IMG/VR virus record: IMGVR_UViG_3300035145_003993
Location: 124,001 to 188,000 of that record
Reading direction: 5' to 3' (one strand)
DNA length: 64,000 bases
From: a virus
Shown here: positions 1 to 64,000 of the stretch, one piece after another
Position numbering within the stretch: position 1 is the first letter of the stretch
How the letters are laid out: every line of letters starts with the position of its first letter
Translations under genes and position numbers: made by a program
The notes under the pieces: generated by a model
Database searches by the model: none
What the model saw: the letters and a program-made list of their open reading frames with translations, nothing else
Told to the model about the DNA's origin: nothing

Positions 1-3
1 CAT
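1..3 (-). CDS. Start codon of a gene leaving the window
   Basis: The first three bases are the complement of ATG. An AAGGA-type ribosome binding site lies about 8 bases upstream on the minus strand (around positions 11-15). This is the usual start arrangement in this genome, so the next minus-strand gene probably begins here. Nothing can be said about its product. Confidence 0.4.
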
Positions 4-56
4 GATATTTTTCCTTAACTTATTTTTATGCTAATTATATCAAGTAAACTCATTTT

Positions 57-233
57 TTATATAAAACTTAAATTTTCTTTTTGAATACTTAAAATATGTT
101 TATTAACGTATATAGTACACCATTTAAGATTATCTGAGTTTATATAATCACTTTCAGAAAGAATTAAACAGATTTGACCTTTTAACTTTCCTTTTTTTAA
201 AATTCCAAGTTTATTAAATGCTTTACTATTCAT
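57..233 (-). CDS. Small hypothetical protein, 58 aa
   Basis: I do not recognise the family. The frame runs from an ATG at 233 to a TAA at 57. It starts MNSKAFNKLGILKKGKLKGQ and then alternates short hydrophobic strands (ICLIL, WCTIYV, HILSI). That pattern resembles the other small SH3/KOW-like barrel proteins of this window. No strong ribosome binding site is visible; the 24 bases before it contain TTTGACGAAAC, an 11-base word that recurs near 1800. It is probably the last gene downstream of the two secreted-protein genes. Confidence 0.55.
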   Translation of the reverse strand: MNSKAFNKLGILKKGKLKGQICLILSESDYINSDNLKWCTIYVNKHILSIQKENLSFI

Positions 234-257
234 ACATTCTGTTTCGTCAAATTTTCT

Positions 258-890
258 CTATCTTTTATTTCCTATAAATAAAAAAGATATTAATAATATA
301 AGTAAAGTCCAAATTGCATTTGGATTTTCTCTTTGATTACAACTATTATTATTTATTTCTTGAATATAATATTGATCTTTATCATAATTGTTTAATTCTT
401 TTTCATTATTATGTGATTCTAAATTGTTTTCATGTAATTTTTCTTTATTAATTTGACAACTTTGGCCCCATAAAGTTATACACTCATCTTCAAAATTTAA
501 AATTCCATCCCCATCAATATCATCATCACACATATCACCAAGTCCATCACCATCACTGTCTAATTGGTTTTCATTATAATCATATAGACAATTATCACAC
601 ATGTCACCAACACTGTCACCATCTCTGTCAAACTGATCTGTATTAGAATATCTCATACAATTATCAGAAGAGTCTTCTATTCCATCATCATCATAATCAT
701 CTGCATGTTGGTATGAGTCTCCTAAGTCTGTATTTGATATTAACACAGATCCTTTTCCGCCTCCACCTCCACCACTTTGCTCAGGTGTTCCACAGTCATT
801 ATAATTGTTATCGCATTCATAACTTTGGCTATATGATACATTATTAATAAAAATTAAAAAAGTTAAACAGACATAATTTAAATGATTCAT
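258..890 (-). CDS. Secreted thrombospondin type 3 repeat protein with C-terminal membrane anchor
   Basis: A signal peptide (about residues 1-22, ending near VSYSQS) is followed by a glycine run. Then come thrombospondin type 3 calcium-binding repeats at about residues 64-136, with recurrent DxDxDG..D..DNC motifs. A Cys lies about eight residues before a hydrophobic segment (WTLLILLISFLFIG), and the protein ends in NKR. Cys, transmembrane helix and basic tail resemble MYXO-CTERM/GlyGly-CTERM sorting tails. The family is typical of bacterial surface proteins and unusual in a phage. It lies one base from the next secreted-protein gene. Likely role, by inference: display on the infected cell, for example adhesion or superinfection exclusion. 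Confidence 0.75.
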   Translation of the reverse strand: MNHLNYVCLTFLIFINNVSYSQSYECDNNYNDCGTPEQSGGGGGGKGSVLISNTDLGDSYQHADDYDDDGIEDSSDNCMRYSNTDQFDRDGDSVGDMCDNCLYDYNENQLDSDGDGLGDMCDDDIDGDGILNFEDECITLWGQSCQINKEKLHENNLESHNNEKELNNYDKDQYYIQEINNNSCNQRENPNAIWTLLILLISFLFIGNKR

Positions 891-891
891 T

Positions 892-1719
892 TTAATATCC
901 TTTTATCAAGTGAATCCACCCAGGCAAATAAGAACTTCCATTTGAAGTAAATACTGCATTTTCGAATGCTTGTTTTGGATACTTCGTTACACCGTTATAA
1001 TCACCTGTACCATAGCCACATTTAAAACATCCACTCCATTTCCCTGCAGGATCATTGACATAATAGTTTTGACCATCAAATGATTTAACAACTAAAACAT
1101 GTCCTGAAGATGTGAAATAACCATGAACTATTGCGATATAGCCTTGAGACAAAGATATACGCAAATCTTCAGGAGAAGCATTTGTATATGTATTTATTGT
1201 ACTATTAGAAGCATAGTGTCTATAAATATAGTTTAAACCTGATGGTGATTGTGCCATATCTTTACCCCATCTAGAAAATATATCATCTGGATGAATATTA
1301 TATTGAAAGTAACTTAATACCATTGCAATTGAAGTATTTTGACATGTTGCATAAGGATAATGTTTATTGTTATATTGATTGTAATATGGAATAGAATTAT
1401 TATTTGAACTTTCTAATTGCTGTTGAGGTTGTTCTGACCAAAGTTGATGAGGCTTAGAATTTATATTACATAAAGTATATGCATCTCCTTCTTTAACACA
1501 CACACAAGGTCCTTCAACACAATCATATTGTTTTTCTTGAATATTGTATTCTACTGCATAATTTGAGTAAATACATTGATTATCGCATGAAGCTCCAACG
1601 TGTTTTGTTTCTGAATATGATTTATTTCTAAAATCAGTTTCATAACCTTGATAACTAGATAATTCATCTGAACAATTTAAAAGTAAAGATGAAAAAATTA
1701 ATAATAAAATATATTTCAT
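892..1719 (-). CDS. Lipoprotein with C39-like cysteine peptidase domain
   Basis: The N-terminus MKYILLLIFSSLLLNC is a lipoprotein signal with the lipobox Cys at residue 16. The middle is Cys-rich (about residues 45-85). From about residue 110 to the end it matches the peptidase C39-like family: a nucleophile region ATCQNTSIAMVL, a His in GHVLVVKSFD, and an Asp in NDPAGKW. C39 domains cleave peptides after Gly-Gly, but many stand-alone members have no known substrate. Placement next to a thrombospondin-repeat surface protein suggests a joint surface function. RBS AGGAG lies just upstream of the ATG. Confidence 0.72.
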   Translation of the reverse strand: MKYILLLIFSSLLLNCSDELSSYQGYETDFRNKSYSETKHVGASCDNQCIYSNYAVEYNIQEKQYDCVEGPCVCVKEGDAYTLCNINSKPHQLWSEQPQQQLESSNNNSIPYYNQYNNKHYPYATCQNTSIAMVLSYFQYNIHPDDIFSRWGKDMAQSPSGLNYIYRHYASNSTINTYTNASPEDLRISLSQGYIAIVHGYFTSSGHVLVVKSFDGQNYYVNDPAGKWSGCFKCGYGTGDYNGVTKYPKQAFENAVFTSNGSSYLPGWIHLIKGY

Positions 1720-1831
1720 GATATCTCCTATATAACTACAATATAAATATATTCTTTAGTTTATAAACGTATTCTGTTTTACTATGTATACGTCTTGTTT
1801 CGTCAAAATTCTGAGATCTTTTTTCGAATAC

Positions 1832-1853
1832 AAAAAAACCAGCAAAAAGCTGG
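1832..1853 (-). terminator. Rho-independent terminator
   Basis: On the minus strand the sequence reads CCAGC-TTTTT-GCTGG followed by seven T. This is a perfect 5-bp GC-rich stem, 5-base loop and T tract, 7 bases after the stop of the 65-aa gene at 1861. It ends the ligase/MoxR transcription unit and is the only clear intrinsic terminator I found. Confidence 0.85.
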
Positions 1854-1860
1854 CTTCTTA

Positions 1861-2058
1861 TTAAGTTGAAATTTTTTTTAAATTGTCTTTTAAAACAACA
1901 TCAATTCCTCCTGACGGGAAAAGTACAAAATATCTTTTTTGATTATTAACTATGTTTTTCTCAATTACTAATCTCTTAAACTCTGAAATGACTATGACTG
2001 GGCTTCCTCTAAAACTATAAAGATTTCCTATTATATTAGAATTTTCTTTTGCTTCCAT
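1861..2058 (-). CDS. Small SH3-like barrel protein, 65 aa
   Basis: Product unknown. It has alternating short beta strands (IIGNLYSF, PVIVISEF, RYFVLF, IDVVL) as in small SH3/KOW-like phage proteins. It is the last gene of the ligase unit: its ATG overlaps the ligase 3' end by 23 bases and its stop is followed at once by the terminator. No catalytic motif is visible. Confidence 0.65.
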   Translation of the reverse strand: MEAKENSNIIGNLYSFRGSPVIVISEFKRLVIEKNIVNNQKRYFVLFPSGGIDVVLKDNLKKIST

Positions 2059-3328
2059 GAATAACCTTTATTACTGGAAAACGTAAAGAAAATTCTCCTT
2101 TTTGATTTTTAGACTCTTCAAAATATTGTACTGTAATTGTTTTGTTTAAAATATCATTTGGATTTTCAAATAAATGTTTTCTTTGTTCTATAGAGAATCC
2201 GCTACCTACTCTAACTATATTTCCTTTATGTTCAATAGATACCCCACTTAACATTTCTTCTTCTACTTCGACTCCATTTTTAATATATCTTATAGGACCA
2301 AAGAAAATGTCTTTTACTATGTATTCATTATCATAAAACGTTTTTATTTTTAAAATATCATTAGTTCTTTTTCCTTTATAAGGAGTACTTTTTCTAAGCA
2401 TTAAACCTTCCCAACCTTTTTCTGAAGATTTTTGTGTTAGCTCATTAATTTCTTCAAAACTTGAAACAGGTATTTGATCTAGAAAGTTTATATAGTTTAA
2501 TTTTTTACCTAAAAGAAGATTTTGTAAAGCAAAAACCCTTTGAGAAAAAGTACCTGTTTCACCATATCCTTTCGAAAACATTCGATAAGGAATAAAATCA
2601 AAAATTTGAAATAGACCGTTTTGAATAGTGTGATCTTTTCTTCCTATTTCTTTCATAATGTTTTGAAAGTCTTCATCACCATTTTTATCTACAATACACA
2701 TTTCTCCGTCATAAACAATGTTTTTAACACCTAAGTTTTCTAATTCCTTTTCTACCAAGGATAACGTATGAAATTGTTTTCCTGATCTTGCAAATGATTT
2801 TGCTTTCCCTTTTTCGTCCACAATAATAAGACAGCGAACACCATCGAGTTTTCTTGATACATACCAAACATCTTTCTTTAAATCTACTTTCTTTTTTGTT
2901 TTATCATTAAATTTATTAGCTAATGCCACGTTAAACGTAGGAATTAATCCTATATGAGCTTTATTAATTAATTTAACAGAAGCTCTAATTTTAAGATTTC
3001 TATTAAGTATTAAGTAAAGTAGATTTTTAAATTCAGGATTTTTTAAAATAAATCCGTTTGTTTCTTCTATTGCTTTATGACCTGTAATTAATTTTTCATT
3101 TAAAGAGTCTAACAGATTAAATATAGAATCAAATTTAGTATCTTTATTGCATAGATCTTTCCTTTTTTCTAAGTTTTTAGAAGTAATGTTATATTGCATA
3201 AAATTATTATACGTATAATATAAAATTCTTTGTAACTCTCTATCACAGTTTCTTAAAACTTTAATTTTATCATTAGTTGAATTAGAAGAATTCATTTCTT
3301 TAATAAAATCGTTAAATTTATTAATCAT
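2036..3328 (-). CDS. ATP-dependent DNA ligase
   Basis: Seals nicks in duplex DNA using ATP, probably in replication and repair. Motif I KLDGVR with the adenylated Lys is at about residue 161. Motif III (YDGEM), motif IV (EGLMLRK) and motif V (LKIKTF) follow in the usual order, then an OB-fold C-terminus ending in the RFPVI region. The length of 430 aa fits phage ligases with an added N-terminal helical domain of about 130 residues. It overlaps the upstream membrane-protein gene by 4 bases, so it is translationally coupled in the unit that starts with the MoxR ATPase. Confidence 0.93.
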   Translation of the reverse strand: MINKFNDFIKEMNSSNSTNDKIKVLRNCDRELQRILYYTYNNFMQYNITSKNLEKRKDLCNKDTKFDSIFNLLDSLNEKLITGHKAIEETNGFILKNPEFKNLLYLILNRNLKIRASVKLINKAHIGLIPTFNVALANKFNDKTKKKVDLKKDVWYVSRKLDGVRCLIIVDEKGKAKSFARSGKQFHTLSLVEKELENLGVKNIVYDGEMCIVDKNGDEDFQNIMKEIGRKDHTIQNGLFQIFDFIPYRMFSKGYGETGTFSQRVFALQNLLLGKKLNYINFLDQIPVSSFEEINELTQKSSEKGWEGLMLRKSTPYKGKRTNDILKIKTFYDNEYIVKDIFFGPIRYIKNGVEVEEEMLSGVSIEHKGNIVRVGSGFSIEQRKHLFENPNDILNKTITVQYFEESKNQKGEFSLRFPVIKVIHGSKRKF

Positions 3329-3525
3329 GTTAATAACTCTATTATCTTTAATAAAGCAATATAAAATAATGTATATAATAATATTTCAGTTACACAAAGA
3401 ATTAATATTGCTGATATTATCATTAATGGGTTGTTTTTATAAAAATCATCATTCAGTTTTTTTTGATCGTAAAAAATAAATGAATTGATTAATAATATTA
3501 TTGTTATACCAATAAAATATAACAT
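3325..3525 (-). CDS. Small two-helix membrane protein, 66 aa
   Basis: It has two predicted transmembrane segments: residues 2-19 (LYFIGITIILLINSFIF) and about 34-60 (a long run of I/L/A/Y). There is no recognisable family. It overlaps its neighbours by 1 and 4 bases, which supports real translation. Function unknown; it could sit in the host inner membrane. Confidence 0.6.
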   Translation of the reverse strand: MLYFIGITIILLINSFIFYDQKKLNDDFYKNNPLMIISAILILCVTEILLYTLFYIALLKIIELLT

Positions 3526-3749
3526 TATTTAATTTTTGCTAAATCTGTTTCTGCTGATATTGCAACAGCTTCTAAAAATAGCTTTGAATTATAAGGAATT
3601 CTTTTATTAATTTTTTCACACTGAATATAGACATTCTCTACTCTTCTTAAAGCATCTTTTGGTGATGTAGATTTAAACACATCAAAAACAACACTCTTTT
3701 CGTATTCACCAAGTCCGTGTCTATCAATTGTTAACTTATAACGCATCAT
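3525..3749 (-). CDS. Hypothetical protein, 74 aa
   Basis: A short soluble protein starting MMRYKLTIDRHGLGEYEKSV, with a mixed alpha/beta composition and a Cys near the middle. There are two adjacent ATG codons; the start is uncertain by one residue. An RBS (GGAAAAAAATT) lies just upstream. It is part of the ligase unit. I do not recognise a family. Confidence 0.6.
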   Translation of the reverse strand: MMRYKLTIDRHGLGEYEKSVVFDVFKSTSPKDALRRVENVYIQCEKINKRIPYNSKLFLEAVAISAETDLAKIK

Positions 3750-3766
3750 AATTTTTTTCCTTTTTA

Positions 3767-3931
3767 TTAGTTTGTGTATTGTTTTGCAGCGCTTTCTGCT
3801 TGATTAATAGTTTTATACTTTCCAATATAGGTCCAACCTTGTGACCATTTGTTTTGTGCTTTATGATATAATTTAAATTGATTATTTTCTTTAACCATTT
3901 TAAATGTTTCAGTATTAAAATTATATAACAT
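3767..3931 (-). CDS. Small hypothetical protein, 54 aa
   Basis: An intact frame from ATG (3931) to TAA (3767) fills the gap between two larger genes of the same unit. The product starts MLYNFNTETFKMVKENNQ and contains a strand-rich core (FKLYHK, WTYIGKYK) followed by a helix (INQAESAAKQY). It looks like a compact beta-beta-alpha domain. RBS AAGAGATATTT precedes the ATG. Function unknown. Confidence 0.6.
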   Translation of the reverse strand: MLYNFNTETFKMVKENNQFKLYHKAQNKWSQGWTYIGKYKTINQAESAAKQYTN

Positions 3932-3955
3932 AAATATCTCTTTTATAAATAAAGT

Positions 3956-5227
3956 TTACATATTGATAACAATATCAGATTTATCATTATCAAAAGCTAG
4001 TTTGCAGTTTTTAGCTAATATCCAACATCTTCTCATTCTTTGTGAAGAAGGAGGTTTAGGTGCTCCTCCATCTGTTAGTATAATATAGCCATCGAATTTT
4101 TTTCTATTTTCTTGTGCATGTTTTGCAACAGCACTAAATGAAGTACCTCCTACCAAAGTTCTAGATATATTTGGTCTTTTGTTTTTCTTCCAGACAAATC
4201 CATTTTGATCATCTACCTTACTATCAAACTTGTATAAGAAAAAATCTGTTGACCTTGATAAATTATCTAATTCACTGTAGAATAAAGATAGTTCTTTATC
4301 ACTTACAGAACCACTTTCATCTATGTAAACTGCAATCATTGGTCTGTATATCTTTTTAGAACCGGGATGTATTCCGGGATATTTTCTATTTAATCTTCTT
4401 ATTGAAGATCTTCTTTCATCTTTTCTAGTAAATCCACAAAATCTTTTTAGTAAAGATTCCCAACTAATTTTAGAAGAAACAATCTTATAAATTTCAGATC
4501 TAGTTTCAGCTGGAATCGATCCCCAATTTCTTGATTCTGCTTCTTGTATTGCGTCTTTAATTAATTCTTTTAGTTTTCCTTTTAATAACTCTTTTTCTTC
4601 ATCAGACATATTATCCCATCCTTCATGATCATCGAAACCTATTTCAAATTTGTCTGATTCTTCTAAGAATTTTTTAATGTCTTTATTTTCCATTAATTTT
4701 TCAAAATAGTATTCTGAAGTTTTATTTCTTGGAAAACTTTCAATTAATGAAGATAGTTTTTCAAAATTATCTATTTCTTCTTGTGTTGCGTTTTTTCTTT
4801 GTGATTCATCTAAGAATAATTTTTTACCTGGAATTAGACCACCTTTTGGAAGTTCATGTTCAGGAATTGTAGAATTAATAGCTAAATCAGTTGAATAATT
4901 CCAGATTATATGAGGATCTTTTCTTCGGTCAGAAGTATGACCAAAAACTAAATGTAAACATTCATGTTTAAGTAATCCTGTTATTTCATGATTATTTAAG
5001 CCTGCTAGAAATTCTCTATTCCAATAAAGAGTTATATCATCATTTATACAAGTCACACCAGCTGTAGGTATTTGCGTTGTTTCTTCTTTATTTAATGACC
5101 TAAGAATTCTTGAGTAAAAAGGTTCATTCCAAAGAAAGTCAACAAGATGTTTTGTTAAATCAAATTTTTCAATTTCTAGTTCAGATACTTCGCGTTTTTT
5201 AAGAATGTTATTGTTATTTTTACTCAT
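3956..5227 (-). CDS. Putative metallopeptidase with VWA-like domain (DUF2201-type)
   Basis: Partner of the MoxR-type ATPase encoded 10 bases upstream. The N-terminal half carries a zincin helix KHECLHLVFGH (HExxH plus downstream His) at about residues 87-97. The C-terminal half is a VWA-like domain with a metal-adhesion motif IDESGSVS at about residue 303 and a later VGGTSF and LTDGG. The DUF2201 family pairs these two domains, and bacterial members are usually encoded beside MoxR AAA+ ATPases. By analogy the pair may act as an ATP-driven insertase or remodelling machine. The phage substrate is unknown. Confidence 0.82.
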   Translation of the reverse strand: MSKNNNNILKKREVSELEIEKFDLTKHLVDFLWNEPFYSRILRSLNKEETTQIPTAGVTCINDDITLYWNREFLAGLNNHEITGLLKHECLHLVFGHTSDRRKDPHIIWNYSTDLAINSTIPEHELPKGGLIPGKKLFLDESQRKNATQEEIDNFEKLSSLIESFPRNKTSEYYFEKLMENKDIKKFLEESDKFEIGFDDHEGWDNMSDEEKELLKGKLKELIKDAIQEAESRNWGSIPAETRSEIYKIVSSKISWESLLKRFCGFTRKDERRSSIRRLNRKYPGIHPGSKKIYRPMIAVYIDESGSVSDKELSLFYSELDNLSRSTDFFLYKFDSKVDDQNGFVWKKNKRPNISRTLVGGTSFSAVAKHAQENRKKFDGYIILTDGGAPKPPSSQRMRRCWILAKNCKLAFDNDKSDIVINM

Positions 5228-5237
5228 AATAATCCTC

Positions 5238-6320
5238 TTATTTGTTTAAAAGATTTCTGTTATTATTTACTATTTCAACAATATAGTTTCCAATTTCTTT
5301 GTGGAATTTTTGAATAGATTTAATATTCTTTCCTTTTGTTACACAAGACCAAAAATGAATCATCATCTCTTCAGAAATAATTTTTCCTAATTTTGCTGCA
5401 TTCTTAGCTTGAGATACTGTCCAATCATTAGTAGTAGAATGTTCACCTAATCTTTCAATTAAAGAGTTTATTCTATCATTAGACATTGCATCAATCTTTG
5501 GTTTACATTTATCGAAGCTTTTTAGCAATTCTTCGGGTGTTACAATAATTTCATATTTCTTAACAAAGTCAGTAAATTCAACTGCAGCTTCTTGACCAAT
5601 AAAACCAATTGATGTATTAAAAATATCAAATGTATCTTTATTAGATAAGAGATCAATATCATTATATTTTAAAACTTCGTCAAACCTTGCCCAAGAAGCT
5701 GGAGTTGGAAATACATTCCCAGGTTTAATTTTTTCTAAATTAACGTATAAATGAGAAGTTCTAGTTTTTAAAAATTCAATTATTAAATTATCTACATTTT
5801 TACTTTTTGCCCAATCAATCCAATCTTGTTTTGTTGGTTGTAAATCTATTGTCCAAAATCTTCTTAATAAAGCTGGATCCATTTCATTAACATCATATTC
5901 ATTACCATGATTAATAGCAGCAAATATTCTTGTTTCTGGGTGTATATCATAAGGGTTACCATTTTCATCATTTCCTAATTGTCTATCAAGAACAATTTGA
6001 AAGAAAGATTGTTGTACTGATGGTAATCCTCTATTAAATTCATCTAAGAATAATACAACTGGTTCATTACAAGCTCTTACAAACCAAGATGGCATGCAAA
6101 ATGTCATAATACCTTTTTCTTTCATTCCTTCAATATCAGGATAACCTTGAACATCACCTTCAGACATAATAGAAGCTCGAACATCTATTAAAGGTAGATT
6201 AATATCTTTAGATATTTGATTAACTAATGCTGATTTTCCTATGCCTGTACTTGCTCTCATAAGAACTGCATGGTGTGATGGTAGATTTTTAACAATTTTT
6301 AAAAAGCTTTTAATATTCAA
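5238..6320 (-). CDS. MoxR-type AAA+ ATPase
   Basis: An AAA+ ATPase with Walker A at about residues 23-31 (ASTGIGKSA), Walker B VVLFLDEFNR at about 89-98, sensor-1-like IFAAINHG and an arginine-finger region LLRRFW. MoxR ATPases act as chaperones on a VWA partner; that partner is the adjacent gene at 3956. The start is TTG at 6320, chosen because AAAAGGA lies 8 bases upstream and no ATG fits better. It heads the unit that runs through DNA ligase to the terminator at 1832, under the promoter at 6366. Confidence 0.85.
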   Translation of the reverse strand: MNIKSFLKIVKNLPSHHAVLMRASTGIGKSALVNQISKDINLPLIDVRASIMSEGDVQGYPDIEGMKEKGIMTFCMPSWFVRACNEPVVLFLDEFNRGLPSVQQSFFQIVLDRQLGNDENGNPYDIHPETRIFAAINHGNEYDVNEMDPALLRRFWTIDLQPTKQDWIDWAKSKNVDNLIIEFLKTRTSHLYVNLEKIKPGNVFPTPASWARFDEVLKYNDIDLLSNKDTFDIFNTSIGFIGQEAAVEFTDFVKKYEIIVTPEELLKSFDKCKPKIDAMSNDRINSLIERLGEHSTTNDWTVSQAKNAAKLGKIISEEMMIHFWSCVTKGKNIKSIQKFHKEIGNYIVEIVNNNRNLLNK

Positions 6321-6365
6321 TTTAATGTCCTTTTTTAAAAGGTTAATGTTGTTTGATTACTTTTT

Positions 6366-6394
6366 ATTATACAATAAAATTTTTTAATTTACAC
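6366..6394 (-). promoter_or_regulatory. Early/middle-type promoter GTGTAAAT-N15-TATAAT
   Basis: The minus strand carries GTGTAAAT (6394-6387), a 15-base spacer ending in TTG, and TATAAT (6371-6366). It lies 46 bases upstream of the MoxR gene start. This is one of at least 14 sites with this architecture in the window. Confidence 0.8.
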
Positions 6395-6402
6395 ATTTAA
6401 AA

Positions 6403-6738
6403 TTAAAATCTATATTGAACTGCGATTATTAATAGACTTAAAAAGATACATGTCAATGTTTTAAATGTAAATGGTGATTCACCTAAAAAGATGTATGACA
6501 ATACTGGATATACTAAATACGATAATCCAAAAAAAACAAATTTTGCAGACCAAACTGATCCTTGGTTTGAATTAACAAAATAAGTCCAAGAATAGAAATA
6601 AAGATAAGAAATAGGAATACTTAAAGTAACAATAAGAAAATGCATTTTATCTTTAAAAGCACTATTTATAAATTGAAGATTATGCTGAAAGAAAACAAGA
6701 GATGACCCAATAATATAAGCTAATAAAGCTTTTACCAT
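6403..6738 (-). CDS. Small multi-pass membrane protein, EamA/SMR-like
   Basis: 111 aa with about four hydrophobic helices. The order is helix, amphipathic loop, helix (LIVTLSIPISYLYFYSWTYF), helix (FVFFGLSYLVYPVLSYIFLG), ESPF turn, helix (LTCIFLSLLIIAVQY). The motif GLSYLVYP..S.IFLGESPF resembles half of a drug/metabolite transporter, and similar proteins occur in large marine phages. It lies 2 bases downstream of the RadA-like gene. The substrate is unknown and transport is inferred from fold only. Confidence 0.6.
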   Translation of the reverse strand: MVKALLAYIIGSSLVFFQHNLQFINSAFKDKMHFLIVTLSIPISYLYFYSWTYFVNSNQGSVWSAKFVFFGLSYLVYPVLSYIFLGESPFTFKTLTCIFLSLLIIAVQYRF

Positions 6739-6740
6739 AA

Positions 6741-7490
6741 TTATTTAACACCCACTCTTGCGACTTCATTAAATCCTTCTTTTTTAAGATCAAGAAAGAA
6801 AGTCCAACCTGCTCCACCGAATCTATTTTTAATTGTTTCTAATACTCTTAAGCCTTTAAAATCTTCATCTTTTCTTTCAATAGAAAGATGTAACATTGCA
6901 TCAACCATATGTTTAAGTTTTTGAGATCCTGCCATGTTCCCGCTCTTATTAACTTGACCAATACAAATAATATTAACATAATGCTCTTTTGCATAGTCTG
7001 TTAAGATTTGTAAAGACCTTACAGCCGATTGTCCGTTAGTATGCTGTTCTCCGTATTTTCCATCATTTAAAGTTTGTAGCGAGTCAACTATTAAAAAGAA
7101 TGGTTTATTAGGAAATTTATTTCTTAAAGTATCACAATGTTTAATTAATCTAGGAACATAAGATTCTTGACCAGCAATAAATCCACTATTTAAATCAAGT
7201 CTTTCACAAGTCATTTTCACTTGATATAAACTTTCTTCTGCAGTATTAAATAAACATGTATAACCTTTTGATGTTAAAGCATTTGCAAGTGTTAACATCA
7301 AAGTTGTTTTACCTGCTCCTGGTTCACCAGTAAACAATGTCATTGTTGAAGGAGTAAAACCTTCTCCACCAAATGCTGCATCAATATAATCAATTCCACA
7401 AGGATGTCTTTCTCTCAATTTTGAGGGGATTGCAATATCTAGAATGTTTGTACCAAAAGTAATATTGTCTCTTTTGACATTAAGTTTCAT
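6741..7490 (-). CDS. RadA/Sms-like RecA-family ATPase
   Basis: RecA-fold ATPase with Walker A TGEPGAGKTT at about residues 54-63, Walker B FFLIVDSLQT, and the KNRFG motif (residues about 217-221) diagnostic of RadA, a branch-migration helicase loaded on recombination intermediates. At 249 aa it lacks both the N-terminal zinc finger and the C-terminal Lon-like domain of bacterial RadA, as is common for viral versions. Likely role: recombination or replication-fork processing. It has its own promoter at 7534. Confidence 0.82.
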   Translation of the reverse strand: MKLNVKRDNITFGTNILDIAIPSKLRERHPCGIDYIDAAFGGEGFTPSTMTLFTGEPGAGKTTLMLTLANALTSKGYTCLFNTAEESLYQVKMTCERLDLNSGFIAGQESYVPRLIKHCDTLRNKFPNKPFFLIVDSLQTLNDGKYGEQHTNGQSAVRSLQILTDYAKEHYVNIICIGQVNKSGNMAGSQKLKHMVDAMLHLSIERKDEDFKGLRVLETIKNRFGGAGWTFFLDLKKEGFNEVARVGVK

Positions 7491-7533
7491 TTTTTTATTC
7501 CTTATTGTTAGGATAAAGGTTTTGTATATTAAT

Positions 7534-7562
7534 ATTATAAATTAAATTAATTTATTTTGCAC
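7534..7562 (-). promoter_or_regulatory. Promoter GTGCAAAA-N15-TATAAT
   Basis: Minus-strand variant box GTGCAAAA (7562-7555), exactly 15 bases, then TATAAT (7539-7534). It lies 44 bases upstream of the RadA-like gene. The spacing matches the other sites. Confidence 0.7.
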
Positions 7563-7578
7563 TTTAAAAATCTTAAAT

Positions 7579-7899
7579 TCAAAATCTTCTTAAGAATTTA
7601 CCATCAATTTGTTTTACAGAATTTCCGATTAAGATAAAAAAACTATTTTTTTCTACTCTTTTAGAGAAATATTCAAAATTAGAAATGATTAAACCAATCT
7701 CGTTATTAGTTGTAACATTAACTAGTTCATTAACTTCAAAGTTCCATCTAATTACAGATGTTTTTTGTTTGAAGTTTTCTTTTTTAATTGTAGATTTAAT
7801 TACTTTAGGACTCTTTTTTCTAATGTTGTTAAGAGAATTTGAGTCTTTAGAAAGCATTTTCTTTTTAAGATCTCTAAGTTGATTTTTTGTTAATGACAT
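7579..7899 (-). CDS. Basic N-terminus plus SH3-like domain, 106 aa
   Basis: The first 45 residues are lysine-rich and probably disordered or helical (KNQLRDLKKKMLSK). The rest alternates strands (WNFEVNELVNV, NEIGLIISNF, SFFILIG, QIDGKFLRRF) like a small barrel. It has its own promoter (7920) and a good RBS (AAGGAG). It may bind nucleic acid, which is inferred from charge alone. Confidence 0.6.
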   Translation of the reverse strand: MSLTKNQLRDLKKKMLSKDSNSLNNIRKKSPKVIKSTIKKENFKQKTSVIRWNFEVNELVNVTTNNEIGLIISNFEYFSKRVEKNSFFILIGNSVKQIDGKFLRRF

Positions 7900-7919
7900 T
7901 GTTTATTCTCCTTACATTA

Positions 7920-7948
7920 ATTATAACAATTTAATGTTGAATTTACAC
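7920..7948 (-). promoter_or_regulatory. Promoter GTGTAAAT-N15-TATAAT
   Basis: Minus strand: GTGTAAAT (7948-7941), 15-base spacer, TATAAT (7925-7920), about 21 bases before the ATG of the 106-aa gene. Its box overlaps the 3' end of the upstream peptidase gene. Confidence 0.8.
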
Positions 7949-8413
7949 AAATTTCCTCCTAATTGAATTAACATTAACAGTTTTTCCATATAAAGATAAA
8001 AGACCTTCTCTTACGTAAGACATAACACAGTCAGTCATATATTCTTCAAACTTATTTTCTTCAATTTTTAAATCTAATTCTTTAACTAATTGCCTTCCAT
8101 AATTCCAAGCTAATATTTCTTCATTGAGAGTATGAATATAAGACACTTTAGATTTAATTTTTTGAGGTGAATTTTTATTAAAACATGTGATATTTTGATA
8201 TCTTATGTTATTATCGATAATAGCATGTCCTGCTTCGTGTAGTAAACAAAATAATCTTTCACGATACCTTAAGTTTTTATTTATATAAATTAGATTTAAA
8301 CTTGGGTACCAAGCATCTTCAGCATTTGGCTGTTCAACAATACCTACATTGTAGTTATCTAATAAGTATGACGATAATTTTTTATAATATTCTTTATATT
8401 GCTTTGGAATCAT
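7943..8413 (-). CDS. ImmA/IrrE-like zinc metallopeptidase domain protein
   Basis: 156 aa with the zincin helix LLHEAGHAI (HExxH) at about residues 57-65, preceded by a strand IYINKNL, as in the ImmA/IrrE (COG2856) family. These peptidases often cleave repressors, but phage versions have varied or unknown targets. I start it at the ATG at 8413 (MIPKQYKEY) because a perfect AGGAGG lies 4 bases upstream. The longer in-frame start at 8458 would cover the promoter-like TATAAT and this RBS. Confidence 0.75.
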   Translation of the reverse strand: MIPKQYKEYYKKLSSYLLDNYNVGIVEQPNAEDAWYPSLNLIYINKNLRYRERLFCLLHEAGHAIIDNNIRYQNITCFNKNSPQKIKSKVSYIHTLNEEILAWNYGRQLVKELDLKIEENKFEEYMTDCVMSYVREGLLSLYGKTVNVNSIRRKFV

Positions 8414-8429
8414 GTTCCCTCCTGGGAGT

Positions 8430-8458
8430 ATTATACAATAAAAAAAATTAAAATACAT
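8430..8458 (-). promoter_or_regulatory. Candidate promoter ATGTATTT-N15-TATAAT
   Basis: A perfect minus-strand TATAAT (8435-8430) lies 17 bases before the ImmA-like start. A degenerate box ATGTATTT sits at the standard 15-base distance. The upstream element is weak, so this is less certain than the others. Confidence 0.5.
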
Positions 8459-8470
8459 TTTAAATTTTTA

Positions 8471-8977
8471 TTATCTAATTGATTTTTTCTTAACAATCGA
8501 TGTTATTAATGATTTAAATTTATTTACATTTAAAACATAACCTGATTTGTAATTGTTGCTTTTTGAACATTTCTTTGAATTATTATAATAACATATAGCT
8601 TTATTCAAAGGCTTAAATTTATTAATATAATATTTTAAAGATTTTACACCATGATAATAAACGTCACATTTAGAAATCAATCCATCTCTTTTTGTCGCTG
8701 TAATTTTGTTCTCTTTATTTGGGCACCAAAACTCGTATTTTATTTGCATCGGTCCAATACATTTATATTTAGTTGGTTTTGACTGTTCAGTAAATCTAGA
8801 TTCTTCCCAAGCTACAGCTAAAGTAATTTCTACATTTAAATCATTTTTAATAGAAGATTCTATTAAAAGAGAACAAACAGTTAAGTTTTCTTCAGAAGGT
8901 TGTTTTCCTGTTAGTTTGTTGTAAATATCGTGACATAAATTATAATTTAAACTTGCTAATAGAATTAATTTAATCAA
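8471..8977 (-). CDS. Lytic transglycosylase / lysozyme-like protein
   Basis: Probable peptidoglycan-cleaving enzyme. The SLT-like core has a catalytic Glu in AVAWEESRF (about residue 58), then GPMQIKYEFW and a late NKAICYYNNS motif in the expected order. The first 15 residues (IKLILLASLNYNLC) look like an export signal. Four later Cys suggest disulfides outside the cytoplasm. Start is TTG at 8977, overlapping the upstream gene by 8 bases. The RBS is poorly placed, so the start is uncertain. Role: lysis or entry. Confidence 0.7.
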   Translation of the reverse strand: MIKLILLASLNYNLCHDIYNKLTGKQPSEENLTVCSLLIESSIKNDLNVEITLAVAWEESRFTEQSKPTKYKCIGPMQIKYEFWCPNKENKITATKRDGLISKCDVYYHGVKSLKYYINKFKPLNKAICYYNNSKKCSKSNNYKSGYVLNVNKFKSLITSIVKKKSIR

Positions 8978-9176
8978 AATATTTTTGTATATCTCCCTTA
9001 CGATATCTTACGGTTTCTGTTTTATTACCATCATTATATAAAACATCTATATAAACTCTTGCTTCAGAAGTTCCTCCGACTGTTAATTGGTTATTTCTTT
9101 CTGTTATGATATTAACAACAGTTCCGATCCTGTTCATAGTTTGAAAATAATAAACTTTATCACCTTTTTTTATCAT
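8970..9176 (-). CDS. Small SH3-like barrel protein, 68 aa
   Basis: The sequence starts MIKKGDKVYYFQTMNRIGTV and continues with strands VVNIIT, RVYIDVLY and TETVRYRKGDI. That is a classic KOW/SH3-like pattern of a short beta barrel. RBS AAAGGAACC precedes the ATG and the promoter at 9203 lies 27 bases upstream. Function unknown; similar proteins recur across this window. Confidence 0.65.
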   Translation of the reverse strand: MIKKGDKVYYFQTMNRIGTVVNIITERNNQLTVGGTSEARVYIDVLYNDGNKTETVRYRKGDIQKYFD

Positions 9177-9202
9177 TGTGGTTCCTTTATAAATTATAGT
9201 TT

Positions 9203-9231
9203 ATAATAATATAAAAAAAATTAATTTACAC
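9203..9231 (-). promoter_or_regulatory. Promoter GTGTAAAT-N15-TATTAT
   Basis: Minus strand: GTGTAAAT (9231-9224), 15-base spacer, TATTAT (9208-9203). It precedes the 68-aa barrel gene and the lysozyme-like gene. Confidence 0.72.
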
Positions 9232-9236
9232 TTTTA

Positions 9237-9803
9237 TTACCCAAATACACCACACTTAATTAAAGATTGTAATACATCAAGTAAAGCTTTTGTTGATGAT
9301 TCTTTACAAGTAGAACCAGTAAAATCCATTAAAGGACGCAAGCATTTTTCAATATCATCAGGATTAGTCATTAAATGTTGAGAGCAACTATCATATGAAT
9401 CTTTACAAGGCACATTTTGTATTGACTGTGATCTTATTTTATTATAATGGTCTAAAGACTCAGGGTGTGCGCAATGAAATTTAATATGGTCTACGTAATC
9501 CTGAGTTGTAACTTGATTATCGTTATCTAAATCAAAATGAGAATATAAGTCTTCAGGTGTAACATAGCCGTCATTATTAGGATCTAGATCATGATGTGTG
9601 TGTCCTTTTAATCCATCTAATTTTTTCGTTTCTAAATGATCATGATCATAATATTCTTCTTCAGAGTGTCCTGGACAATTACATGGATCACAATAGCATT
9701 CTCCACAAACTTCTTCACATTTACAAGGATTATATCCACATGCAAAACAAACATTTGAAGAAGCTTTGTCTAAAAATTCTTTTATAAGTTTTCTATCGTT
9801 CAT
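9237..9803 (-). CDS. Cys-rich metal-binding plus EF-hand protein, 188 aa
   Basis: Three zones are visible. Residues 1-17 form a helix (MNDRKLIKEFLDKASSN) resembling the shared leader but lacking the terminal x-Glu. Residues 19-43 hold nine Cys (CFACGYNPCKC, then CGECYCDPCNC), suggesting zinc or another metal. Residues about 72-103 form two EF-hand loops (DLDPNNDGYVTPED and DLDNDNQVTTQD), with many His between. The C-terminal third has further Cys. I do not know the family. It is the last gene of the purine operon by position, 11 bases after purB. Confidence 0.65.
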   Translation of the reverse strand: MNDRKLIKEFLDKASSNVCFACGYNPCKCEEVCGECYCDPCNCPGHSEEEYYDHDHLETKKLDGLKGHTHHDLDPNNDGYVTPEDLYSHFDLDNDNQVTTQDYVDHIKFHCAHPESLDHYNKIRSQSIQNVPCKDSYDSCSQHLMTNPDDIEKCLRPLMDFTGSTCKESSTKALLDVLQSLIKCGVFG

Positions 9804-9814
9804 ATTAAAACCTT

Positions 9815-10990
9815 TCAGTATGAATATAAATATAACTTATCTTTGATCTTTTGTTGATTATCATGTGCTTGTTTTCTACTTAATCCTTTTTTAATACTTT
9901 CAGACATGATTCTTTGTGAATCTACAATATCTTCCATTAATTTACAATGACTTTCAGCATAATCTGTGATAAGATTAATATTTTTAATTACGTATTCTAA
10001 CCTTTTAATAGTAAAACATACAATATGAGCCGCATCTTTAAAAATAATTCTTTCTGAGGATGAGTGTGAAATATCTCTTTCAAGAAGTGTTGTACAGTTT
10101 TCAATTGCTGTTTGAAAATAAGATTTATATAACCTTGTAAGACCACAAATATTTTCTGTTAAGATAGGATTTTTTTTATGTGGCATTGCACTTGATCCTT
10201 TTTGCTTGGCTCTAAAAGGTTCAGCCATTTCATTTATTCCATCTAAACTGTAAATTCTTATATCATAAGAGATTTTTTCAATTGCAAGTACGAGCTGTAG
10301 TATGCCGTAAAAATAATCTAAGTAATGTTGTCTTGGAATAATTTGTGATGAAATAACAGGTTTAAGATCAAGTTGTTCTAAAGCTTTATGTTCACATTCA
10401 ACTGTATTAAAATAGTAATTCCCGGTAGCACCACTAAGTTTTCCTAAGCTTATTTTATCTTTAGATTCAAGTACTGAGTCATATCCTTTTCTCAAAAGAT
10501 GCAGCCAACGATATATTATATCATAATAAGTTTGTATTTCTGCAGCTTTTCCATGTGTTCTAGCAAGTATTCTGTTTTTCGATTCATCAGATTGTAACAG
10601 ATTTGACAAATGAAATATTAAACTACTTGCATAATCTAACACCACTTGTAGACTTTCTTTACACATTATTGATAAAGATGTATCAAGTATATCTGAAGAC
10701 GTTAAACCGTAATGAATCCATCTACCACTCTTGTCTGGAATAGACTCTTCTAACATTTGGACAAATGCTTGGACGTCATGATTAGTTTCTTCTTCTATTT
10801 CTTTCCAACGATTAATATTGATTTTAGCATTTTCTTTAATTACGTTGAATTCATCAGATGTAATTGTTGGATGAGTTATATTGTCTAATTGAGATTCAAG
10901 ATGAGCTAATTCTACTTTTAGCCAAGTGTTTAATTTATTTTCTGTTTTCCAAATATCATAAATTTCTTGAACTTTATATCTTGGTATCAT
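9815..10990 (-). CDS. purB: Adenylosuccinate lyase
   Basis: Cleaves adenylosuccinate to AMP and fumarate, the last step from IMP to AMP. The fumarase/lyase signature GSSAMPHKKNP is present at about residues 264-274, after the conserved TSSDILDTS region (about 97-105) and the catalytic-His context ARTHGKAAEI (about 143). The length of 391 aa is slightly short for PurB (about 430-450) but all signature regions are present. It acts directly after PurA, whose gene lies upstream in the same operon. The upstream 66-aa gene overlaps it by 4 bases. Confidence 0.92.
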   Translation of the reverse strand: MIPRYKVQEIYDIWKTENKLNTWLKVELAHLESQLDNITHPTITSDEFNVIKENAKININRWKEIEEETNHDVQAFVQMLEESIPDKSGRWIHYGLTSSDILDTSLSIMCKESLQVVLDYASSLIFHLSNLLQSDESKNRILARTHGKAAEIQTYYDIIYRWLHLLRKGYDSVLESKDKISLGKLSGATGNYYFNTVECEHKALEQLDLKPVISSQIIPRQHYLDYFYGILQLVLAIEKISYDIRIYSLDGINEMAEPFRAKQKGSSAMPHKKNPILTENICGLTRLYKSYFQTAIENCTTLLERDISHSSSERIIFKDAAHIVCFTIKRLEYVIKNINLITDYAESHCKLMEDIVDSQRIMSESIKKGLSRKQAHDNQQKIKDKLYLYSY

Positions 10991-11187
10991 TTTTCCTCTT
11001 TCGTTATTTTTTCTAGAAAGTCTGTAGGGATTTGTACTATTTCTTTATTTAATAAGATTTTAGATAGCGTTTTGCTTTCTTGATAAGAAGAATTTTTTCC
11101 ATAAGATATAAAAATCCCAACATCACATCTACTGTTTGAAAACTTATTTGTATTAAGAACAAGATCACCTTTAGTTAAGATGCCCAA
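10987..11187 (-). CDS. Small hypothetical protein between purA and purB, 66 aa
   Basis: Starts at TTG 11187 inside the purA 3' end, with GAGGAG 8 bases upstream, and overlaps purB by 4 bases. Translation is therefore coupled on both sides. A short strand-rich protein (ILTKGDLVLNT, DVGIFISYG, EIVQIP), probably an SH3/KOW-like barrel. I see no enzymatic motif. Whether it affects purine synthesis is unknown. Confidence 0.6.
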   Translation of the reverse strand: MGILTKGDLVLNTNKFSNSRCDVGIFISYGKNSSYQESKTLSKILLNKEIVQIPTDFLEKITKEEK

Positions 11188-12371
11188 ACTATTTCTCCTC
11201 TTTTAGGACCAGTTGTAAAAGATATACGTTTTACACCAGTGTGGATTTCTATTGTATTTAATAATTCTTTAAATCCAGGATCAGTTGTTTTAACGCTGTT
11301 AATTCTAGTCATCGAATAGTTTCTTCCGTGTAAGAAGAAAGCAGGTTTCTCTATATGTGTCATCACGTCTGTTTTAACAACACACAAATGATCTACTCCA
11401 TTTTGTATAATAGCTAATTTAACTTCGTCTAAATCTAACCAACCACACTGTCTAGGACGCCCAGTTGTCGCACCAAACTCTTGACCAACTTCAGCTAATA
11501 TCTTTTCTTGACCATCTGTAATGATACTAGGAAAATTACCGCTACCTACCTTAGTTTTGTAAGATTTAATTACTCCTATTACTTCATCGATTTGCTTATG
11601 ATTTAATCCTGTAGAGTTGATTGCTCCACCTACAGAAGGTGAAGATGATGTAACGTCTGGATAGTTATCTGAAAATATGTTAAGGCCACTTCCTTGTGCA
11701 CCTTCTAAAAGAATATTATAATCTTTTTTATAATATTCGTGAAGAACATTTTCGTCACTTAGTTGATACATTCGCAAGATTGAAACCATATTTTCATATT
11801 CAGAAATCCAAGAATTAAATAGATCAAAGTCAGGTTTTAAGTCTTCTAAACTTTCACCGTCTTGTGCTCTTCTTTCTTGTAAGTCATAAAACCTTGATTG
11901 AATTTTAATGAGAGACTGTTCAGGCATATTTACAAAATCTTTAACCAAAATAGAGTCCCGAGCGTAAAAATCAGAGTATGCAGGACCAATTCCTTTTGCA
12001 GTCGTGCCTAGTCTTTTCTGATATTTGAGTCGATCAATTATTTTATGAGTTGGCTCAATTATAGGACAATATCCCGAAACTGAAAGATTTGAACCAGGTT
12101 TTACATTTAAGTCTGTTACTTCTTTGCAAAAGTCTTCTACATCTATAACACATCCTCTTGAAATAATGTTAATAACTTCTTTTGTTAAAACACCTACAGG
12201 AAGAATGTGTGTAACAAACTTATTACCTTTTCTATCGTAAACTGTATGACCAGCATTCCCTCCTCCTTGAAACCTTACAACGACGTCAGCCCAAGTTTGA
12301 ACTAAATCATCAACTACTCTACCTTTACCTTCGTCTCCATGTTGAAGACCTAAAACTAATTTTACTGGCAT
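11175..12371 (-). CDS. purA: Adenylosuccinate synthetase
   Basis: Joins IMP and aspartate using GTP. The N-terminal loop LGLQHGDEGKGR keeps the catalytic Asp of PurA, and GGGNAGHTV keeps the catalytic His. LGTTAKGIGPAY, FGATTGRPRQCGW and a C-terminal FTTGPKRGE follow in order. The length of 398 aa is near the family norm (about 430). The GDEGKG loop argues against PurZ, the 2-aminoadenine enzyme, where Ser replaces this Asp. It lies 3 bases from guaB and feeds PurB. Confidence 0.93.
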   Translation of the reverse strand: MPVKLVLGLQHGDEGKGRVVDDLVQTWADVVVRFQGGGNAGHTVYDRKGNKFVTHILPVGVLTKEVINIISRGCVIDVEDFCKEVTDLNVKPGSNLSVSGYCPIIEPTHKIIDRLKYQKRLGTTAKGIGPAYSDFYARDSILVKDFVNMPEQSLIKIQSRFYDLQERRAQDGESLEDLKPDFDLFNSWISEYENMVSILRMYQLSDENVLHEYYKKDYNILLEGAQGSGLNIFSDNYPDVTSSSPSVGGAINSTGLNHKQIDEVIGVIKSYKTKVGSGNFPSIITDGQEKILAEVGQEFGATTGRPRQCGWLDLDEVKLAIIQNGVDHLCVVKTDVMTHIEKPAFFLHGRNYSMTRINSVKTTDPGFKELLNTIEIHTGVKRISFTTGPKRGEIVWAS

Positions 12372-12374
12372 AAT

Positions 12375-13436
12375 TTACTTTCTATTAAAAATATGTGGAT
12401 TACCTTCGATATGTGATGAAGAGCTTTGAACTCTAAAAACTGCATTTTCTCTAAGGTCATTTAAATTTTGAGCTCCGCTGTAAGACATTCCACTTTTAAC
12501 GTTTGACATAATTTCATTTAAAACTTCTTTAACAGATCCTTTAAAAGGTACATAAGAAGAAACGCCTTCAACTGAATTATATGTTCCTTTCCAGTCTTTT
12601 TGCGCTGCTTTAGAAGCCATACCATTATACTTTTTTGTTTTTTCACCTTCTTCGTTAAGAATCACTTCACCAGGTGTTTCTTCAGTTCCACTAAGAATAG
12701 AACCTAACATGACGAAATCTGCACCAGCGGCTAATGATTTAACAATATCACCACTATTTTTAATACCACCATCAGCAATAATATAAGAAGTTTTTTGATC
12801 TAATTTTTGTAACTCTAATTTAGCTTTGTAGCAATCAAGAACAGCTTGAAATGTTGGTATTCCGTGACCTGTTTGGATTCTAGTAGTACAAATACTACCA
12901 CTTCCGACCGAAGATCTTATTGCGTGAGCTCCAGCTTGAGTTAATCTTTTATATGCATGACCTGTTGCAATATTACCAGCAATTACAAACAAATGATCAT
13001 ATTCACTTCTGATAAACTCGATAGCATTTTCCATAAGTACATGATCACCATGTGCAATATCAATACAGACAATATTTAAATCATTTTTTACTAATTCAGA
13101 TAATCTTTCTTTATAATCTCCTGATGCTCCTATCGCTGCTGATTTGTAAAGATTATTATTTACTTTTGATAAAAGATTTACTTGATGATCTATAGAATTA
13201 TACCGATGTATAATTCCTAATCCACCTTGATCTATCATAGCATTAGACATATCATATTCTGTTACTGTAGACATAGGCGAACTAATAATTGGTATATTAA
13301 ACACTAAATCTTTTTTATTTTTATTTGTTGATACTTTAACAGATGTATCTATATTTTTCCTTGTTTTAAGGTTAGAATATTGTGGTTCTAAAATTACATC
13401 ATCAAAACTTAAAACTTTTTTATTTATAACTTTCAT
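12375..13436 (-). CDS. guaB: IMP dehydrogenase / GMP reductase family protein
   Basis: TIM-barrel enzyme with the catalytic-Cys loop GSGSICTTR at about residue 174, the N-terminal [13 protein letters not shown] and [10 protein letters not shown] motifs, and the phosphate-binding [11 protein letters not shown] and GADFVMLGS regions. A flap-like segment ([12 protein letters not shown]) and a later [11 protein letters not shown] follow. No CBS domains are present, so regulation by adenine nucleotides through CBS is absent. IMPDH (IMP to XMP) is favoured over GMP reductase by the flap form, but the two families are close. First gene of the operon, under the promoter at 13459. Confidence 0.87.
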
Positions 13437-13458
13437 TCATACCTCTTTAGTCTTAAAC

Positions 13459-13487
13459 ACTATAATAAATAAAATTTCTATTTACAC
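13459..13487 (-). promoter_or_regulatory. Promoter GTGTAAAT-N15-TATAGT for the purine operon
   Basis: Minus strand: GTGTAAAT (13487-13480), 15-base spacer, TATAGT (13464-13459), 23 bases before the guaB ATG. The next gene starts 3 bases after each stop, so one transcript probably covers guaB, purA, the 66-aa gene and purB. Confidence 0.78.
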
Positions 13488-13494
13488 CAAAGAA

Positions 13495-14415
13495 TTACAT
13501 ATTAGTTAAAAAATCTTTTCTATATTTTAATAATGCTTTTTCTTTTGCTTTAGACTCTAACACTATATCAACTGTTTTCCCACAGCTGTTAAAAGGTTTA
13601 TAGTAATAGTTCGAATGTGCCGCTGCAGATCTTATTGATGGATCTTCAAATTCTTTTTTTCCGTTAGAATGATGACAAGTAGGTCTTATACTCTTTGGCC
13701 AAGAATCGTAAGCCATTTCGAAAGATTCTTGATAAGAAGCATCTTGAGGCCCTAATGAATAGTGATGAGAATCAAAAACGATTGGAACTTTTATTTTTTT
13801 ATAAATATTTTCATAAAGAAATTTTGCACTAAACATTGAAGGTCTATCATCATTTTCAACAGTTAGCCTTGATTGAACTGAAGGTGTGAGTTTTTTAAAA
13901 TTATTAATAAAGTTATTTGCAGCTAATTGTAAATCTCCACCACAAGAAGATCCTAAATGAATATTAATTTTCGACCAATGATTTTGATCTAAACCCATTA
14001 AATCGAATAACTCACCATGCATTTCTAAATCAACAATACAATTTTTTACTACATTTTCTTTTTCAGATGCTAAGCAATTAAATTGACCAGGATGAAAAGA
14101 AACTCTTTGATTAATAACTTTTGTATAATTACCTGCCATTTTAAGATAATGACAAATTTCTTCATAATCTGGTAAATCTTTAAGATTATATTCACTAGCC
14201 CATGGAGTTAAACAAGAAGAAATCCTAAAAACTTCAATATTATTTTTATAATTCCAATTAAAAATTGGAAGTAAGTCTTTAACATTTTGAAGAACAATTT
14301 TTGAAACGTATGGTAAACCTTTTTTTAAAAAGGTAGCTTTTCTCATTGTTCTAGAATTAAATATATCTTTTTCTCTTAATTCCATATTAAGACAAGCATA
14401 TCCAAACCTATTCAT
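13495..14415 (-). CDS. uvsE: UV damage endonuclease
   Basis: Nicks DNA 5' of UV photoproducts and other lesions, starting excision repair without UvrABC. The TIM-barrel motifs appear in order: RFGYACLN, FRISSCLTPW, SFHPGQF, NIHLG, LTVENDD, VFDSHHY and TCHHSNG, giving the His/Asp/Glu metal site. Length is 306 aa from the ATG at 14415, chosen because GAAGGA lies upstream. A longer in-frame TTG start at 14466 would run through this RBS and is rejected. It has its own promoter. Together with the photolyase and Nei genes it forms a repair set. Confidence 0.92.
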   Translation of the reverse strand: MNRFGYACLNMELREKDIFNSRTMRKATFLKKGLPYVSKIVLQNVKDLLPIFNWNYKNNIEVFRISSCLTPWASEYNLKDLPDYEEICHYLKMAGNYTKVINQRVSFHPGQFNCLASEKENVVKNCIVDLEMHGELFDLMGLDQNHWSKINIHLGSSCGGDLQLAANNFINNFKKLTPSVQSRLTVENDDRPSMFSAKFLYENIYKKIKVPIVFDSHHYSLGPQDASYQESFEMAYDSWPKSIRPTCHHSNGKKEFEDPSIRSAAAHSNYYYKPFNSCGKTVDIVLESKAKEKALLKYRKDFLTNM

Positions 14416-14457
14416 AATAAATGTTCCTTCGTTTAATAAAAATTTGAATTTTTTTAT

Positions 14458-14487
14458 ATTATACAAAAAAAAATTTATTATTTACAC
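14458..14487 (-). promoter_or_regulatory. Promoter GTGTAAAT-N16-TATAAT for uvsE
   Basis: Minus strand: GTGTAAAT (14487-14480) and TATAAT (14463-14458) with a 16-base spacer that contains nine consecutive T. It is the only strong site with 16 rather than 15 bases, perhaps because of homopolymer slippage. Confidence 0.75.
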
Positions 14488-14496
14488 TAATTTTTA

Positions 14497-15564
14497 TTAA
14501 GGTTCTTCGTATATTTTTTTATCATATACAGGGTGATTATAAGATAAATCTAAAGCTTTAATACTCTTAGGACTAAGATTGTTATTCCTAAGATCAGCTT
14601 TATCGATTCCAACATTAGCCAAACTAAAGTCATGATATAAATTTTCTTTTGTGTGATTCACTAATCTATTAAGATCTTCGTATGTATTTAATAAAGATAA
14701 ATCTGATTCGTAATTAGGATTAAGATTATCAAACATGAAATATTCTGGATTTACATAATCTATAGTTCTTTTTTCTTTAATATTTTCAATCACGTCTATA
14801 AGTAATTCGTAATTAACTACATTTGTTGGAATCATAGAAAATCTAAATCTTTCTTCAATAAACTCTACTAAATATTTTAAAAAGTCGTCTGAAGCTCTGA
14901 CAAATCCTTCTGTATTATTTTGTAATTTAAAAATCGAACTTAATGTAGGAAAAATTTTCTTAATATCAGAAACAGAAAGACTTGAATCGAAGAAAGGAAC
15001 TTCGTTTTCATCAACACCATATATACGTTCAAGTTTTTCTGTAATGATCCATTCTGGATGAGGATCTAGATCGTATAAATAAGTTTTAGTAAAAAGTTGT
15101 GAAGATCCTTTTCCATACTGGCCTCGAGACACATTTAATTCTTTTAAATTAGAAATAGCACCTGCTTTATCCATGGATGCTTTTAATACAATATTATCAA
15201 CGTCGTTGATGTTAAAAACATATCTTTCCGCACCTTCAGCTATAAAATCTAATTCAAGTTCAGAAATTCCATATTTTTCAAGATAATATTGTCTATCTCT
15301 TAATCTATCTTCTCGATTGAATTCTAAATCCGGAATATTTTTTGTCTGTGAAAGAAGTAATAGTGTGTGTCCAAACTCATAAAAAGTATCTTGGCGTTTT
15401 TCATTTCCTTTATGCCAGTTTGAATATTCTGGGTCTAGAACTTCATTTTTTATCAACTTTAAATTTTCAGAAAGATTTTGTATAATACTATCATCTCTCA
15501 TATTAAGATCTTCATTTATATATTCTTTCCAAAGATTTATAAATACACTTTTATTATATATCAT
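14497..15564 (-). CDS. Kinase-fold protein with capsid-leader-like N-terminus
   Basis: 355 aa. Residues 1-18 (MIYNKSVFINLWKEYINE) fit the shared leader ending in I-N-E. From about residue 105 the sequence has marks of a protein-kinase/aminoglycoside-kinase fold: AEGAERYVF (glycine-loop position), IVLKAS (ATP-anchoring Lys at about 128), a hinge WIITEKL, a catalytic loop YHDFSLANVGI (Asp 312, Asn 317) and a metal-binding position KALDLSY (Asp 339). Substrate unknown. If the leader works as in T4, the enzyme would be packaged and injected. A late-type TATAAATA lies 32 bases upstream. Kinase assignment is moderately sure; activity is untested. Confidence 0.6.
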   Translation of the reverse strand: MIYNKSVFINLWKEYINEDLNMRDDSIIQNLSENLKLIKNEVLDPEYSNWHKGNEKRQDTFYEFGHTLLLLSQTKNIPDLEFNREDRLRDRQYYLEKYGISELELDFIAEGAERYVFNINDVDNIVLKASMDKAGAISNLKELNVSRGQYGKGSSQLFTKTYLYDLDPHPEWIITEKLERIYGVDENEVPFFDSSLSVSDIKKIFPTLSSIFKLQNNTEGFVRASDDFLKYLVEFIEERFRFSMIPTNVVNYELLIDVIENIKEKRTIDYVNPEYFMFDNLNPNYESDLSLLNTYEDLNRLVNHTKENLYHDFSLANVGIDKADLRNNNLSPKSIKALDLSYNHPVYDKKIYEEP

Positions 15565-15595
15565 ATATTTTCCTTTTATAGTTATATAATAATTA

Positions 15596-15603
15596 TATTT
15601 ATA
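15596..15603 (-). promoter_or_regulatory. Late-type promoter element TATAAATA
   Basis: Minus-strand TATAAATA (15603-15596) matches the T4 late promoter core. It lies 32 bases upstream of the kinase-fold gene, with RBS AAAAGGA in between. Single short motif, so moderate support only. Confidence 0.5.
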
Positions 15604-15619
15604 AAGTTAAAGAGATAAA

Positions 15620-15904
15620 ATGCTTCCATTTAAAGAAAAAATTATCGAAGAAAATGAAAATTTTATACTAGTTCAAAGAAACTTTATGTCAATGATGTCA
15701 GAAGAAGAATTAAATTGGCATAAGGATAAGGAAGAAAGAGAAGTATTTTTAGTTGAAGGCGATGGTTGGTATTTACAAATGGAAAATGAAATCCCTGTTT
15801 TAATGCAGAAAGGATCTGTTTTTAAAATACCTAAAGAAACATGGCATCGAATAATTAATAAAAACGGCACAAATTTAATAATCAATGTGAGAAAATATAA
15901 ATGA
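15620..15904 (+). CDS. Small cupin-fold protein, 94 aa
   Basis: Single conserved cupin barrel. Motif 1 is W-H-K-D-x3-R-E-V-F-L-V-E-G (about residues 33-47, His and Glu as possible metal ligands). Motif 2 is GSVFKIPKETWHRI (about 68-81, with a His). Cupins bind metals or small ligands; no specific reaction can be assigned. It starts a plus-strand run and overlaps the next gene by 4 bases (ATGA), so the two are co-translated. RBS AAAGAGAT is 7 bases upstream. Confidence 0.72.
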   Translation: MLPFKEKIIEENENFILVQRNFMSMMSEEELNWHKDKEEREVFLVEGDGWYLQMENEIPVLMQKGSVFKIPKETWHRIINKNGTNLIINVRKYK

Positions 15905-16479
15905 GTTTTAATCTTTTAAAAGAAATGATAAAAGAAATTATTTTAGTTGAATCAAATAAACCTTCAAAAGAATTAGAAAAATCTAAGTATGCTTTACTTA
16001 ATGGTGAAAAAGTAGAGATTATTGCTGCTGATGGACCTGGTGAGTATTCGATTGTTAGAAAGAAAAATTCTGATAAGGGTGAAGATAAAGAAGAATTTGC
16101 TTTAATGAAAGATCTTAAACCTTTAAAAAACGTAAACGAAAGAAAAGATCCTAAAGTAGGAACAGGGAAAAAACCAAAAGGAAGTGACAGAAGATTATAT
16201 ACTGACGAAAATCCAAATGACACAGTAAGAGTAAAGTTTAGAACTGCTTCAGATATTAGAAAAACTTTGTCAAAAAAATCTTTTAAATCAAAATCTCACG
16301 CTAGACAGTCTCAAATTATTAATTTAATACATCAAAGAGTTAGAGCTGCTTATAAAAACGCTAAAGATCCTAAAGTAAAAGCTCGTCTTAAAAGGGCATA
16401 CGAATATGCATGTGAAAGAAAAGAAGCATCAAAAAGAAAAACTTTAAGAATTAAAAAGAAAAAGCGAGAATTAAATTGA
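15901..16479 (+). CDS. Lysine-rich probable virion protein with leader, 192 aa
   Basis: Residues 1-17 (MSFNLLKEMIKEIILVE) are the amphipathic leader ending L-V-E, followed by Ser. The middle is charged and lysine-rich. The last 80 residues have the phage-family pattern RRLYTDENPNDTVRVKF...RQSQIINLIHQRVRAAYKNAKD and end in a very basic tail. Such small basic proteins with YTDEDPNDTV-like motifs are known from large phages without assigned function. Together these suggest a packaged DNA-associated internal protein. It overlaps its neighbours by 4 bases on each side. Confidence 0.65.
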   Translation: MSFNLLKEMIKEIILVESNKPSKELEKSKYALLNGEKVEIIAADGPGEYSIVRKKNSDKGEDKEEFALMKDLKPLKNVNERKDPKVGTGKKPKGSDRRLYTDENPNDTVRVKFRTASDIRKTLSKKSFKSKSHARQSQIINLIHQRVRAAYKNAKDPKVKARLKRAYEYACERKEASKRKTLRIKKKKRELN

Positions 16480-16739
16480 ATTTTAAATTATTAGAAAACT
16501 TTATAAAAGAAGTAATTTTAGATGAAACTAAAAAGAAAAAATCTAAAAGAAAAAAGAAGAAAAAAAGACCTGGAAAAAAAGAGTATTATAAAGGGACTAA
16601 GGATAGTAATAAATCAATGGCTTATGAAATTAATAAGTGTAGTCCAAAAGGAAAACCAAAAGGTTGGAAAGCTCCTAAATCTTGTTATGATTATTGGGAT
16701 GCAGATAAAAAATACGACAAATCAAAAGGTAAAAAATGA
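16476..16739 (+). CDS. Very basic small protein with leader, 87 aa
   Basis: Starts at TTG 16476 in a TTGA overlap with the previous stop, with GCGAGA upstream. Residues 1-17 (MNFKLLENFIKEVILDE) are the leader ending L-D-E. The mature part begins with a Lys/Arg run (KKKKSKRKKKKKRPGKK) and then KEYYKGTKDSN and SCYDYWDADKKY. The composition suits a DNA-condensing internal head protein. The KKKKSKRKKK block follows the leader directly, as in the next gene, so the two are probably paralogues at the N-terminus. Confidence 0.65.
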   Translation: MNFKLLENFIKEVILDETKKKKSKRKKKKKRPGKKEYYKGTKDSNKSMAYEINKCSPKGKPKGWKAPKSCYDYWDADKKYDKSKGKK

Positions 16740-17077
16740 AAAACTTAATTATTTTAGAAAACTTTATAAAAGAAATAATTTTAGACGAAGTTAAAAAGAA
16801 AAAATCTAAAAGAAAAAAGAAGGAGAATTCTAAAAAATTATCTGAAAAGATTAAAACAACTTTAAGAAAAAAGGCAAAAGATTCAAATATGCCATTAGGT
16901 GCTTTAACTTCTGTATATAAAAAAGGATTAGCAGCTTGGCTAACAGGACATAGACAAGGAATTCCTCAACATCAATGGGCAATGGCAAGAGTTAATAGTT
17001 TTATTAGAGGAGGAAAAACTAGAAAAGTTGACAAAGCCGAATGGAAAAAGGTTCAGAATTTTAGAAAGAAGAAGTAA
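16736..17077 (+). CDS. DUF5824-like basic protein with leader, 113 aa
   Basis: Leader residues 1-18 (MKNLIILENFIKEIILDE) ending L-D-E, then the same KKKKSKRKKK block as the previous gene. The C-terminal 65 residues match a known phage domain: PLGALTSVYKKGLAAWLTG, HRQGIPQHQWAMARVNSFI and a GGKTRK tail. I place it in the DUF5824-type family from memory. Function unknown; the context suggests a packaged basic protein. Start by ATGA overlap with the gene upstream. Confidence 0.68.
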   Translation: MKNLIILENFIKEIILDEVKKKKSKRKKKENSKKLSEKIKTTLRKKAKDSNMPLGALTSVYKKGLAAWLTGHRQGIPQHQWAMARVNSFIRGGKTRKVDKAEWKKVQNFRKKK

Positions 17078-17082
17078 AATAA

Positions 17083-17706
17083 ATGAAAAATTTATTGTTA
17101 GAAACAAATATAATCTCAGAAGGATTAAGATTTCATTTAATTGAAAATATAGGTGTTGAAAATAATATATATAGACCTGGTTCAATAAAATATTTTAATC
17201 TTTTTAGAGAAGTTAGAGACTTAAATAAAATAGGTTTATATAATCTTAGTTTAAAAGAAAAATACTATATTAATGAAACAGATATAGGTGAATGGGGATT
17301 TTATGGAAACAATTTAGTTCCTTTAGATTATCCTATTTTAGAAGGAGATGAGTCTTTAAAATCTAGTATTCCTGTTGAAATATTAAACGAAAAAAAGAAG
17401 AAAAAACCAAAGAAAAAAGGAAACTTCTATAAAGGAAAAAAAGTTCAATTAAATAAACCAAAAAGAGGTGGAAGAAAAAAATATTATGTATACGTCAGAA
17501 ACCCAGAAACAGGAAATATTAAAAAAGTAGAATGGGGAGCTAAAGGTATGTCTGTTGGTATTCATGATGAAGCAAGAAGAAAATCATTTGCAGCTCGTCA
17601 CAGATGTCATTTAACAAAAGATAAAACTACAGCAAGTTATTGGGCATGTAGAACGGGAAGATATCCGCATTTAACTGGCGGGAAAAAGAAATATACTTGG
17701 TGGTAA
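17083..17706 (+). CDS. Basic probable virion protein with short leader, 207 aa
   Basis: Residues 1-13 (MKNLLLETNIISE) form a short leader ending I-S-E. About 100 non-repetitive residues follow, then a lysine-rich linker near 134-150. The C-terminal domain carries YYVYVRNPETGNIKKVEWG, RKSFAARHRCHLTKDKTTASYWACR and a final YTWW. Two Cys and a His cluster could bind zinc. This C-terminal domain is familiar from hypothetical proteins of T4-like marine phages; no function is known. Last of the leader-bearing plus-strand run; its stop is 1 base from a convergent gene. Confidence 0.62.
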   Translation: MKNLLLETNIISEGLRFHLIENIGVENNIYRPGSIKYFNLFREVRDLNKIGLYNLSLKEKYYINETDIGEWGFYGNNLVPLDYPILEGDESLKSSIPVEILNEKKKKKPKKKGNFYKGKKVQLNKPKRGGRKKYYVYVRNPETGNIKKVEWGAKGMSVGIHDEARRKSFAARHRCHLTKDKTTASYWACRTGRYPHLTGGKKKYTWW

Positions 17707-17707
17707 T

Positions 17708-18196
17708 TTATTCTTTGTCATATCCAACAAAATGTACACCTTTGAAATGATCTTTTAAAAATGAATTTAGTTTTTTATTCATATCGAAAGATTCAATAGG
17801 TTCATCATTTTTTTCATTTTGTATGTCTTTCCAAACATATGTTAAAAAATCTTCTTCTAGTTTATTGTCTAATATTTGTTGAATCTCTTTGTTAATTCTA
17901 AAGTTATCTAAAAAACTATTAGTCTTTTTTCCTTTTTTTGAAAAATTCCACATACCTAGTAGTATGTCTCCTACATTAGTAACAGTATCAACACCAGGTA
18001 ATACGCCTGCTATTGTTTTTGCTATTTTAAAAACTTGTTTATTTTTATTTTTTAGTTTTGCATTAGCTAAAAGAGCTCTTAAGTCTCCGTAAGTTTTTAT
18101 GTCTTCTATATTTTTAACTTTAAAATTAACTTTATTTTCTTCATTGATTTTTTGTATTTCAAGTCTTATATAGTTTTCTAATATATTTTTTTTCAT
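17708..18196 (-). CDS. Leader-bearing probable virion-internal protein, 162 aa
   Basis: The leader MKKNILENYIRLEIQKINE (residues 1-19) ends I-N-E. The rest follows a pattern seen in phage internal proteins: GDLRALLANAK, then VFKIAKTIAGVLPGVDTVTN (a glycine-containing hydrophobic helix, possibly membrane-active), then LLGMWNF and DNFRINKEIQQILDNKLEEDFL. Convergent with the plus-strand run. Its promoter is probably the palindromic TATTTATAAATA 20 bases upstream. Function unknown. Confidence 0.62.
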   Translation of the reverse strand: MKKNILENYIRLEIQKINEENKVNFKVKNIEDIKTYGDLRALLANAKLKNKNKQVFKIAKTIAGVLPGVDTVTNVGDILLGMWNFSKKGKKTNSFLDNFRINKEIQQILDNKLEEDFLTYVWKDIQNEKNDEPIESFDMNKKLNSFLKDHFKGVHFVGYDKE

Positions 18197-18215
18197 AAAA
18201 TAAAACCTTAATTTA

Positions 18216-18227
18216 TATTTATAAATA
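18216..18227. promoter_or_regulatory. Bidirectional late-type promoter TATTTATAAATA
   Basis: The 12-base word gives TATAAATA on both strands (plus 18220-18227; minus 18223-18216). It lies between two divergent genes starting at 18196 and 18250, each with a short leader. TATAAATA is the T4 late core. Overlapping cores on both strands would let late transcription fire either way. Confidence 0.55.
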
Positions 18228-18249
18228 AATATTACGTTTTAGGATAAAA

Positions 18250-18615
18250 ATGAAACCATATTATTACATTGCTGAAGTTGTTTCTGTTTATGATGGGGAT
18301 ACATGTACTTGTGTAGTTGATTTAGGATTTAAAACTTCAATAAGAATAAAGGTTCGTCTTATTGGGATTGATACGCCTGAAGTTAGAACAAAGGACAAAT
18401 CTGAAAAGGTGAGAGGATTAGAAACAAGAGACTGGCTCAGAGAAAAAATACTAAATAAAAAAGTTTTACTACATACTAAAGAAAGAGGAAAGTTTGGACG
18501 ATGGTTAGGAACTATTTGGTCTTTAGAACAAGATAAACCTGAGTTTGAAAACAGCTATAATAAAAAATTAATCAATGAAGGTTTTGCAAAAGAATATTGG
18601 GGTGGAAAAAGATGA
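18250..18615 (+). CDS. Staphylococcal-nuclease-like (thermonuclease) protein
   Basis: 121 aa SNase-fold nuclease, Ca2+-dependent in the type enzyme. Key motifs: VYDGDTCTCVVD (metal-binding Asp), RLIGIDTPEVR (catalytic Arg and Glu positions) and KFGRWLGTIW (second catalytic Arg). Degrades DNA or RNA; in phages it may recycle host DNA. It has no leader peptide or signal sequence. It is first in a two-gene unit and overlaps the next gene by ATGA. Confidence 0.88.
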   Translation: MKPYYYIAEVVSVYDGDTCTCVVDLGFKTSIRIKVRLIGIDTPEVRTKDKSEKVRGLETRDWLREKILNKKVLLHTKERGKFGRWLGTIWSLEQDKPEFENSYNKKLINEGFAKEYWGGKR

Positions 18616-19604
18616 AATATAGTTTAAAAGATCAATATAAAAGTTTGTTAAAAGAAGAACTTGCAATTGTAAAAAGATTAAGTCAAAATAATAAAACAGA
18701 ACTTTTCGATGTCGATCTATTTAAAAATGGTAATATTAAAGGTAAAAAAGTTGAAATATCAGATGAAGATAAAAATCTTTTAAAAATATATAATGATTAT
18801 TGTTCTGACTCTGATCTTAAATTAATTAATTTTATTAAAAATAACAAAGATAATATAAAATTTCGAATCAACATAAATGACATGAATGACAATAATATAG
18901 TGAATTATCTTAATCAAAATTTTAGTGAAACAATAAATTGGAATCCAAATAAAGTAAAAGATAAAGGCAGAGGAGAAGTTTCATTACATTTAGCATTTAA
19001 TTCTGATTTAAACTTTAAAGAGCCTGATTTTGTTTCTCACGATAATAAAAGAAAATTTTCTGTTAAATCATTTATAACAAACCAAGGAAACATTACTAAT
19101 GTTAGGTCTTCAAAAGACAATAGATTTATAGAAATATACGATAATAATAAAGAAATCAAATCTATATTTGATAATCAAAATTGGAACAACCTATTTTCAA
19201 TAACATCAGATTTTATAAAACAAAGTAGTAAAACTTATAATCCAATAGAATTTAAAAAAACAATTGAACATTTTGTTATAGAAAAAGATTTTTCAAAAGA
19301 AGAAATAATTTTAAAACTTAAAAAAATAAAAGAATTTTTAAACGAAATAAAAATAGAGTTAACAAAAGATCATGGTTCTGAATGTATTATTGGTATTGAC
19401 AAGAATAAACAATTTTTTATAGTTAATAGAGAAAATGCTATCGAAAAATTAGGTATATACAGAATTAATGGTAATGAAATTACTTACTATCATACAGATG
19501 ATACTAGAAGACTTACTTTTTCTAAGGTTATAGATATACTAATTAACGAAGTAAATCAACTTAAAGAGTCAAAGTTTAAAAGCGTATATAAACATTTATT
19601 TTAA
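18612..19604 (+). CDS. Leader-bearing protein of unknown function, 330 aa
   Basis: Start chosen at ATG 18612, overlapping the nuclease stop (ATGA); an in-frame TTG at 18597 is rejected. Residues 1-15 (MKYSLKDQYKSLLKE) fit the leader ending L-K-E. The middle contains GEVSLHLAFNSDL...EPDFVSHDNKRKFSVKSF, an alternating-strand region with conserved-looking Asp, His and Lys. It looks like a nuclease-type PD-(D/E)xK layout (E...D..S.K), but I cannot confirm this. The C-terminus has HGSECIIGIDKNKQFFIV. Co-translated with an SNase-like enzyme. Confidence 0.55.
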   Translation: MKYSLKDQYKSLLKEELAIVKRLSQNNKTELFDVDLFKNGNIKGKKVEISDEDKNLLKIYNDYCSDSDLKLINFIKNNKDNIKFRININDMNDNNIVNYLNQNFSETINWNPNKVKDKGRGEVSLHLAFNSDLNFKEPDFVSHDNKRKFSVKSFITNQGNITNVRSSKDNRFIEIYDNNKEIKSIFDNQNWNNLFSITSDFIKQSSKTYNPIEFKKTIEHFVIEKDFSKEEIILKLKKIKEFLNEIKIELTKDHGSECIIGIDKNKQFFIVNRENAIEKLGIYRINGNEITYYHTDDTRRLTFSKVIDILINEVNQLKESKFKSVYKHLF

Positions 19605-19961
19605 AAGTCCCATATCTTTAAGATATTTTTCTGTAACTTTTCTATCTTTATCCCACGTTGTTAAGCCTTTTTTATTAAACCATTCTTTTTCAAAGTCATG
19701 CCATTCCATGTATTGTTCTTCTGGATGACTTCCGTTTAATCTTTTTTCTTTTTTTAAGTTTTCATACAAAAGCCTAATAAGAACTTTTTCTGCAATTTCT
19801 TGAATATCTTCATTTGCATATTTTGCTCTTACTGCAGAATCTGCTTTAGATTTTGATGTGTGACAAGATATTTTTTTATTACTATTCTTTTTAGTGATAA
19901 TATACTTACCTTTTTTACCTTGTGAGTTTTTGCATTTTCTTTTTTTAACTTTATAAGGCAT
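19596..19961 (-). CDS. Basic phage protein, 121 aa
   Basis: The lysine-rich N-terminus MPYKVKKRKCKNSQGKKGKY has two Cys and an IITKK strand, then SCHTSKSKADSAVRAKYAN, as in small MPYKVKG-type phage proteins. An amphipathic helix (IQEIAEKVLIRLLYENLKKE) follows and resembles the leader placed internally. The end is ...HDFEKEWFNKKGL. Its stop overlaps the convergent 330-aa gene by 9 bases. Probably virion-associated; function unknown. Confidence 0.55.
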   Translation of the reverse strand: MPYKVKKRKCKNSQGKKGKYIITKKNSNKKISCHTSKSKADSAVRAKYANEDIQEIAEKVLIRLLYENLKKEKRLNGSHPEEQYMEWHDFEKEWFNKKGLTTWDKDRKVTEKYLKDMGLLK

Positions 19962-19962
19962 A

Positions 19963-20247
19963 TTAACACATCGATTTTTTAATAATATTTTTAATTTCTG
20001 TTATATTCATATTATTATCTAAACAAATTTTTGTAATTTTTGAAGTTAAATAATCATTTACAGTTGAAAGATCAGCACTACTTTTAGCTAGTTTATAATG
20101 ACACCATTGTGGTAAATCATCATGGTCACCTAAAATCATATATAAATTATATAAATCTCTTGACATAGTAATCAAAGTTGACTTTGCCATTTGGCCTTCT
20201 CTTGCATCAGATTTTTTATGTCCGTAATCTAAATTTATTCCTGTCAT
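19963..20247 (-). CDS. Small helical phage protein, 94 aa
   Basis: Begins MTGINLDYGHKKSDAREGQM, followed by AKSTLITMSRDLYNLYMILGDHDDLPQWCHYKLAKSSADL split by a turn. This pattern (EGxMAKxxL...LPxWxxxKLxKAxDYL) is a known uncharacterised family of T4-like and marine phages, probably a helical bundle. One base separates it from the basic gene downstream. RBS AAGGAGAAATATA upstream. Confidence 0.62.
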   Translation of the reverse strand: MTGINLDYGHKKSDAREGQMAKSTLITMSRDLYNLYMILGDHDDLPQWCHYKLAKSSADLSTVNDYLTSKITKICLDNNMNITEIKNIIKKSMC

Positions 20248-20262
20248 TATATTTCTCCTTTT

Positions 20263-21999
20263 TTATTCTCCACAGGGTTGAATGATGCAAGAAGCATCAG
20301 GTAAATTTGAGTTGAGAACTTCTTCACAAGAATTACCTATTTTAAGATCTGGTGCCCAACTCCAGTTATTCATAATTATATATCCCGCATGTATAGGAAA
20401 ACCATTTAAATCGTAAGAAACTATTTCAGATAATTTTATATATCTACTAGTTTGTCTGTGAAACATTCCAAACCTTCCTCTAGGAATATATCCACTATAA
20501 CTAAATGTTGTTGATGAAGTATTTGAATTTACAATGGTTTGAGAAATACTTTCACTATTCCCTACAGAAACAACCTTTCCACTTGATATACTTTCTGACA
20601 TGTTCCATACACGTCCAGAAGATAATGAATTTGATTCTGAAAGGGTGTTCGAAGTATTATTTGATAAAATATATGAACCACTTAAAGAATGACTTCTAAC
20701 ATCATTTTGAACACTTCCAAATGTTTTTCCACTTTGATTAGATCCACTAGTTGAATATCCTCTAGAAGAAGAGTTAGACTCACTTTCAGAAGAAGAATTA
20801 GAATTACCCCATCCTTGAGAAACTCCAGCAGAAACTTCAACTTTCCCACTTGCTTTTGCTAAAAATGGTAAAGATCCTTCTCCACTTACACCGACTGTTG
20901 TTGATCCATTAACAGAAGTATTAGAGTTATTAGATTGACTTTGACTAGAAGATTCAGAATTAGATTCTCCTAAAGACCAAGACCAAGATTCTCCGTCTGT
21001 AGTATTAAAAGAAATATTATTACTTTCACCGCTAGATTCTGAATTGGTGAATGATTCACTTTGTGTTTCTGATTGAGATAATGAAGATGACAATACTGTA
21101 TTTTGAGTTTCACTTACACTAACACCTTCAGATATACTAGAAGAAGTATTAGAAGTAAAGCTATCACTCCAGTTTTTATTTATTGTAATTGAAACACTAT
21201 TTTGTTTAGTTTCTGATTGTGACTCTGAATAGTTTACTGTGTTACCAACAGATCCAGGTATACATCCAGTTACAGGAACAGGTTCATATGTTTCTGCTAA
21301 TTCATATTTTCCATAATGTTTAACTTCAATAGGATTAACTACTTTAATTGGTATAGCATTTTCTATATATTCATTATTGTCATTATAGGCAGTAATTCTT
21401 ATTAGAGCTATGTAAGATGAAATATCTTTAGGTACTTCTAAAAAAACATGTTCGATATAATCATTAGAGACAGCGGAACTAAATTCATTTGTATAACTTA
21501 AACTAGTATAAGGACTTGTTATATCATAATGTAATTTAATAGGAGAAAACTTAAAAGAATCAACATTAATATAAGTCTTAACTCCACCTAAAACATTTCC
21601 AGAAAGTGAATTACAATTTTCTTGATTACAAATTCCGCTAATAATAATAGATTTTTCTATATTTATCGGCAAACTTACAATAATTCTTTCATCTGATTCA
21701 AATGATAATTTATATCGTTTATAGAAAGGTATTTTTTTATTTAAAAATCTTTTTAATATTAATTTATCATTTAAAAGAAGAGGAGAATATTTTTCAATAA
21801 CATTATTATTACTGTCTTTTAGTTTTATTGTTTTTATGATTTTATTATTTTCTTTATTTTGTAAAGAATATTTTATTACTTCTCCTGATGTAATACTATT
21901 TTTTCCTATAATTTTTTCTTCTTTATCATAAGAAGATTGTGCACAGGAAGTAAAAAATAAATAAAAGATAAAGTAAAAAATTAATCTATTCATTTTCAT
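20263..21999 (-). CDS. Serine-rich surface lipoprotein, about 578 aa
   Basis: Signal MKMNRLIFYFIFYLFFTSC ends in a lipobox Cys. I start at 21999 since the longer in-frame ATG at 22017 would add a hydrophilic stretch before the signal. Residues about 20-240 look like Ig/beta domains with two Cys pairs. About 260-510 is a very Ser/Thr/Asn-rich region with repeated SESxSxS words. The final 80 residues are Cys-rich (CEEVLN, ASCIIQPCGE). It probably forms an extended surface fibre or adhesin on the host. No enzyme motif. Family not recognised. Confidence 0.65.
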   Translation of the reverse strand: MKMNRLIFYFIFYLFFTSCAQSSYDKEEKIIGKNSITSGEVIKYSLQNKENNKIIKTIKLKDSNNNVIEKYSPLLLNDKLILKRFLNKKIPFYKRYKLSFESDERIIVSLPINIEKSIIISGICNQENCNSLSGNVLGGVKTYINVDSFKFSPIKLHYDITSPYTSLSYTNEFSSAVSNDYIEHVFLEVPKDISSYIALIRITAYNDNNEYIENAIPIKVVNPIEVKHYGKYELAETYEPVPVTGCIPGSVGNTVNYSESQSETKQNSVSITINKNWSDSFTSNTSSSISEGVSVSETQNTVLSSSLSQSETQSESFTNSESSGESNNISFNTTDGESWSWSLGESNSESSSQSQSNNSNTSVNGSTTVGVSGEGSLPFLAKASGKVEVSAGVSQGWGNSNSSSESESNSSSRGYSTSGSNQSGKTFGSVQNDVRSHSLSGSYILSNNTSNTLSESNSLSSGRVWNMSESISSGKVVSVGNSESISQTIVNSNTSSTTFSYSGYIPRGRFGMFHRQTSRYIKLSEIVSYDLNGFPIHAGYIIMNNWSWAPDLKIGNSCEEVLNSNLPDASCIIQPCGE

Positions 22000-22216
22000 G
22001 TGTATTTCTAAATTCATTTCTAATTTTTCTTTGACTTAACAAACACCAATTTAGAACTTGTTTAGATTGTTCATCTGTTAAACCATGCTCTTCAATTAAT
22101 TTTACTAAAGATAAATCCTGACAGAATTGTAATTCATCTTCTTCTATAAATTGACTTGATAATGATTTAGCAATTATTAAATTAATCGCGTCTATATTTT
22201 TGTTTCTTTTTGCCAT
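21986..22216 (-). CDS. Hypothetical protein, 76 aa
   Basis: Starts MAKRNKNIDAINLIIAKSL; ATG at 22216 preferred over 22246 because GAAAGAAC lies upstream. A helical, acidic protein with LQFCQDLSLVKLIEEHGLTDEQSKQVLNWCLLS. This resembles a small helix-turn-helix or UBA-like three-helix unit with two Cys. Its 3' end overlaps the lipoprotein signal sequence. Unknown function. Confidence 0.5.
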   Translation of the reverse strand: MAKRNKNIDAINLIIAKSLSSQFIEEDELQFCQDLSLVKLIEEHGLTDEQSKQVLNWCLLSQRKIRNEFRNTHENE

Positions 22217-22373
22217 AATAATTTGTTCTTTCTTGATTTTTCTCATATTTATCTTGATTATAATTATTATAGCAATTATTACTTTTATTTATACTTTCTA
22301 CTTTTCTTTCCTTTTTAATAAAAAAAATATTCTTTACATAAAAGAAAAAATCAACCCAATCAGCTTTGTTCAT
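22182..22373 (-). CDS. Possible small basic protein, 63 aa
   Basis: Open frame from an ATG at 22373 that overlaps the stop of the upstream 92-aa gene. It begins MNKADWVDFFFYVKNIFF and becomes Asn/Lys/Tyr-rich. It overlaps the 5' end of the next gene by 35 bases and lacks a good RBS. It may be real because otherwise about 140 bases would be empty, but support is weak. Confidence 0.35.
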   Translation of the reverse strand: MNKADWVDFFFYVKNIFFIKKERKVESINKSNNCYNNYNQDKYEKNQERTNYYGKKKQKYRRD

Positions 22374-22638
22374 TTTTTGATTTCTTTTTTCTATTATATT
22401 TTCTTCTTTTTTTACTTTTCACGGGTTCTATAATATTTTTTTTTACATCTAATTCTTGGTTTACTTTATTTAATGCTATATCAAAAAAATCTTTTGGAGG
22501 TGGAAAAACTTTTCTTTCTCTTAAGAGAGAGCAAAATTCTTCATAAGTAATTTTATTGTTAGATTTTAAAAACAAATGTAAATTAAATTTTTTTCTTAAA
22601 CAAAATAAATTAAAATTAATTAAGTGATGATCCTTCAT
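22360..22638 (-). CDS. Hypothetical protein, 92 aa
   Basis: Starts [18 protein letters not shown] and includes ITYEEFCSLLRERKVFPPPKDFFDIALNKVNQEL. It ends in a basic tail (KSKKRRKYNRKKKSK). The start overlaps the end of the sigma-region-4-like gene by 23 bases, with GAAGAG upstream. It lies in the sigma-factor transcription unit. No family recognised. Confidence 0.5.
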   Translation of the reverse strand: MKDHHLINFNLFCLRKKFNLHLFLKSNNKITYEEFCSLLRERKVFPPPKDFFDIALNKVNQELDVKKNIIEPVKSKKRRKYNRKKKSKNEQS

Positions 22639-22891
22639 TTTTTCTCTTCATTAATTCAATAACTGACTCCTGAAACTGGGGAGACTTAGCAATATTAAAT
22701 ATGTCTTCACTAGAGTGTTCCATTCCGTATTTTTTCGAAATGTTTGCTGCAATTTTAACAAAAGACCTATTAATTATATTTCTAACTGTTGAATGGTTCA
22801 TTTTATGACCACACTTTGTCATAATATTTGCAATATCGTATAAACCTAGACCTTCTTCATTTTTAACTGTTACATATTTTTTATTTTTCAA
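22616..22891 (-). CDS. Sigma region 4.2-like helix-turn-helix protein, 91 aa
   Basis: After a short basic start, residues about 15-50 ([20 protein letters not shown], then [13 protein letters not shown]) align in form with sigma region 4.2: helix, turn, and recognition helix of the type RIRQIEAKALRKL. The only available start is TTG at 22891, 11 bases inside the upstream sigma gene and in the +1 frame. An in-frame stop lies just before it, so there is no ATG start. The upstream sigma lacks exactly this domain. Either a separate subunit made by coupled TTG initiation or the product of a +1 frameshift. Confidence 0.6.
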
Positions 22892-23633
22892 GATATTTTC
22901 TCATTTCTTTAGTCACAGGAAAGTTTTTAATATTATTGTCGTTATTGTTAATTCCAAATCTAAGTCTAATTATTTTTTCTTCTTTAGGAGTTAATAAAGA
23001 TAAACTTTCTTCAACAATTTGATTTAGTTCTTTATGTTCTAAAGATTTTTCAGGATTCGAAAATATTGACTCATCTTCTATTTTATTTAAAACACTGAAT
23101 GTATTCGAATCACTATCTTCTCTTTCAATAGAAGAAATATTTTTATTTGACTTTAATGTGTATTTAACTTTTTTAGATGGTTCATCAACTAATTCAGATA
23201 TTTCTTCTATTGAAGGATTTCTTCCATTTTCTTCTTCAAATTTTAAAATTTCTTTTTTAATTTTAGAATTTAATAACCTTGAGTGAGTAGGAACTTTTAT
23301 ATTTGAAGATTTTTCATTTATATATTGTAATGCTGATTGTTTTATCCACCAGCAAGCGTATGTGCTAAATTTGTAACCTAACTCAGGATCAAATTTGTCA
23401 ACAGCTTTAAGAAGTCCTATTGTACTTTCTTGAATAAGATCATCAAAATCTAAACCATTTCTATGATATTTTTTTGCAATTGAAATAACTAATCGATAAT
23501 TTGACTCAATTAGCTTTTTTCTTGCTTTTTCATCACCTTTTTTAATTCTTCTTGATAATTCAATTTCCTCTTTTTTCTTTAATAAGGGATTTTCTTTAAT
23601 AACTTTAGAGAAACTAGAGTGAATATTAACCAT
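22881..23633 (-). CDS. RNA polymerase sigma-70 family factor lacking region 4.2
   Basis: Directs RNA polymerase to promoters. Region 1.2 ([20 protein letters not shown]), region 2 ([56 protein letters not shown]) and region 3 ([20 protein letters not shown]) are all clear. Region 4.1 is present ([16 protein letters not shown]), but the protein stops about 20 residues later. The DNA-binding 4.2 helix-turn-helix is missing and appears in the overlapping next gene. RBS AAAGGA and its own promoter are upstream. It could read the GTGTAAAT or the late promoter class. Confidence 0.85.
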
Positions 23634-23666
23634 TAATTGTCCTTTAATTATATAGGTTTTTTGTTA

Positions 23667-23695
23667 ATTATACTATATATCAATTATAATTACAC
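23667..23695 (-). promoter_or_regulatory. Promoter GTGTAATT-N15-TATAAT for the sigma gene
   Basis: Minus strand: GTGTAATT (23695-23688), 15-base spacer, TATAAT (23672-23667), 34 bases before the sigma ATG. It lies at the 3' end of the 66-aa gene. The sigma factor gene is therefore under the same promoter class as the DNA metabolism genes. Confidence 0.75.
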
Positions 23696-23873
23696 GCGAT
23701 TTTTCTTTTTCTTTTAATCTTTCATTAGGTACACGATCATAGTCGTATGGATTAGGAATTTCAATTCTTAACATTCTATCATTTTCATCATAGAAATTTT
23801 CTTTTTGTTTTTCATAAATAGATTTTTTAATTAAAAGGTCATCTATAATACTGATTTCAATTTTAGAATTCAT
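23673..23873 (-). CDS. Hypothetical protein, 66 aa
   Basis: Acidic/basic mixed small protein, MNSKIEISIIDDLLIKKSIY, then RMLRIEIPNPYDYDRVPNERL and a C-terminal strand SRVIIIDI. Clear RBS GAAAGGAAAATT. It lies 23 bases after groEL. No family recognised. Confidence 0.55.
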   Translation of the reverse strand: MNSKIEISIIDDLLIKKSIYEKQKENFYDENDRMLRIEIPNPYDYDRVPNERLKEKEKSRVIIIDI

Positions 23874-23896
23874 AATTTTCCTTTCATGACTCTATA

Positions 23897-25528
23897 TTAA
23901 TACATATCATCTGATAGTTGAACTAATTGAACTCCTCCATGACCGTCATTACTATTTAAAACAATACACCCTACTGATATTAGACTATTACATACACTAA
24001 CTGCGTTTGATATTGCAGTTGCAGTAACTTTTTGTGGATCAATAATTCCTTCATCAATCATATCAACATACGATTCAGTACGAACATCATATCCATAATT
24101 CCAATCTCTATTGTTTTTTATCATTTCAATAATATAATCAACTGGTTTATCTCCATTTTGCAAAATCTTTTTCAATGGAGACATACATGCGTCAGAAACA
24201 ATTTTTGAAACAGTGCTATCTAGCAAGGATTCTTCTTTGCTTTCTTCTAAAAGATTTATTCCTGCTCTTGCCAAAGCAATCCCACCACCTGGCAAGAATC
24301 CACTTTCAATAGCAGCTTTCGTTGCATGAAGAGCATCATCGATTCTATCTACTAATTCTAATAACTCAGATTCTGTATGAGCTCCAATTGAAAGAACAGC
24401 AACAATACCTTTATTAATAATAAGCCTTTGTTTATAAAAGACTTCATCTTCCTTTGAAAGAGTTTTATCTTCTAATTTTTTCTCAACAGCCTTCGAAATT
24501 TCATCAGAGTTTTCACAAGAAGCACATTCAACAAAAAGAGTTGAATTATGATTTGTTTCGATCTTTTTAGAATTCCCTAAGTCTGAAAGGAGAACATTAG
24601 ACATTTCTCTTTCATCTAAATCATAGAAAACTTTTGTTCCTAAAGCTTTAGCGAGATCATTTAAAATTTGATTTCTTTTTTCACCATAAAATGGAGATCT
24701 AACTGCACAAACTTGCAAAGTACCTTTTGAAACATTAGCTAACAAAGATTGAATTACTTCTTGTTCATAGTCATTTGCAATAATAAATAAAGATTTTCCA
24801 GTTTGATGTATTTTTTCTAAAATCGGAAGAATTTGTGAAAGACTATTTAATTTACAACTTAGGATTAAAATTAAAGGATCATCTAAAACTGTTTTTGATT
24901 TTTCATTGTCATTAATAAAATAAGGTGAAACATATCCACGATCAATTTTAACACCACGAACTAATTTAAGCTCTGTATTTGTAGTTTTAGATTTTTCGAC
25001 TGTAACTAGTCCAGAAGAACCTACTTCTGACATTGCGTTAGCAATCAAGTTACCAATATATTCGTCACCGTTAGCACTAATTGTTGCAACTTGCCTTATT
25101 TCTTCATTAGAAGAAACTTTCTTTGATTTTTTAGATAATATTTCAACAACATCAGAAACCTTTTTATTTAAGTAAGAAGTGATTTCTGATGGTGATCCTA
25201 TTCCTGTTTGCAAAGCTTGAGATGCTCTAAAATATAATTCTTTAGCTAAAACAGTTGAAGTTGTACTTCCATCACCCGCTACAGTTGCTGTATTTTCGCT
25301 AGCTTGTTTTAAAAGTTTTGCGCCAAGATCTTCAACTCTATTTTGTAGAACAATACTTTTAGCTACTGTTGCACCATCTTTAGTTAAATGAGGAGGTTCG
25401 TTATTTTTTTCTATTAATACTAATTTACCTCTTGGTCCCATTGTGATTGAAACAGCATCACAAAGTTTTTTTACTCCACTTTTTAGATGATTTTGTGCTT
25501 CTTCATCAAAGTATATTAAGTCTGACAT
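23897..25528 (-). CDS. groEL: GroEL-type chaperonin (60 kDa)
   Basis: Full-length group I chaperonin, 543 aa. Equatorial ATP site: ITMGPRGKLV near residue 30, DGATVAKSI, and GDGSTTSTVLAKEL (Asp of GDGTT) near residue 87. Apical residues RGYVSPYFIND and the lower equatorial LPGGGIALARAG follow. The C-terminus lacks the GGM tail. No groES gene is visible in the window; the 72-aa gene upstream is not GroES-like. It may fold phage capsid or other proteins and either uses host GroES or works without it, as reported for some phage chaperonins. RBS GAAAGGATAA. Confidence 0.95.
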   Translation of the reverse strand: MSDLIYFDEEAQNHLKSGVKKLCDAVSITMGPRGKLVLIEKNNEPPHLTKDGATVAKSIVLQNRVEDLGAKLLKQASENTATVAGDGSTTSTVLAKELYFRASQALQTGIGSPSEITSYLNKKVSDVVEILSKKSKKVSSNEEIRQVATISANGDEYIGNLIANAMSEVGSSGLVTVEKSKTTNTELKLVRGVKIDRGYVSPYFINDNEKSKTVLDDPLILILSCKLNSLSQILPILEKIHQTGKSLFIIANDYEQEVIQSLLANVSKGTLQVCAVRSPFYGEKRNQILNDLAKALGTKVFYDLDEREMSNVLLSDLGNSKKIETNHNSTLFVECASCENSDEISKAVEKKLEDKTLSKEDEVFYKQRLIINKGIVAVLSIGAHTESELLELVDRIDDALHATKAAIESGFLPGGGIALARAGINLLEESKEESLLDSTVSKIVSDACMSPLKKILQNGDKPVDYIIEMIKNNRDWNYGYDVRTESYVDMIDEGIIDPQKVTATAISNAVSVCNSLISVGCIVLNSNDGHGGVQLVQLSDDMY

Positions 25529-25537
25529 TATTGTTGT

Positions 25538-25756
25538 TTATCCTTTCAACAAAGTCTTTTGTGTGTTTTCTGACAAAGACTCGTTTTTTGTCATTGTTGC
25601 GATTGAAGATGCACTAAGCATCCTTTTTTCATTAGTCAATACATCCTTGGCAAAATATAAATCACCTGATTGGATTGCAACCTCATTTTCACTAATGATA
25701 TTTTTATTTCTTAATTCTAACAAAATACTATTTGATAATACACTTTCAGTCGTCAT
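25538..25756 (-). CDS. Hypothetical protein upstream of groEL, 72 aa
   Basis: MTTESVLSNSILLELRNKNI, then SENEVAIQSGDLYFAKDVLT and a Ser/Thr-rich end. It is too short and lacks the mobile-loop and barrel pattern of GroES. RBS AGAAAGGAATATAA; it overlaps the exonuclease gene by 11 bases and ends 9 bases before groEL, so the three are co-transcribed. Unknown; might be a GroEL substrate or helper by position only. Confidence 0.5.
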   Translation of the reverse strand: MTTESVLSNSILLELRNKNIISENEVAIQSGDLYFAKDVLTNEKRMLSASSIATMTKNESLSENTQKTLLKG

Positions 25757-26567
25757 TATTTATATTCCTTTCTAAAGATTTAAAAGTTTGTATATACTTT
25801 TCCCATGACTTATCTTTTCCTATTATAGAATTAAATTTAAAATTTATAAATTCTTTTTTTAATAAGTCCCAATTAAAAATTTTATTTTCACTTAATACGA
25901 AGTTTTTTTCTTCATCAACTAAATCATGAAATTTTATCATAAATTTGTTTTTATTAAATTTTTCTCTATTATTTTCTTCTGTTAAAAAATTCTCTAATAA
26001 TTCTTTATTAGAAAGAAGCTTTTGAGCTTTTTTATTACCGATCCCGTTAAATCCTATAATATTATCTGATTTGTCTCCTACAAGAGATTTCCAATCAACA
26101 TAGTTGTATTCTGTTTTTTCTAGAAAACACTTTCTTACTGGATTATATAGTTTTATATTACTTGAAATTATTTGTATAAAGTCAGTATCTGATGAAACGA
26201 TTGTGACATTTTCGTTATGATGTTTTTGTGTTGCAATATGTGCTATGACATCATCACATTCATAGTCATCATGTTTAATAATTTTAAAAGGAAAATATTC
26301 TTTTAAAAGTCTTATAATTTCTTTTTTTTGTGACTGAAAATTGTCTTTATCGTGATAAACTCTTTGTCCTTTATAATCAGGAGAAATTTCTAATCTTTTT
26401 TTAGGAATACCTTCCAAAACAAAATAACAAACATCAGGATCGAATTTTTCTACTAAAGGTCTTAAACTTCTAAAAAAATTAAATATAGTTGAATAATCTC
26501 CTTTATTCATTCTAGAATAACGCGATCTATAAATTAAATTATATCCATCAAGAAGTAGTACTTTCAT
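25746..26567 (-). CDS. 5'-3' exonuclease / flap nuclease (PIN-fold)
   Basis: T4 RNase H / Pol I N-domain family: removes RNA primers and 5' flaps. Metal-site motifs: LLLDGYNLIYRS (first Asp), DDYECDDVIAHIA (acidic cluster), VSSDTDFIQI (Asp pair), VGDKSDNIIGFNGIGNKKAQKLL (final Asp plus helix-hairpin-helix). Start chosen at ATG 26567 (MKVLLLDGY); the longer frame from 26594 adds a Lys run without a better RBS. About 273 aa, near the T4 RNase H length. It fits the ligase as an Okazaki fragment processing partner. Confidence 0.88.
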   Translation of the reverse strand: MKVLLLDGYNLIYRSRYSRMNKGDYSTIFNFFRSLRPLVEKFDPDVCYFVLEGIPKKRLEISPDYKGQRVYHDKDNFQSQKKEIIRLLKEYFPFKIIKHDDYECDDVIAHIATQKHHNENVTIVSSDTDFIQIISSNIKLYNPVRKCFLEKTEYNYVDWKSLVGDKSDNIIGFNGIGNKKAQKLLSNKELLENFLTEENNREKFNKNKFMIKFHDLVDEEKNFVLSENKIFNWDLLKKEFINFKFNSIIGKDKSWEKYIQTFKSLERNINNDD

Positions 26568-27033
26568 TATTGATTTCTTCTTTTTCTTTACCATTAATAA
26601 TACTAGTATTTAAAATATTTGTATTGTCAATAATATTTGCTGTTTGACCATTATCTAAATTAATCTTTATTTGATTATTTTTTATAATACTATTATTTGT
26701 CTCATTTTTACACTTTAAAGAATCTCTATTTAATTTTTCTTCCACTATATTAAAGAATTCTTCTTCGAGATTAATTGCACTTTCAATCATTTTACTAATA
26801 GAAGATTTTGCTCTTTCTAAAATAAATTCATTAACTTCATCTAAATCTTCAAAAGTATTATCTAACTTATCTATACTAATTTTTTTACCTTTTTTATTAG
26901 GTAATAAAACTTTATAATTAGTTACTTCACCTTCTAGATCTTTTATGACAATTTGCTCTACTATCTTTACAGGTATAATAGCTTGCTTGTCTTTTAAAAT
27001 AGTATATAAAATTTGCCCTACTTCATATGACAT
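26548..27033 (-). CDS. SH3-like phage protein with disordered tail, 161 aa
   Basis: The N-terminus EVGQILYTILKDKQAIIPVKIVEQIV...EVTNYKVLLP is a strand-rich barrel. A helix (LDEVNEFILERAKSSISKMIESA) follows, as in a recognised but uncharacterised family of T4-like phages. The last 60 residues are Asn-rich and low complexity. It overlaps the exonuclease by 20 bases and sits 2 bases after the 108-aa gene. Function unknown. Confidence 0.6.
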   Translation of the reverse strand: MSYEVGQILYTILKDKQAIIPVKIVEQIVIKDLEGEVTNYKVLLPNKKGKKISIDKLDNTFEDLDEVNEFILERAKSSISKMIESAINLEEEFFNIVEEKLNRDSLKCKNETNNSIIKNNQIKINLDNGQTANIIDNTNILNTSIINGKEKEEINNESTTS

Positions 27034-27035
27034 TT

Positions 27036-27362
27036 TTATTTCTCTTTTATGTTTTTATTTATTTTATCATTTATTTTATTTCCAAGTTTTGATGCTTTAT
27101 TTAAAGGCATTAATCCTAATGCCTCCCTAACTTGGTCGTATAATTCTTCGCTTAATTTGCTTTTTAATTGCATCATATTTGCGTATGAATGTAAAACTAT
27201 TTCTCTTTCAACATCATCTTCTTCAATTTTTCTAGATTCATACATAAACAAAACAGAAGGCATGTTTTCTTCATTATTTAAATTAACAAAAGGAAGTCCT
27301 CCAGTTATTGTTTCCTCACCTTTACTAAAATCTTCATAACATATTTCTGGCTGTCTTTTCAT
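27036..27362 (-). CDS. Hypothetical protein, 108 aa
   Basis: Mixed N-terminal half (MKRQPEICYEDFSKGEETIT, NMPSVLFMYES) and a helical second half (LHSYANMMQLKSKLSEELYDQVREALGL). It ends in a basic, coiled-coil-like tail. First gene of the unit leading through the exonuclease to groEL. RBS AAAAGGATATT. No family assigned. Confidence 0.55.
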   Translation of the reverse strand: MKRQPEICYEDFSKGEETITGGLPFVNLNNEENMPSVLFMYESRKIEEDDVEREIVLHSYANMMQLKSKLSEELYDQVREALGLMPLNKASKLGNKINDKINKNIKEK

Positions 27363-27411
27363 ACAATATCCTTTTTTTGTCTATTATATGAAATATAATG
27401 TCTTATTAAAA

Positions 27412-29817
27412 TTATAATTTCATTTTTTTAATTTTATCATCTATTGTATTTTTGACCTGGACTCTTTTGATACTGTCTTTTAAATAATTATCTTTTATAA
27501 CACTGTTATTTTTAAAAACATATTCATTAAAATCTTGAAGCATTTTTTTCGTTTCAGAAAATGACGAATTATTAATTTCTTTTAATTTTTTCCCGTATTC
27601 TGATTTTTGAAAATCTTTTGGATCATAATCTATATCAAATAAATTTGTGTCTGATAGATATTTTAATCCGTCGATTTTTTCTAAATCTTCATATCTTTTA
27701 TCAAGTTCGTCATTTAAATTATTATATTTTTGTTCTGTCATTTTTTTATTATCATCATATAATTTAAGAACATTTTGATATTCTTTTGAAAATAAAGACT
27801 GAAAGTATTCAATCACTTTAATATACGTTTCAGCAATTTCTTTTTGAATAAAACCTTCAATATTAGATATTTCATCGTCGTCAGTACTTAAAATTTCGTT
27901 AATAAAGTCTTCGTTATTTTCTAATTCATTTATTTTCATAAAATTTGTATTTAACCAATTAAATATAGCAATATATTTTTCTTGATAACTCATTTCAAAA
28001 AATTTAAGACTAAAAATAATTCTATCAGTAATTATCTTCTCTAATTCTTGAAGATAATTGCTATTCTCTATTGAGTCTTTAAAAGTTTTATATGAACTTT
28101 CATTTTTAAAGTCTTCAAAATTGTGATCAATATTTTTTTTAAATAAATTTTTATCTTTACTCTTAATTTTAATATCATCTAATAATAAATTATAATATTG
28201 TTTTATATACGAATCAGAATCTTCTTGTATACTTTTTTTAATATTACTAATTTCTTCTTGTTTTAATTTATCGTCAGAATTTTTTAAATCGTCTATTTTT
28301 TCTTCGAAATTTTTTAATTCTTTTTTATATATATCTTTTTCGTCAATAAATATTTGATCAGTTAGATAGTCATTTATGTAACCTTTGAGATCATTATCTT
28401 TGATGTAATTTAAAAAACCTCCAATGTTATCTTGAATTTTATTTTGAATTAGTTCATTAAAAGTTTTATCTTGAATTTTATTTACTTTTTTAAAATCTGT
28501 ATTAGAAACAAGGCTTTTGTCTACACCATAATCAAGATTATATTCATTAACAGCTTTTACTAAAAGTAAGTCAATTATAATGCAAGAAGCAAGTCTATAT
28601 TGATCTTTATAATATTTATTTATTTTATCTAAATCTTCATCAGATTTTTCTATTTCAAAAGTTTTATTATTTAAATCTTTTTTTTCTGATTCAGAACTGT
28701 TTTCAATCTTATCTCCTAGATCATTAAATTTTTTATTAGTTTTTTCGTTTTTATTAACTTGTTTTAAAGATTCTGTTTTAAAGTCAAATTTCCCATCATT
28801 GATAATCTTTTGAATTTCTTCATTTTCTAAAAGAACTGCTACAGCTATAGAATTGGATAATTCTAGAATTAAAGAAGCAAATTTATCAATTTCAAAATCA
28901 TTACCAATATTTTCTTTTAATATAATATTTTTATTATTAATTTGCAAAACTTTTTTTAATCTATATGAAGACTCGTTCTTTTTTGTGTCAACTAAAGAAG
29001 TTTTTTTTATCGATTTTAAATAACTTTTAAGTTTCTCTAAGAATTTTTTTGATGTTTTGTTTTTTATAATGTTATAAGAAGTATAAGTTCGATTTTCTAA
29101 TACTTTTTTTATTAAATTGAAAGTTTCTTTGTCTTTTTTCTTAAGAACCTCGTTGTTCATAATATCAAAAAATTCTGGGTGAGCTTTTTTACTTAAAAAT
29201 AAATTTAATTTAGGTTTAAGTTTATTAACTTTTTGTATGTTTTTTCTTAAAAGTTGATCAATAATAGTTTTTGTAGGTGATTCTATTTTATTATCTTCAT
29301 TAGATATAAGTTCAATTTCATAAATCATCCAAAAGATTATAAGTTGATACATATCATGGTCAATATTATTGTATTTTGCATATAAATTTTTATTATACAA
29401 TTTCCCAGTTAAAAGATCAGATAAATTAATTTTGTCAAATATTGTTACACCTGGAACACTTAAAGCAAAAGTAGATAATTCTGAATTTGATATTCCTGCT
29501 TTGTTTAACATAGACTTTGTTGTATTGTCTATATTAGATATTGTTCTATCACTTGAATCAACAAAACTTACTCTTGCGTCTTTTAATGCTCTTTTAAAAT
29601 CTTCATCTGACATGTTTTTTAATATTTTTGCTCTAAAGGTAAGCCATCCAGATTTTATTGTGAATTTTGCTAATTGTGATAAAAACTTAGAACTATCACC
29701 CATAAATGAACTAACATCTCCAACAACGTCGGTTGTTATACCTTTTAATAATTCCTTATCAGAGCTGTCTTCTAAAATAATTTTTTTATTAAAAATCTTT
29801 AATACTTTATTTTTCAT
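27412..29817 (-). CDS. Large leader-bearing virion-internal protein, about 801 aa
   Basis: Start taken at ATG 29817 (GAAGAAG upstream) so that the leader MKNKVLKIFNKKIILE begins the protein and ends I-L-E; an in-frame ATG 18 bases earlier is possible. Residues about 20-130 hold a conserved-looking phage domain (FTIKSGWLTFRAKIL, LSVPGVTIFDKI). Near residue 285-300 a second leader-like word (KKVLQINNKNIILKE) occurs, after which a long acidic, coiled-coil-rich region runs to the end. It may be two fused cargo proteins. Function unknown; a scaffold or ejected core protein is plausible. Confidence 0.6.
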   Translation of the reverse strand: MKNKVLKIFNKKIILEDSSDKELLKGITTDVVGDVSSFMGDSSKFLSQLAKFTIKSGWLTFRAKILKNMSDEDFKRALKDARVSFVDSSDRTISNIDNTTKSMLNKAGISNSELSTFALSVPGVTIFDKINLSDLLTGKLYNKNLYAKYNNIDHDMYQLIIFWMIYEIELISNEDNKIESPTKTIIDQLLRKNIQKVNKLKPKLNLFLSKKAHPEFFDIMNNEVLKKKDKETFNLIKKVLENRTYTSYNIIKNKTSKKFLEKLKSYLKSIKKTSLVDTKKNESSYRLKKVLQINNKNIILKENIGNDFEIDKFASLILELSNSIAVAVLLENEEIQKIINDGKFDFKTESLKQVNKNEKTNKKFNDLGDKIENSSESEKKDLNNKTFEIEKSDEDLDKINKYYKDQYRLASCIIIDLLLVKAVNEYNLDYGVDKSLVSNTDFKKVNKIQDKTFNELIQNKIQDNIGGFLNYIKDNDLKGYINDYLTDQIFIDEKDIYKKELKNFEEKIDDLKNSDDKLKQEEISNIKKSIQEDSDSYIKQYYNLLLDDIKIKSKDKNLFKKNIDHNFEDFKNESSYKTFKDSIENSNYLQELEKIITDRIIFSLKFFEMSYQEKYIAIFNWLNTNFMKINELENNEDFINEILSTDDDEISNIEGFIQKEIAETYIKVIEYFQSLFSKEYQNVLKLYDDNKKMTEQKYNNLNDELDKRYEDLEKIDGLKYLSDTNLFDIDYDPKDFQKSEYGKKLKEINNSSFSETKKMLQDFNEYVFKNNSVIKDNYLKDSIKRVQVKNTIDDKIKKMKL

Positions 29818-30079
29818 AGTGTTTATCTTCTTCATATAATTTTAAACTAATACCATAATTATCAGAACAGTAATTAATTAAGCTTATTTCGAAGTCATTT
29901 AATGTATGTTTATACGATTGACTATTCCTAGTAGAAAAATATTTTCTAATTTTAGGTTGCGAATATCTCATAATATATTTTTTAACAATTAACCAATTGT
30001 CTTCTTTATATATATCTAATAACTCTTCAAGAAGTTCTATAATTGTTTCCTTATGGTTTTGATCTATAGTGTTAAACAT
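29807..30079 (-). CDS. Hypothetical protein, 90 aa
   Basis: Helical protein MFNTIDQNHKETIIELLEEL, then LIVKKYIMRYSQPKIRKYF and a C-terminal helix. It overlaps the 5' end of the 801-aa gene by 11 bases and the gene upstream by 1 base (TAATG). Probably co-translated with the virion-internal block. Family unknown. Confidence 0.55.
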   Translation of the reverse strand: MFNTIDQNHKETIIELLEELLDIYKEDNWLIVKKYIMRYSQPKIRKYFSTRNSQSYKHTLNDFEISLINYCSDNYGISLKLYEEDKHYEK

Positions 30080-31038
30080 TAAAATACTCCAAAATAATTT
30101 AGTTCAATACAATTATTATTTGATAAATCATCTATTTGTTTATTACTTTGAGTTATTTTAAAGTCTTGTAATAAAATATTTTTTTCTAAACCAGGTTCAT
30201 AAATTAAAATCGACTCTAGATTAGTAAGACTTTTTAAATAAGAAACGAACTCTTTATATAGTAGATATTGTATTAAACTTTTACAATCATTTTTTTTATT
30301 TAAATGACTTTGATTAAGAATAATATCTTTGCAGTAATTTGAAGAAATTTTATATTCATATTTAACGTTTAAATAATCATACAATTTAAAATCAAACTTT
30401 TCTTCATTAGTATTAAAACTATATGATTTATTCATAATGATTGATTTAAAATCATTAAAACAACTTAAATAAGATTTTAATTGATAACTTTCTGGGATTT
30501 TTATAAAAGAATTATTTAAACAATCATAAATATTAGATTTTGTTTCGTAAGAATTGTCAATTAAAATAGACCTATTATTTTTATTTGTAAAAGTTCCTTC
30601 TCTATTTTTATAATGACAAAAATTATAAATTCCTTCTAAATAAATTATATCTAAGTTAGAATCCCATAATATCGGAATAAATTTGGTTTCATTTTTTTTT
30701 ATATTGATTTGTTGCCAATAATTTTTATTTTTTGATTTATTAAACAATTCTAATATTATAGAAATAATTCTGTAGATGTTCGAATTAGTTTTGTAAAAGT
30801 TATTGATATTTTCGAGACTAATTCCTTTTATATCTCTTAGTTTTTGTGTTCTAAAGTCTATAACAAATTCAGATCTTTCTTTAGACCATCTTACTGGAAA
30901 TAACATGTTTGATGTAAATTCATAGCACTTCTTTTTTGAAATGATTCTTAATAAGTTTTTGTAAAAAACTAAACTTTTATTAATTGTATTAATTTGATTT
31001 AAATGATATGGTTTTGTAACATTAATAATTTCAAACAT
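30079..31038 (-). CDS. Hypothetical protein, 319 aa
   Basis: Rich in Asn, Lys, Tyr and Ile, with no clear motif. It begins MFEIINVTKPYHLNQINTIN and includes a WSKERSEFVIDFRTQKLRDI segment and several Cys. It has neither the shared leader nor a signal peptide. It lies between leader-bearing genes at 31045 and 29817 with short spacing. I do not recognise it; a structural or assembly role is only inferred from position. Confidence 0.55.
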   Translation of the reverse strand: MFEIINVTKPYHLNQINTINKSLVFYKNLLRIISKKKCYEFTSNMLFPVRWSKERSEFVIDFRTQKLRDIKGISLENINNFYKTNSNIYRIISIILELFNKSKNKNYWQQINIKKNETKFIPILWDSNLDIIYLEGIYNFCHYKNREGTFTNKNNRSILIDNSYETKSNIYDCLNNSFIKIPESYQLKSYLSCFNDFKSIIMNKSYSFNTNEEKFDFKLYDYLNVKYEYKISSNYCKDIILNQSHLNKKNDCKSLIQYLLYKEFVSYLKSLTNLESILIYEPGLEKNILLQDFKITQSNKQIDDLSNNNCIELNYFGVF

Positions 31039-31044
31039 CTACAA

Positions 31045-31752
31045 TTAAGAATTAATTTTTTTTAAAAATTCAATTATTTCTTTTTTCTCTTGGATAGACT
31101 CTTCGACTTCTGTATCGACATTACCTACCTTTATTACTGAAATTGGTGATGCCAATTTTTCTTCTGCTTTCTCTTTTGGCATATCTTGTAAATCTTCTAA
31201 TTGATCTTTTCTACTTTGTGATCTTTTTAATTCACTTTTTGTTGCTTCTGATTTTCCAATAATAATTTTTAAATCTTTAGGGCTATAAGCTGCTTTTCCG
31301 TTTACGTCAAGTAAAGTTATTTGTACGAGACCTTTTAAGAATACGTGTAAAGCCTTTTTTTCGTCACCTGTAAGCTTGTTAAAATATTTTTCTAAATCTT
31401 CATGAACACTTTTCTTAGAAAGAGAATGCGACGCTCTAAACTGATTTAGAATACTTTTAAGTTTATCAAAATTATCAGCATCTGCTAAGTTAATAGTAGA
31501 AGGAGATTCATCTGGAGTATCATCAATCATTTCTTCTTTATCGTCAACTCTTTCTTCTTTATTATCATCTCCTATTTCAGATGAGTCATTAGATTCTTCT
31601 TCATCTTCTTTGAGATTTTTTTCTAAATCTTGATGATAAGTTCCTCTACTTCTAGAGTCAGCAATAAATTCATTTTGATTTTCTTTAACTTTTTCCCAAG
31701 AGTTTTCTTCTTTTAATATTTCTTCAAGTTTGTTTAAAATATCAAAATTCAT
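31045..31752 (-). CDS. Acidic leader-bearing protein, 235 aa
   Basis: The leader MNFDILNKLEEILKE (residues 1-15) ends L-K-E. Residues about 40-85 are strongly acidic (DEEESNDSSEIGDD and similar). A helical domain FDKLKSILNQFRASHSLSKK, then DEKKALHVFLKGLVQITLLD follows, and the charged C-terminus ends EIIEFLKKINS. It looks like a scaffold-type or internal head protein. It overlaps the 56-aa gene by 1 base. Function unknown. Confidence 0.6.
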   Translation of the reverse strand: MNFDILNKLEEILKEENSWEKVKENQNEFIADSRSRGTYHQDLEKNLKEDEEESNDSSEIGDDNKEERVDDKEEMIDDTPDESPSTINLADADNFDKLKSILNQFRASHSLSKKSVHEDLEKYFNKLTGDEKKALHVFLKGLVQITLLDVNGKAAYSPKDLKIIIGKSEATKSELKRSQSRKDQLEDLQDMPKEKAEEKLASPISVIKVGNVDTEVEESIQEKKEIIEFLKKINS

Positions 31753-31922
31753 TATTTATCCTCCCAGACAATTCTGTTTTGCCATCTTTCATTATACTGA
31801 GCATTTCGAAGTCTTCTTCTTTCGTCTTCTTCTCTAATATGATTTTCAATTTGACGTCTTTGTTGATTATCAATTTGTCTTTTATCTAGATCTTTTATAA
31901 ACTTATCAAATTCAAATTCCAT
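31752..31922 (-). CDS. Small conserved-looking charged protein, 56 aa
   Basis: Intact frame ATG (31922) to TAA (31752), whose TAATG overlaps the next start. The product is one long charged helix: MEFEFDKFIKDLDKRQIDNQ, then REEDERRRLRNAQYNERWQN and RIVWEDK. The pattern RRRLR...YxERWxNRI recalls short proteins beside structural genes of marine T4-like phages. RBS AAGGAAATAACA upstream. Function unknown. Confidence 0.65.
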   Translation of the reverse strand: MEFEFDKFIKDLDKRQIDNQQRRQIENHIREEDERRRLRNAQYNERWQNRIVWEDK

Positions 31923-31936
31923 TGTTATTTCCTTAT

Positions 31937-32287
31937 CTATTTGTATATAATTATTTTAATTTTATAATTATTTTCAAAAACGTTATATAATTTATATTTT
32001 AATAATGATTTTTTACCATTAAATATAGATTCTTCAAAGTCTTCTAACCCAATTGAAATGTTAATTTCTTTATTTATAAATAACTTCTGTAAAGACTTTT
32101 TATTAATTTTGAATGTAACCTTATATTTACTTTTTGAATTAACGTATGATAAAATAGAAAACTTTTCATTAAATAACTTAATCCATAGATTATTGTTATT
32201 AATATTAGAAGAAGAAAGATTATCTAAATCAATTATATCTTCTAGATCCTTAGACAAAAATAATCTTTCTTCTTCACTATTCTGCAT
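31937..32287 (-). CDS. Hypothetical protein, 116 aa
   Basis: An acidic start (MQNSEEERLFLSKDLEDIID) is followed by a strand-rich part (SKYKVTFKINKKSLQKLFI, LLKYKLYNVF, YKIKIIIYK). Possibly a small beta-sandwich. It overlaps the pterin-dehydratase-like gene by 11 bases. No family recognised. Confidence 0.5.
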   Translation of the reverse strand: MQNSEEERLFLSKDLEDIIDLDNLSSSNINNNNLWIKLFNEKFSILSYVNSKSKYKVTFKINKKSLQKLFINKEINISIGLEDFEESIFNGKKSLLKYKLYNVFENNYKIKIIIYK

Positions 32288-32624
32288 AATAATACATTAC
32301 ATCTTTTTTGATTTTGTCTATATCTTTTGAAGCTTCTAATTCTAGTTCTGAAACTCTTCCTGAATAAGAATGGATAATAATTCCTACAGATAATTTTCTA
32401 AATCTCAATTCAATATCAGCATCACATTCATTAGTATATTTTAGTATTTCTACAATAAATGACTCAAAAAACTTTACACTTTCAAACAAATATACTTTTT
32501 TTAATTTCTTCTCTTCGACATTTATCCATTTAGACTTTTTTACTTTTAAAGGTTTAAAACTGTCTTGAACCTTTAAATTAGAATTTTCATTTAAATAGTT
32601 TTGCATCAGGTTTTTTAAATACAT
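32277..32624 (-). CDS. Pterin-4a-carbinolamine dehydratase-fold protein with leader
   Basis: The leader MYLKNLMQNYLNE (residues 1-13) ends L-N-E. The rest has the PCD layout: a W (residue about 33), KKVYLFESVKFFESFIVEIL (strand then helix 1), ADIELRF (edge strand), SVGIIIHSYSGRVSELELEAS (strand, turn, helix 2) and a final helix. The catalytic His pair of PCD (usually HHP) is replaced by NECDAD, so dehydratase activity is doubtful. PCD-like genes are known in phages without clear role. The leader suggests packaging. Confidence 0.5.
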   Translation of the reverse strand: MYLKNLMQNYLNENSNLKVQDSFKPLKVKKSKWINVEEKKLKKVYLFESVKFFESFIVEILKYTNECDADIELRFRKLSVGIIIHSYSGRVSELELEASKDIDKIKKDVMYYYAE

Positions 32625-32639
32625 TATTATTCCTTGAAT

Positions 32640-35600
32640 TTACTTTGTCTTTTTTCTAGACTTTCTAGTTTTAGGCAACTTAATAGTTTCTAAACCAAAC
32701 TCAGAATCTAAATAATCTGCAAAGTCTTTTCCAATTAATAAACTTCCATATAATTCTTTGTAATTTTCAAGAGCTTCCTTTGAATCTTTACCAATTTTAT
32801 CAAATACTTTTGGAATTAATACATCGAAATCTGTTCTATTTTTAAATTCTGATGATGCAAATGCTTTAATAATTGATTCATCAATATCACTATCAGACAT
32901 AGAATAAATGTGATTTATTAATTCATCTGCTGTTGTTTTAGTTAATATTTTTAGATCTTCATATACTGATCCAATGATTCCATTTGGACTAAACATATCA
33001 TCTAATAATTTTTCAACGTCTTTTCTATTAAATTCGCCACCAAAAAAACTTTTAAGCTGATCATCTTCATCCCTATTAGAATTTAATTTTTCTACTTTAC
33101 CTATAAGATATCCTTTTCCTGGATTTAAAAAATAATCTCTTTGACTATCTCTTGTACTTTTTGCAGATGATTTTGATATCCCTTTAGATCCGGAAGATCC
33201 TAGTCCCGATAGTTTTTGAACTACATTAGCAATTGAAACAAAAATATTTTGTCCTTCATCTTTTTTGATTTGCTCAATTCTTGGACTAGATGGACTTAAT
33301 CCTGGTGCAAGAATATCTTTTCCATAATGAGTATCAAAATATTCTTTAGTTGCTTTAATAATACTATTTTTTGTTCTTCCTTGGATTTTTTTCTTATAGA
33401 AATTATCAAGTAAACCTATAACATATAAAGAAAAACCTGATTGATTTCCAAGAGAAGCTTCAAGAACTAAGTAAGAAGAAAAACCTTTATCATTTTTCGA
33501 TAAATCCTTTAGTAATTCATTATAACTAGCTTCATCATCATCTGATAGTATTTTAATAGAATTTATTTTTTCTGAAATTTCTTGTGCGACAGAATCATCT
33601 CTAGCTTCATCAAAATATCTTTGGAGTAATTTAGTATCTGTTAATATTTTACTAATTTCTGAAAAGTAATCTGAAACGTCTTCTAGTTTCTTTGATCTTT
33701 TGTATTTTCCTTGTAATTCTAATTGTTTTAATTGTGAAGAAGAAATAGCCACATCTGCTTCGTCTTCGTTTTTAGAAGGAACTCTTACGAATGATTTATC
33801 ATCAATCAAATCAAGCTTAACCAAACGTTCAGTCCATCTATCTGCTGCTGCAGAATATATTCGAGCTTTTTCATCTGGATTACATGAATAAAACAACTCT
33901 TGAGACCAAGCCTTTTGAGCTAATTGTCTAACACCTGCTCCACTTGCAAACTGGCCATAGGACATATGAGAAATATCAACGTCAGTAAGGTTTTCTTTTT
34001 TATCAAGACCAAACTTAGAAACATGTTCTTGTGTCTTTTTAATTACATCATCTATAGATGCATAATTGTCATATAAGTCTCTATAGAACTTTCTTTTTTT
34101 ATCTACATTAATAATATTAATTTTATCTTTGTATGATAGTCTTTCTAGAATTTCTTTAATTTCATTTTCTTCTTCTTCACTCAAATCTTCAGCAGGAATA
34201 GTGTCTGGTATATTAATAATATTACCAAATTCATCTTCTTCGATTGGATTAAAAATATCTGGATTAACTCTTTCTGTAGATTTCTTATATAAATCATTTA
34301 AACGTTTAATATCATCAGAAATTTGTTTCATATATTTCTGAAGTTCGAAAACAGTTAATGATAAATTTCTATTTTTACTAGAATAATCTTCTAATTCTTT
34401 TGTAACATTAATTTCTTCTTCAATATAAAAATTGTCATCTTGATCAGGATCATCAGATATTCTTTTATCAAATTCAATATTTTGCTGTTTAAGCTTTTCT
34501 AATTCATCGTCAGATAATCTAGGTTCTAAATCAAAATCAGCAGTATATTCTTGATTTAAAGGGTACATAATATCTAATTCTTGTTTGAGTTCTTGAATAC
34601 TTTTATTTCTAGAAGAACCAGATCTAGACCATAGTCTTAATAGTACTTGTTCTCTAATTAAATCACTTTCTAAGTCAAAGTCGCCTCTAGATAATTCTTC
34701 TTTAACATCTACAATAATTGATCTTATTTCTTCACTAGACAAACTTTTTCCAAGACCGACACTTCTTCTAAAACTCGAAACAGCGTTTTTAAGATTTAAT
34801 TTTTGCGCTTTGTCTAGGGAAGAAATCATTCTGTCTTTTTCTGAATCACTAATTCCTAACATCATATTAGACTGAGATTCGAGTGTTAAATAAACTTCTA
34901 TTGACATTATTATCCAAAGTTTTCTTTTTGCTAATAGAGATAAATCATTTTCTTGACTAACACCCGAATTTTTGAGCTTATTTGAAACATAAACAACTAA
35001 TTGATCCCAAGGTTGTAATACAGCAGACTTTTGACCGGCAACATATTTACCTGTTCCCGTAAAACCTAAAGCTTTTGCTATTTTGTTATTTGAAGGACCT
35101 TTTGAAAATCTTTTTTGTTCTTTAGATTTAACTTTTTTATAAATAGATTCAACAGGTTGTGATAAACTAGGTGCTGGTTTTAAATCACTATCAGGCAAAT
35201 CATCTAAATCTATTTCTGAAAAGTCTTCTTCGTCTTTTTTCTGTTGAACGCTATCTAAATCTTCAGATCCAAATTCATCGTCTAATTGTTGTTGAATCAT
35301 TTCTAGTTCTTCTTGAGAAGGACCCTCAATATTATCTAAACTTCTTCTTCTTCTTCTTGAAGTTCTTGATTCTAATAAATCAATTTTATCTTCTATTGAT
35401 TTAATTAATATATTCTCTAGTTTTAAATCTAATTCTTTGTTAACATAGTTAACTTTATCTAATTCTTCGTTAATTAAAGAGTCAAAGTCTCTAATACTTT
35501 TTGAATATTTTAAATCAATAGATTCTTTTATTTCTTTAATAAAATCATTCGTGATATTATTTTTCAAAAATTCAAAAATATATTTTTCATTTGGAAGATC

Positions 35601-35774
35601 TCCATTAGTTAAATTTAAAGATCTAACTAAACATTTGAATTCTTCAAAAAGAACTTTATTTTTATTTAAATCACTCTCGCTTAATCTTGAAAGAGCATAA
35701 AACTTTCTTTGATAATCTTTGTTTTTAAAAGAAAGAAGTTTATTAACTCTATATTTTAGTTTGTTATTCGTCAT
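32640..35774 (-). CDS. Very large acidic structural-type protein, 1044 aa
   Basis: The largest single intact gene here. It starts MTNNKLKYRVNKLLSFKNKD, which is basic and amphipathic but has no x-Glu site at the usual place. Acidic, Asp/Glu/Ser-rich linkers (about 140-215 and 430-470) separate helical domains. Motifs include SYGQFASGAGVRQLAQKAW and WIIMSIEVYLTLESQSN. The C-terminus is basic. It lies 1 base from a leader-bearing gene and 16 bases before the PCD-like gene. No enzymatic motif seen. Probably a virion core or ejection protein, by context and size. Confidence 0.55.
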   Translation of the reverse strand: MTNNKLKYRVNKLLSFKNKDYQRKFYALSRLSESDLNKNKVLFEEFKCLVRSLNLTNGDLPNEKYIFEFLKNNITNDFIKEIKESIDLKYSKSIRDFDSLINEELDKVNYVNKELDLKLENILIKSIEDKIDLLESRTSRRRRRSLDNIEGPSQEELEMIQQQLDDEFGSEDLDSVQQKKDEEDFSEIDLDDLPDSDLKPAPSLSQPVESIYKKVKSKEQKRFSKGPSNNKIAKALGFTGTGKYVAGQKSAVLQPWDQLVVYVSNKLKNSGVSQENDLSLLAKRKLWIIMSIEVYLTLESQSNMMLGISDSEKDRMISSLDKAQKLNLKNAVSSFRRSVGLGKSLSSEEIRSIIVDVKEELSRGDFDLESDLIREQVLLRLWSRSGSSRNKSIQELKQELDIMYPLNQEYTADFDLEPRLSDDELEKLKQQNIEFDKRISDDPDQDDNFYIEEEINVTKELEDYSSKNRNLSLTVFELQKYMKQISDDIKRLNDLYKKSTERVNPDIFNPIEEDEFGNIINIPDTIPAEDLSEEEENEIKEILERLSYKDKINIINVDKKRKFYRDLYDNYASIDDVIKKTQEHVSKFGLDKKENLTDVDISHMSYGQFASGAGVRQLAQKAWSQELFYSCNPDEKARIYSAAADRWTERLVKLDLIDDKSFVRVPSKNEDEADVAISSSQLKQLELQGKYKRSKKLEDVSDYFSEISKILTDTKLLQRYFDEARDDSVAQEISEKINSIKILSDDDEASYNELLKDLSKNDKGFSSYLVLEASLGNQSGFSLYVIGLLDNFYKKKIQGRTKNSIIKATKEYFDTHYGKDILAPGLSPSSPRIEQIKKDEGQNIFVSIANVVQKLSGLGSSGSKGISKSSAKSTRDSQRDYFLNPGKGYLIGKVEKLNSNRDEDDQLKSFFGGEFNRKDVEKLLDDMFSPNGIIGSVYEDLKILTKTTADELINHIYSMSDSDIDESIIKAFASSEFKNRTDFDVLIPKVFDKIGKDSKEALENYKELYGSLLIGKDFADYLDSEFGLETIKLPKTRKSRKKTK

Positions 35775-36148
35775 TATTTTTGACCTTTATTAATAATTTG
35801 TGTTGCTGATTTCCAAATTTTTTCTGCTAAATCATCTGAAATGTCTTTATTATCATCTAATATTGATATCATAGCAGAAGATAACTCAACAGATTTCGGG
35901 ACATAATTTTTATCTCTTACATTATGATTTTTTTTTAACATTGATACAGAGACAAAGTCATCTGCTGTAAGAGGAGTATTTAATTCTAAGTCTAGTTCTT
36001 TTTGATCTCCGTTTAATTTAGATCCTGTAGTATCAAACATTGTTGTTCGACTGCTTGTAAATCCATCTGGAAACATTTCTTTTATGCTATTTTCAAACAA
36101 AATGTTTTTAACAATATCTCTAAGATCTTTTTTTGTCAAGTTACTCAT
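35774..36148 (-). CDS. Leader-bearing hypothetical protein, 124 aa
   Basis: The leader MSNLTKKDLRDIVKNILFE (residues 1-19) ends L-F-E. The mature part contains MFPDGFTSSRTTMFDTTGSK and a helical C-terminus (DDLAEKIWKSATQII). It overlaps the 1044-aa gene by 1 base (TAATG-type). Probably a virion-internal protein; family not recognised. Confidence 0.58.
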   Translation of the reverse strand: MSNLTKKDLRDIVKNILFENSIKEMFPDGFTSSRTTMFDTTGSKLNGDQKELDLELNTPLTADDFVSVSMLKKNHNVRDKNYVPKSVELSSAMISILDDNKDISDDLAEKIWKSATQIINKGQK

Positions 36149-36195
36149 ATTACTATAGCCTTATTTTTATAATAATTATTTAATGTAAAAAGATT

Positions 36196-36513
36196 TTAGT
36201 GATATTTTATTTTATTTTCAAATCCTTCTTCATTAAGGACTATACTTTCTAAAACTAAATTAAGTATATTTATTGAATAAGAAAGACTTGATATATCTTT
36301 TTGTAATAAAAAGTTATTCTCTTCTATAGCATTAATTCTTTTTTTTAAAAAAATATTTTCTTCTTGAAGAGAATTTAATTCTTTTTTGTTTTCTTCTATT
36401 TGATTATTAAGATTATTAAGACTTTGTAATACTTCAAAAAAATTATTAATATTTTTTTTAATCTTTTTTAAATGGTGAATTTTCTTCGATTGCACTGTAC
36501 AAGTCCTTTTCAT
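36196..36513 (-). CDS. Coiled-coil protein, 105 aa
   Basis: After a basic start (MKRTCTVQSKKIHHLKKIKK) it is one long coiled coil with clear heptads (LNNLNNQIEENKKELNSLQE, IFLKKRINAIEENNFLLQKD). It overlaps the RHH-domain gene by 56 bases, an unusually long overlap, so the start may be further in; no later ATG exists. Function unknown. Confidence 0.5.
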   Translation of the reverse strand: MKRTCTVQSKKIHHLKKIKKNINNFFEVLQSLNNLNNQIEENKKELNSLQEENIFLKKRINAIEENNFLLQKDISSLSYSINILNLVLESIVLNEEGFENKIKYH

Positions 36514-36760
36514 TAATATCTTTAAGATTGTTTACTTTTTTATTTTTTAATTCATCAATTCTTTCGTGAACAAGTTCTTTTAAGTAAAGATCGTCATTAA
36601 CATATTTTTCGGCCATTAATCTAAAAAATTTTTGCATTGACATTTCATCTAAAAAAAGCTTTGTCCTAAGTTTCTTGTGTAATTCTCCAGGAAACTCAAC
36701 ATGAATTGTTTTATTATTAATAATTTTTTTGACTTGTTTATTTAATCGTTTATTTTTCAT
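36458..36760 (-). CDS. Ribbon-helix-helix-like protein, 100 aa
   Basis: Residues about 15-50 read INNKTIHVEFPGELHKKLRT, then KLFLDEMSMQKFFRLMAEKY. This is a strand followed by two helices typical of Arc/MetJ-type RHH DNA-binding proteins, with the second helix in the place of the SxxxFFR motif. The charged tail could mediate other contacts. Possible transcription regulator or DNA-segregation factor. It overlaps the acidic gene by 1 base. Confidence 0.6.
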   Translation of the reverse strand: MKNKRLNKQVKKIINNKTIHVEFPGELHKKLRTKLFLDEMSMQKFFRLMAEKYVNDDLYLKELVHERIDELKNKKVNNLKDINEKDLYSAIEENSPFKKD

Positions 36761-37548
36761 TATCCTTGTTTAACTGCACCTGTTGCTGTATTATGTTTTG
36801 TGTTGTCTAAAACATGTTCAGGATATTCAATACCAAATTTACTATAAAGTTCTTTGTGATATAAATCATCAAATTCTTGAACATTTTTTTCTATATTATC
36901 TCCACTATTTAATACTAATACATTTTTAGCTGCTTGTTTAACAATAAGTTCTTTAGCAAAAAGTTTATCAAAATTTTTATATGCTTTTATAGCTGCTTTA
37001 ACATACTCTTTGACATCTGCTTCTTTTTCACTTATTTTTTTTACTAATGATGTACCTTGAGAAACAACATTATCTAAAGATTTAATAGAACTCTCTAAAT
37101 TTTCTACAGAGTCTTCTAGATCTTTTTCTGATTCTTCAAATATAAAATAATTTTTTAATGAATTTTTTCCAATTTTGAAGTTTTCATCTAGTTGACTTTC
37201 TATATAATCTTCAATTTTATTTATTTCTTCACCATTGATATGCTTCTTTTGCTCTTTTTCTAATTTATTTATTTTTTTTGTAAGAGTTTCAACAGCTGCA
37301 ATACTATAACCAATATCTTGAGTTTCTTGTTCACTTTTGTCAACAGGGTCTTCAGTGATATCTTCGTTAGAAGTCTCAGAACTTTCATCGGGAGTCTCAG
37401 AACCTTCATCGGGAGTCTCAGAACCTTCACCATCTTCGTCAGGCATATCAAAAGAAGGATTTTCATCTTCTTCTACTAATAAACTTTTAAGACTTAAAAA
37501 ACTATTTTTTTCTGTTAACACTTTATCAACTTTATTTAAAAAATTCAT
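36760..37548 (-). CDS. Acidic leader-bearing protein with ETPDE repeats, 262 aa
   Basis: The leader MNFLNKVDKVLTE ends L-T-E at residue 13, and a second possible cut (LLVE) lies near residue 27. Residues about 35-65 contain tandem repeats GSETPDE, GSETPDE, SSETSNE. The remainder is a long helical region (VEDSVENLESSIKSLDNVVS) and a domain with AKNVLVLNSGDNIEKNVQEF. Acidic repeats resemble scaffold-like internal proteins. The upstream neighbour is the SOD-fold gene. Function unknown. Confidence 0.58.
   Translation of the reverse strand: MNFLNKVDKVLTEKNSFLSLKSLLVEEDENPSFDMPDEDGEGSETPDEGSETPDESSETSNEDITEDPVDKSEQETQDIGYSIAAVETLTKKINKLEKEQKKHINGEEINKIEDYIESQLDENFKIGKNSLKNYFIFEESEKDLEDSVENLESSIKSLDNVVSQGTSLVKKISEKEADVKEYVKAAIKAYKNFDKLFAKELIVKQAAKNVLVLNSGDNIEKNVQEFDDLYHKELYSKFGIEYPEHVLDNTKHNTATGAVKQG
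37370..37432. repeat. Three 21-bp tandem repeats inside a coding region
   Basis: Units of the type GGGAGTCTCAGAACCTTCATC occur twice almost perfectly and once degenerate, encoding GSETPDE/SSETSNE. The spacing keeps the frame. Copy number could vary between isolates. Confidence 0.75.
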
Positions 37549-37557
37549 TATAACACC

Positions 37558-38280
37558 TTACAATATTTGTGATATTTTATCTGCTTTTTTAATTCTATCT
37601 TCAATAACTGACCATTTAAGTTCTTTCATCATTGCGAATACATACATTTTTCTATTTTTTAAATAGTCCCTATAATAACTGTGTTCCCAACAATCCATTA
37701 CAATAACTGGTATCATTCCAATCATTACATTTAAACTATGTAAATCTATAATAGTATTAACATATCTTTTAAGATATATGTCATAATAAGTAACTGCCCA
37801 ACCATTTCTAGCTGAAAGACAACATGCAATAAAATCTTCTTGCCACGCATCAAAACTTCCAAAGTCTCTAGCAAGCCTCATATAGCTTAATGAATTCATA
37901 GTAATATTACTATTTAAATCAGAAATATTTTCAAAATATAATCCATGAAGAAATGCTGCATTGTGATTATATGTTTCGTCTACTTTTAAGCTTCTAAATG
38001 ATGAATGATTTAAATTAGCTAAAGATTTATCAACGCCATCAAGATTAGCAGAAATTTCATTTAATTGTTTAGCATAACCTTCTAATAATTCTTGATGAGA
38101 TTTTTTAGTTTTTGAAGATAAAAGTTCAGTCTGTAAATCAAACTTTCCTGCTTCAATAACATAAGCCTCTGATAGAAGACTTTTTGGATTACTTGTTTCT
38201 TTCTTATTGTTTTTATTCAATCCATTTTCGCTCAAAGATGAATCTACAGCTTCTTTAATAATTTTATCTAAATTTTTCAT
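37558..38280 (-). CDS. Fe/Mn superoxide dismutase-fold protein with leader
   Basis: The leader MKNLDKIIKEAVDSSLSE (residues 1-18) ends L-S-E. From residue 60 it follows Fe/Mn-SOD: SHQELLEGYAKQLN (His 62), NHNAAFLHGLYFENI (His 112), FGSFDAWQEDFIACC, and the signature DCWEHSYYRDYLKNR (Asp 196, His 200). All four metal ligands are thus plausible, so dismutase activity is possible. The inserted loop and Cys pair differ from cellular enzymes. If packaged, it could protect virion DNA or the newly infected cell from superoxide, or serve purely structurally. Confidence 0.68.
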   Translation of the reverse strand: MKNLDKIIKEAVDSSLSENGLNKNNKKETSNPKSLLSEAYVIEAGKFDLQTELLSSKTKKSHQELLEGYAKQLNEISANLDGVDKSLANLNHSSFRSLKVDETYNHNAAFLHGLYFENISDLNSNITMNSLSYMRLARDFGSFDAWQEDFIACCLSARNGWAVTYYDIYLKRYVNTIIDLHSLNVMIGMIPVIVMDCWEHSYYRDYLKNRKMYVFAMMKELKWSVIEDRIKKADKISQIL

Positions 38281-38738
38281 AAACTAAAATTGTCCTCAAA
38301 TTCTTTAATAGGTACGTCTAAATATTCTTCGTTAGAGTCTATATCATATACATTTGATTTTATATCAACATTAAAAGACTTTTTATATTTAACTTTTTTA
38401 TTAGGTGGAAAAATTTCACCTTTATTATTTTTACTAGGTTTCTTAGATTCTTTATCTTTTTCGTTTATTTGATAATAAGATTTTGACATTTCTAAACTAT
38501 CAAGGCCTTCACCCGGAAATAGTAATCTAACAAAAAATTCACCACCTTTTTCAATAACATTAATTACTGTATATAAAAAACCCGCTTTGTCTTTAACTTT
38601 TAAACCTCTAGCAGAAGCTATTAAGTCATTATCATCTTTGTCTCTAACTTCAATTTCATTTAAATTTAAATAATGATCAATTCTTTTTTCATATTCTTCT
38701 TTTAAAAGATCAAATATTTGATTACTATTATTTTTCAT
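38277..38738 (-). CDS. Leader-bearing hypothetical protein, 153 aa
   Basis: Residues 1-14 (MKNNSNQIFDLLKE) fit the leader ending L-K-E. A strand-rich domain follows (GFLYTVINVIEKGGEFFVRLLF), probably a small barrel, and then a lysine-rich linker. It overlaps the SOD-fold gene by 4 bases. The AT-only region upstream (38,760-38,820) contains (TA)-rich late-promoter-like sequence but no clear core. Probably a virion protein. Confidence 0.55.
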   Translation of the reverse strand: MKNNSNQIFDLLKEEYEKRIDHYLNLNEIEVRDKDDNDLIASARGLKVKDKAGFLYTVINVIEKGGEFFVRLLFPGEGLDSLEMSKSYYQINEKDKESKKPSKNNKGEIFPPNKKVKYKKSFNVDIKSNVYDIDSNEEYLDVPIKEFEDNFSL

Positions 38739-38837
38739 TTAATTTATCTTTCTTGTGTAATACGCTAATAGAAAGCATACTAAAATTATATATATTATAT
38801 ATTAATTATATTTGTTTATTTAATCAATACAGGTAAA

Positions 38838-39254
38838 TTATTCTTTGTATTGTTCAACAATAATAGAAGACTGTTTAAGAATACAAACTCCTGACATATC
38901 TCTATATTCTTCTTTGTATACAACCTTCTTGATTCCACTATTAATAATTGCCATAGCACAGTTTTCGCAAGGACTTAATGTTATATACATTACCTTATCT
39001 TTTGGATTATTATAATCAAGTTTTAAAAGAGCATTTATTTCAGCATGCAACAATCCGCTACATCCAGGTTCACTAGATTTAGGTTCGTTTAGCATTCCAG
39101 AAGCTCGTCCATTATATCCTAAAGAAAGTACTTGTGTGTTATCTGACGTTACTATAAGTGCTCCAACTTTAAAATCTGGATGATGACTTCTTTGTGCAAT
39201 TGTTTCTGTCATTTTCATCCATATTTTATCCCATGAGGGCCTATTTATATTCAT
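38838..39254 (-). CDS. dCMP deaminase family protein
   Basis: Converts dCMP to dUMP for thymidylate synthesis. The zinc site is complete: HAEINALLK (His and catalytic Glu, about residue 70) and LSPCENCAMAI (two Cys, about residue 98). The N-terminus RPSWDKIWMKMTETIAQRSH and CKVGALIV-like strand fit. Length 138 aa is typical of phage enzymes. It starts 21 bases from a divergent HAD gene with GGAG RBS. It feeds the ThyX enzymes encoded at 54-58 kb. Confidence 0.92.
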   Translation of the reverse strand: MNINRPSWDKIWMKMTETIAQRSHHPDFKVGALIVTSDNTQVLSLGYNGRASGMLNEPKSSEPGCSGLLHAEINALLKLDYNNPKDKVMYITLSPCENCAMAIINSGIKKVVYKEEYRDMSGVCILKQSSIIVEQYKE

Positions 39255-39275
39255 AACTATTTTCTCCGAGGTTTT

Positions 39276-39752
39276 ATGTCTTATTTGTTATTAGAAAATT
39301 ATATTAAATCTATTATAGAAAAAAATACAATTAAAGAACTACATGTTTTTGATTTTGATATGACTTTATACAATCATAATAAAAAAGATTGGTTTGAAGA
39401 TGTCATGTTAAATTTAAAAAAATCTTTAAAAGATCCAAGTGTAAGAGTTATTTTATGCACAGCAAGAGAAAAAAGCGAAAATTTTATATTAAAAACTGAG
39501 AAGTTGCTTTCTACACGTAAAATGTCTCTTGAAGACTTTAATGAGTGTTATTTTAAATCAATACATAGAAAAGAAAAAACTCCGATTTATAAATCTAATG
39601 TCATTTTAGATGAAGTTAGTTCTAACACTAATATTGTAAAAGTAAAGTTTTGGGATGATCGTGAAGATACTCTTAATCAAGTTAAAAAAGATTTAAAAAA
39701 ATATAACGAAAATATAATTTATATTCCTGTTAATCCTTTAAAAATTGCATAA
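39276..39752 (+). CDS. HAD-superfamily phosphatase with capsid-type leader
   Basis: The leader MSYLLLENYIKSIIE (residues 1-15) ends I-I-E and is almost the same as in neighbouring basic proteins. The HAD core follows: motif I VFDFDMTLY (nucleophile Asp 26, Asp 28), motif II ILCTARE and motif IV FWDDRED. This short HAD form resembles the phage Swiss-Army-Knife RNA-repair or polynucleotide-phosphatase types. The substrate could be a nucleic acid end. The leader implies virion packaging. Plus strand, divergent from dCMP deaminase; its stop overlaps the convergent next gene by 15 bases. Confidence 0.7.
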   Translation: MSYLLLENYIKSIIEKNTIKELHVFDFDMTLYNHNKKDWFEDVMLNLKKSLKDPSVRVILCTAREKSENFILKTEKLLSTRKMSLEDFNECYFKSIHRKEKTPIYKSNVILDEVSSNTNIVKVKFWDDREDTLNQVKKDLKKYNENIIYIPVNPLKIA

Positions 39753-40592
39753 ATCTTTTTTCCAAGATAATATTTTTCTTTCAAGTTTTAAACTTTTATC
39801 TTTTTCATTTGCGTCTTTCAAAGTTATTCTATTCCAAGGGTATAATTTTCCTGTATTAGAAGAAGTAGATATTGTTTCTATTCCTTTAATAGAATATAAA
39901 TAAATTTTACTGTCATCAATTTCAACGTTTCTTTTAAATTTTAAAACTTTTGGTGGTCTTCCCATTTCAGACATTTCACTATCTTGTATTAATAATTCTT
40001 TACTAGTCCAAGGAATTGCAAATTTAATTGCGTCTTCTTTATAAGGAGTTACATAAGAGTATTTATTTAAGCAATTAAATCTACTTTGACTTCCATGATA
40101 ATATACTCTTTTCGAAATTTCAGGTATATAATATTGAGGTTTTACTTTAAAAGGAATAAAAATATGGATTTCTTTTTTATCATCGGGACAAGAAAACCAT
40201 AGTTTGTAAGCATCTGCAAATCCTTGTATTCCTTTACAGAATATTTTTTCTTTTCTCGCAACGAATAAAAATAAACATTTTTCAATTTCATTAGGTAAAA
40301 GTTTAAAGTAATATGAATATTCTCTTCTCTGTAATATTTGATCAGGGCTAGATTCGTTTGTTGCATTAAAAAAAGAAGCTCTTAGAAAAGATGTATTTTT
40401 TTCATGATAAGGAAAATATTTTCTAATCTCTTTTTCAGCTAATTTAAGTCTATGTCCTTCTATGACTTTATCGTATCTTAAAGGTCTTAAAACTTTTTTA
40501 TATTTTTTGTCTTTTGAAATAAACCAAATATCTGATGTTAGAAACTTTGTACCTAAGTTTTTAATTTCAATAGGGACATTAATTTTTTTCAT
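39738..40592 (-). CDS. Possible ADP-ribosyltransferase-fold protein, 284 aa
   Basis: The C-terminal half has VYYHGSQSRFNCLNKYSYVT, then PYKEDAIKFAIPW, which resembles the YHGS...YVTP...A.FA core of ADP-ribosyltransferase-like toxins and phage ARTs. A possible catalytic Glu lies in ELLIQDSEMSEMG. The N-terminal 120 residues are basic with no known domain. No leader or signal is present. This is a pattern-level guess; alternatives are an uncharacterised phage enzyme. Stop overlaps the convergent HAD gene. Confidence 0.4.
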   Translation of the reverse strand: MKKINVPIEIKNLGTKFLTSDIWFISKDKKYKKVLRPLRYDKVIEGHRLKLAEKEIRKYFPYHEKNTSFLRASFFNATNESSPDQILQRREYSYYFKLLPNEIEKCLFLFVARKEKIFCKGIQGFADAYKLWFSCPDDKKEIHIFIPFKVKPQYYIPEISKRVYYHGSQSRFNCLNKYSYVTPYKEDAIKFAIPWTSKELLIQDSEMSEMGRPPKVLKFKRNVEIDDSKIYLYSIKGIETISTSSNTGKLYPWNRITLKDANEKDKSLKLERKILSWKKDLCNF

Positions 40593-40637
40593 TATTTCTC
40601 TTTTTATTATGTTTTAATTTTATTTTAAATTATTATA

Positions 40638-41498
40638 TTAAGACAATATTGCTTTGACATAATCTTTAATTAATTTGTGAGCATTTATAACTGTTTTACC
40701 TTGTACTCTTGACATCGTTAAAGAGTTAATAATCATGTTTCTATTAGCCAAACTAAGTTGATCAGGTGAAAGTATAAACTGCCTAAAACATTCTGCAAAA
40801 AACTCTCTTTCATCTGTAGATCCATATTCTGAAGGCATGTGTTTCATAATTGACTCAATCATGTTTTCTATTTTAGATAATGGTGTAAACTTATCAGATA
40901 ACTCATAATCTTTACAAATTTGAGAAGAAATACTAGAAAAGCCACCTTCAGAATTATTATCAAGAAAGTCAGCAAAATCATAAAATGATTCTTCAGCATC
41001 GTTTAAAAGTTTTTCGTTTCTTTCATCATCATTATTGTTTTCTATTATATCTTTTATAGACTTAAGCTCTCTAATAATATTTGTATAAGTTTCTCCTATT
41101 AATGTTATATACTCACTTGAATCTGATGAAACAAAATTAACGTGTATACAATGACCTATTTCATGTACTAAAGTGTTTATAAGTTGTTCTTCATTTTTAA
41201 ATTTACTTAAATCAAAAACAATAGCTTTAATATCAGTTTCTAAAAAAGCTTTCCAGTTATGTAAAGCTGATTTAAAATTTTTATCAATTTCAGCTCTTTC
41301 TTTATTACCCTTAACAATGACAAGACTTTTAAACAATTCTGATAATGGTGTGTTTATTCTGAACTGTTTAAATTTAATATTAACGTTTTCTAACCCACTA
41401 ATCAAATTATTTGTCATATAAAAATCATCTTCTGCATTTTTTGAAAAATAAACTTTTATACCATAATAGTTTTCTATTCTCGTAAATTCAATATTCAT
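40638..41498 (-). CDS. Zincin metallopeptidase-like protein, 286 aa
   Basis: Zinc helix TLVHEIGHCIHVNF (HExxH, about residue 113) followed much later by DEREFFAECFRQFIL (Glu as probable third ligand, about residue 241), the layout of lethal-factor-like and other gluzincins. The upstream strand KAIVFDLSKF fits. No secretion signal or leader. It overlaps tk by 4 bases, in the unit starting at the promoter at 43113. Target unknown; it may cleave a host or phage protein. Confidence 0.65.
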   Translation of the reverse strand: MNIEFTRIENYYGIKVYFSKNAEDDFYMTNNLISGLENVNIKFKQFRINTPLSELFKSLVIVKGNKERAEIDKNFKSALHNWKAFLETDIKAIVFDLSKFKNEEQLINTLVHEIGHCIHVNFVSSDSSEYITLIGETYTNIIRELKSIKDIIENNNDDERNEKLLNDAEESFYDFADFLDNNSEGGFSSISSQICKDYELSDKFTPLSKIENMIESIMKHMPSEYGSTDEREFFAECFRQFILSPDQLSLANRNMIINSLTMSRVQGKTVINAHKLIKDYVKAILS

Positions 41499-42103
41499 AT
41501 ATCACCTAACTTGATTAAATGTCTAATTAAATTATTATCTTTCTCTTTAAAAGTCGTATAATGTTTTGCACAACGTGGCTCGTACATTCCTTTTGAACCA
41601 ACTCTCTCTTCAGCAGATGCATTATTTATATCAAACATAGCTTCAGTAAAATAAGCATCTTGATCACAATCAGTACAGACTGCTGGGCATATTTCTATTT
41701 TTGTTGCCCAAGGCATTATATTTTTTATATTCTCAAAAGGTACCTCGTTTGCGTCTAATTGAATTGATGACACAATTATATTAATACCTTTACGATATAA
41801 AGAAATTAAAACAGAATCAATATCATGTATCATAAATGCTTCATCTACAGCAATCACTGTATTCGAATTATACATGTCTTCATTGACATAGCACAATATT
41901 TCTTCAGCATGATTAATACAAAATGCAGGATATGTTGCTCCTGTATGTGTGCTTATAGCTTCTTTCGTATAACGATTATCTCTTTTAGCTTTAAATGCTA
42001 TTACTTTACGACCTTTATATAAAGATCGGTCTATATCTGACATTAGTTTTGTCGTTTTAGATCCGAACATAGGCCCTGTATATATTTTAAATGTTGGATT
42101 CAT
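41495..42103 (-). CDS. tk: Thymidine kinase, type II
   Basis: Phosphorylates thymidine for salvage. P-loop YTGPMFGSKTTKL at about residues 7-19, Walker B/catalytic region VIAVDEAFMI near 83, lasso-type zinc site CPAVCTDC...RCAKH, and a substrate-binding VGSKGMYEPR. Length of 202 aa fits family II. Overlaps by ATGA a 30-aa coupled reading frame upstream and by 4 bases the zincin gene downstream. Confidence 0.93.
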   Translation of the reverse strand: MNPTFKIYTGPMFGSKTTKLMSDIDRSLYKGRKVIAFKAKRDNRYTKEAISTHTGATYPAFCINHAEEILCYVNEDMYNSNTVIAVDEAFMIHDIDSVLISLYRKGINIIVSSIQLDANEVPFENIKNIMPWATKIEICPAVCTDCDQDAYFTEAMFDINNASAEERVGSKGMYEPRCAKHYTTFKEKDNNLIRHLIKLGDI

Positions 42104-42192
42104 CTTCTATTTCTACTATCTTTATCATTTTCAATAACTTCTAATATCTCATTTTTACTAAATTTTTCTGGATTTAAAATTTCTTTAGACAC
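42100..42192 (-). CDS. Tiny protein coupled to thymidine kinase, 30 aa
   Basis: GTG start at 42192 with RBS GAAAGGAAAAA; TGA overlaps the tk ATG (ATGA). The product is MSKEILNPEKFSKNEILEVI plus ENDKDSRNRR. It is either a micro-protein or a leader cistron that couples tk translation to the upstream kinase gene. Confidence 0.5.
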   Translation of the reverse strand: MSKEILNPEKFSKNEILEVIENDKDSRNRR

Positions 42193-42201
42193 TTTTTCCT
42201 T

Positions 42202-43092
42202 TCAAGGTACGATATAAGCTGACCTAATATTAATTGTAAGTTCGATATCTACATCTTCTGGTAAAGAAATCTCACCAGCCGCTCTTACACTAAGTATCTT
42301 AAGAAATTCATAATCTGTCCATAAATCTTTTAAAACATTAGACTGTTTAAGAGTTACATCAACATTTAAAGATTGATTTCTCCAAAGAAGATGAACGAAT
42401 GAAATATTTTTATTTCCAGAATATGAAAAATTCCTATTATCTAATTTATTTTTTTTGCGTGAATTACTTAAACCTGATCTTTCTAGAAATATTCTATTAG
42501 ATAATTTATCTATAATTTGATTATAATATTTATTTTTTTCGGGATTATTTAATATTGTGTAATCAATATTATTGATGTCGATTTTTTCTTTACATTTTAT
42601 GTCTAATAGTTCATTTTTTCCGCTCTTTATCACTAAAGATTTTATTAATTCTTGCGTAGGAATTTCGTTTAAAGAATTAATAAAAGAAATAGATTTTTGG
42701 CAATTTTCTTCAAGATTTTCACTTTCTATAAGTAAAACATTTGGATAATATTTTAAATTTGATTTAAGCAAATCTTCATAATATTTTCTTACTATTAGTA
42801 TGCTATTTTCATCTTGACATTCATCACCTCTGATTTTTAATCTTTCTAAGATTGTTTTTTCACTAGGTAATAAAACAATATAAAGTATGTCAAGTCTATT
42901 TAGTTCTTTTAAAAGTTTATCATACCAAATCGATTCTATTCCTCTATCATAGAGTTTTGAATAAACAATCATTGACATACAACTTCTATCTTGAATATTA
43001 TAGATATAACCTGTTTCTTTATGAATTTTATTAAATAATGTAGTTTTACCACTACAGTCAGGTCCTTCAATAATAATATGTTGAAATCTCAT
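42202..43092 (-). CDS. dNMP-kinase-like P-loop protein fused to a thymidylate-synthase-like domain
   Basis: Residues 1-150 form a P-loop kinase like thymidylate kinase: IIIEGPDCSGKTTLF at 6-20, a lid-like RLKIRGDE and LYIVLLPS. Residues about 215-296 (FVHLLWRNQSLNVDVTLKQS, NVLKDLWTDYEFLKILS, ELTINIRSAYIVP) resemble the dUMP-binding second half of ThyA. There is no catalytic-Cys motif, so that domain is probably inactive or changed in function. The combination with tk and dCMP deaminase points to pyrimidine deoxynucleotide metabolism. First gene after the promoter at 43113. Confidence 0.6.
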   Translation of the reverse strand: MRFQHIIIEGPDCSGKTTLFNKIHKETGYIYNIQDRSCMSMIVYSKLYDRGIESIWYDKLLKELNRLDILYIVLLPSEKTILERLKIRGDECQDENSILIVRKYYEDLLKSNLKYYPNVLLIESENLEENCQKSISFINSLNEIPTQELIKSLVIKSGKNELLDIKCKEKIDINNIDYTILNNPEKNKYYNQIIDKLSNRIFLERSGLSNSRKKNKLDNRNFSYSGNKNISFVHLLWRNQSLNVDVTLKQSNVLKDLWTDYEFLKILSVRAAGEISLPEDVDIELTINIRSAYIVP

Positions 43093-43112
43093 TTAAAACC
43101 TTTTTATATTTT

Positions 43113-43141
43113 ATTGTATTAACTAATATGTATATTTACAT
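43113..43141 (-). promoter_or_regulatory. Promoter ATGTAAAT-N15-TACAAT
   Basis: Minus strand: ATGTAAAT (43141-43134), 15-base spacer, TACAAT (43118-43113), 21 bases before the kinase/TS-like gene. Both elements have one mismatch to the consensus but the spacing is exact. Confidence 0.62.
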
Positions 43142-43155
43142 ACAAAGGAAAAACA

Positions 43156-43365
43156 ATGTACCAAATTTTAGAAAATTATATACAACTTGTATTTGAAAAC
43201 GAAAAAAATAAAAACAAAACGTTTAAAGATATACTTAATAGTTTAAAAAATAGTCAAAATCCTAAAAAGGTACTAAGAAATACAGATCCTATAGAAAGAA
43301 ATACAGATCAAATAGGATTTGACCAATTAATTAAAAAATCTAGTAATTCTAATCAAACGCGTTAA
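43156..43365 (+). CDS. Small leader-bearing basic protein, 69 aa
   Basis: Residues 1-14 (MYQILENYIQLVFE) match the leader closely and end V-F-E. The mature 55 residues are basic and polar with a near-repeat (RNTDPIERNTDQIG). Clear RBS AAAGGAAAAAC. The stop overlaps the convergent dnaE-C gene by 17 bases. Its size recalls the T4 internal proteins that are packaged and injected. Function unknown. Confidence 0.65.
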   Translation: MYQILENYIQLVFENEKNKNKTFKDILNSLKNSQNPKKVLRNTDPIERNTDQIGFDQLIKKSSNSNQTR

Positions 43366-46300
43366 TCTTTTTAAGCTTAGCTAAACTTGATGACATACCC
43401 CAGTTAACATCATTACTAATATCAGCCAACCAAGTTGTAAATTCAATTTCACCTTCCATATCTCCCCATACTCGAAGCCATCCACTTCGATTATCAATAT
43501 CGACGCATTTCCATCTCATAAATGATTTACCGTTTTTAGTTGTTTTTCTAATAACTTCTGTAACAGTAAACCATCCAATTCCACGCTCACCTTTTGGTAT
43601 ATCAAAAATACTATTGATTTGCTTCTGTTTTAGTTTTTTAACTAAGCTTGGTGGAAACAATAAATCGTCATTTGCATCATTACTGAGTTCAAAATAGTTT
43701 TTAATTTTAGTACTTCTTGACCAATCACTAACAACTCTGTATTGTGAGATTAACTTTTCGACAATTGGAATGATTTCTTCACCATTTTTATTTGCTTTTT
43801 TAATAGCAGTTTTTGTCATTCCAAAGCTTCCTTTCTTTAAAATCATATAATTATCCAAGATTAAATCATGCATTTGTTTGTGATTGTCTAGTGTTCCATC
43901 TTGAAATTCTTGGAGTGACTTAAATGCTTCCATCTTTGTTAGTGATGAAAAAGCTGTTTTATTCATTTTTGAATGTTTCCATTCTCCTTCTTTATTGTAA
44001 AAAAGATCTTGTAAATTATTATATGGTCTATTTACAAATATTTCTTCAACAGCTTTGTCACCTACTCCTTTAAGAGATGTCAACGGAGGAACAAACGATT
44101 TTAAATCTTCTGAATATTCCCATTGAGATCCTGAGTGATTTATATCAATTGCTGATATGTCATATCCTAGTGCCTTAATTTCTGCAATTACTTTGGACAT
44201 TCCTTTAGGATTACCATTTTCTGATTGTAAAACAGTTGCTAGCCAGTCTGTTTCGTAGTGTGTATGAAGCCACGCAGCGTAATATGAGTCGATTGCATAA
44301 GAAACAGCATGACTTTTATTGAAACCGTAAACAGCAAAACCTTCTATTTCTTCCCAAAGTTTTTTAGATATATGTTCGGGTACATCATTAATTTCTTTTG
44401 CACCTTTAATAAACTTTTCTCTTGCAATTGTTTTTTCATCTTTTTTATTTCCCATTGTTGCGAGATTATTCTTAACAAGGGTTTTTCTCAGCTTATCAGC
44501 TTCACCTGGATCAAAACCTGATAGTTTTTGTGCAAGTAACATAAATTGCTCTTGAAATACAACGTAAGAAAATGTTGGTCCTAAAACTTCTTCGATAATC
44601 GGATGATCGTATTTAATTTGTTCTGCGTTTTGTTTAGATTTAACATATTTTTTATGAACATTAGCTTTAAGAGGTCCAGGACGATAAATAGCAGTTAAAG
44701 CTGCTAATTCTTCAATACTTTCTGGTTTAGCTTCTAATGAAAAGTTTCTAGCTCCTGTATTTGTAAATTGGAATATTCCTACAAATCTTCCATCATGATA
44801 TACATGCTTCCAGACATCTTGATCATTTTGTTCGTGAAATCTACAATTTAAATGTTTATCAAAGAATTTTTTAGCATCACTAAATTGTGGATTATTATTA
44901 CCCTCCTTTTTAAGGATTCTATAAATACAATTTTCAATATCTTTTAATAAGGATAAACCTAAGAAATCAAATTTAATAAAACCATTATCTTCTAAGTTTC
45001 TAAAATTTAATCCTTCTGACCATGGTGTTTGTAATTCTCCTCTTACACCTACGATAGGCATAGTTGTTTCTAAATGTTCAGGATCAGCTACTAACACACC
45101 CCCTGCATGACGACCAATTGCTCTATTCTGCATAAACAAAGAAGCAATATGAGTTTCAACTTCAGGATATCTTTCCATAAAATCTTTATATTCTGGAGAA
45201 TACTTTTTACAATCTTCATGCTTAAGAACAAAAACAGATTTTTCTTGATCGTCACCTTTTGCCATTTTCATAACTTGATCGTGAAGAGGACCAGTTACTT
45301 TATTTACTTCATCATACGGAATATCATAAAACTTAGATATATCTTTAATAAGAGACTTAAGCTTTAAAGTATTAAAGTTAGAAACAGGAATAACAGCATC
45401 GTTTCCATATAATTCTTTTGCAGCATTAATTAACTCATCACGATCACCAGCATCTGTATCAATATCAGGCCATGAAACCCTATGCCTTCCTAAGAATCTT
45501 GCCCAAAGAAGATCGTATGGAAGAGGGTCAACTTGTGTAATGCCTAATAAATAATTAACTAAAGAGCCAGCTCCTGATCCTCTTCCTGGCCCTAATAAAG
45601 TTTTCTTTTCAGCCTTCTTAAAAATTTCATACATCGTAATAAAATATGCTTCGTGACCAAGATACTTTATATCTGATAATTCTTCTTTAGCACGATCAAC
45701 ATAAACTTGGTTTGTATGAAAACCATGGCTAACGAGTGAATCTTTAACTAAAGAAGATAAGTGTTGAAAAGGAGTTTTATTTGGAACGTTTATTGTAGGT
45801 AGTTTAACTCCTGTATCAATCCAAGTATCTTCAAATTCATTCCAAACGATATCATGAGTTCGATTAATAGCATCACGAACTAATTCTTCATTACCTTTAT
45901 AAAATTCATAAGTAGGATATGAATCAAGAAATTCTTCCCACATTTGAGAAGCATTTTTTGGATATAATTCACACTTAAGATCTTCAAATTCTGGAAGAGA
46001 AAGATTATCTCTTTTTCCTAACCAACCAAGTTTTTTATATAATTCTCGAGCTTGCCATTTTTCATTTGAAGGGTAATGTGAATCTGCTGTACAAATAAGA
46101 GGAATACCTGTTAATTTATGGTGTTCTATAAGATAATCATTAACAGTATGCTGTTTTTCTAATTTATTAAACTGTAATTCAAGTTTAAAATTGTTTTCTC
46201 CAACACAAGAAACAAACCTATCTGTTAGATTTAATAATTCTTTCTGAATTTGTTCACGTGATTGATTATGAACTTCACCTCTTAAAATACGATTACTATA

Positions 46301-46444
46301 AATACCACCAAGGCAGTTGTGCACTAAAATATTGTTAGCAAAAAAATTGTGATTACCTTCAACAGTAATGTCGTAAACGTCAGAAGTCTCATCTATTTCT
46401 TCAATAATTTCAACTTCAATAAATTTTGTTTGAATGTCTTTCAA
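43349..46444 (-). CDS. dnaE: DNA polymerase III alpha, C-terminal part with C-intein
   Basis: Main replicative polymerase, second fragment. Residues 1-43 are a C-terminal split-intein half (DVYDITVEGNHNFFANN, then ILVHN). The following Cys 44 starts the extein LGGIYSNRI, which continues the PHP domain of the first fragment. Polymerase motifs are present: GPGRGSGAGSLVNYLLGI, PDIDTDAGD (catalytic Asp pair), FDFLGL, AIYRPGPLK and YGFNKSHAVSYA. The OB region is at the C-terminus. Spliced with the 47464 product it gives about 1191 aa. Start is TTG with AAAAAGGA upstream; promoter at 46464. Confidence 0.93.
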   Translation of the reverse strand: MKDIQTKFIEVEIIEEIDETSDVYDITVEGNHNFFANNILVHNCLGGIYSNRILRGEVHNQSREQIQKELLNLTDRFVSCVGENNFKLELQFNKLEKQHTVNDYLIEHHKLTGIPLICTADSHYPSNEKWQARELYKKLGWLGKRDNLSLPEFEDLKCELYPKNASQMWEEFLDSYPTYEFYKGNEELVRDAINRTHDIVWNEFEDTWIDTGVKLPTINVPNKTPFQHLSSLVKDSLVSHGFHTNQVYVDRAKEELSDIKYLGHEAYFITMYEIFKKAEKKTLLGPGRGSGAGSLVNYLLGITQVDPLPYDLLWARFLGRHRVSWPDIDTDAGDRDELINAAKELYGNDAVIPVSNFNTLKLKSLIKDISKFYDIPYDEVNKVTGPLHDQVMKMAKGDDQEKSVFVLKHEDCKKYSPEYKDFMERYPEVETHIASLFMQNRAIGRHAGGVLVADPEHLETTMPIVGVRGELQTPWSEGLNFRNLEDNGFIKFDFLGLSLLKDIENCIYRILKKEGNNNPQFSDAKKFFDKHLNCRFHEQNDQDVWKHVYHDGRFVGIFQFTNTGARNFSLEAKPESIEELAALTAIYRPGPLKANVHKKYVKSKQNAEQIKYDHPIIEEVLGPTFSYVVFQEQFMLLAQKLSGFDPGEADKLRKTLVKNNLATMGNKKDEKTIAREKFIKGAKEINDVPEHISKKLWEEIEGFAVYGFNKSHAVSYAIDSYYAAWLHTHYETDWLATVLQSENGNPKGMSKVIAEIKALGYDISAIDINHSGSQWEYSEDLKSFVPPLTSLKGVGDKAVEEIFVNRPYNNLQDLFYNKEGEWKHSKMNKTAFSSLTKMEAFKSLQEFQDGTLDNHKQMHDLILDNYMILKKGSFGMTKTAIKKANKNGEEIIPIVEKLISQYRVVSDWSRSTKIKNYFELSNDANDDLLFPPSLVKKLKQKQINSIFDIPKGERGIGWFTVTEVIRKTTKNGKSFMRWKCVDIDNRSGWLRVWGDMEGEIEFTTWLADISNDVNWGMSSSLAKLKKINAFD
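46316..46444 (-). other. C-terminal half of split intein (DnaE)
   Basis: 43 residues ending in the block F/G motif VHN before the +1 Cys. The final Asn and preceding His are the residues used in cyclisation. They match the N-half at 47467-47772, so protein trans-splicing is expected. Confidence 0.9.
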
Positions 46445-46463
46445 AATTATTCCTTTTTATTAG

Positions 46464-46492
46464 AATATAATACAATTAGTTAATATTTACAC
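46464..46492 (-). promoter_or_regulatory. Promoter GTGTAAAT-N15-TATATT for dnaE-C
   Basis: Minus strand: GTGTAAAT (46492-46485), 15-base spacer, TATATT (46469-46464), 19 bases before the dnaE-C TTG. Its box overlaps the 3' end of the endonuclease gene, so the second polymerase fragment can be transcribed independently of the first. Confidence 0.72.
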
Positions 46493-47426
46493 TTTCATTA
46501 ATTAAATCAATTGTATTATCAATTTCATTTTCCCATATAATCAAGTAGTTATAGTTTCTTTTTTTTGCTATCTTCATTTTGTAAGAATCAGCATTCCAAA
46601 TATCACCTGCTTTTATTTTTCCTCTTGGGAAATCAAGAATGCTATTTTCATTATATAGAGAAGGGTGTGCGTGCCAAAATAGACCATGGCATTCAATGAT
46701 TAAATTAAACTTTGGCAGATAAAAATCATATATGTAACATCTTTTGTTGTATAATAATTCATCTTTTGTCAAATTAATTCGATATTGAATAGAATAGTCA
46801 ATGTTATTTTCTCTTAATAATCTTTCAATTCTTTTTTCTGTTTTAGGTTGTGATGTTTTTTTAAGAGCACCAATTGCACCTTTAACAGCTCTTTCTGAAA
46901 TTATTGCATTTGCATTATCCTTACTTAATCCTTTCTTAAGCCAAAACTCAATGCAAAATGGAGAATTTGATCGTTTATAGTTAGATAAACTTTCTTTTGC
47001 ATCTTCAATATTTTCCGTTTTTTCTATCCAATACTCTAAAGTTTGTTTTTGGTTGTAAGGTTTACCTGACTTTTTTCTAGTTTTAACTGTTCCTTTTTGT
47101 CCTTTTAAAGAAGTCTTCAAATAGTAACTTTCAATTTCTTTTATTGAAGTGTTTTTTGGAAATTTAAACTGACTTCTGAATGCTGTTGAAGTTTTTTGAT
47201 TATCTACATGAAGCTTAAAACCGATTTTGTCTTTTAAAAGAATAGAAAAAGTTTGCTGTGATATATTTAACTCATTAAAGCATTTTCTATTGTCACGATT
47301 AATCATTTGATATAACATTGAAAACGAGTAAAGTTTATTAATAAAACCTTGTATTTCTTCTTTTGAGTAATAAGAAAAAAGTATTTCTTCTCTAATTTTC
47401 CATATATTTGTTTTTTTTGTTTTCAT
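46476..47426 (-). CDS. Vsr-like (EDxHD) homing endonuclease between dnaE halves
   Basis: Free-standing nuclease. The C-terminal 110 residues hold the Vsr-like core: KRIERLLRENNI, YIYDFYLPKFNLIIECHGLF, WHAHPSLY, and a late YKMKIAKKRNYNYLIIWENE. This Vsr-type fold at a split-intein break matches the published fractured-gene endonuclease class. The N-terminal part contains repeated SxxxA/W-type DNA-binding modules with conserved Trp and Lys (YWIEKTENIEDA, FWLKKGLSKDNA). Strong RBS TAGGAGG. It probably cuts an intein-less or uninterrupted dnaE at this site and spreads the arrangement. Confidence 0.8.
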   Translation of the reverse strand: MKTKKTNIWKIREEILFSYYSKEEIQGFINKLYSFSMLYQMINRDNRKCFNELNISQQTFSILLKDKIGFKLHVDNQKTSTAFRSQFKFPKNTSIKEIESYYLKTSLKGQKGTVKTRKKSGKPYNQKQTLEYWIEKTENIEDAKESLSNYKRSNSPFCIEFWLKKGLSKDNANAIISERAVKGAIGALKKTSQPKTEKRIERLLRENNIDYSIQYRINLTKDELLYNKRCYIYDFYLPKFNLIIECHGLFWHAHPSLYNENSILDFPRGKIKAGDIWNADSYKMKIAKKRNYNYLIIWENEIDNTIDLINESVNIN

Positions 47427-47463
47427 TATATTATCCTCCTAGGCACATATTATATATTCTGCT

Positions 47464-48381
47464 TCAGAGGTTAATATTAATAATTATATCACCTTTAACA
47501 ATATCTTTTGTATCAATCCATCCTTTGTCTTTAACAAGAACACGATGATCAGGTGTAAGTTTGATTTCGTTACCTTCTTTGTCTTTAATTCTCATAAGCT
47601 TAGCACCTCCTCGGGTTTTGTCACCCCAGATTACTTTTTTAAATTCAGCTTTGCTAGTATATTCATTATAAGAAAGAACTTGGATTTCTTCACCTTTATT
47701 AAATCTTTCTACAACTTCTTTAATAGATAGATTTCCAGATGAAGTTTGTAAAGTTGTGTCAGGATGAAGACAAGCTGTAGATATGTGTAATCCTTCACCA
47801 TGTTCTTGAAGCATTTGAAAATCAATACGTGGGTATCTATAAAAACCATATTTATACGATTTTTTAACTAAAGTAAATAAATTGTGAAGACCTTTTTGGT
47901 TTTTTGCTGTAACTACCAAATGATATCTTCTTTTCCACTCATCTTTAAGGATATCAACATTTTTTGTTTCATCTTCGTCTTCAACAACTAATCCGCCACT
48001 TTCATCATCTGCGTCAATATCAACTTTTTCTTTTGATTTCCTTTCAGCAGCAGCGGCAGATTTTGCGTCTTTTACTGCTTGTTTGTGAGCAGCATATTCT
48101 TCAGACCATTGTTGAAGTGAAGGAACAAAATAAAATTCAACTCCATAAATTTGTCTATAATTCCTTCCTGATTTTTGCATTCTAATTGTATGAGATCTTG
48201 CATGAGCAAGACCATTACCGTTACCATGGTCTGTTAGTGCCCATGCATCCATACCCTGAGATTCAGACAAAACAAAATCAATATGATCAGATGGGTATCC
48301 TAATCCATCGAATGTTGAAAACGTGCTGTGTGCATGAAGACCGACAAATCTATCTGGTGGTGTTATTAAATCAATAGACAA
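47464..48381 (-). CDS. dnaE: DNA polymerase III alpha, N-terminal PHP part with N-intein
   Basis: First fragment of the replicative polymerase. Residues 1-203 are the PHP domain: FVGLHAHSTFSTFDGLG, ALTDHGNGNG, IYGVEFYFV and ISTA. An acidic insertion (about 115-140) is unusual. Residues 204-305 are the N-half of a split intein starting at Cys 204: CLHPDTTLQTSSG (block A) and GNEIKLTPDHRVLV (block B, with the His). Start is TTG with GAAAGG upstream. Trans-splicing with the 43349 product restores ISTA-CLGG, the normal DnaE sequence. Confidence 0.93.
   Translation of the reverse strand: MSIDLITPPDRFVGLHAHSTFSTFDGLGYPSDHIDFVLSESQGMDAWALTDHGNGNGLAHARSHTIRMQKSGRNYRQIYGVEFYFVPSLQQWSEEYAAHKQAVKDAKSAAAAERKSKEKVDIDADDESGGLVVEDEDETKNVDILKDEWKRRYHLVVTAKNQKGLHNLFTLVKKSYKYGFYRYPRIDFQMLQEHGEGLHISTACLHPDTTLQTSSGNLSIKEVVERFNKGEEIQVLSYNEYTSKAEFKKVIWGDKTRGGAKLMRIKDKEGNEIKLTPDHRVLVKDKGWIDTKDIVKGDIIININL
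47467..47772 (-). other. N-terminal half of split intein (DnaE)
   Basis: 102 residues from the catalytic Cys 1 (block A CLHPDTTLQ) to NINL at the frame end. Block B has TPDHRV. No endonuclease domain is embedded; the nuclease is the separate gene next to it. Confidence 0.9.
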
Positions 48382-48409
48382 ATTATATACCTTTCTTTTT
48401 TTATTTATT

Positions 48410-48658
48410 TTATTTTTCTGATTTTAAAATGTTAATAACTTTTATATCACGAGTTTTAATATCATATATTTTATTACTATTTACATCAAGCATTTTATAA
48501 CTAAAAAATCTTTTATTTCCGTATTTTGTTTTATTTTCAAATAAAAAATTTCTATCTAAAACCAAAGCTGTTCTCGGACCTGAAAATTGATTTCTAAATA
48601 TTTTATGTTCAAATGTTACAAGATCAGAAACTTCTAATCCTTTTGAATAAGAAGACAT
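48410..48658 (-). CDS. Small SH3-like protein, 82 aa
   Basis: MSSYSKGLEVSDLVTFEHKI is followed by strands TALVLDRNFLFEN and FFSYKMLD, then IYDIKTRDIKVINIL. This barrel pattern resembles the other small proteins of the window. Promoter at 48706 and RBS AAGGAATTT. It lies 29 bases upstream of dnaE-N and may be co-transcribed with it. Function unknown. Confidence 0.6.
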   Translation of the reverse strand: MSSYSKGLEVSDLVTFEHKIFRNQFSGPRTALVLDRNFLFENKTKYGNKRFFSYKMLDVNSNKIYDIKTRDIKVINILKSEK

Positions 48659-48705
48659 ATAAATTCCTTATTTTTATATTTCATTTAAATGTTTTTTTAT
48701 AGTTT

Positions 48706-48734
48706 ATTATATTTATTAAATAATTAATTTACAC
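48706..48734 (-). promoter_or_regulatory. Promoter GTGTAAAT-N15-TATAAT
   Basis: Minus strand: GTGTAAAT (48734-48727), 15-base spacer, TATAAT (48711-48706), 48 bases before the 82-aa gene, which precedes the first dnaE fragment. Confidence 0.8.
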
Positions 48735-48758
48735 TTAAAAAATACAATAAGGTTTATA

Positions 48759-48857
48759 ATGAAAACTAAAGAAATATTAAGAGAATGGAATTTATTTTTA
48801 AAAAATATATTGAGACTCTTATTTCTTAAATATTGTATTATACTAATCGTTCAATAA
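48759..48857 (+). CDS. Leader-only remnant or micro-protein, 32 aa
   Basis: Plus-strand ATG with RBS AAGG. The product begins MKTKEILREWNLFLKNI, close in form to the shared leader and to the T4 targeting peptide MKTYQEFIAE. It then becomes hydrophobic (LRLLFLKYCIILIVQ) and stops. It overlaps the convergent photolyase 3' end by 15 bases, as other plus-strand leader genes do. Either a decayed cargo gene or a tiny packaged membrane-active peptide. Confidence 0.5.
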   Translation: MKTKEILREWNLFLKNILRLLFLKYCIILIVQ

Positions 48858-50021
48858 TTTTAAAGTTCTTTCTTGATTAAATCTCATAACTTTTCCATAT
48901 TGTAATTTAAAACTTTCAACACAGTTTACAATATTATTTGGACTTTGAGCATCTTCACAGTGTGTATTAAAAAAATCAATTAAAGTTTCTAATGATTTTA
49001 AACCTCCACCAAGATTCCAATAACATTCTCCTGCGAACCACATTCTAGATCTATTAGGCATCCACCTATTTTTAATACACTGTTTTATTTCTTTGTTAAG
49101 GTAATCATTTTTTGTATTTCCATTCATAATATCTTTTTTTGATAAAACGGGAGTAAAAGTATTATTTAATAAATTGTTATAAGACTTTTCATCTAAAAGT
49201 TTTTTTGAAATACTATCTACACTATCTAAAAAACTTATTTCTTTAATTCTACATTTTCTAATACAAATTTCTCTAAATGCTAATTGTCTAAGAATAGGTA
49301 TAATTGGATTATCCTTTTCAATAAACCTTGGAGAAAGTGATAAAACTAAATGTGTTATTACCCTTGGATCAATTAAACCATGATGTAAAAATTTAGAAAG
49401 TTTTGTACTTCCTTCTCTTTCATTTCTTGTTTTATGATAAGATAAAACCTTTTCTTTGAATCTTTTTAAAATGTTACAAACATTTTTATGAGTTTTCAAA
49501 GATAAATTATGATTAATTTTATATAATTCGCCTATACTCCCAAAATCATTTATTTTATTATAATTACAAAATATTTCTTCTTTCTTTAGTCTATTTTTTG
49601 TCCAATAGATCCATCTACTTTTTGCTGTCATTTTTGTACAAGACTCAATATAAGAGTCAGAATCGACTTCTTCTACATTAATATTATTAAATTTTAATTT
49701 TTCTGAAAAAAGAGGTTTATCGTAATATACTTTTTCGATATTTTCATTTTTACAAAAATCTTCAATTAATGCAACAGGATTTTTTGATTTAATTATTTTA
49801 AGATTTAAATCATAATTTTCTTTTAATCTGCTTGAAAAATAATTTAATGATTCGTAATAAAATAGATTATTATTATTTTTATAATAATTTTTATTATTAT
49901 CATTTAAATAATAATTTGAAATATATACAACACAAATATTTTTATAAGAAGATATAGCTTTTTTAAAAATAAAACTGTTTGTTCTAAAAGAATGATCAAT
50001 TATAATTAGACATTTAGACAT
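48843..50021 (-). CDS. phr: DNA photolyase / cryptochrome family protein
   Basis: FAD-dependent photolyase fold, 392 aa. An N-terminal Rossmann part (CLIIIDHSFRTNS) precedes the FAD-binding helical part: TKLSKFLHHGLIDPRVI (flavin phosphate loop), ILRQLAFREICIR (like LxWREF), and WMPNRSRMWFAGECYWNLGG (like HNRxRM, substrate and FAD pocket). Probably repairs UV pyrimidine dimers with light. It is divergent from bacterial class I enzymes, so the substrate (CPD or 6-4) is open. Two tandem promoters lie upstream. Confidence 0.75.
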   Translation of the reverse strand: MSKCLIIIDHSFRTNSFIFKKAISSYKNICVVYISNYYLNDNNKNYYKNNNNLFYYESLNYFSSRLKENYDLNLKIIKSKNPVALIEDFCKNENIEKVYYDKPLFSEKLKFNNINVEEVDSDSYIESCTKMTAKSRWIYWTKNRLKKEEIFCNYNKINDFGSIGELYKINHNLSLKTHKNVCNILKRFKEKVLSYHKTRNEREGSTKLSKFLHHGLIDPRVITHLVLSLSPRFIEKDNPIIPILRQLAFREICIRKCRIKEISFLDSVDSISKKLLDEKSYNNLLNNTFTPVLSKKDIMNGNTKNDYLNKEIKQCIKNRWMPNRSRMWFAGECYWNLGGGLKSLETLIDFFNTHCEDAQSPNNIVNCVESFKLQYGKVMRFNQERTLKLLND

Positions 50022-50055
50022 ATAAACTCTTTTTATTAATTATTATTTATTTTTT

Positions 50056-50084
50056 AATATAATCATTATTATTCTTATTTACAC
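50056..50084 (-). promoter_or_regulatory. Proximal photolyase promoter GTGTAAAT-N15-TATATT
   Basis: Minus strand: GTGTAAAT (50084-50077), 15-base spacer, TATATT (50061-50056), 35 bases before the photolyase ATG. Confidence 0.74.
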
Positions 50085-50089
50085 ATAAA

Positions 50090-50118
50090 ACTATAATTAA
50101 TTAATATTTAATTTACAC
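50090..50118 (-). promoter_or_regulatory. Distal photolyase promoter GTGTAAAT-N15-TATAGT
   Basis: Minus strand: GTGTAAAT (50118-50111), 15-base spacer, TATAGT (50095-50090). It lies 34 bases upstream of the proximal site, giving a tandem pair, the only doubled promoter in the window. Confidence 0.74.
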
Positions 50119-50136
50119 GCAAAAGTATGGTATAAG

Positions 50137-50367
50137 CTAAGTCTCAGATTTAGTTACCCACAGACCGTCTTGATTTTCTAAATCCATTGTTTCTCTAGAC
50201 GATCCATTTAAGTAAACAATTAGACCTTTAACAAAGTAATGATCTTGAATAATTTCTGTAACTAAACAGTTATTTTTTATCCTTTCACCATAAAAAAATA
50301 TATCAATCATGTCACCTTCTTTTAACTGTGATACTTCGTGTATTTCATTTTTATAATTACTGGACAT
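50137..50367 (-). CDS. Small SH3-like protein, 76 aa
   Basis: EVSQLKEGDMIDIFFYGERI is followed by strands CLVTEIIQ and YFVKGLIVYLNG, a typical KOW/SH3-like barrel. Its ATG overlaps the 3' end of the VWA gene by 11 bases, so the two are co-transcribed. Function unknown. Confidence 0.6.
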   Translation of the reverse strand: MSSNYKNEIHEVSQLKEGDMIDIFFYGERIKNNCLVTEIIQDHYFVKGLIVYLNGSSRETMDLENQDGLWVTKSET

Positions 50368-51538
50368 TGATTTTAGGTTTTCCCCATCTAAGTGTTATTT
50401 GTGTATTGTTATTTAACATGTTTGTGCAAATATTAAAAGGTTCTACGTCATAGAATTTTAAAATCTTATAAAGATCATCATACAAATAATCTATTCCTTC
50501 TTCCAAGATTTGGGTACCATTAAAAACATTTAAATCACCTTCAGCAATTACAGGACCTATCCTACACATTATCTCTTCTATAATTGCATTAAATGCTGAT
50601 TCAACTTGATTTGCATTAACAACGAAAGAGAATTCATTAGGAATTGTATTGAGTGTGTTTCCGCTTATAGACTGTAGTGCGCTTGTATTTGCATTGTCTA
50701 CACCTAAAGTATATACAGTAATACAAGGATCTATTGCTGTAGAGTAAATGCAATTGTTATCATTAATATTTCTTATGTTGTTTTGAACAAAAGACTGAGA
50801 AGGCCCTGATCCTTCATTTGGCGATCCATCTGATATTAAGAGAATGTAATAAGACTCGTAGTTTGTCGTCTGTATTTGTGTCATTGCTTCTTGTAAAGGT
50901 GCTATAAAGTTTGTTCCACCTCCCGGACTTCTATTATTAACAATTGAAAGAACAGATTGCTTATGCTGTTGATTTTTTCCTATACTTGAAGAAACTATTA
51001 TATTACTATTGTATAATATAACAGAGTAACTTAAATTAAAATCAGAGTTAACAAATTGACTAACTGTATCTCTAAGTTGAACTATTCTGTTTCCACTCAT
51101 TGAACCACTATAATCTAAAAGCATTATTACAGCTGCATCTATTAAGTCAACGTCATGAACTTCTTCAGGGACAGTTATTATAACTGACTTGGTAGTTTGT
51201 CCGCGTCCTGGGTTATAAGAAGAAGTTATTCCGTATTTTCTATTACAATAGTTTTCAACACTACACTCTAGTCCTAGATCTATACATTGAAAGTTTGGTG
51301 TAACGTTAGTTGAAAGTGACGAAGCGCAATTATTTAAAAAATTAGGTGTACAAATTTCTTCAGTACTATTTGTCTCAATAATAGAAATTCCTAGATTTAC
51401 ACTACAAGAATCTAAAACTTGTTTTTCTTCCAATATGTTTAAAGATATTCTACCGTATTGTATTGTTATAAATGCTAAAGTTGATAACACAGCAGACAAT
51501 AACATAATAGTTAGTGCTGCAAATCCTTTGTTTTTCAT
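50357..51538 (-). CDS. VWA-domain protein with prepilin/TadG-like N-terminus
   Basis: The N-terminus MKNKGFAALTIMLLSAVLST has the Gly-Phe boundary and long hydrophobic helix of pilin-like/Tad pseudopilins, so it is probably membrane-anchored and exported. Six or more Cys occur before residue 115. A VWA domain starts near residue 138 with the metal-adhesion motif LLDYSGSMSGN and continues with GGGTNFIAPL and LLISDGSPNEG. Such proteins usually mediate adhesion. It is a bacterial-type surface protein in a phage context; role unknown. Confidence 0.75.
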   Translation of the reverse strand: MKNKGFAALTIMLLSAVLSTLAFITIQYGRISLNILEEKQVLDSCSVNLGISIIETNSTEEICTPNFLNNCASSLSTNVTPNFQCIDLGLECSVENYCNRKYGITSSYNPGRGQTTKSVIITVPEEVHDVDLIDAAVIMLLDYSGSMSGNRIVQLRDTVSQFVNSDFNLSYSVILYNSNIIVSSSIGKNQQHKQSVLSIVNNRSPGGGTNFIAPLQEAMTQIQTTNYESYYILLISDGSPNEGSGPSQSFVQNNIRNINDNNCIYSTAIDPCITVYTLGVDNANTSALQSISGNTLNTIPNEFSFVVNANQVESAFNAIIEEIMCRIGPVIAEGDLNVFNGTQILEEGIDYLYDDLYKILKFYDVEPFNICTNMLNNNTQITLRWGKPKINVQ

Positions 51539-51558
51539 GATTTATCTCTCCATATATT

Positions 51559-51587
51559 ATAATATAAGGATTTGTTTTAAATTACAA
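51559..51587 (-). promoter_or_regulatory. Candidate promoter TTGTAATT-N15-TATTAT
   Basis: Minus strand: TTGTAATT (51587-51580), 15-base spacer, TATTAT (51564-51559), 20 bases before the VWA gene. Both elements are variant but the spacing is exact; lower confidence. Confidence 0.5.
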
Positions 51588-52352
51588 ATTAGACTTTTTT
51601 AGATAAATAAGATGTCTTGTACCATGATAATTTTTATTTTCTATATTATCAATAGTCCAGTAATGATTTGTTTTTTTAATGTTTCTATAAAAATCTTTCA
51701 TTAATAAAACGTCTATATTAACGCCTTGATTTTTTAATATATCAACAGCTAATAAGTTTGAATTAAATTTTCTATCTCTACGAATAGCCTTTAATTCAAC
51801 ATATTTATCTTCATCAGGATGGTAAAAATCTGGCGTATATTGCTTGTCTCTTCCTGCATAATTTACAGTAAAAGTTTTATGTTCATAAATATAAGGCTTA
51901 TTTGTTGCTTCGCACCATCTTGCATAATCTGCCTCTAATCCTGATTTGAAAAAATAATTACTTGGTAAATCTCTTCTAAATCCTAATCTTCCATTTGAAG
52001 GTATTTCGTGTAAACCACTACTTTGAGCTTTATATTGGCAATCTTTACTACAATATTTAGTAGCTTGTCCTATTGGCTTTTGATATGATTTTCCACAAAA
52101 ATTACAATTTAAATCGATTCTTTCATGACGATTTTCTTTTAAATAACATTCTCGTCTACAATATTTTTTATCTCTTTTAGCTTTAAATTTATTGTTACAA
52201 GAAAGACAATTTTTATAAACATATTTTGAAGAATTTTTGTCTTTACAGACCTTTGAACAAAACTTTGATGAAGAAGCTCTTGATGCTGGTTTTTTATAAA
52301 TAGATTTACACTCTTGACACGTTAACTCTACTTGATTACTTTTTCTAGGCAT
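51582..52352 (-). CDS. Homing endonuclease with zinc-finger repeats and PD-(D/E)xK-like core
   Basis: Free-standing nuclease, 256 aa. Residues 1-105 carry four Cys-rich fingers of the type CQECKSIYKKP...FCSKVCKD, CLSCNNKF...YCRREC, CNFCGKSYQKP...YCSKDC. The nuclease core follows: FKSGLEADYARWCE, YTPDFYHPDEDKYVELKAIR (D...E.K) and KNQGVNIDVLLMKDFY. This combination is common in phage homing enzymes. It stands between the VWA gene and the glycosylase with its own RBS (AAGGAG). Target site unknown. Confidence 0.78.
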   Translation of the reverse strand: MPRKSNQVELTCQECKSIYKKPASRASSSKFCSKVCKDKNSSKYVYKNCLSCNNKFKAKRDKKYCRRECYLKENRHERIDLNCNFCGKSYQKPIGQATKYCSKDCQYKAQSSGLHEIPSNGRLGFRRDLPSNYFFKSGLEADYARWCEATNKPYIYEHKTFTVNYAGRDKQYTPDFYHPDEDKYVELKAIRRDRKFNSNLLAVDILKNQGVNIDVLLMKDFYRNIKKTNHYWTIDNIENKNYHGTRHLIYLKKSNL

Positions 52353-52417
52353 AGTTTATCTCCTTATAAAGTAATTATCTTACAGTACAGATAGTTGTCA
52401 TAACAAATTATTTATTT

Positions 52418-52627
52418 TTATAAGACATTAAAAGACATTATATTGTAAGGAACAATTTCAATTTCATTATTAATTAACAAGTAAATCATTGCATAAAAAT
52501 TATTATCTTTTTTAATGTCTATTACTAAACCTACTTTTTCTTTTTCGTTCGAATATAAAAAATTATATTTAATTATTTGACCTATTTTTAAATCTAAAAT
52601 TAATTTTTTATTATTCTTAAACTCCAA
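52418..52627 (-). CDS. Small SH3-like protein, 69 aa
   Basis: Strands IGQIIKYNFLYSN, VGLVIDIKK, FYAMIYLLI and IEIVPYNI suggest a small barrel. Start at TTG 52627, inside the last codons of the glycosylase gene, with AAAGA upstream; start moderately certain. Function unknown. Confidence 0.5.
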   Translation of the reverse strand: MEFKNNKKLILDLKIGQIIKYNFLYSNEKEKVGLVIDIKKDNNFYAMIYLLINNEIEIVPYNIMSFNVL

Positions 52628-53411
52628 TGACTTGTCTTTCTTTTACCCAATGTGTAGTTCTATTATCTGGAGTTATTTCTTTAATTACTTTATATTTGTT
52701 ATAATCTCTTTTTCTACCATAAACAACAAAACCTTGTGTAGCAGAACCAGATTCACCGTCAAAAGTATAATAGCTTTGAATTGTAGCTCCTTGCTGGTTG
52801 TATGACTTATTTATTACAAATCTAATTGCTTTGTCTAGTGTTACTAGGTTTTCGTCTGTTAAATCTTTTATAAAAGAATAAGGATTAATACATGAATACC
52901 ATAAAGACTCTGCTTTAATATAATTTCCAATTCCAGAAATTATATTTTGATTCATTAGAACACAACATATATTTTTATGATTATACTTTCTTAAAATATT
53001 GACAAAATTATTAGGTGGATTAGAAAGCATATCAGGACCTATAGACTTAAGTTTTTTTTCTAAGTCTAATCTTTTTTTAATTTGAAAAGTGCCAAAATTT
53101 CTGGTGTCATTAAAGTAAAGAGTATCATTCTCATAGAAAGTAAACTCTATTCTTGAATGTTTTGACTTTTCTCGAGACCAATTACCAGTCATTCCTAAAG
53201 TATTAAAAACAATTACATCACCTAAATCCATCCAGATGAACTTACCTTTGCAATTAAAGGATTCAATTTCTTTACCAAATAAAGATTTTATTCCTGGTAT
53301 TGGCTTTTTTACATATCGTCCACTCAATACATTAACAGATTTAATCATATAGTATCTAAAGTTTTGATTTAGTCTTTCAACAAATAGTTTAACTTCAGGT
53401 CCCTCTGGCAT
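52617..53411 (-). CDS. Fpg/Nei-type DNA glycosylase, zincless finger
   Basis: Removes oxidised bases and cleaves the abasic site. The N-terminus MPEGPEVKLF has the catalytic Pro2 and Glu3. NISGIGNYIKAE (helix-two-turn-helix) is in place near residue 153. The C-terminal finger region (GFVVYGRKRDYNKYKVIKE, then DNRTTHWVKERQ) lacks the four Cys of bacterial Fpg/Nei. It is a zincless finger as in NEIL1 and mimivirus Nei. The Arg of NRTTHWV stands where the finger Arg is expected. It joins uvsE and phr as phage repair genes. Confidence 0.88.
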   Translation of the reverse strand: MPEGPEVKLFVERLNQNFRYYMIKSVNVLSGRYVKKPIPGIKSLFGKEIESFNCKGKFIWMDLGDVIVFNTLGMTGNWSREKSKHSRIEFTFYENDTLYFNDTRNFGTFQIKKRLDLEKKLKSIGPDMLSNPPNNFVNILRKYNHKNICCVLMNQNIISGIGNYIKAESLWYSCINPYSFIKDLTDENLVTLDKAIRFVINKSYNQQGATIQSYYTFDGESGSATQGFVVYGRKRDYNKYKVIKEITPDNRTTHWVKERQVIGV

Positions 53412-53415
53412 ATTG

Positions 53416-53628
53416 TTAGTCCTTTAAAATAGATTTATTAACTTCTGGATCATCAATTTCAGTGTTTACAACATTCTTTTCAAAAACACCTTTTTTAGGT
53501 AATGTTTGATCATGAATTTTATTAGCTAAATCATTTTTACCTATCCAGCTTAAAATTTCCATTAAAGGATGAGCAATGATATTATGTACTGCATAATTTT
53601 TAAAAAATTTTTCATATTTAAGATTCAC
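53416..53628 (-). CDS. Small conserved phage protein with NIIAHP motif, 70 aa
   Basis: FFKNYAVHNIIAHPLMEILS and WIGKNDLANKIHDQTLP form the recurrent phage pattern HN.xAHPxxE....LG...LxNxxHDxTxP, an uncharacterised family found in many large phages. Possible metal-binding His residues. GTG start at 53628 with AGAGG upstream. Located between the glycosylase and a 106-aa gene. Confidence 0.68.
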   Translation of the reverse strand: MNLKYEKFFKNYAVHNIIAHPLMEILSWIGKNDLANKIHDQTLPKKGVFEKNVVNTEIDDPEVNKSILKD

Positions 53629-53938
53629 TAAATACCTCTAATATATCTTCATCTCTAAAATATACTTTTTCATTATTTTCTCCTAATGCAACGTAATAGC
53701 CTAAAGGAAAATTCTTTGTTTGAAAATGTATAGGAATTGCTGTTATTTTTTCATTAGATTCTTTATCAATAAATGATATTAAATAAGACTTTTCGAAAAA
53801 AAATCTTCTTTCAACCATTGTGTTATAAAGATCTTCGTATTTTGCTTTTTTATAGTGTTTTGTATCTTTAAAAGACCAAAATTTAAGTGTATCTTTATTC
53901 AATCGCGTCTTCATAAGGTTCTTCAATAAATTCACCAT
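53618..53938 (-). CDS. Hypothetical protein, 106 aa
   Basis: The N-terminus is basic (MVNLLKNLMKTRLNKDTLKF). The rest is strand-rich (KSYLISFIDKES, ITAIPIHFQ, GYYVALGENNEKVYFRDEDI), probably a small barrel. It overlaps both neighbours (11 and 44 bases). No family recognised. Confidence 0.5.
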   Translation of the reverse strand: MVNLLKNLMKTRLNKDTLKFWSFKDTKHYKKAKYEDLYNTMVERRFFFEKSYLISFIDKESNEKITAIPIHFQTKNFPLGYYVALGENNEKVYFRDEDILEVFSES

Positions 53939-54344
53939 TTTCTACTATTCTGTCAAGGTAATCTTCTAATTGTTCAAATGAAGTACAGACCTTAATACCA
54001 CTTCTTGCTAACATTAAATTAAATTTAGCACCTTCAGGTAAACCTGCACAAAAATAAATAATAGGTTTGTTAAATGCAAAAGCATAACCAGCTTCCCAAA
54101 TTGTTCCAATATCTTTGTCTCTAGTGTTTACTAACAAAAAGTCAGCTGTTTGAATGTGGTGAAGATTACCTGTAAAAGTTTCGTCTTGCACACTTTTTGG
54201 TGCATTTGGAGGACAAATAAAAATTCTGCGAGGTGAAGCTAATTCAAAATTATTTGATCGATCATCAAAAATTTTTTCAAGTTGAGTAAGTTCTTCGTCT
54301 TGTGTAGGATTAAACCAACCACTAGCTAAATAAATCTTTTTCAT
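53895..54344 (-). CDS. Nucleoside 2-deoxyribosyltransferase-like protein
   Basis: Start chosen at ATG 54344 (MKKIYLASGWF) because AAAAGGA precedes it; the frame extends to 54395 without support. Rossmann-like fold of the nucleoside 2-deoxyribosyltransferase family: KIYLASGWFNP at the start, DFLLVNTRDKDIGTIWEAGY (catalytic Glu context GTxxEaGyA) and KPIIYFCAG. It exchanges or releases bases of deoxynucleosides; some phage members act as nucleotide hydrolases. Fits the deoxynucleotide theme. About 149 aa. Confidence 0.78.
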   Translation of the reverse strand: MKKIYLASGWFNPTQDEELTQLEKIFDDRSNNFELASPRRIFICPPNAPKSVQDETFTGNLHHIQTADFLLVNTRDKDIGTIWEAGYAFAFNKPIIYFCAGLPEGAKFNLMLARSGIKVCTSFEQLEDYLDRIVENGEFIEEPYEDAIE

Positions 54345-54425
54345 TAAAATATTCCTTTTATAATAATTTTTTCTAAGTTTGTAATTGTTTTTCAATAAAG
54401 TTTACTATTTTTAATAACTTTAAAA

Positions 54426-55391
54426 TTAATTGTTGAATTGTTTTTTAACTTGATTTATGGCTCTTACATCATCATTCCACATCCTTGTAAAGATTTTTTC
54501 TTCACCAGATTTATTGCCGTTTAATTCTTCGCGGCGACAAGGGTAAATTGAATCTTCTTCATTGAATTCAAACAAATCGTTTTTAGGCTCTGGATGATAT
54601 AAATTAGTTCCTTTTGAAGTAAAAGTACCATCTGCTTGTTTAACTCTAAATGTTCTAACATAATGCATGTCAGGTTTTTCAAAATCTAAGCAAGTTGCAA
54701 CTTCAGGAATTCTTTCAACAACTAGTCTTGCTATTTTAGTAGCAATAATATTATCAACCTCAGGCTGAATTTGTACATCTTGTCTTTGTTTAATAAGACC
54801 AATTAAATCTTTTAAATTAAACCTTGCAATATAAAATGTTTCGATAGATTTTGGCATAATAACTCTAGCGTCCATTAAAGAAATTAGTTTTGAATCTACC
54901 ATATCAGAATATAATTGTTTTGCAGCAGCAGCAACTTCAATAAATCTATGGTAAAAATCAGAATTTTCAATAGACTCTGGAACTAAAATATTATCGTGTC
55001 GTAGGTCTCTATCACCTGTGCATTGAGCAGCAAATGATCCTGCTCTGTGTCTAATTAAGTGTGTTACGGTTTGAGTATCAATACCACTTATCCTAAAAGT
55101 AAATCCTAAACATTCCATAGGCGTTGGTAAGGCTCTAAAATTTAGTACGTCTTGAAGGTTTTGTGAGGCCTCTTCAGGTGAAGCATTATTAAAGTCAGTT
55201 TCAAAAGGTCGATCAGCCCATGTTGCCTTGGTCATATTCCAAGCTATTTCTTGTGCTTGCTTTTGTGTTGGAGCATCAATCACTTCAATTTTAAGTGATT
55301 CTAAATTGTTAATATAGTTTGTAACAGGAACTTCGTTAAACTTTAAAAGCATAGGAAGTTGAATCTTATCTAAATCATTATTAATTGGCAA
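54426..55391 (-). CDS. Divergent ThyX-family protein (paralogue 1)
   Basis: 321 aa flavin-dependent thymidylate-synthase fold. The signature RHRxxSxNxxSxR is altered: VTHLIRHRAGSFAAQCTGDR. The RHR and first Ser are kept but the Asn and second Ser positions differ. The gene is longer than the canonical ThyX 1.8 kb away. It may be a second enzyme with another substrate or product (for example a hydroxymethylated pyrimidine), but this is speculation. TTG start with AACAAGGAG upstream; promoter at 55419. Confidence 0.7.
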   Translation of the reverse strand: MPINNDLDKIQLPMLLKFNEVPVTNYINNLESLKIEVIDAPTQKQAQEIAWNMTKATWADRPFETDFNNASPEEASQNLQDVLNFRALPTPMECLGFTFRISGIDTQTVTHLIRHRAGSFAAQCTGDRDLRHDNILVPESIENSDFYHRFIEVAAAAKQLYSDMVDSKLISLMDARVIMPKSIETFYIARFNLKDLIGLIKQRQDVQIQPEVDNIIATKIARLVVERIPEVATCLDFEKPDMHYVRTFRVKQADGTFTSKGTNLYHPEPKNDLFEFNEEDSIYPCRREELNGNKSGEEKIFTRMWNDDVRAINQVKKQFNN

Positions 55392-55418
55392 ATTTTTTCT
55401 CCTTGTTATTTACCATTC

Positions 55419-55447
55419 ATTATAAAATTAAAAATTTTATTTTACAC
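55419..55447 (-). promoter_or_regulatory. Promoter GTGTAAAA-N15-TATAAT
   Basis: Minus strand: GTGTAAAA (55447-55440), 15-base spacer, TATAAT (55424-55419), 28 bases before the divergent ThyX gene. Confidence 0.76.
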
Positions 55448-56116
55448 TAAATTATTCTTTTTACTAATCATATCTTCTAATTGTTCTAGTAAAACAATAT
55501 TTTCTTTAAAAATTAAATTTTCTTTTTTTATTTTTGCAACTGCTTCATCAAATGTTAATTTATTTAAATCTTGATATGTTTTTAACACTTCATAATCACT
55601 ATCTAATTCTGCTTTAATTGAATCAGACCTTTGTATGTCTATGTAAAAAATATTTCTATTAATTGCATATTGTATTTCTTTAACTAAATTTAAAAATATA
55701 TCTTTTTTAAATGAAAAAATATTTTCTATATTAAGATTAGTAATAGAAGAATATTCAATTATTCCTTCATCATTTTTTTTGTCTGACTGAAAATAGAGTT
55801 TGCAATATTTATTTTTAATAAAAAAGAAAGAATAAGAATTTACTATTTGTAAATCGATTTCAATTGTAAATTCATCGCAAAAATCTAAAGAGTGATTAAA
55901 GTTTGTTTGATATTTTTTACTAAATAACTGTGTATAGTTGCTTGTAAACGTTAAGTACATTATTCCTGGATCAATAACTAAAGTCATATTTCCAGTTTGA
56001 ATGAGACCTAAAGAATAAATAATATCGTATTCGATTGTGTCCCAAACTTTACTTAAAAATTCATAAGATCTAAATTTCTTGTTAGTATAAAAATCTAGAT
56101 CTTCATGAAAAAACAT
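55442..56116 (-). CDS. Hypothetical protein, 224 aa
   Basis: Starts MFFHEDLDFYTNKKFRSYEF. It has a strand-rich N-terminal two-thirds and a helical C-terminus (LKTYQDLNKLTFDEAVAKIK, IVLLEQLEDMISKK). No recognised motif. It lies 1 base from the dUTPase/MazG-like gene. The residues VWDTIEYDIIYSLGLIQTGN could form a small core. Function unknown. Confidence 0.5.
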   Translation of the reverse strand: MFFHEDLDFYTNKKFRSYEFLSKVWDTIEYDIIYSLGLIQTGNMTLVIDPGIMYLTFTSNYTQLFSKKYQTNFNHSLDFCDEFTIEIDLQIVNSYSFFFIKNKYCKLYFQSDKKNDEGIIEYSSITNLNIENIFSFKKDIFLNLVKEIQYAINRNIFYIDIQRSDSIKAELDSDYEVLKTYQDLNKLTFDEAVAKIKKENLIFKENIVLLEQLEDMISKKNNLV

Positions 56117-56117
56117 T

Positions 56118-56504
56118 TTAATAACCTTTTTGTAGCCTTTTTCTAATTATTTCGTCTTTAATATTAAATGCATTATAAAATTCATTAACATCAACGCCGA
56201 TTAAAATCATTAATGAGAAAAAATAATTAAAAGCATCTACTATTTCTTCTAAAAATTCATCTCTATCAATTTCAGGCATATCTGTTTCTCGATGAGGCTT
56301 CCAATTTTTTAAATGTTGAAGTGCCTCAAACATTTCTTCAACTCCTTTTAAAGCTGTTTCACGTAATAAATTTTGATTTTCTTTTTTTGAAATATCTACA
56401 GGCCATTCGTTTGTATAAGAATCAGGAAACTTATCTTGAATAAGTTTCATAAACGATTGTCTTTTATTAAAGATTTCAACAAGTTTATCATTTTCTAATG
56501 TCAT
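56118..56504 (-). CDS. All-alpha NTP pyrophosphohydrolase (dUTPase/MazG-like)
   Basis: 128 aa, helical, with the metal-binding pattern of dimeric dUTPases/MazG: RETALKGVEEMFEALQHLKN (E..E) and EFLEEIVDAFNYFFSLMILI (EE..D), then the C-terminal EIIRKRLQKGY. It would hydrolyse dUTP or another dNTP to the monophosphate, limiting misincorporation and feeding ThyX with dUMP. Canonical ThyX lies 0.6 kb upstream. Substrate not determined by sequence. Confidence 0.75.
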   Translation of the reverse strand: MTLENDKLVEIFNKRQSFMKLIQDKFPDSYTNEWPVDISKKENQNLLRETALKGVEEMFEALQHLKNWKPHRETDMPEIDRDEFLEEIVDAFNYFFSLMILIGVDVNEFYNAFNIKDEIIRKRLQKGY

Positions 56505-56506
56505 AT

Positions 56507-56737
56507 TTATTGTACTTTTTCTTCTTGAGTTTCGCTTAACTTTTCTTGTGAATTAGATAACATTTTATTAATTTGTTCGTTAAAAATTTCTTGATATTGT
56601 TCGTTAACTGTAAGTTTGTTTTCTTCATTAATTTCTAATGATACCATCCTGAGATGGTCAACAATGTCTGTTCCAGTTAAGATTGCCATTTGAATTAGTT
56701 TAGCAATATGTGCTATTGTAGTATCATGTAATAACAA
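56507..56737 (-). CDS. Small phage protein of T4-like/marine type, 76 aa
   Basis: LLHDTTIAHIAKLIQMAILT, then GTDIVDHLRMVSLEI, match a recurrent uncharacterised family (TIAHxAKLxQxAILTGTDIVDxLRM) in large phages, followed by an acidic helical tail. TTG start with TAAGGAG upstream. It lies 2 bases from the MazG-like gene and 10 from the next. Confidence 0.68.
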   Translation of the reverse strand: MLLHDTTIAHIAKLIQMAILTGTDIVDHLRMVSLEINEENKLTVNEQYQEIFNEQINKMLSNSQEKLSETQEEKVQ

Positions 56738-56747
56738 AATTTTCTCC

Positions 56748-57110
56748 TTAAATTACTACTGGTGATTTGCTTAATTTTTGTGTTATAATATCTGAATCGT
56801 GATCTAATGCTTTAAGCATAGAAATACCTTCTATCGTTTTAATTGATTTTAAAACTGTTATGAATTTATCTTTTCCTTCAACAAATTTTTCAATATATGA
56901 AACGTTTAATTCAATTATTCTATGACCATTTGAAGATACAATATCTGAAACTGGTCTTGTTTGTCTGACTGTTACGATTCCTGGTAAGGCCCTCATGTCA
57001 GTCATAATATCAAGAACTGTAGGGTCTTCTCTATCTTCTATTTTAATTCTACATCTAATTAAAGTATTAATTAAGTCTTCATGTCTTTCAACGAGTAATT
57101 TTTTCTTCAT
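56748..57110 (-). CDS. ACT/ferredoxin-like small phage protein, 120 aa
   Basis: The pattern DILTxMRALPGIVTVRQxRPVSD, here VLDIMTDMRALPGIVTVRQT, then IIELNVSYIEKF and VLKSIKTIEGISML, gives beta-alpha-beta-beta-alpha-beta as in a ferredoxin-like fold. This is a widespread uncharacterised family of marine T4-like phages. RBS GGAGATTATTA. Function unknown. Confidence 0.68.
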   Translation of the reverse strand: MKKKLLVERHEDLINTLIRCRIKIEDREDPTVLDIMTDMRALPGIVTVRQTRPVSDIVSSNGHRIIELNVSYIEKFVEGKDKFITVLKSIKTIEGISMLKALDHDSDIITQKLSKSPVVI

Positions 57111-57145
57111 TAATAATCTCCTTTATAATGTAGTAATTATTTCTT

Positions 57146-57868
57146 TTACTCGTGATTATTAATATAACTGTTAACAGTTTCTGGCCAAAGATCTTTAATA
57201 ATATCTAACATTCTAAATGCTAATTGTTGAATTTCCCATTGAGCTCCTTCATGTGTTCTTAAATTTATAAACTTTAATATGTTATTTAAATTCGCAGAAG
57301 CGTAATATTCTGTATAAAGATTTTGTGGTAAAATTCCACGCGCTTGTTCTCTGCATATACCATTGTTTACTAAATCATCAAATAATTTTAAAGAATTTTT
57401 GTGATAATTTTTAATAACATTCGATGCTTTAGTTTTAATTTTAACGCTACTTACTGCAGAGTCAATTTCTAATATAGGATCAATTAATTCATCTTGATTT
57501 GAAGATTGTCTATTTGATTTGTGTTGAGTTCTAAATTGATTAGGTTCATAAAATTCTATATTAGAATCTGTATATCTTCTAGAGATTTCGTTGTATGACC
57601 AAGTTCTGTGTCTATGATGTTGTGATCGAACAAATAATGGAACTTTAATTCTAAAAGTTGCAAAATTATGTTCTAAAGTAGATGTATGTTTATGTTTAAT
57701 TAAATAATTAATTAACTTTTTATCTTTATTATCAAGACTTTCTTTGTGAACTCCGAATGATACCCTTGCTGAATTTACTATTGTAATATCTTCGCCAACA
57801 TATTGAACTAATTCTATTTTTCCTATGCCATCTTCATACAGATTTTTTTCAATAGTATCTATTTTCAA
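57146..57868 (-). CDS. thyX: Flavin-dependent thymidylate synthase
   Basis: Makes dTMP from dUMP using FAD, NADPH and methylene-tetrahydrofolate. The signature RHRTWSYNEISRRY (RHRxxSxNxxSxR) is intact at about residues 85-98. VNSARVSFGVHKES near the N-terminus and a C-terminal NLRTHEGAQWEIQQLA follow. The length of 240 aa is typical. TTG start with GAAGGA upstream. Fed by dCMP deaminase and the dUTPase-like enzyme. Confidence 0.93.
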   Translation of the reverse strand: MKIDTIEKNLYEDGIGKIELVQYVGEDITIVNSARVSFGVHKESLDNKDKKLINYLIKHKHTSTLEHNFATFRIKVPLFVRSQHHRHRTWSYNEISRRYTDSNIEFYEPNQFRTQHKSNRQSSNQDELIDPILEIDSAVSSVKIKTKASNVIKNYHKNSLKLFDDLVNNGICREQARGILPQNLYTEYYASANLNNILKFINLRTHEGAQWEIQQLAFRMLDIIKDLWPETVNSYINNHE

Positions 57869-57873
57869 ATTTA

Positions 57874-58638
57874 TTATCCTTCACTTTTTTGATTATTTAA
57901 TGGCTTTTCAAAGTGATAAAAAGCTCCTCCTGTGTGACCGTCGTGAATTAGAGTTGCAAAACACCTTGCAACAGGACCACCTAATTTATCCTTAAGTTTT
58001 TTATAAAAAGGATGATTTTTAATTTCTTTTGGAATTCTCCACGAAGAAGATGTAGAATATCCTGTATCATATTTAATAAAGTCAAACCCTGTATCTGTAC
58101 CTAGCTTAATAAAATTTTCATGAACTGGAAAGTTAACATGTCCAATTTTATGTTCCTTTTCAGGTGAATGAAATTGTGTGTCTTGTGTATTCATTGGGAA
58201 TCCTAGTACCATTCTCCCACCAGGTCGAAGAACTCTATAAAGCTCTTTCATAATATATGGATAATTGTGGTCTTCAATATGTTCAAAAACTTCTGACGAA
58301 ACCATGATATCAAACATTTCGTCACTATATGGGAGTCCTGTTGTGATATCATGTTGCTTTAATTGAAATTTGTTACTTTGCTTAGACCAAGCCATATCGA
58401 TATATTTTTGTTGATAGTCAATACCATAATACTCAGTAAAAACAAAAAGACTTTTCATAAATGTCCAGAGTCTACCATTATAACATCCAATATCAAGAAG
58501 TTTTGGCTGATTTTTTCCATCATATCCATTTGAAGAGCACCACTTACGAACAGCTTCAACTAAATAATTTTGAGAAAAAACAATAAATTGACAATCAATT
58601 AAAGTTTGTGGGTGAGACTTTTTTTGTATCGCAGCCAT
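57874..58638 (-). CDS. Class I SAM-dependent methyltransferase
   Basis: 254 aa. SAM-binding motif LLDIGCYNGRLW near residue 48, acidic loop YYGIDYQQKYI, motif IV-like DIMVSSEVFEHI, and ELYRVLRPGGRMVLGFP. This is the Methyltransf_11 layout. The target is unknown: a small molecule, a nucleoside or a polysaccharide is possible; there are no DNA-methylase motifs. The promoter at 58689 is 51 bases upstream; it lies before thyX in the same direction. Confidence 0.8.
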   Translation of the reverse strand: MAAIQKKSHPQTLIDCQFIVFSQNYLVEAVRKWCSSNGYDGKNQPKLLDIGCYNGRLWTFMKSLFVFTEYYGIDYQQKYIDMAWSKQSNKFQLKQHDITTGLPYSDEMFDIMVSSEVFEHIEDHNYPYIMKELYRVLRPGGRMVLGFPMNTQDTQFHSPEKEHKIGHVNFPVHENFIKLGTDTGFDFIKYDTGYSTSSSWRIPKEIKNHPFYKKLKDKLGGPVARCFATLIHDGHTGGAFYHFEKPLNNQKSEG

Positions 58639-58688
58639 ATGGTTACATACCTTTCTTATTTTTTATAATTTTATTAATTTGTTTTATT

Positions 58689-58717
58689 ATTATATTAATA
58701 TTAGTTTTATTTTACAC
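58689..58717 (-). promoter_or_regulatory. Promoter GTGTAAAA-N15-TATAAT
   Basis: Minus strand: GTGTAAAA (58717-58710), 15-base spacer, TATAAT (58694-58689), 51 bases before the methyltransferase gene; probably drives methyltransferase and thyX. Confidence 0.78.
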
Positions 58718-58723
58718 TAAAAA

Positions 58724-59506
58724 TTAATCAATATTGTAATATAATTTTTCTGCCCAAGGTATAACATCCCATTTTTTTGCTGAAATGTTGTGGTGTCCTA
58801 CAATACTATATTTAGAAGCTTCTTTCACAGACATTACATCTAAACTTTCACAAACTGGTTTGTCTGTGAGATTAGTTGCTTCTCTTAATGATTGTAAAAA
58901 TTGTTTGCAAACATCTGCAAAATCGTCACCAATCATTACTAATTTTCTTCCTTTTACTCTATTATCTGGTATTTTACAAACTTGAAGTGATGCATCTGGG
59001 TACCAATTTTTAGTTTTTTCCCAATATTTTTCATCTGGATGCATGCAAATATCAATACCAATAGAGTATTTATTAAATTTTCCTGCATGATAAGCAGCTA
59101 AACCTGTATCTAAGCATTGTAAAATTTCATATTCACCTGTTTTATGATTTCTTCCAATTAAAAAATGTGAAGAAACGTGTCTTCCTCTTGCAAGATTAAA
59201 AACATTATAACAGTGTCTAGAATTTAATCCTCCCCAATGTACACAAATAGATGTAGGATCAGATTTTCTTTTATACCAATTTTTTGTACCATCATCAAGT
59301 TCGTATAAAGGCGCAGACCAATCAATTTCTAAAGGAGAATCAATTGGAACGACTTTTCCCATATGCATTATGATAGGCATCCCATAATATTGTCTAACTG
59401 CTCTATGAGTTGCTGGTCCATATATACCATCTGCTTTAACACCTACTTCTTGTTGAAGTGATATTACATATTCTTTGTTTTTATTTAAAGTACTAAACTG
59501 TTCCAT
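58724..59506 (-). CDS. N-acetylmuramoyl-L-alanine amidase endolysin
   Basis: Cleaves the peptide from the glycan of peptidoglycan for lysis. Residues 1-45 are a peptidoglycan-binding domain (LQQEVGVKADGIYGPATHRA). The amidase_2 domain follows: SICVHWGG (first zinc His), SSHFLIGR, CLDTGLAAYHAG, SIGIDICMHP, and a late YSIVGHHNISAKKWDVIPW (second His and final ligand). There is no signal peptide, so a holin or other release is needed. It overlaps by 1 base the leader-bearing gene upstream. Confidence 0.88.
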   Translation of the reverse strand: MEQFSTLNKNKEYVISLQQEVGVKADGIYGPATHRAVRQYYGMPIIMHMGKVVPIDSPLEIDWSAPLYELDDGTKNWYKRKSDPTSICVHWGGLNSRHCYNVFNLARGRHVSSHFLIGRNHKTGEYEILQCLDTGLAAYHAGKFNKYSIGIDICMHPDEKYWEKTKNWYPDASLQVCKIPDNRVKGRKLVMIGDDFADVCKQFLQSLREATNLTDKPVCESLDVMSVKEASKYSIVGHHNISAKKWDVIPWAEKLYYNID

Positions 59507-59928
59507 TATCTATTATTACCTTCAATTCTATCTTTAATTCTATCTTTAATTATTTCTTCCTTGTTAGGATAAGATTTTATAACTATTTTAAGACATTTTT
59601 CTGTTAATTTTATTAAAGATTTTACATCATCATCAGTTATAGGTTCATTTTTATTTTTTTTAAAACTTTTTTTAAGTTTAAAAAGACTTTCATCATCTGT
59701 AGACATTTCTAAATATTCTAAATAAGAATTAATATTTAACAATAATGAATTAATCATTCTGTCTGCAGATTCTGGTGTTTTTAAACTTAGTTTAACAAAT
59801 CCTATAGCTTCATCATAGTCTAAATCCATCTGCTTTTCACTAATTTCTGTAATGATTTCTTTATTTGGCAAATTTTCATCTAGTAGAAATTGTCTCCATT
59901 GATTAAACATTTCGTATATATTTTTCAT
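59506..59928 (-). CDS. Leader-bearing protein, 140 aa
   Basis: Residues 1-18 (MKNIYEMFNQWRQFLLDE) are a classic capsid-targeting form with Trp and an L-D-E end. The mature protein is helical and acidic in the first half (DYDEAIGFVKLSLKTPESAD), then lysine-rich. A short tandem IKDR repeat ends the protein. It lies 11 bases after the 328-aa leader-bearing gene. Probable internal head protein. Confidence 0.6.
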   Translation of the reverse strand: MKNIYEMFNQWRQFLLDENLPNKEIITEISEKQMDLDYDEAIGFVKLSLKTPESADRMINSLLLNINSYLEYLEMSTDDESLFKLKKSFKKNKNEPITDDDVKSLIKLTEKCLKIVIKSYPNKEEIIKDRIKDRIEGNNR

Positions 59929-59939
59929 AAATAATCCTT

Positions 59940-60926
59940 TTAATAATCTAAATTTTCTTCGTAATCATCATATTCATCAGAATCACCAAATTCAGTAAAT
60001 GCAGTTGCTGTATTTAAAACATATTTTCCTAAGACATTTTGTAAGTCTTCTGTTCCAACTTCATTTTTTGCTCTATTTATCATATCCTCATTGATATTAC
60101 TACCGTCGAGAGCGCCACAAATTTTCAAAGATCCAAGAGCTGTCATTAGATTTATTATTTCGTCACTTGCATTTTGAGTTCTTAGAAAATTAATTTTTTC
60201 TTGAACGCTATCTTTAATTCTTTTCTTTTCAGAAGGTTTTACATTATAGACACCTCCTTGAGAAAATAAATCGTTTTCATCTTCAGACTGCTCTAAATTT
60301 AGTGGCTGTCTAAAGAAACTAATAACATCATCATTTTTTCCTGAAATGACATTTTGACTCCACTCTTCTAGGCTATCAAATTTATTAATACCTAAATCAC
60401 CTTCAATATCATCTTTATTTAAGCTCAATTCTTCATAGACATCATCTGATAAGTTTAAAGAATTTGACAGTAATTCTTGAAATAAAAGAACTAAAGGATT
60501 TTCTTGATTTTCTTGATTTATAGGATTAGAATCGATTCCAAAAACAGATTTAATAGCAGATAATTCTTTGTCTGTAAGTTGTTTAAAATCATTATTATTA
60601 ATCCTTCTAGTAAAAGAATCTTTAACGCTATTAGGAATACTATTAGGATTGCCAATCTCTTTTGCTGTGTTTACTATAGCTGTTTCTTCGTTAGGTTTTA
60701 ATTTAGTATTTTTCCCTATTTGAGTTCCTAAAATACCTGTTGTTCCTATTGCTAATATTAATATTTTTTCTAATGGTGTTGTATTAGAAACGAATTTTTT
60801 TATATTTTTTAAAAAATTTTCGTCTATTCTATTATTTTTATTTAAAATACTTTCAAATATATAGTCTATTTCATCGTAGTAAAATATTTGATTTTTAATA
60901 TAACTTTCTAATAATTGATTTGTCAT
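59940..60926 (-). CDS. Leader-like virion protein with one hydrophobic helix, 328 aa
   Basis: MTNQLLESYIKNQIFYYDE begins like the leader but ends Y-D-E, so the cut site is less clear (IFE at about residue 25 is another candidate). Near residue 52-72 a hydrophobic, Gly-rich helix (LEKILILAIGTTGILGTQIG) could span a membrane, as in ejection proteins. The rest is acidic and Asn-rich with a Tyr/Asp-rich end. Function unknown. Confidence 0.55.
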   Translation of the reverse strand: MTNQLLESYIKNQIFYYDEIDYIFESILNKNNRIDENFLKNIKKFVSNTTPLEKILILAIGTTGILGTQIGKNTKLKPNEETAIVNTAKEIGNPNSIPNSVKDSFTRRINNNDFKQLTDKELSAIKSVFGIDSNPINQENQENPLVLLFQELLSNSLNLSDDVYEELSLNKDDIEGDLGINKFDSLEEWSQNVISGKNDDVISFFRQPLNLEQSEDENDLFSQGGVYNVKPSEKKRIKDSVQEKINFLRTQNASDEIINLMTALGSLKICGALDGSNINEDMINRAKNEVGTEDLQNVLGKYVLNTATAFTEFGDSDEYDDYEENLDY

Positions 60927-60959
60927 ATAATATTCTTTCTATTAAATTTATAATAAATA

Positions 60960-61565
60960 TTATTCTAAATCAAAACTTACAGAAACTTTTCCTTTTAATC
61001 GTGGTATTCTTAATTGCTGGACTATATTGTGTTCTTTTGCCTCTTCAGCTTCTAAAAACCAATCTGCGTGACCTTTGTCATGAATTAAGTTTAAGAAATA
61101 ATCATCCGGCTTTCCACAATTTCGTGCCATCATAGTATATAATTTTTTATTTAATCGTTCAGACTCGCGTGCATCAGCTTTAAGTTCTTCAACTTTACCA
61201 AAAGCCATTGAAGAAACATCATGAATCATTAGTACAGAATCTTTGTCCATAAATCGTAAACCTTCGTCACCAAAAGAAGCTAATAAAGCTCCACATGACA
61301 TTGCTTTTCCTTTAACAATAGTTGCTACAGGAATTGTTGATGATTTAATTGTAGCTATCATTGATAATAGTGAATAAGCTTGACCTCCAAATGAATCAAT
61401 AACAATAGGTATAATTTTTTGCCCAGTATTTTGAGCAGCACTAACGAGAGTTGAAAATTCGCTAGCAGACTCTTCAGTAAATTCATTTACAGTTATAACT
61501 ACAGGATCGTTTCTTAGCTCAAGATCCTTGATTAGTGGAGATATCTCAGCAACAAAATTAATCAT
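60960..61565 (-). CDS. ClpP-family serine protease (S14)
   Basis: 201 aa. Ser nucleophile in KGKAMSCGALLAS (about residue 92), His in VLMIHDVSSMAFG (about 117), and an Asp in HADWFLEAEEAKEHNIV. IDSFGGQAYSLLSMI forms the oxyanion region. In cells ClpP works with Clp ATPases; in some phages S14 enzymes mature the capsid. No partner ATPase is visible here. Given the many leader peptides nearby, a prohead-protease role is possible but unproven. It overlaps thioredoxin by 8 bases. Confidence 0.85.
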   Translation of the reverse strand: MINFVAEISPLIKDLELRNDPVVITVNEFTEESASEFSTLVSAAQNTGQKIIPIVIDSFGGQAYSLLSMIATIKSSTIPVATIVKGKAMSCGALLASFGDEGLRFMDKDSVLMIHDVSSMAFGKVEELKADARESERLNKKLYTMMARNCGKPDDYFLNLIHDKGHADWFLEAEEAKEHNIVQQLRIPRLKGKVSVSFDLE

Positions 61566-61809
61566 TTAACATTCCTCTCAAAGAATCAATTGTCATTAAT
61601 CCAACTTTTCTTGACACTTCTTTGTCATCAACTACCTTAATAAATGTAGGAACATTCATAACATGATATTTACATGACTTAACAGTATCTTCAGATATAT
61701 CAATAATCTCAATTGATAATTCGTTTTTAATATTTTCTGTTAGTCTATTTTTCATTTGCTTACACGGCCCACACCAAGGAGCACTAAAAAATAAAATTTT
61801 TGTATTCAT
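61558..61809 (-). CDS. Thioredoxin-like protein, 83 aa
   Basis: Short thioredoxin fold with the active site FSAPWCGPCKQMKN at about residues 8-21 and the cis-Pro region NVPTFIKV. It can reduce ribonucleotide reductase; nrdB and nrdA are the next genes upstream. No signal peptide. RBS AAAGGTGG upstream. Confidence 0.9.
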   Translation of the reverse strand: MNTKILFFSAPWCGPCKQMKNRLTENIKNELSIEIIDISEDTVKSCKYHVMNVPTFIKVVDDKEVSRKVGLMTIDSLRGMLND

Positions 61810-61866
61810 AAACCACCTTTTTAATTTTTATATATTATATTAATAAAAAGTTTTTTTTATTAATTA

Positions 61867-62832
61867 TTAAGCTATATTTTCCCAACCCCAACTGTCACCA
61901 CTCATACCATCAGCATTATAGTCTGTAACAGTTCCTTCGAAGAAGTTTTTAAAACTGTCACCATTAATAATCCAGTCTAACCAATCTAGCGGATTATGTT
62001 TGACTTTAAAATTAGGCTTTAAACCTAACTGAATTAAGCGACGGTCTGCAAGATATCTGATGTATTGCTTAACCTCTTCTTTGTCTAATCCTTCAATATG
62101 ACCCATTTCATAAGCTAAATCAATAACTTTGTCTTCTAATTTTACAGCTTGACGATACATTTTATAAATTGATTTTTTAAATTCGTCATTTACAATTCGT
62201 GGATGTTCTTTTACAAACTCTCTAAATAGATGAGTCATGCCTTGAACGTGCATCGTCTCGTCGCGGATAGACCATTCAACGATTTCACACATTCCTTTCA
62301 TTTTTCCAAACCTTTGGTAATTTAATAACATTACAAATGCTGAAAATAGACTCATTCCTTCATTACACGCAGACTGCGCAAGAGCTAGTCCTAGTCCTTT
62401 TTTAGTACTTACATCGTTTTGTTGCATGAACTCAATTTTATCACTCATTTCTTTATATTCAAGAAACGCGCCATATTCTTCTTCAGACAATCCTAGTGTA
62501 TCGTTCAAGAGAGCATAGCTTCTTTGATGTGTGCCTTCACGATTTGCAAAACTTAATAGCATACTCCTAATTTCATTATTTTTAAACTTAGGAATAAACA
62601 GATCACAATAATTACCACCTACTTGCACATCACTTTGTGTAAATAGTCTAAGAATTTGTGTAATATGGTTTTTTTCTTCTAAAGATATTTTTCCACCTTT
62701 CCACTGATTGACATCTTCAGCTAACTTTGCTTCCCAACTTCCCCAGTGAATCTTTTCATGACTTTCTGCGATTTCCATTGCCCAAGCATACTTGAAGGGC
62801 TTATATGTTGTATTGTATTTTAGTAATGACAT
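61867..62832 (-). CDS. nrdB: Ribonucleotide reductase class Ia small subunit
   Basis: Carries the di-iron/tyrosyl-radical cofactor. Ligands are visible in order: QSDVQVGGNY (Asp), REGTHQRSY (Glu, His, and the radical Tyr at the expected +4 from His), ACNEGMSLFS (Glu), and RDETMHVQGM (Glu, His). The length of 321 aa is close to phage NrdB. The C-terminus SWGWENIA would dock NrdA. Lies 33 bases after nrdA and upstream of thioredoxin. Confidence 0.94.
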   Translation of the reverse strand: MSLLKYNTTYKPFKYAWAMEIAESHEKIHWGSWEAKLAEDVNQWKGGKISLEEKNHITQILRLFTQSDVQVGGNYCDLFIPKFKNNEIRSMLLSFANREGTHQRSYALLNDTLGLSEEEYGAFLEYKEMSDKIEFMQQNDVSTKKGLGLALAQSACNEGMSLFSAFVMLLNYQRFGKMKGMCEIVEWSIRDETMHVQGMTHLFREFVKEHPRIVNDEFKKSIYKMYRQAVKLEDKVIDLAYEMGHIEGLDKEEVKQYIRYLADRRLIQLGLKPNFKVKHNPLDWLDWIINGDSFKNFFEGTVTDYNADGMSGDSWGWENIA

Positions 62833-62865
62833 ACGTTTAACCTTTGTAAAAACCTTGTATAATAA

Positions 62866-63927
62866 TTATCCTTGACAGCTTAAACATTCATCAGGATCAG
62901 CGAAATCTTGTAACTTATCTTGCTTAACCTTCTGACTAACCTTTTCAGCTGAAGCTCCTGCGTTTGTCCTTAGATAATATAATCCTTTTAACTTCTTTTT
63001 CCAAGCTCTAATATGTACTGCATTAACATAAGATTTATCAGTACCAGCGGGAAAGAATAAATTAACACTTTGACCTTGGCAAATAAATTCTTGTCTATCA
63101 CCTGCGTGATCTATAATCCATCTTTGATCTAATTCAAATGCTGTTTTAAATACTTCTTTATGCCAATCTGACATGTATTCAAGGTGTTGAACAGATCCTT
63201 CTGCTAAGATAATAGATTTCCATTGTTCATTCATCCAAGATTCAATATCAATTTTTTCTACATTGTCAGCATACTCTCTTAAAACTTTTTCTAAGTGATG
63301 ATTTTTCACTAAATAAGAACCTACTCTTGTTCTATGTGTATATGCATTACTTTTCCAAGGTTCAATAGATGGTGAAGTCCCTGCAATAATAGAAGAATTA
63401 GCATTTGGAGCAATTGCTAATAGATGAGAATTCCTAACTCCGTAACCAGATCCATCAGGACATTCACCTTTTTTAATCGCCAACTCTTTTGTACGCTGTT
63501 TTGCTTTTTCTTTAATTAATGAGAATATATTAATATTTGTTGCTTTTGCAATCCCTGATTCAAACGGAATATTTTTTGATTGAAGATAGGAGTGAAATCC
63601 CATTGCACCTAAACCAAGTGATCTTTCTCTCATAGCGGAAAATTTTGCTTTGTGCAAATAGTCAGGAGCATTTTCAATAAAAAATTGTAGGACGTTATCT
63701 AAATACTCTATTAAATCTTCAACAATATTTGTGTCTTTCCATTCATCAAACTTTTCAACATTTAGTGAGCTTAAACAACATACTGCACTTCTTTCAGGAG
63801 ATGTTGCCAAATGGATCTCATTACAATTGTGAACGAGCATGTTATTTGCAAAAAAATTTTTATTGTCTTTAACAGTTATGTCAAAAACAGGTTCTTTTGT
63901 TTCTCTTTTAATTATTTTTAATCCCAT
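62866..63927 (-). CDS. nrdA: Ribonucleotide reductase large subunit, C-terminal part with C-intein
   Basis: Residues 1-34 are a C-terminal split-intein half (PVFDITVKDNKNFFANN, then MLVHN). The next residue, Cys 35 (CNEIHL), is the thiyl-radical Cys of the NxCxE active-site motif. Further NrdA marks: SAVCCLSSLN (redox Cys), NANSSIIAGTSPSIEPW, and the C-terminal CLSCQG pair. The N-terminal part must be encoded beyond the window, so the gene is fractured. Trans-splicing would restore the active site. Starts at ATG 63927, overlapping another gene. Confidence 0.92.
   Translation of the reverse strand: MGLKIIKRETKEPVFDITVKDNKNFFANNMLVHNCNEIHLATSPERSAVCCLSSLNVEKFDEWKDTNIVEDLIEYLDNVLQFFIENAPDYLHKAKFSAMRERSLGLGAMGFHSYLQSKNIPFESGIAKATNINIFSLIKEKAKQRTKELAIKKGECPDGSGYGVRNSHLLAIAPNANSSIIAGTSPSIEPWKSNAYTHRTRVGSYLVKNHHLEKVLREYADNVEKIDIESWMNEQWKSIILAEGSVQHLEYMSDWHKEVFKTAFELDQRWIIDHAGDRQEFICQGQSVNLFFPAGTDKSYVNAVHIRAWKKKLKGLYYLRTNAGASAEKVSQKVKQDKLQDFADPDECLSCQG
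63826..63927 (-). other. C-terminal half of split intein (NrdA)
   Basis: 34 residues ending VHN before the catalytic Cys. It shares DITV..N.NFFANN.LVHN with the DnaE C-half at 46316-46444, so both belong to one split-intein family. Confidence 0.9.
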
Positions 63928-64000
63928 ATTTTCTACCTTTTATCCATTCTTCACTGTTAAGTGCATCGATTTCTTTTTTGCTCATTTGTTTTGAAACTTT
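63908..64000 (-). CDS. C-terminal end of a gene upstream of nrdA-C, partial
   Basis: Open frame on the minus strand entering from the window edge and ending in TAA at 63908, overlapping nrdA-C by 20 bases. Visible residues: KVSKQMSKKEIDALNSEEWI then KGRKYGIKNN. By analogy with dnaE this place would hold a homing endonuclease gene or the N-intein half; too short to tell. The partial frame has no stop up to the edge. Confidence 0.5.
   Translation of the reverse strand, partial: KVSKQMSKKEIDALNSEEWIKGRKYGIKNN

Follow-up and report, generated by a model that had tools for sequence, protein, structure and literature searches.

Putative capsid-targeting leaders on a large and diverse protein set of an uncultured T4-type phage

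In this uncultured phage, about 20 proteins that have little else in common carry a short N-terminal leader, which we consider very likely to be a capsid-targeting propeptide of the type known from the internal proteins of T4. The tagged proteins would be present in the virions and cut, and most likely the tags send them into the head, from where they would reach the next bacterial cell along with the DNA. The evidence supports this capsid-cargo interpretation well but does not prove it for the present phage.

The 64-kb window, i.e., the whole stretch of DNA analysed here, belongs to a virus record of 211 kb whose head module is of the T4 type; here, the genes for a gp23-like capsid protein and a gp20-like portal adjoin the gene of a gp21-like (S77) protease. 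The initial annotation of the window had described leader-type N-termini at 17 genes, which we found as described and enriched above chance, and had proposed a large and diverse capsid-cargo set including enzyme folds. The latter proposal gains support from the protease, the LxE site of the capsid protein, a rule derived from T4, the modularity of the leaders and the virion enzymes of cyanophages. The prohead protease, suggested there as a check, is encoded in the same genome (PF03420, E=1.5e-29; phrog_207, E=5.7e-50) and in 11 of 11 relatives, and six additional leader genes, a search for which was likewise suggested, lie outside the window (G000:83810-87951).

In the envisaged mechanism, an amphipathic N-terminal leader helix would bind the scaffold core during prohead formation, and this core binding would trap each tagged protein inside the prohead. 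The gp21-like S77 protease would cut after [L/I]-x-Glu and free the mature protein in the head, where the cargo would remain with the DNA, to be ejected into the next host.

Leader motif and tagged genes

Leaders of the 'LLENFIK/LRxIIR' and the 'W..FL.E' types align gap-free in their core and form a single motif, h-x-x-x-[IFYW]-[IVNRK]-[KR]-x-h-[IL]-x(1-2)-E; examples are LLENFIKEIILDE, LRSIIRKVIAE and W..FLNE. In most listed genes the leader comprises 13-19 residues and ends in (L/I)xE, that of a superoxide dismutase (SOD)-like protein being longer (38). Where a leader contains two or three LxE sites, as some do, the precise position of the cut is uncertain. Of the 17 genes, about 11 were classed as strong, which means that the motif is present and kept by the ortholog of the relative G001, or that the score is high (↓, predicted cut):

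14497..15564 (-), predicted APH-like kinase gene, W-type leader MIYNKSVFINLWKEYINE↓D; leader retained in G001 (FFFNVWKDFLNE↓S), where the ortholog is 37% identical overall
15901..16479 (+), fused leader gene, leader MSFNLLKEMIKEIILVE↓S; two separate leader genes in G001
16476..16739 (+), small basic protein (pI 10), leader MNFKLLENFIKEVILDE↓T; start codon TTG, in the G001 ortholog ATG with the leader type shared
16736..17077 (+), DUF5824 protein, leader MKNLIILENFIKEIILDE↓V; PF19141 (E=1.1e-13) from residue 19
17708..18196 (-), leader gene, leader MKKNILENYIRLEIQKINE↓E; the diverged G001 homolog (28%) starts with MNVIKDYVRNFLLLE↓Q
32277..32624 (-), leader gene, leader MYLKNLMQNYLNE↓N; in G001 MILKNIMFDYLNE↓T
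35774..36148 (-), leader gene, leader MSNLTKKDLRDIVKNILFE↓N; in G001 MSINKEDFRSFVKDILFE↓N
37558..38280 (-), Fe/Mn superoxide dismutase-like protein, N-terminal propeptide with conserved (L/I)xE↓[AS]YV site
39276..39752 (+), HAD protein, leader MSYLLLENYIKSIIE↓K immediately preceding the HAD domain (HAD_SAK_1, E=2e-8, from residue 33); G001 ortholog with leader MNNLLKEYVYNIILE↓N
43156..43365 (+), 69-aa protein (pI 9.6), leader MYQILENYIQLVFE↓N; leave-one-out score 16.5
59506..59928 (-), leader gene, W-type leader MKNIYEMFNQWRQFLLDE↓N; leave-one-out score 8.0

Five further genes are plausible, and one extra leader-like gene, listed last, came from outside the profile seeds:

17083..17706 (+), weaker leader gene, leader-like start MKNLLLE↓..
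18612..19604 (+), leader-like gene, start MKYSLKDQYKSLLKE↓E; profile score 9.9; no homolog found
27412..29835 (-), weak leader-like gene, ..NKKIILE↓D; G001 ortholog ..NNLLLKE↓D
31045..31752 (-), leader-like gene, start MNFDILNKLEEILKE↓E; homologs in G001, G005, G007 and G009 with similar L..L..E starts
36760..37548 (-), leader-like gene, start MNFLNKVDKVLTE↓K; motif kept only in part in G001
59940..60926 (-), extra leader-like gene, start MTNQLLESYIKNQIFYYDE↓I; score 11.4

The remaining entry of the original 17, 38277..38738 (-), is unsupported as a leader gene, its conservation with G001 spanning the whole start and being indistinguishable from that of the body. From the count of 17, one to six genes of the window should be taken off, and six genes should be added outside it. 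For minus-strand entries, the annotated positions give the low end of the gene and not the start (14497 stands for 14497-15564(-)). A UvdE gene (13495-14466) with a similar-looking start was rejected as tagged cargo, its TTG start being spurious and devoid of a clear ribosome site, with the ortholog beginning at an internal ATG.

The sequences suggest that the predicted cargo includes an Fe-SOD-like enzyme, the HAD protein and the APH-like kinase. The 37558..38280 product is a predicted Fe/Mn superoxide dismutase (Sod_Fe_C, E=4.5e-18; best PDB match 1coj, E=9e-31). Five phages share a diverged helix at the N-terminus of this protein and E↓[SA]YV ahead of the conserved body, the site reading (L/I)xE in four of the five, and all five retain H, H, D, H as candidate metal ligands (alignment, by eye). 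The invariant residues of the 14497 family fit a kinase (G111, R114, K128, E142, D312xxxxN317, D339), and the Foldseek matches of the 14497 protein are all kinases, those at the top being APH kinases (best E=2e-3, on a weak model with a pLDDT of 49); a Pfam match was absent, and when the family was compared by profile with the kinase of S-CREM2, no match reached significance and a D-H-N stretch was all they had in common. The DUF5824 domain of the 16736 protein is found in phage Melnitz fused to a CTS-led cytidylyltransferase (53% identity) and also matches the C-terminus of the phrog_3041 cytidyltransferase. The body of the neighbouring 17083 protein is 68% identical to G001 and 37% to residues 488-645 of the Melnitz cytidylyltransferase fusion. 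For the 85372 cargo family outside the window, a GNAT acetyltransferase had been suspected (G.GPLLYD motif), but Foldseek did not settle the fold.

Enrichment at N-termini and the cleavage site

The leader profile was built from this phage, whose own genes were scored leave-one-out; 24 of 281 N-termini passed vs. 31 of 1407 internal windows (p=1.5e-6). Three relatives left out of profile building gave the same picture, with 18/306 N-termini vs. 12/1635 internal windows in G001 (p=3e-8), 13/148 vs. 5/1162 in G002 (p=1.6e-9) and 22/343 vs. 6/1946 in G005 (p=6e-14). In G007, profile enrichment was absent and the T4-derived rule alone was enriched. This rule, taken from T4 mutagenesis, demands hydrophobic residues at IPIII positions 4, 7 and 8 and Glu at position 10; it is about 3-fold enriched at the N-termini of six out of six phages (p from 3e-14 to 1e-5). 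Neither pattern stood out in phages without a T4-type head: the profile hit 0 of 193 N-termini (T7, crAss001, phi38:1), and the T4-derived rule showed no enrichment in such controls. Leader-like starts do occur in a cultured phage, Flavobacterium phage immuto (L143 2955, 4283, 6287 and 18340; L155 5530 and 6016).

Two features outside the profile point in the same direction, namely an [LIVMF]xE site further downstream and the small residue that follows this site. E-sites are enriched downstream of the motif (p=7e-11; 3e-8 with homologs collapsed), as are small residues at P1' (p=6e-4 with homologs collapsed). Moreover, the capsid protein carries L-[RK]-E↓, followed mostly by S or A, at the T4 gp23 cleavage position. 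The cleavage rule is independently visible in this LxE, which is invariant in every readable sequence (66 of 78 capsid matches).

These observations bear on the idea that the leader serves as a helix docking the protein at another site in the infected cell, e.g., the membrane, the replication site or a host complex, and that its Glu ending is incidental. Short amphipathic helices do suit many docking roles, and the model of the 85372 protein has an N-terminal helix. However, docking explains neither the LxE ending with its adjacent small residue nor the agreement with the site at which the capsid protein is cleaved, the pattern is absent in phages without T4-type heads, and proteins detected in virions bear it. 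We regard this explanation as very unlikely.

Modularity of the leaders

Leaders move independently of their cargo. In the gene fusion 15901..16479, exactly one leader has been lost: its second half matches G001 16311-16688 at >90% identity from just past the G001 leader. A single 15-member cargo family has three leader types, and a HAD protein of G002 bears a W-type leader. Real paralogs occur among the cargo genes, e.g., a cluster in G005 and the pair 14497/83810, and they would suit an origin of the leaders by shared ancestry, in which paralogs keep a common N-terminus that has no present tag function. This option is already disfavoured and seems extremely improbable, as the folds bearing leaders are unrelated (SOD, HAD, DUF5824, kinase-like), one and the same family can exchange its leaders, and the enrichment persists with homologs collapsed (61 independent clusters, p=5e-13).

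Virion enzymes of cyanophages and known systems

Further evidence for targeting to the capsid comes from cultured T4-like cyanophages (S-CREM2, S-SCSM1, S-SM1), whose virion enzymes were detected by mass spectrometry and, where checked, start with a T4-type CTS; the T4-derived rule thus singles out non-structural enzymes of the virion here as well. In S-CREM2, 5 of 26 virion proteins outside the structural and lysis classes carry the strict tag vs. 1 of 168 undetected proteins (p=1.6e-4), the tagged ones including a SAM hydrolase, a kinase and a cytidylyltransferase; the virion NMNAT of S-SCSM1 starts with MKSFLQFLKE↓A. The accessible portions of the virion papers on these phages are silent on targeting sequences and on cleavage. 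The DUF5824 and 17083 domains of the window are linked to the cytidylyltransferase/NMNAT family. The S-CREM2 tags are T4-like (MK.F..FLTE), unlike the LLENFIK/LRxIIR type, and the bridge between the two is one of pattern and cargo and not of proven homology. The T4 CTS agrees with the leaders in pattern, the stretch being too short for homology, and one leader used as tblastn query against cultured phages gave no clear match.

The leaders could also serve prohead entry of scaffold or assembly aids only, most of which would be degraded or expelled rather than delivered. The T4 core proteins gp22, gp67 and gp68 are indeed cut to pieces (PMC9026906), and a conserved head-module protein of this phage (7692-8117), a core protein without a match in cultured phages, has a related leader motif at its start. 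Against this stand the candidate catalytic residues conserved in the SOD-like protein and the tagged enzymes found in mature S-CREM2 and S-SCSM1 virions, and we consider it very unlikely.

Targeted and delivered cargo would resemble T4 IPI-IPIII and Alt, where an N-terminal propeptide of 10-19 residues precedes diverse mature domains, in its short propeptide (13-19 residues here), the hydrophobic/Glu pattern of IPIII positions 4, 7, 8 and 10, the gp21-type protease and the diversity of mature domains (PMC9026906, PMC3012670). Unlike T4 with four tagged proteins, this phage has about 20, with several leader types and predicted cargo including SOD-like, HAD, DUF5824 and kinase-like domains. The phiKZ-like giant phages (SPN3US, 201phi2-1) similarly have many head proteins cut after Glu by a gp21-related protease (PMC9026906), but their cleavage motif is different.

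For the T4 superfamily, we think it fairly probable that a general, swappable capsid-address code exists, by which any protein with one of several N-terminal tags would be packaged and delivered; each phage would hold ten to thirty enzymes, a set that changes fast, and the cargo of virions would be predictable from sequence. If so, the three IPs and Alt would make T4 a small case. Proteins entering the cell with the phage DNA act ahead of any phage gene expression, and the injected proteins of T4 counter host restriction. A single T4 CTS is currently used for loading proteins into T4 heads, and the leaders described here would add a set of new targeting tags. Moreover, such a tag would make the function of the 'mystery' virion enzymes of marine phages directly testable and, being readable from the sequence, would allow many phage genes of unknown function to be predicted as injected effectors.

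Head module and a shared N-terminal leader

The window (bases 124001-188000) belongs to a 211,364-base virus record, and the phage, as judged by its head genes, is a member of the T4 superfamily. These genes are located outside the window, within 2434-14137 of the record:
gp23-like capsid (phrog_138, 8e-75)
gp21-like protease (phrog_207, 6e-50; PF03420, 1.5e-29)
portal and large terminase

The initial annotation had proposed capsid cargo carrying a common N-terminal leader and a search for a prohead protease. Here, 16 clear leaders align, nearly gap-free, into a single motif, and a gp21-like protease (PF03420, 1.5e-29) is encoded in the same record. Adjoining the protease, capsid and portal genes is a conserved head-module protein (7692-8117, MAKVSRSMLKSIVKECLVELLAEG) with an N-terminal helix related to the leaders; we speculate that it is a core component which the leaders imitate or bind.

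A nine-column profile was built from the 16 leaders of this phage, using no sequence from relatives, and its matches at N-termini were compared with those in internal windows of the same proteins. Apart from G001, the nearest relative found (240-kb contig, capsid 86% identical), four further relatives were fetched and read (G002, G005, G007 and G009); except for the cultured cyanophages, Melnitz and Flavobacterium phage immuto, all relatives are metagenomic, with predicted gene starts. Profile matches occurred at 18/306 N-termini versus 12/1635 internal windows in G001, 13/148 versus 5/1162 in G002 and 22/343 versus 6/1946 in G005 (p from 3e-8 to 6e-14). Enrichment was weak in G009 (p=0.008) and not significant at the N-termini of G007. 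Leave-one-out scoring within this phage gave 24/281 N-termini versus 31/1407 internal windows at score 8, and none of 193 N-termini matched in three control phages without a T4-type head. Once homologs were collapsed and proteins related to the leader proteins of this phage taken out, 61 independent clusters were left (p=5e-13). The leader types (LLENFIK/LRxIIR and W-type) may be homologous, over a stretch too short for proof.

Cleavage signature

With Glu omitted from the profile, we looked for [LIVMF]xE at 9-12 residues downstream from the start of the core. It was present in 56 of 86 N-terminal matches, against 16 of the 91 internal matches (p=7e-11; 3e-8 with homologs collapsed). A small residue (S, A, N, G or T) directly followed in 33 of these 56; for such motifs elsewhere, the share was 32% (p=2.5e-5; collapsed, 6e-4). 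In the capsid proteins, L-[RK]-E, with S or A as the usual next residue, was present in all 66 readable sequences (of 78 matches), at the place homologous to the T4 gp23 cut position.

The first ten residues of T4 IPIII are enough for packaging, with targeting depending on positions 4 and 7 and cutting on 8 and 10 (PMC9026906). A rule derived from this statement, and hence independent of this phage (hydrophobic at 4, 7 and 8, Glu at 10), was about three-fold enriched at N-termini in 6/6 phages (p from 3e-14 to 1e-5), with no enrichment in the control phages without a T4-type head.

Cargo and exchange of leaders

Among the cargo, 37558 (Fe/Mn SOD-like), 39276 (HAD) and 16736 (DUF5824) are identified with good support. 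Tentatively, 14497 could be an APH-like kinase, as predicted from conserved kinase residues and a low-confidence structure model whose top structural matches are all kinases. As in the T4 IPs, several small cargo proteins are strongly basic (pI 9.6-10.7). In immuto, the protein at 6016-6456 (L155) has the leader MISIYNILKE and then a glycine-rich, kinase-like stretch, with no match in Pfam.

Leaders and bodies vary separately. In gene 15901, two genes are fused that stand apart in G001, where each has its own leader; the second leader is absent from the fusion, the remainder being >90% identical to its G001 counterpart. Among HAD proteins, the leader is LLENYIK in 39276, diverged in the G001 ortholog of 39276 and W-type in a protein from G002. 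Members of the 85372 cargo family (n=15, several phages), homologous to 85372 mainly in the body, start with LRxYIR, ILENYIK or W-type leaders. In the SOD-like 37558, a diverged N-terminal helix precedes E and, after the predicted cut, [SA]YV, just before a conserved body that keeps the four metal ligands; (L/I)xE is found in 4/5 phages.

Further arrangements were observed at the following positions:
window 19596-19961(-): small domain MPYKVKKRKCKNSQGKKGKYIITKK..CHTSKSKA
G001 21702-22976: similar module in place of the leader on a 14497-type protein
G005 210629-211360: similar module preceding DUF5824
G005 248446-262832: about 15 genes, nearly all starting MKxLRxYIRKILL.E, a cargo island of paralogs and singletons

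The window also encodes:
43349-46444(-): C-terminal part of DNA polymerase III alpha, starting with the C-terminal splicing domain of an intein (PF14890, 2e-9)
47464-48381(-): PHP-like start; with the preceding gene, this looks like a split-intein polymerase
62866-63927(-): C-terminal part of ribonucleotide reductase large subunit, starting with the C-terminal piece of an intein (PF14890, 3e-6, which falls short of the curated cut-off); probably a second split-intein gene
9815-13436(-): adjoining adenylosuccinate lyase-like, adenylosuccinate synthetase and IMPDH/GMP reductase genes, possibly linked to altered purine nucleotides in DNA
23897-25528(-): phage-encoded GroEL-like chaperonin (Cpn60, 7e-59)

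Tagged proteins in cyanophage virions and a proposed packaging route

For the T4-like cyanophage S-CREM2, a virion proteome is published (PMC10665884). A strict version of the T4 rule matched 5 of the 26 virion proteins that are neither structural nor lysis proteins, versus 1 among 168 proteins that went undetected (p=1.6e-4; one phage, five tagged virion proteins), and none of the structural and lysis proteins. The tagged proteins are:
SAM hydrolase, MKDFDSFLEE
APH-like kinase, MKRFDAFLTE
cytidylyltransferase, MKNFSSFLTE
two unknowns

The virion Cas9-like protein has ..RFASFMAE, with the predicted cut before A, at a more internal position. A text search of the proteome paper returned no mention of cleavage or N-termini. 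NMNAT was found in S-SCSM1 virions (PMC9602691) and starts with MKSFLQFLKE before a predicted cut and A. A homolog in PA5oct lacks such a start and is not among the proteins marked there as MS-detected, while its neighbours are (one case only).

In Melnitz, one protein, starting MKKFSEIIE before the predicted cut and A, combines a cytidylyltransferase/NMNAT enzyme with the DUF5824 domain of 16736 and the domain of 17083; the following gene matches window 15620. The enzyme part is 37% identical to the S-CREM2 virion cytidylyltransferase (E=2e-46). Since this fusion joins the 16736 and 17083 domains to an enzyme matching a virion protein, window cargo falls into a protein family some of whose members are present in virions.

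CTS-based packaging of diverse proteins by T4-like phages has been proposed as a possibility (PMC9026906, PMC3012670); our search of open-licence papers returned no description of such packaging for these phages or for cyanophages. Core binding, enclosure, leader removal and ejection are established for T4, and we infer them for this phage. In the most likely route, the leader helix would bind the scaffold core, tagged proteins would be enclosed while the shell forms, and the gp21-like protease would cut the leader off after LxE; the mature proteins would then stay with the DNA and be ejected.

What the first reader, a model, noticed from the sequence alone, without database searches (positions are those of the whole stretch)
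14497..15564. Kinase-fold protein with a capsid leader: possible injected effector
Seen: leader ending I-N-E, then GAERYVF, IVLKAS, YHDFSLANVGI and ALDLSY in kinase order. T4 injects the packaged ADP-ribosyltransferase Alt; an injected kinase would be an analogous first-minute host-takeover enzyme.
Basis: partly seen in the sequence, partly recalled or inferred. Interest (0 to 1): 0.62.

Follow-up and report, generated by a model that had tools for sequence, protein, structure and literature searches.

The report
Phage kinase with capsid-targeting leader
A large T4-like phage encodes a kinase-shaped enzyme behind a short N-terminal tag that, by comparison with related phages, probably loads it into the virus head so that it enters the bacterium together with the viral DNA.

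Summary
ORF 14497-15564(-) encodes 355 aa. It has no named Pfam or NCBIfam hit, but 14 homologues from phages keep the kinase catalytic residues: Lys128, Asp312, Asn317 and Asp339 in 15/15, alpha-C Glu142 in 14/15. AlphaFold models of two members match aminoglycoside phosphotransferases and protein kinases. It belongs to the PHROG 4301 superfamily ("unknown function"). In 14 of 15 members the chain ends 3-20 residues after the DFG-type Asp, so there is no C-terminal subdomain.

The leader is real and modular. A motif learned from non-kinase N-termini of sister phages, ending in (L/I)xE, recurs in this phage 13-fold above chance, includes this ORF, and is absent from 23 intracellular enzymes. 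The phage has a T4 gp21-type prohead protease and a capsid protein with an aligned LRE|S site. Alishewanella phage Slicko01 has an eight-gene run of leader proteins that includes the kinase and an ADP-ribosyltransferase.

Published virion proteomics of T4-like cyanophage S-CREM2 found an APH-like kinase in virions; its N-terminus, MKRFDAFLTE|E, is a leader of the same kind. Packaged phage kinases are therefore not unprecedented. New here are the family, its lineage and the leader link. Packaging, injection and substrate remain inferred.

The parts
14497..15564 (-). Kinase-fold protein with N-terminal leader (355 aa), PHROG 4301 superfamily
   Evidence: AF2, Foldseek
15511..15564 (-). Predicted capsid-targeting leader, residues 1-18 (MIYNKSVFINLWKEYINE), predicted gp21-type cleavage after E18
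   Evidence: held-out motif score 10.9; Glu18 conserved; AF2 pLDDT about 47 for residues 1-20
15025..15252 (-). Kinase N-lobe (residues 105-180): Gly-rich loop GAERYVF, beta-3 Lys128, alpha-C Glu142, hinge W172-K177
14605..14637 (-). Catalytic loop YHDFSLANVGI (Asp312, Asn317)
   Evidence: D312 and N317 invariant 15/15
14548..14550 (-). DFG-equivalent Asp339 (ALDLSY); protein ends 16 residues later
   Evidence: invariant 15/15
15596..15603 (-). TATAAATA, T4-late-promoter-like box 39 nt upstream of the kinase ATG (suggestive only; not enriched window-wide)
15901..16479 (+). Leader-bearing, strongly basic neighbour (net charge +26), MSFNLLKEMIKEIILVES...
   Evidence: conserved order in sister phage G014
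16476..16739 (+). Leader-bearing lysine-rich small neighbour MNFKLLENFIKEVILDET...
16736..17077 (+). Leader-bearing basic neighbour (net charge +25) MKNLIILENFIKEIILDE...
17083..17706 (+). Basic neighbour (net charge +22), MKNLLLETNIISEG..., weaker leader
17708..18196 (-). Leader-bearing neighbour MKKNILENYIRLEIQKINEEN
35774..36148 (-). Same leader type on an unrelated protein MSNLTKKDLRDIVKNILFENS
39276..39752 (+). Same leader type on a HAD phosphatase-like protein (MSYLLLENYIKSIIE...; PF10307)

Best explanation
The ORF encodes a phosphotransferase of the protein-kinase/APH superfamily carried behind an 18-residue capsid-targeting leader. During late infection the leader docks the protein in the prohead core. 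The phage's own T4 gp21-type protease then cuts after Ile-Asn-Glu18 and the mature enzyme stays in the head. It is ejected with the DNA, and in the new host cell it phosphorylates one or more host targets (probably proteins, not tested) before phage genes are expressed. Shown here by computation: kinase fold, conserved catalytic residues, a modular leader shared with unrelated proteins, and the presence of the matching protease and capsid-protein site. Inferred: packaging, cleavage, injection and substrate.
For: Catalytic residues invariant in 15 members. AF2 models of two members (pLDDT 74 and 82, pTM 0.76 and 0.78) match APH(2'')-type phosphotransferases and protein kinases; all 50 listed hits of the second PDB search are of that superfamily. 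PHROG 4301 matches homologues strongly. The leader motif was learned without kinases or this genome; in this phage 13/110 N-termini score >=10 versus 1.0 expected, this ORF scores 10.9 (internal-window frequency 0.0045) and its paralogue 12.0. 0/23 intracellular enzymes versus 15/62 other ORFs score >=8, Fisher p 0.005. Peptidase_S77 E 1.5e-29, also in sister G014, XacN1 and Slicko01. Capsid protein VLRE|S aligns with T4 gp23 FLTE|A. The Slicko01 eight-gene leader run holds the kinase plus ART-PolyVal PF18760 E 2e-11. The MS-detected virion kinase gp14 of S-CREM2 starts MKRFDAFLTE (PMC10665884); leader and virion presence are associated in that phage: OR 5.0, p 0.009 without tail/baseplate/endolysin proteins, OR 3.0, p 0.047 with all.
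Against: No proteome or infection data exist for this phage or its close sisters. P1' here is Asp (INE|D), whereas most leader-bearing homologues have Ser or Ala. Leaderless members of the superfamily exist (CBB_444/445, RaK2 ORF356), so a packaged role is not general. The leader-virion test in S-CREM2 covers about 70% of that genome and its loose pattern also hits 12 proteins not detected in the virion. Foldseek TM-scores are low (about 0.2-0.3), so the match rests on E-value and probability. The S-CREM2 virion kinase belongs to a different kinase subfamily: this family's profile found nothing in its relatives S-CRM01, S-TIM5 and S-CBWM1.
Confidence: 0.7

Rival explanations
1. A kinase-fold enzyme made in the infected cell that acts during ordinary infection and is not packaged. 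The N-terminal helix is part of the fold or serves another localisation.
For: Leaderless homologues exist, and CBB_444/445 are not in the CBB virion list (PMC5259590). T7-type phage kinases act in the cytoplasm (own knowledge). No virion data for this phage.
Against: The leader is shared with unrelated domains, is low-confidence and separate from the modelled domain, is absent from 23 intracellular enzymes, and the same kind of leader sits on an MS-detected virion kinase.
Confidence: 0.18
2. A packaged small-molecule phosphotransferase (APH/choline-kinase like) that modifies a host metabolite or antibiotic, not a protein. This is a rival for the substrate only, and overlaps with the packaging part of the best explanation.
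For: Closest solved folds are APH(2'') enzymes. The S-CREM2 authors call their virion enzyme APH/ChoK-like.
Against: The chain ends soon after the DFG Asp, so the C-terminal part found in APH enzymes is missing or replaced. Viral structure hits also include phage protein kinases.
Confidence: 0.25
3. A head-internal structural or pseudo-enzyme: a packaged kinase-fold protein that is catalytically dead or acts only on phage head proteins.
For: Missing C-terminal subdomain.
Against: All phosphotransfer residues are invariant across very diverged members (20-44% identity), which argues for catalysis.
Confidence: 0.1

Closest known systems
Virion-associated APH/ChoK-like kinases of cyanophages (S-CREM2 gp14, S-CRM01, S-TIM5, S-CBWM1; PMC10665884)
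   Same: Kinase/APH superfamily enzymes of tailed phages detected in virions; S-CREM2 gp14 also begins with an FLTE-type leader, and so does its virion-detected neighbour gp13
   Different: Different kinase subfamily (our profile finds nothing in S-CRM01, S-TIM5 or S-CBWM1); gp14 is 755 aa with a long N-terminal region and keeps sequence after its DLG; the leader is not discussed in the passages read
T4 Alt and internal proteins IPI-III (capsid targeting sequence; PMC9026906, PMC5694885)
   Same: Short N-terminal propeptide ending in I/L-x-E, gp21-type protease present, basic leader-bearing neighbours like the IPs
   Different: Kinase fold, not ADP-ribosyltransferase; leader about 18 residues versus 6-19; packaging not shown
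Kinase-PolyVal domain of polyvalent proteins (PF18762; PMC5512222)
   Same: Kinase fold with the C-terminal subdomain lost and the active site kept; predicted effector role in phage-host conflict
   Different: No Pfam hit; single-domain and leader-tagged, not a multidomain polyvalent protein
PHROG 4301 (unknown function)
   Same: Homologues match at E 3e-6 to 6e-43
   Different: The family carries no function; several members lack the leader
T7 gp0.7 protein kinase
   Same: Phage kinase acting on host proteins; T7-type kinases appear among the viral fold matches
   Different: T7 gp0.7 is made after infection, not packaged (own knowledge)

Membership tests
Protein kinase / APH superfamily | beta-3 Lys, alpha-C Glu, catalytic Asp, Asn five residues on, DFG-type Asp | tested here: met
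   K128, D312, N317, D339 15/15; E142 14/15
Protein kinase / APH superfamily | Kinase fold | tested here: met
   AF2 plus Foldseek, two members; TM-scores low
Protein kinase / APH superfamily | C-terminal subdomain after DFG (activation segment, alpha F-I) | tested here: not met
   Chain ends 3-20 residues after D339 in 14/15 members; filed as works-like, C-terminally minimal
T4-type capsid-targeted internal protein | Short N-terminal propeptide ending in (I/L)xE | tested here: met
T4-type capsid-targeted internal protein | gp21-family prohead protease in the same genome | tested here: met
   PF03420 E 1.5e-29
T4-type capsid-targeted internal protein | Capsid protein of the same phage has the same kind of cleavage site | tested here: met
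   VLRE|S aligned with T4 FLTE|A; sequence alignment only
T4-type capsid-targeted internal protein | Protein found in virions, leader removed | not testable with these tools
   Uncultivated phage; the analogous S-CREM2 gp14 is in virions by MS
Kinase-PolyVal (PF18762) | Pfam model match | tested here: not met
   No match at E<=10; none in the genome (but its controls rang nowhere, so that search alone is weak)
Kinase-PolyVal (PF18762) | Loss of C-terminal subdomain with active site intact | tested here: met
   feature as described in PMC5512222
PHROG 4301 | Profile match | tested here: inconclusive
   E 0.066 for the window protein itself, but 3.1e-6 for its 43-44% identical orthologue and 4e-28 for XacN1 ORF170
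Injected phage effector kinase | Enters the host cell at infection and phosphorylates host targets | not testable with these tools
   needs infection experiments

The most novel reading that the evidence does not exclude
A lineage of T4-like large phages delivers a diversified set of minimal kinases (PHROG 4301, no C-terminal subdomain, up to three paralogues per genome) plus ADP-ribosyltransferases and other enzymes into the host by one interchangeable capsid-targeting leader, so that the leader alone reveals an injected effector arsenal from sequence.
Probability: 0.5. Interest if true: 0.78.

Novelty: new variant of a known kind. Interest (0 to 1): 0.6.

Why it matters
Which proteins a large phage injects in the first minute is mostly unknown and is usually found by virion proteomics on cultured phages. 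If the leader marks packaged cargo, effector sets can be listed directly from metagenomic genomes, and an "unknown function" family (PHROG 4301) gains a testable activity: first-minute phosphorylation of host targets by a kinase without the usual C-terminal subdomain.

Tried and rejected
Direct searches with the single protein found nothing (IMG/VR pattern scan, INPHARED tblastn, PDB phmmer, Pfam, PADLOC 116, NCBIfam 117); relatives came only through sister phages found with the DNA polymerase. The genome-contig scan found no cellular relatives. A loose [LI]xE count alone is weak, 18/100 versus 9%, so a held-out profile was used; a first version of that script timed out. A T4-like late promoter is present but TATAAATA is not enriched in the window (26 versus 21), so it carries little weight. 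A GNAT reading of two leader proteins (L049:3373-3918, L051:4320-5102) was by eye and got no Pfam support. XacN1 virion proteomics (PMC5852040) exists, but the band assignments are only in a figure and ORF170 is not named in the text.

Full report
Observation. The window is bases 124001-188000 of a 211 kb IMG/VR virus record, 22-30% G+C in 4 kb blocks. The single sequence is close to an orphan: no Pfam hit above noise, PHROG 4301 at E 0.066, nothing in INPHARED or by pattern scan of IMG/VR.

Relatives. Sister phages were found through the DNA polymerase. Searching those whole records gave a full-length orthologue with conserved gene order in the 239 kb record G014 (43%) and, with a profile, paralogues: a second copy in this phage (G000:83807-84790), two more in G014, and members in G012, G022 and G023; a further scan added two. 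A cultured-phage link came from XacN1 ORF170 and then Alishewanella phages Slicko01/Slickus01. PHROG 4301 matches these homologues clearly: XacN1 4e-28, Slicko01 5e-17, RaK2 ORF356 7e-38, CBB_444 6e-43, and the G014 orthologue at 3e-6. So the window protein is a diverged member of that family, which has no assigned function.

Is it a kinase? In 15 members, the others sharing 20-44% identity with it, Lys128, Asp312, Asn317, Asp339, Gly111, Arg114 and Trp172 are invariant and Glu142 is kept in 14. The spacing D-x4-N and a following LD(L/F/Y) correspond to the catalytic loop and DFG motif of kinases and APH enzymes. AlphaFold2 with a ten-sequence alignment gave pLDDT 73.8/pTM 0.76 for the window protein and 82.0/0.78 for the compact homologue L051:2185-3000. 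Foldseek against the PDB returns APH(2'') phosphotransferases first (E 6.6e-4 and 2.1e-4, probability 0.99-1.0), then protein kinases, IDH kinase/phosphatase and the minimal effector kinase NleH2; against viral models, uncharacterised phage proteins and T7-type protein kinases. TM-scores are low, so the claim rests on the combination with residue conservation. A peculiarity: in 14 of 15 members the chain ends 3-20 residues after the DFG Asp, so the usual C-terminal subdomain is missing. Loss of that subdomain with an intact active site is what was described for kinase domains of polyvalent proteins (PMC5512222), but no member matches that Pfam model.

Is the leader real? First, it is modular. 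A profile search hit two sister phages only over positions 1-70, where an unrelated protein carries MNNKNFKMLIKEWKNFLNES, and the same type of N-terminus sits on other unrelated proteins around kinase genes. Second, a motif was learned de novo from 304 dereplicated N-termini of sister phages, with all kinases and this genome left out: roughly L-L-(K/R)-x-(Y/E)-I-(K/R)-x-(F/I)-L-x-E-(S/E). In this phage 13 of 110 N-termini score at least 10, where internal segments predict 1.0; the kinase scores 10.9 and its paralogue 12.0. Third, none of 23 intracellular enzymes in the window (identified by Pfam apart from the thymidylate-kinase-like, polymerase and ribonucleotide-reductase large-subunit ORFs, which were recognised by eye or PHROG) reaches 8, versus 15 of 62 other ORFs (Fisher p 0.005). 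Fourth, the machinery fits: a T4 gp21-type Peptidase_S77 (E 1.5e-29) and a gp23-type capsid protein whose VLRE|S aligns with the FLTE|A site of T4 gp23. Slicko01, XacN1 and G014 also carry the protease, whereas Rhizobium phage RHph_TM16, with a leaderless kinase-annotated protein, does not.

Independent support. In Slicko01 the kinase is one end of eight consecutive genes that all begin M-K-I-x-x-L-Y-E-S-L-L-E-E or close to it; one of them is an ADP-ribosyltransferase of the polyvalent type (PF18760, E 2e-11), an enzyme class like T4 Alt. In the T4-like cyanophage S-CREM2, published mass spectrometry found an APH/ChoK-like kinase in virions (21 unique peptides) together with a SAM hydrolase, a cytidylyltransferase and a Cas9-annotated nuclease (PMC10665884). 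The first three begin MKRFDAFLTE, MKDFDSFLEE and MKNFSSFLTE; the nuclease has RFASFMAE from residue 18, which would fit a later true start. With one loose pattern, leader-bearing proteins were over-represented among virion proteins (6 of 18 against 14 of 153 without tail, baseplate and endolysin proteins, OR 5.0, p 0.009; with all proteins OR 3.0, p 0.047). This tested about 70% of that genome, and the pattern was written after three of those N-termini had been seen, so it is supportive rather than blind. As a natural contrast, the leaderless CBB_444 and CBB_445 are not in the CBB virion list (PMC5259590), although absence from a list is weak evidence.

Surroundings. The kinase is followed, divergently, by four small or medium basic ORFs (15901-17706), at least three with leaders (net charges +22 to +26 for the three measured), reminiscent of T4 internal proteins; the order is conserved in G014. 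A TATAAATA box lies 39 nt upstream of the ATG, but such boxes are not enriched window-wide.

Mechanism. Most likely the protein is made late, docked in the prohead core by its leader, cut after INE18, kept in the head, ejected with the DNA, and then phosphorylates host targets. In T4 the N-terminal ten residues of IPIII suffice for packaging (PMC9026906) and Alt is cut at ITE-6 (PMC5694885). The first-reader proposal is therefore supported, with fold and leader shown computationally and delivery and target inferred. Doubts: P1' is Asp here, there are no infection data, and the superfamily also has leaderless members.

Novelty. Virion-associated kinases of cyanophages are already reported, and capsid targeting sequences are classical, so this is a new variant: a different, C-terminally minimal kinase family tied to an interchangeable leader in a new large-phage lineage. 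In the open-access library searched I found no paper that links a capsid-targeting leader to phage kinases; subscription papers were not available.

Noticed in passing
43349-46444 and 47464-48381: The DnaE-type polymerase is in two ORFs; the upstream half ends in an intein-like N-part and the downstream half begins with an intein-like C-part (...NNILVHNC), with an endonuclease-like ORF (46476-47426) between: looks like a naturally split intein with a homing gene.
   Followed up: no
62866-63927: Ribonucleotide reductase large-subunit ORF begins with an intein C-terminal-like stretch (...FFANNMLVHNC), so a second split or interrupted intein gene is likely.
   Followed up: no
19596-19961: 121 aa ORF corresponds to the N-terminal part of a 424 aa G014 protein whose C-terminal part is a kinase domain (L032:9203-10477); here the kinase domain is missing, a domain gain or loss.
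   Followed up: partly
16736-17077: Leader-bearing basic protein matches the C-terminal end of PHROG 3041 (cytidyltransferase, E 2e-9) and PHROG 28338; a cytidylyltransferase is also a leader-bearing virion protein in S-CREM2.
   Followed up: partly
9815-14466: Purine biosynthesis set (adenylosuccinate lyase, adenylosuccinate synthetase, IMP dehydrogenase) next to UV endonuclease UvdE.
   Followed up: no
L079:13889-19559 (Alishewanella phage Slicko01): Eight consecutive genes share one leader, at least one an ADP-ribosyltransferase: an apparent injected-effector operon in a cultured phage.
   Followed up: partly
S-CREM2 gp6, gp12, gp154 (OR473000): SAM hydrolase, Cas9-annotated nuclease and cytidylyltransferase detected in virions all show an F(L/M)xE leader.
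   Followed up: partly
39738-40592: Has an HGSxxRF stretch that resembles ADP-ribosyltransferase motifs by eye, but no Pfam support and no leader.
   Followed up: no
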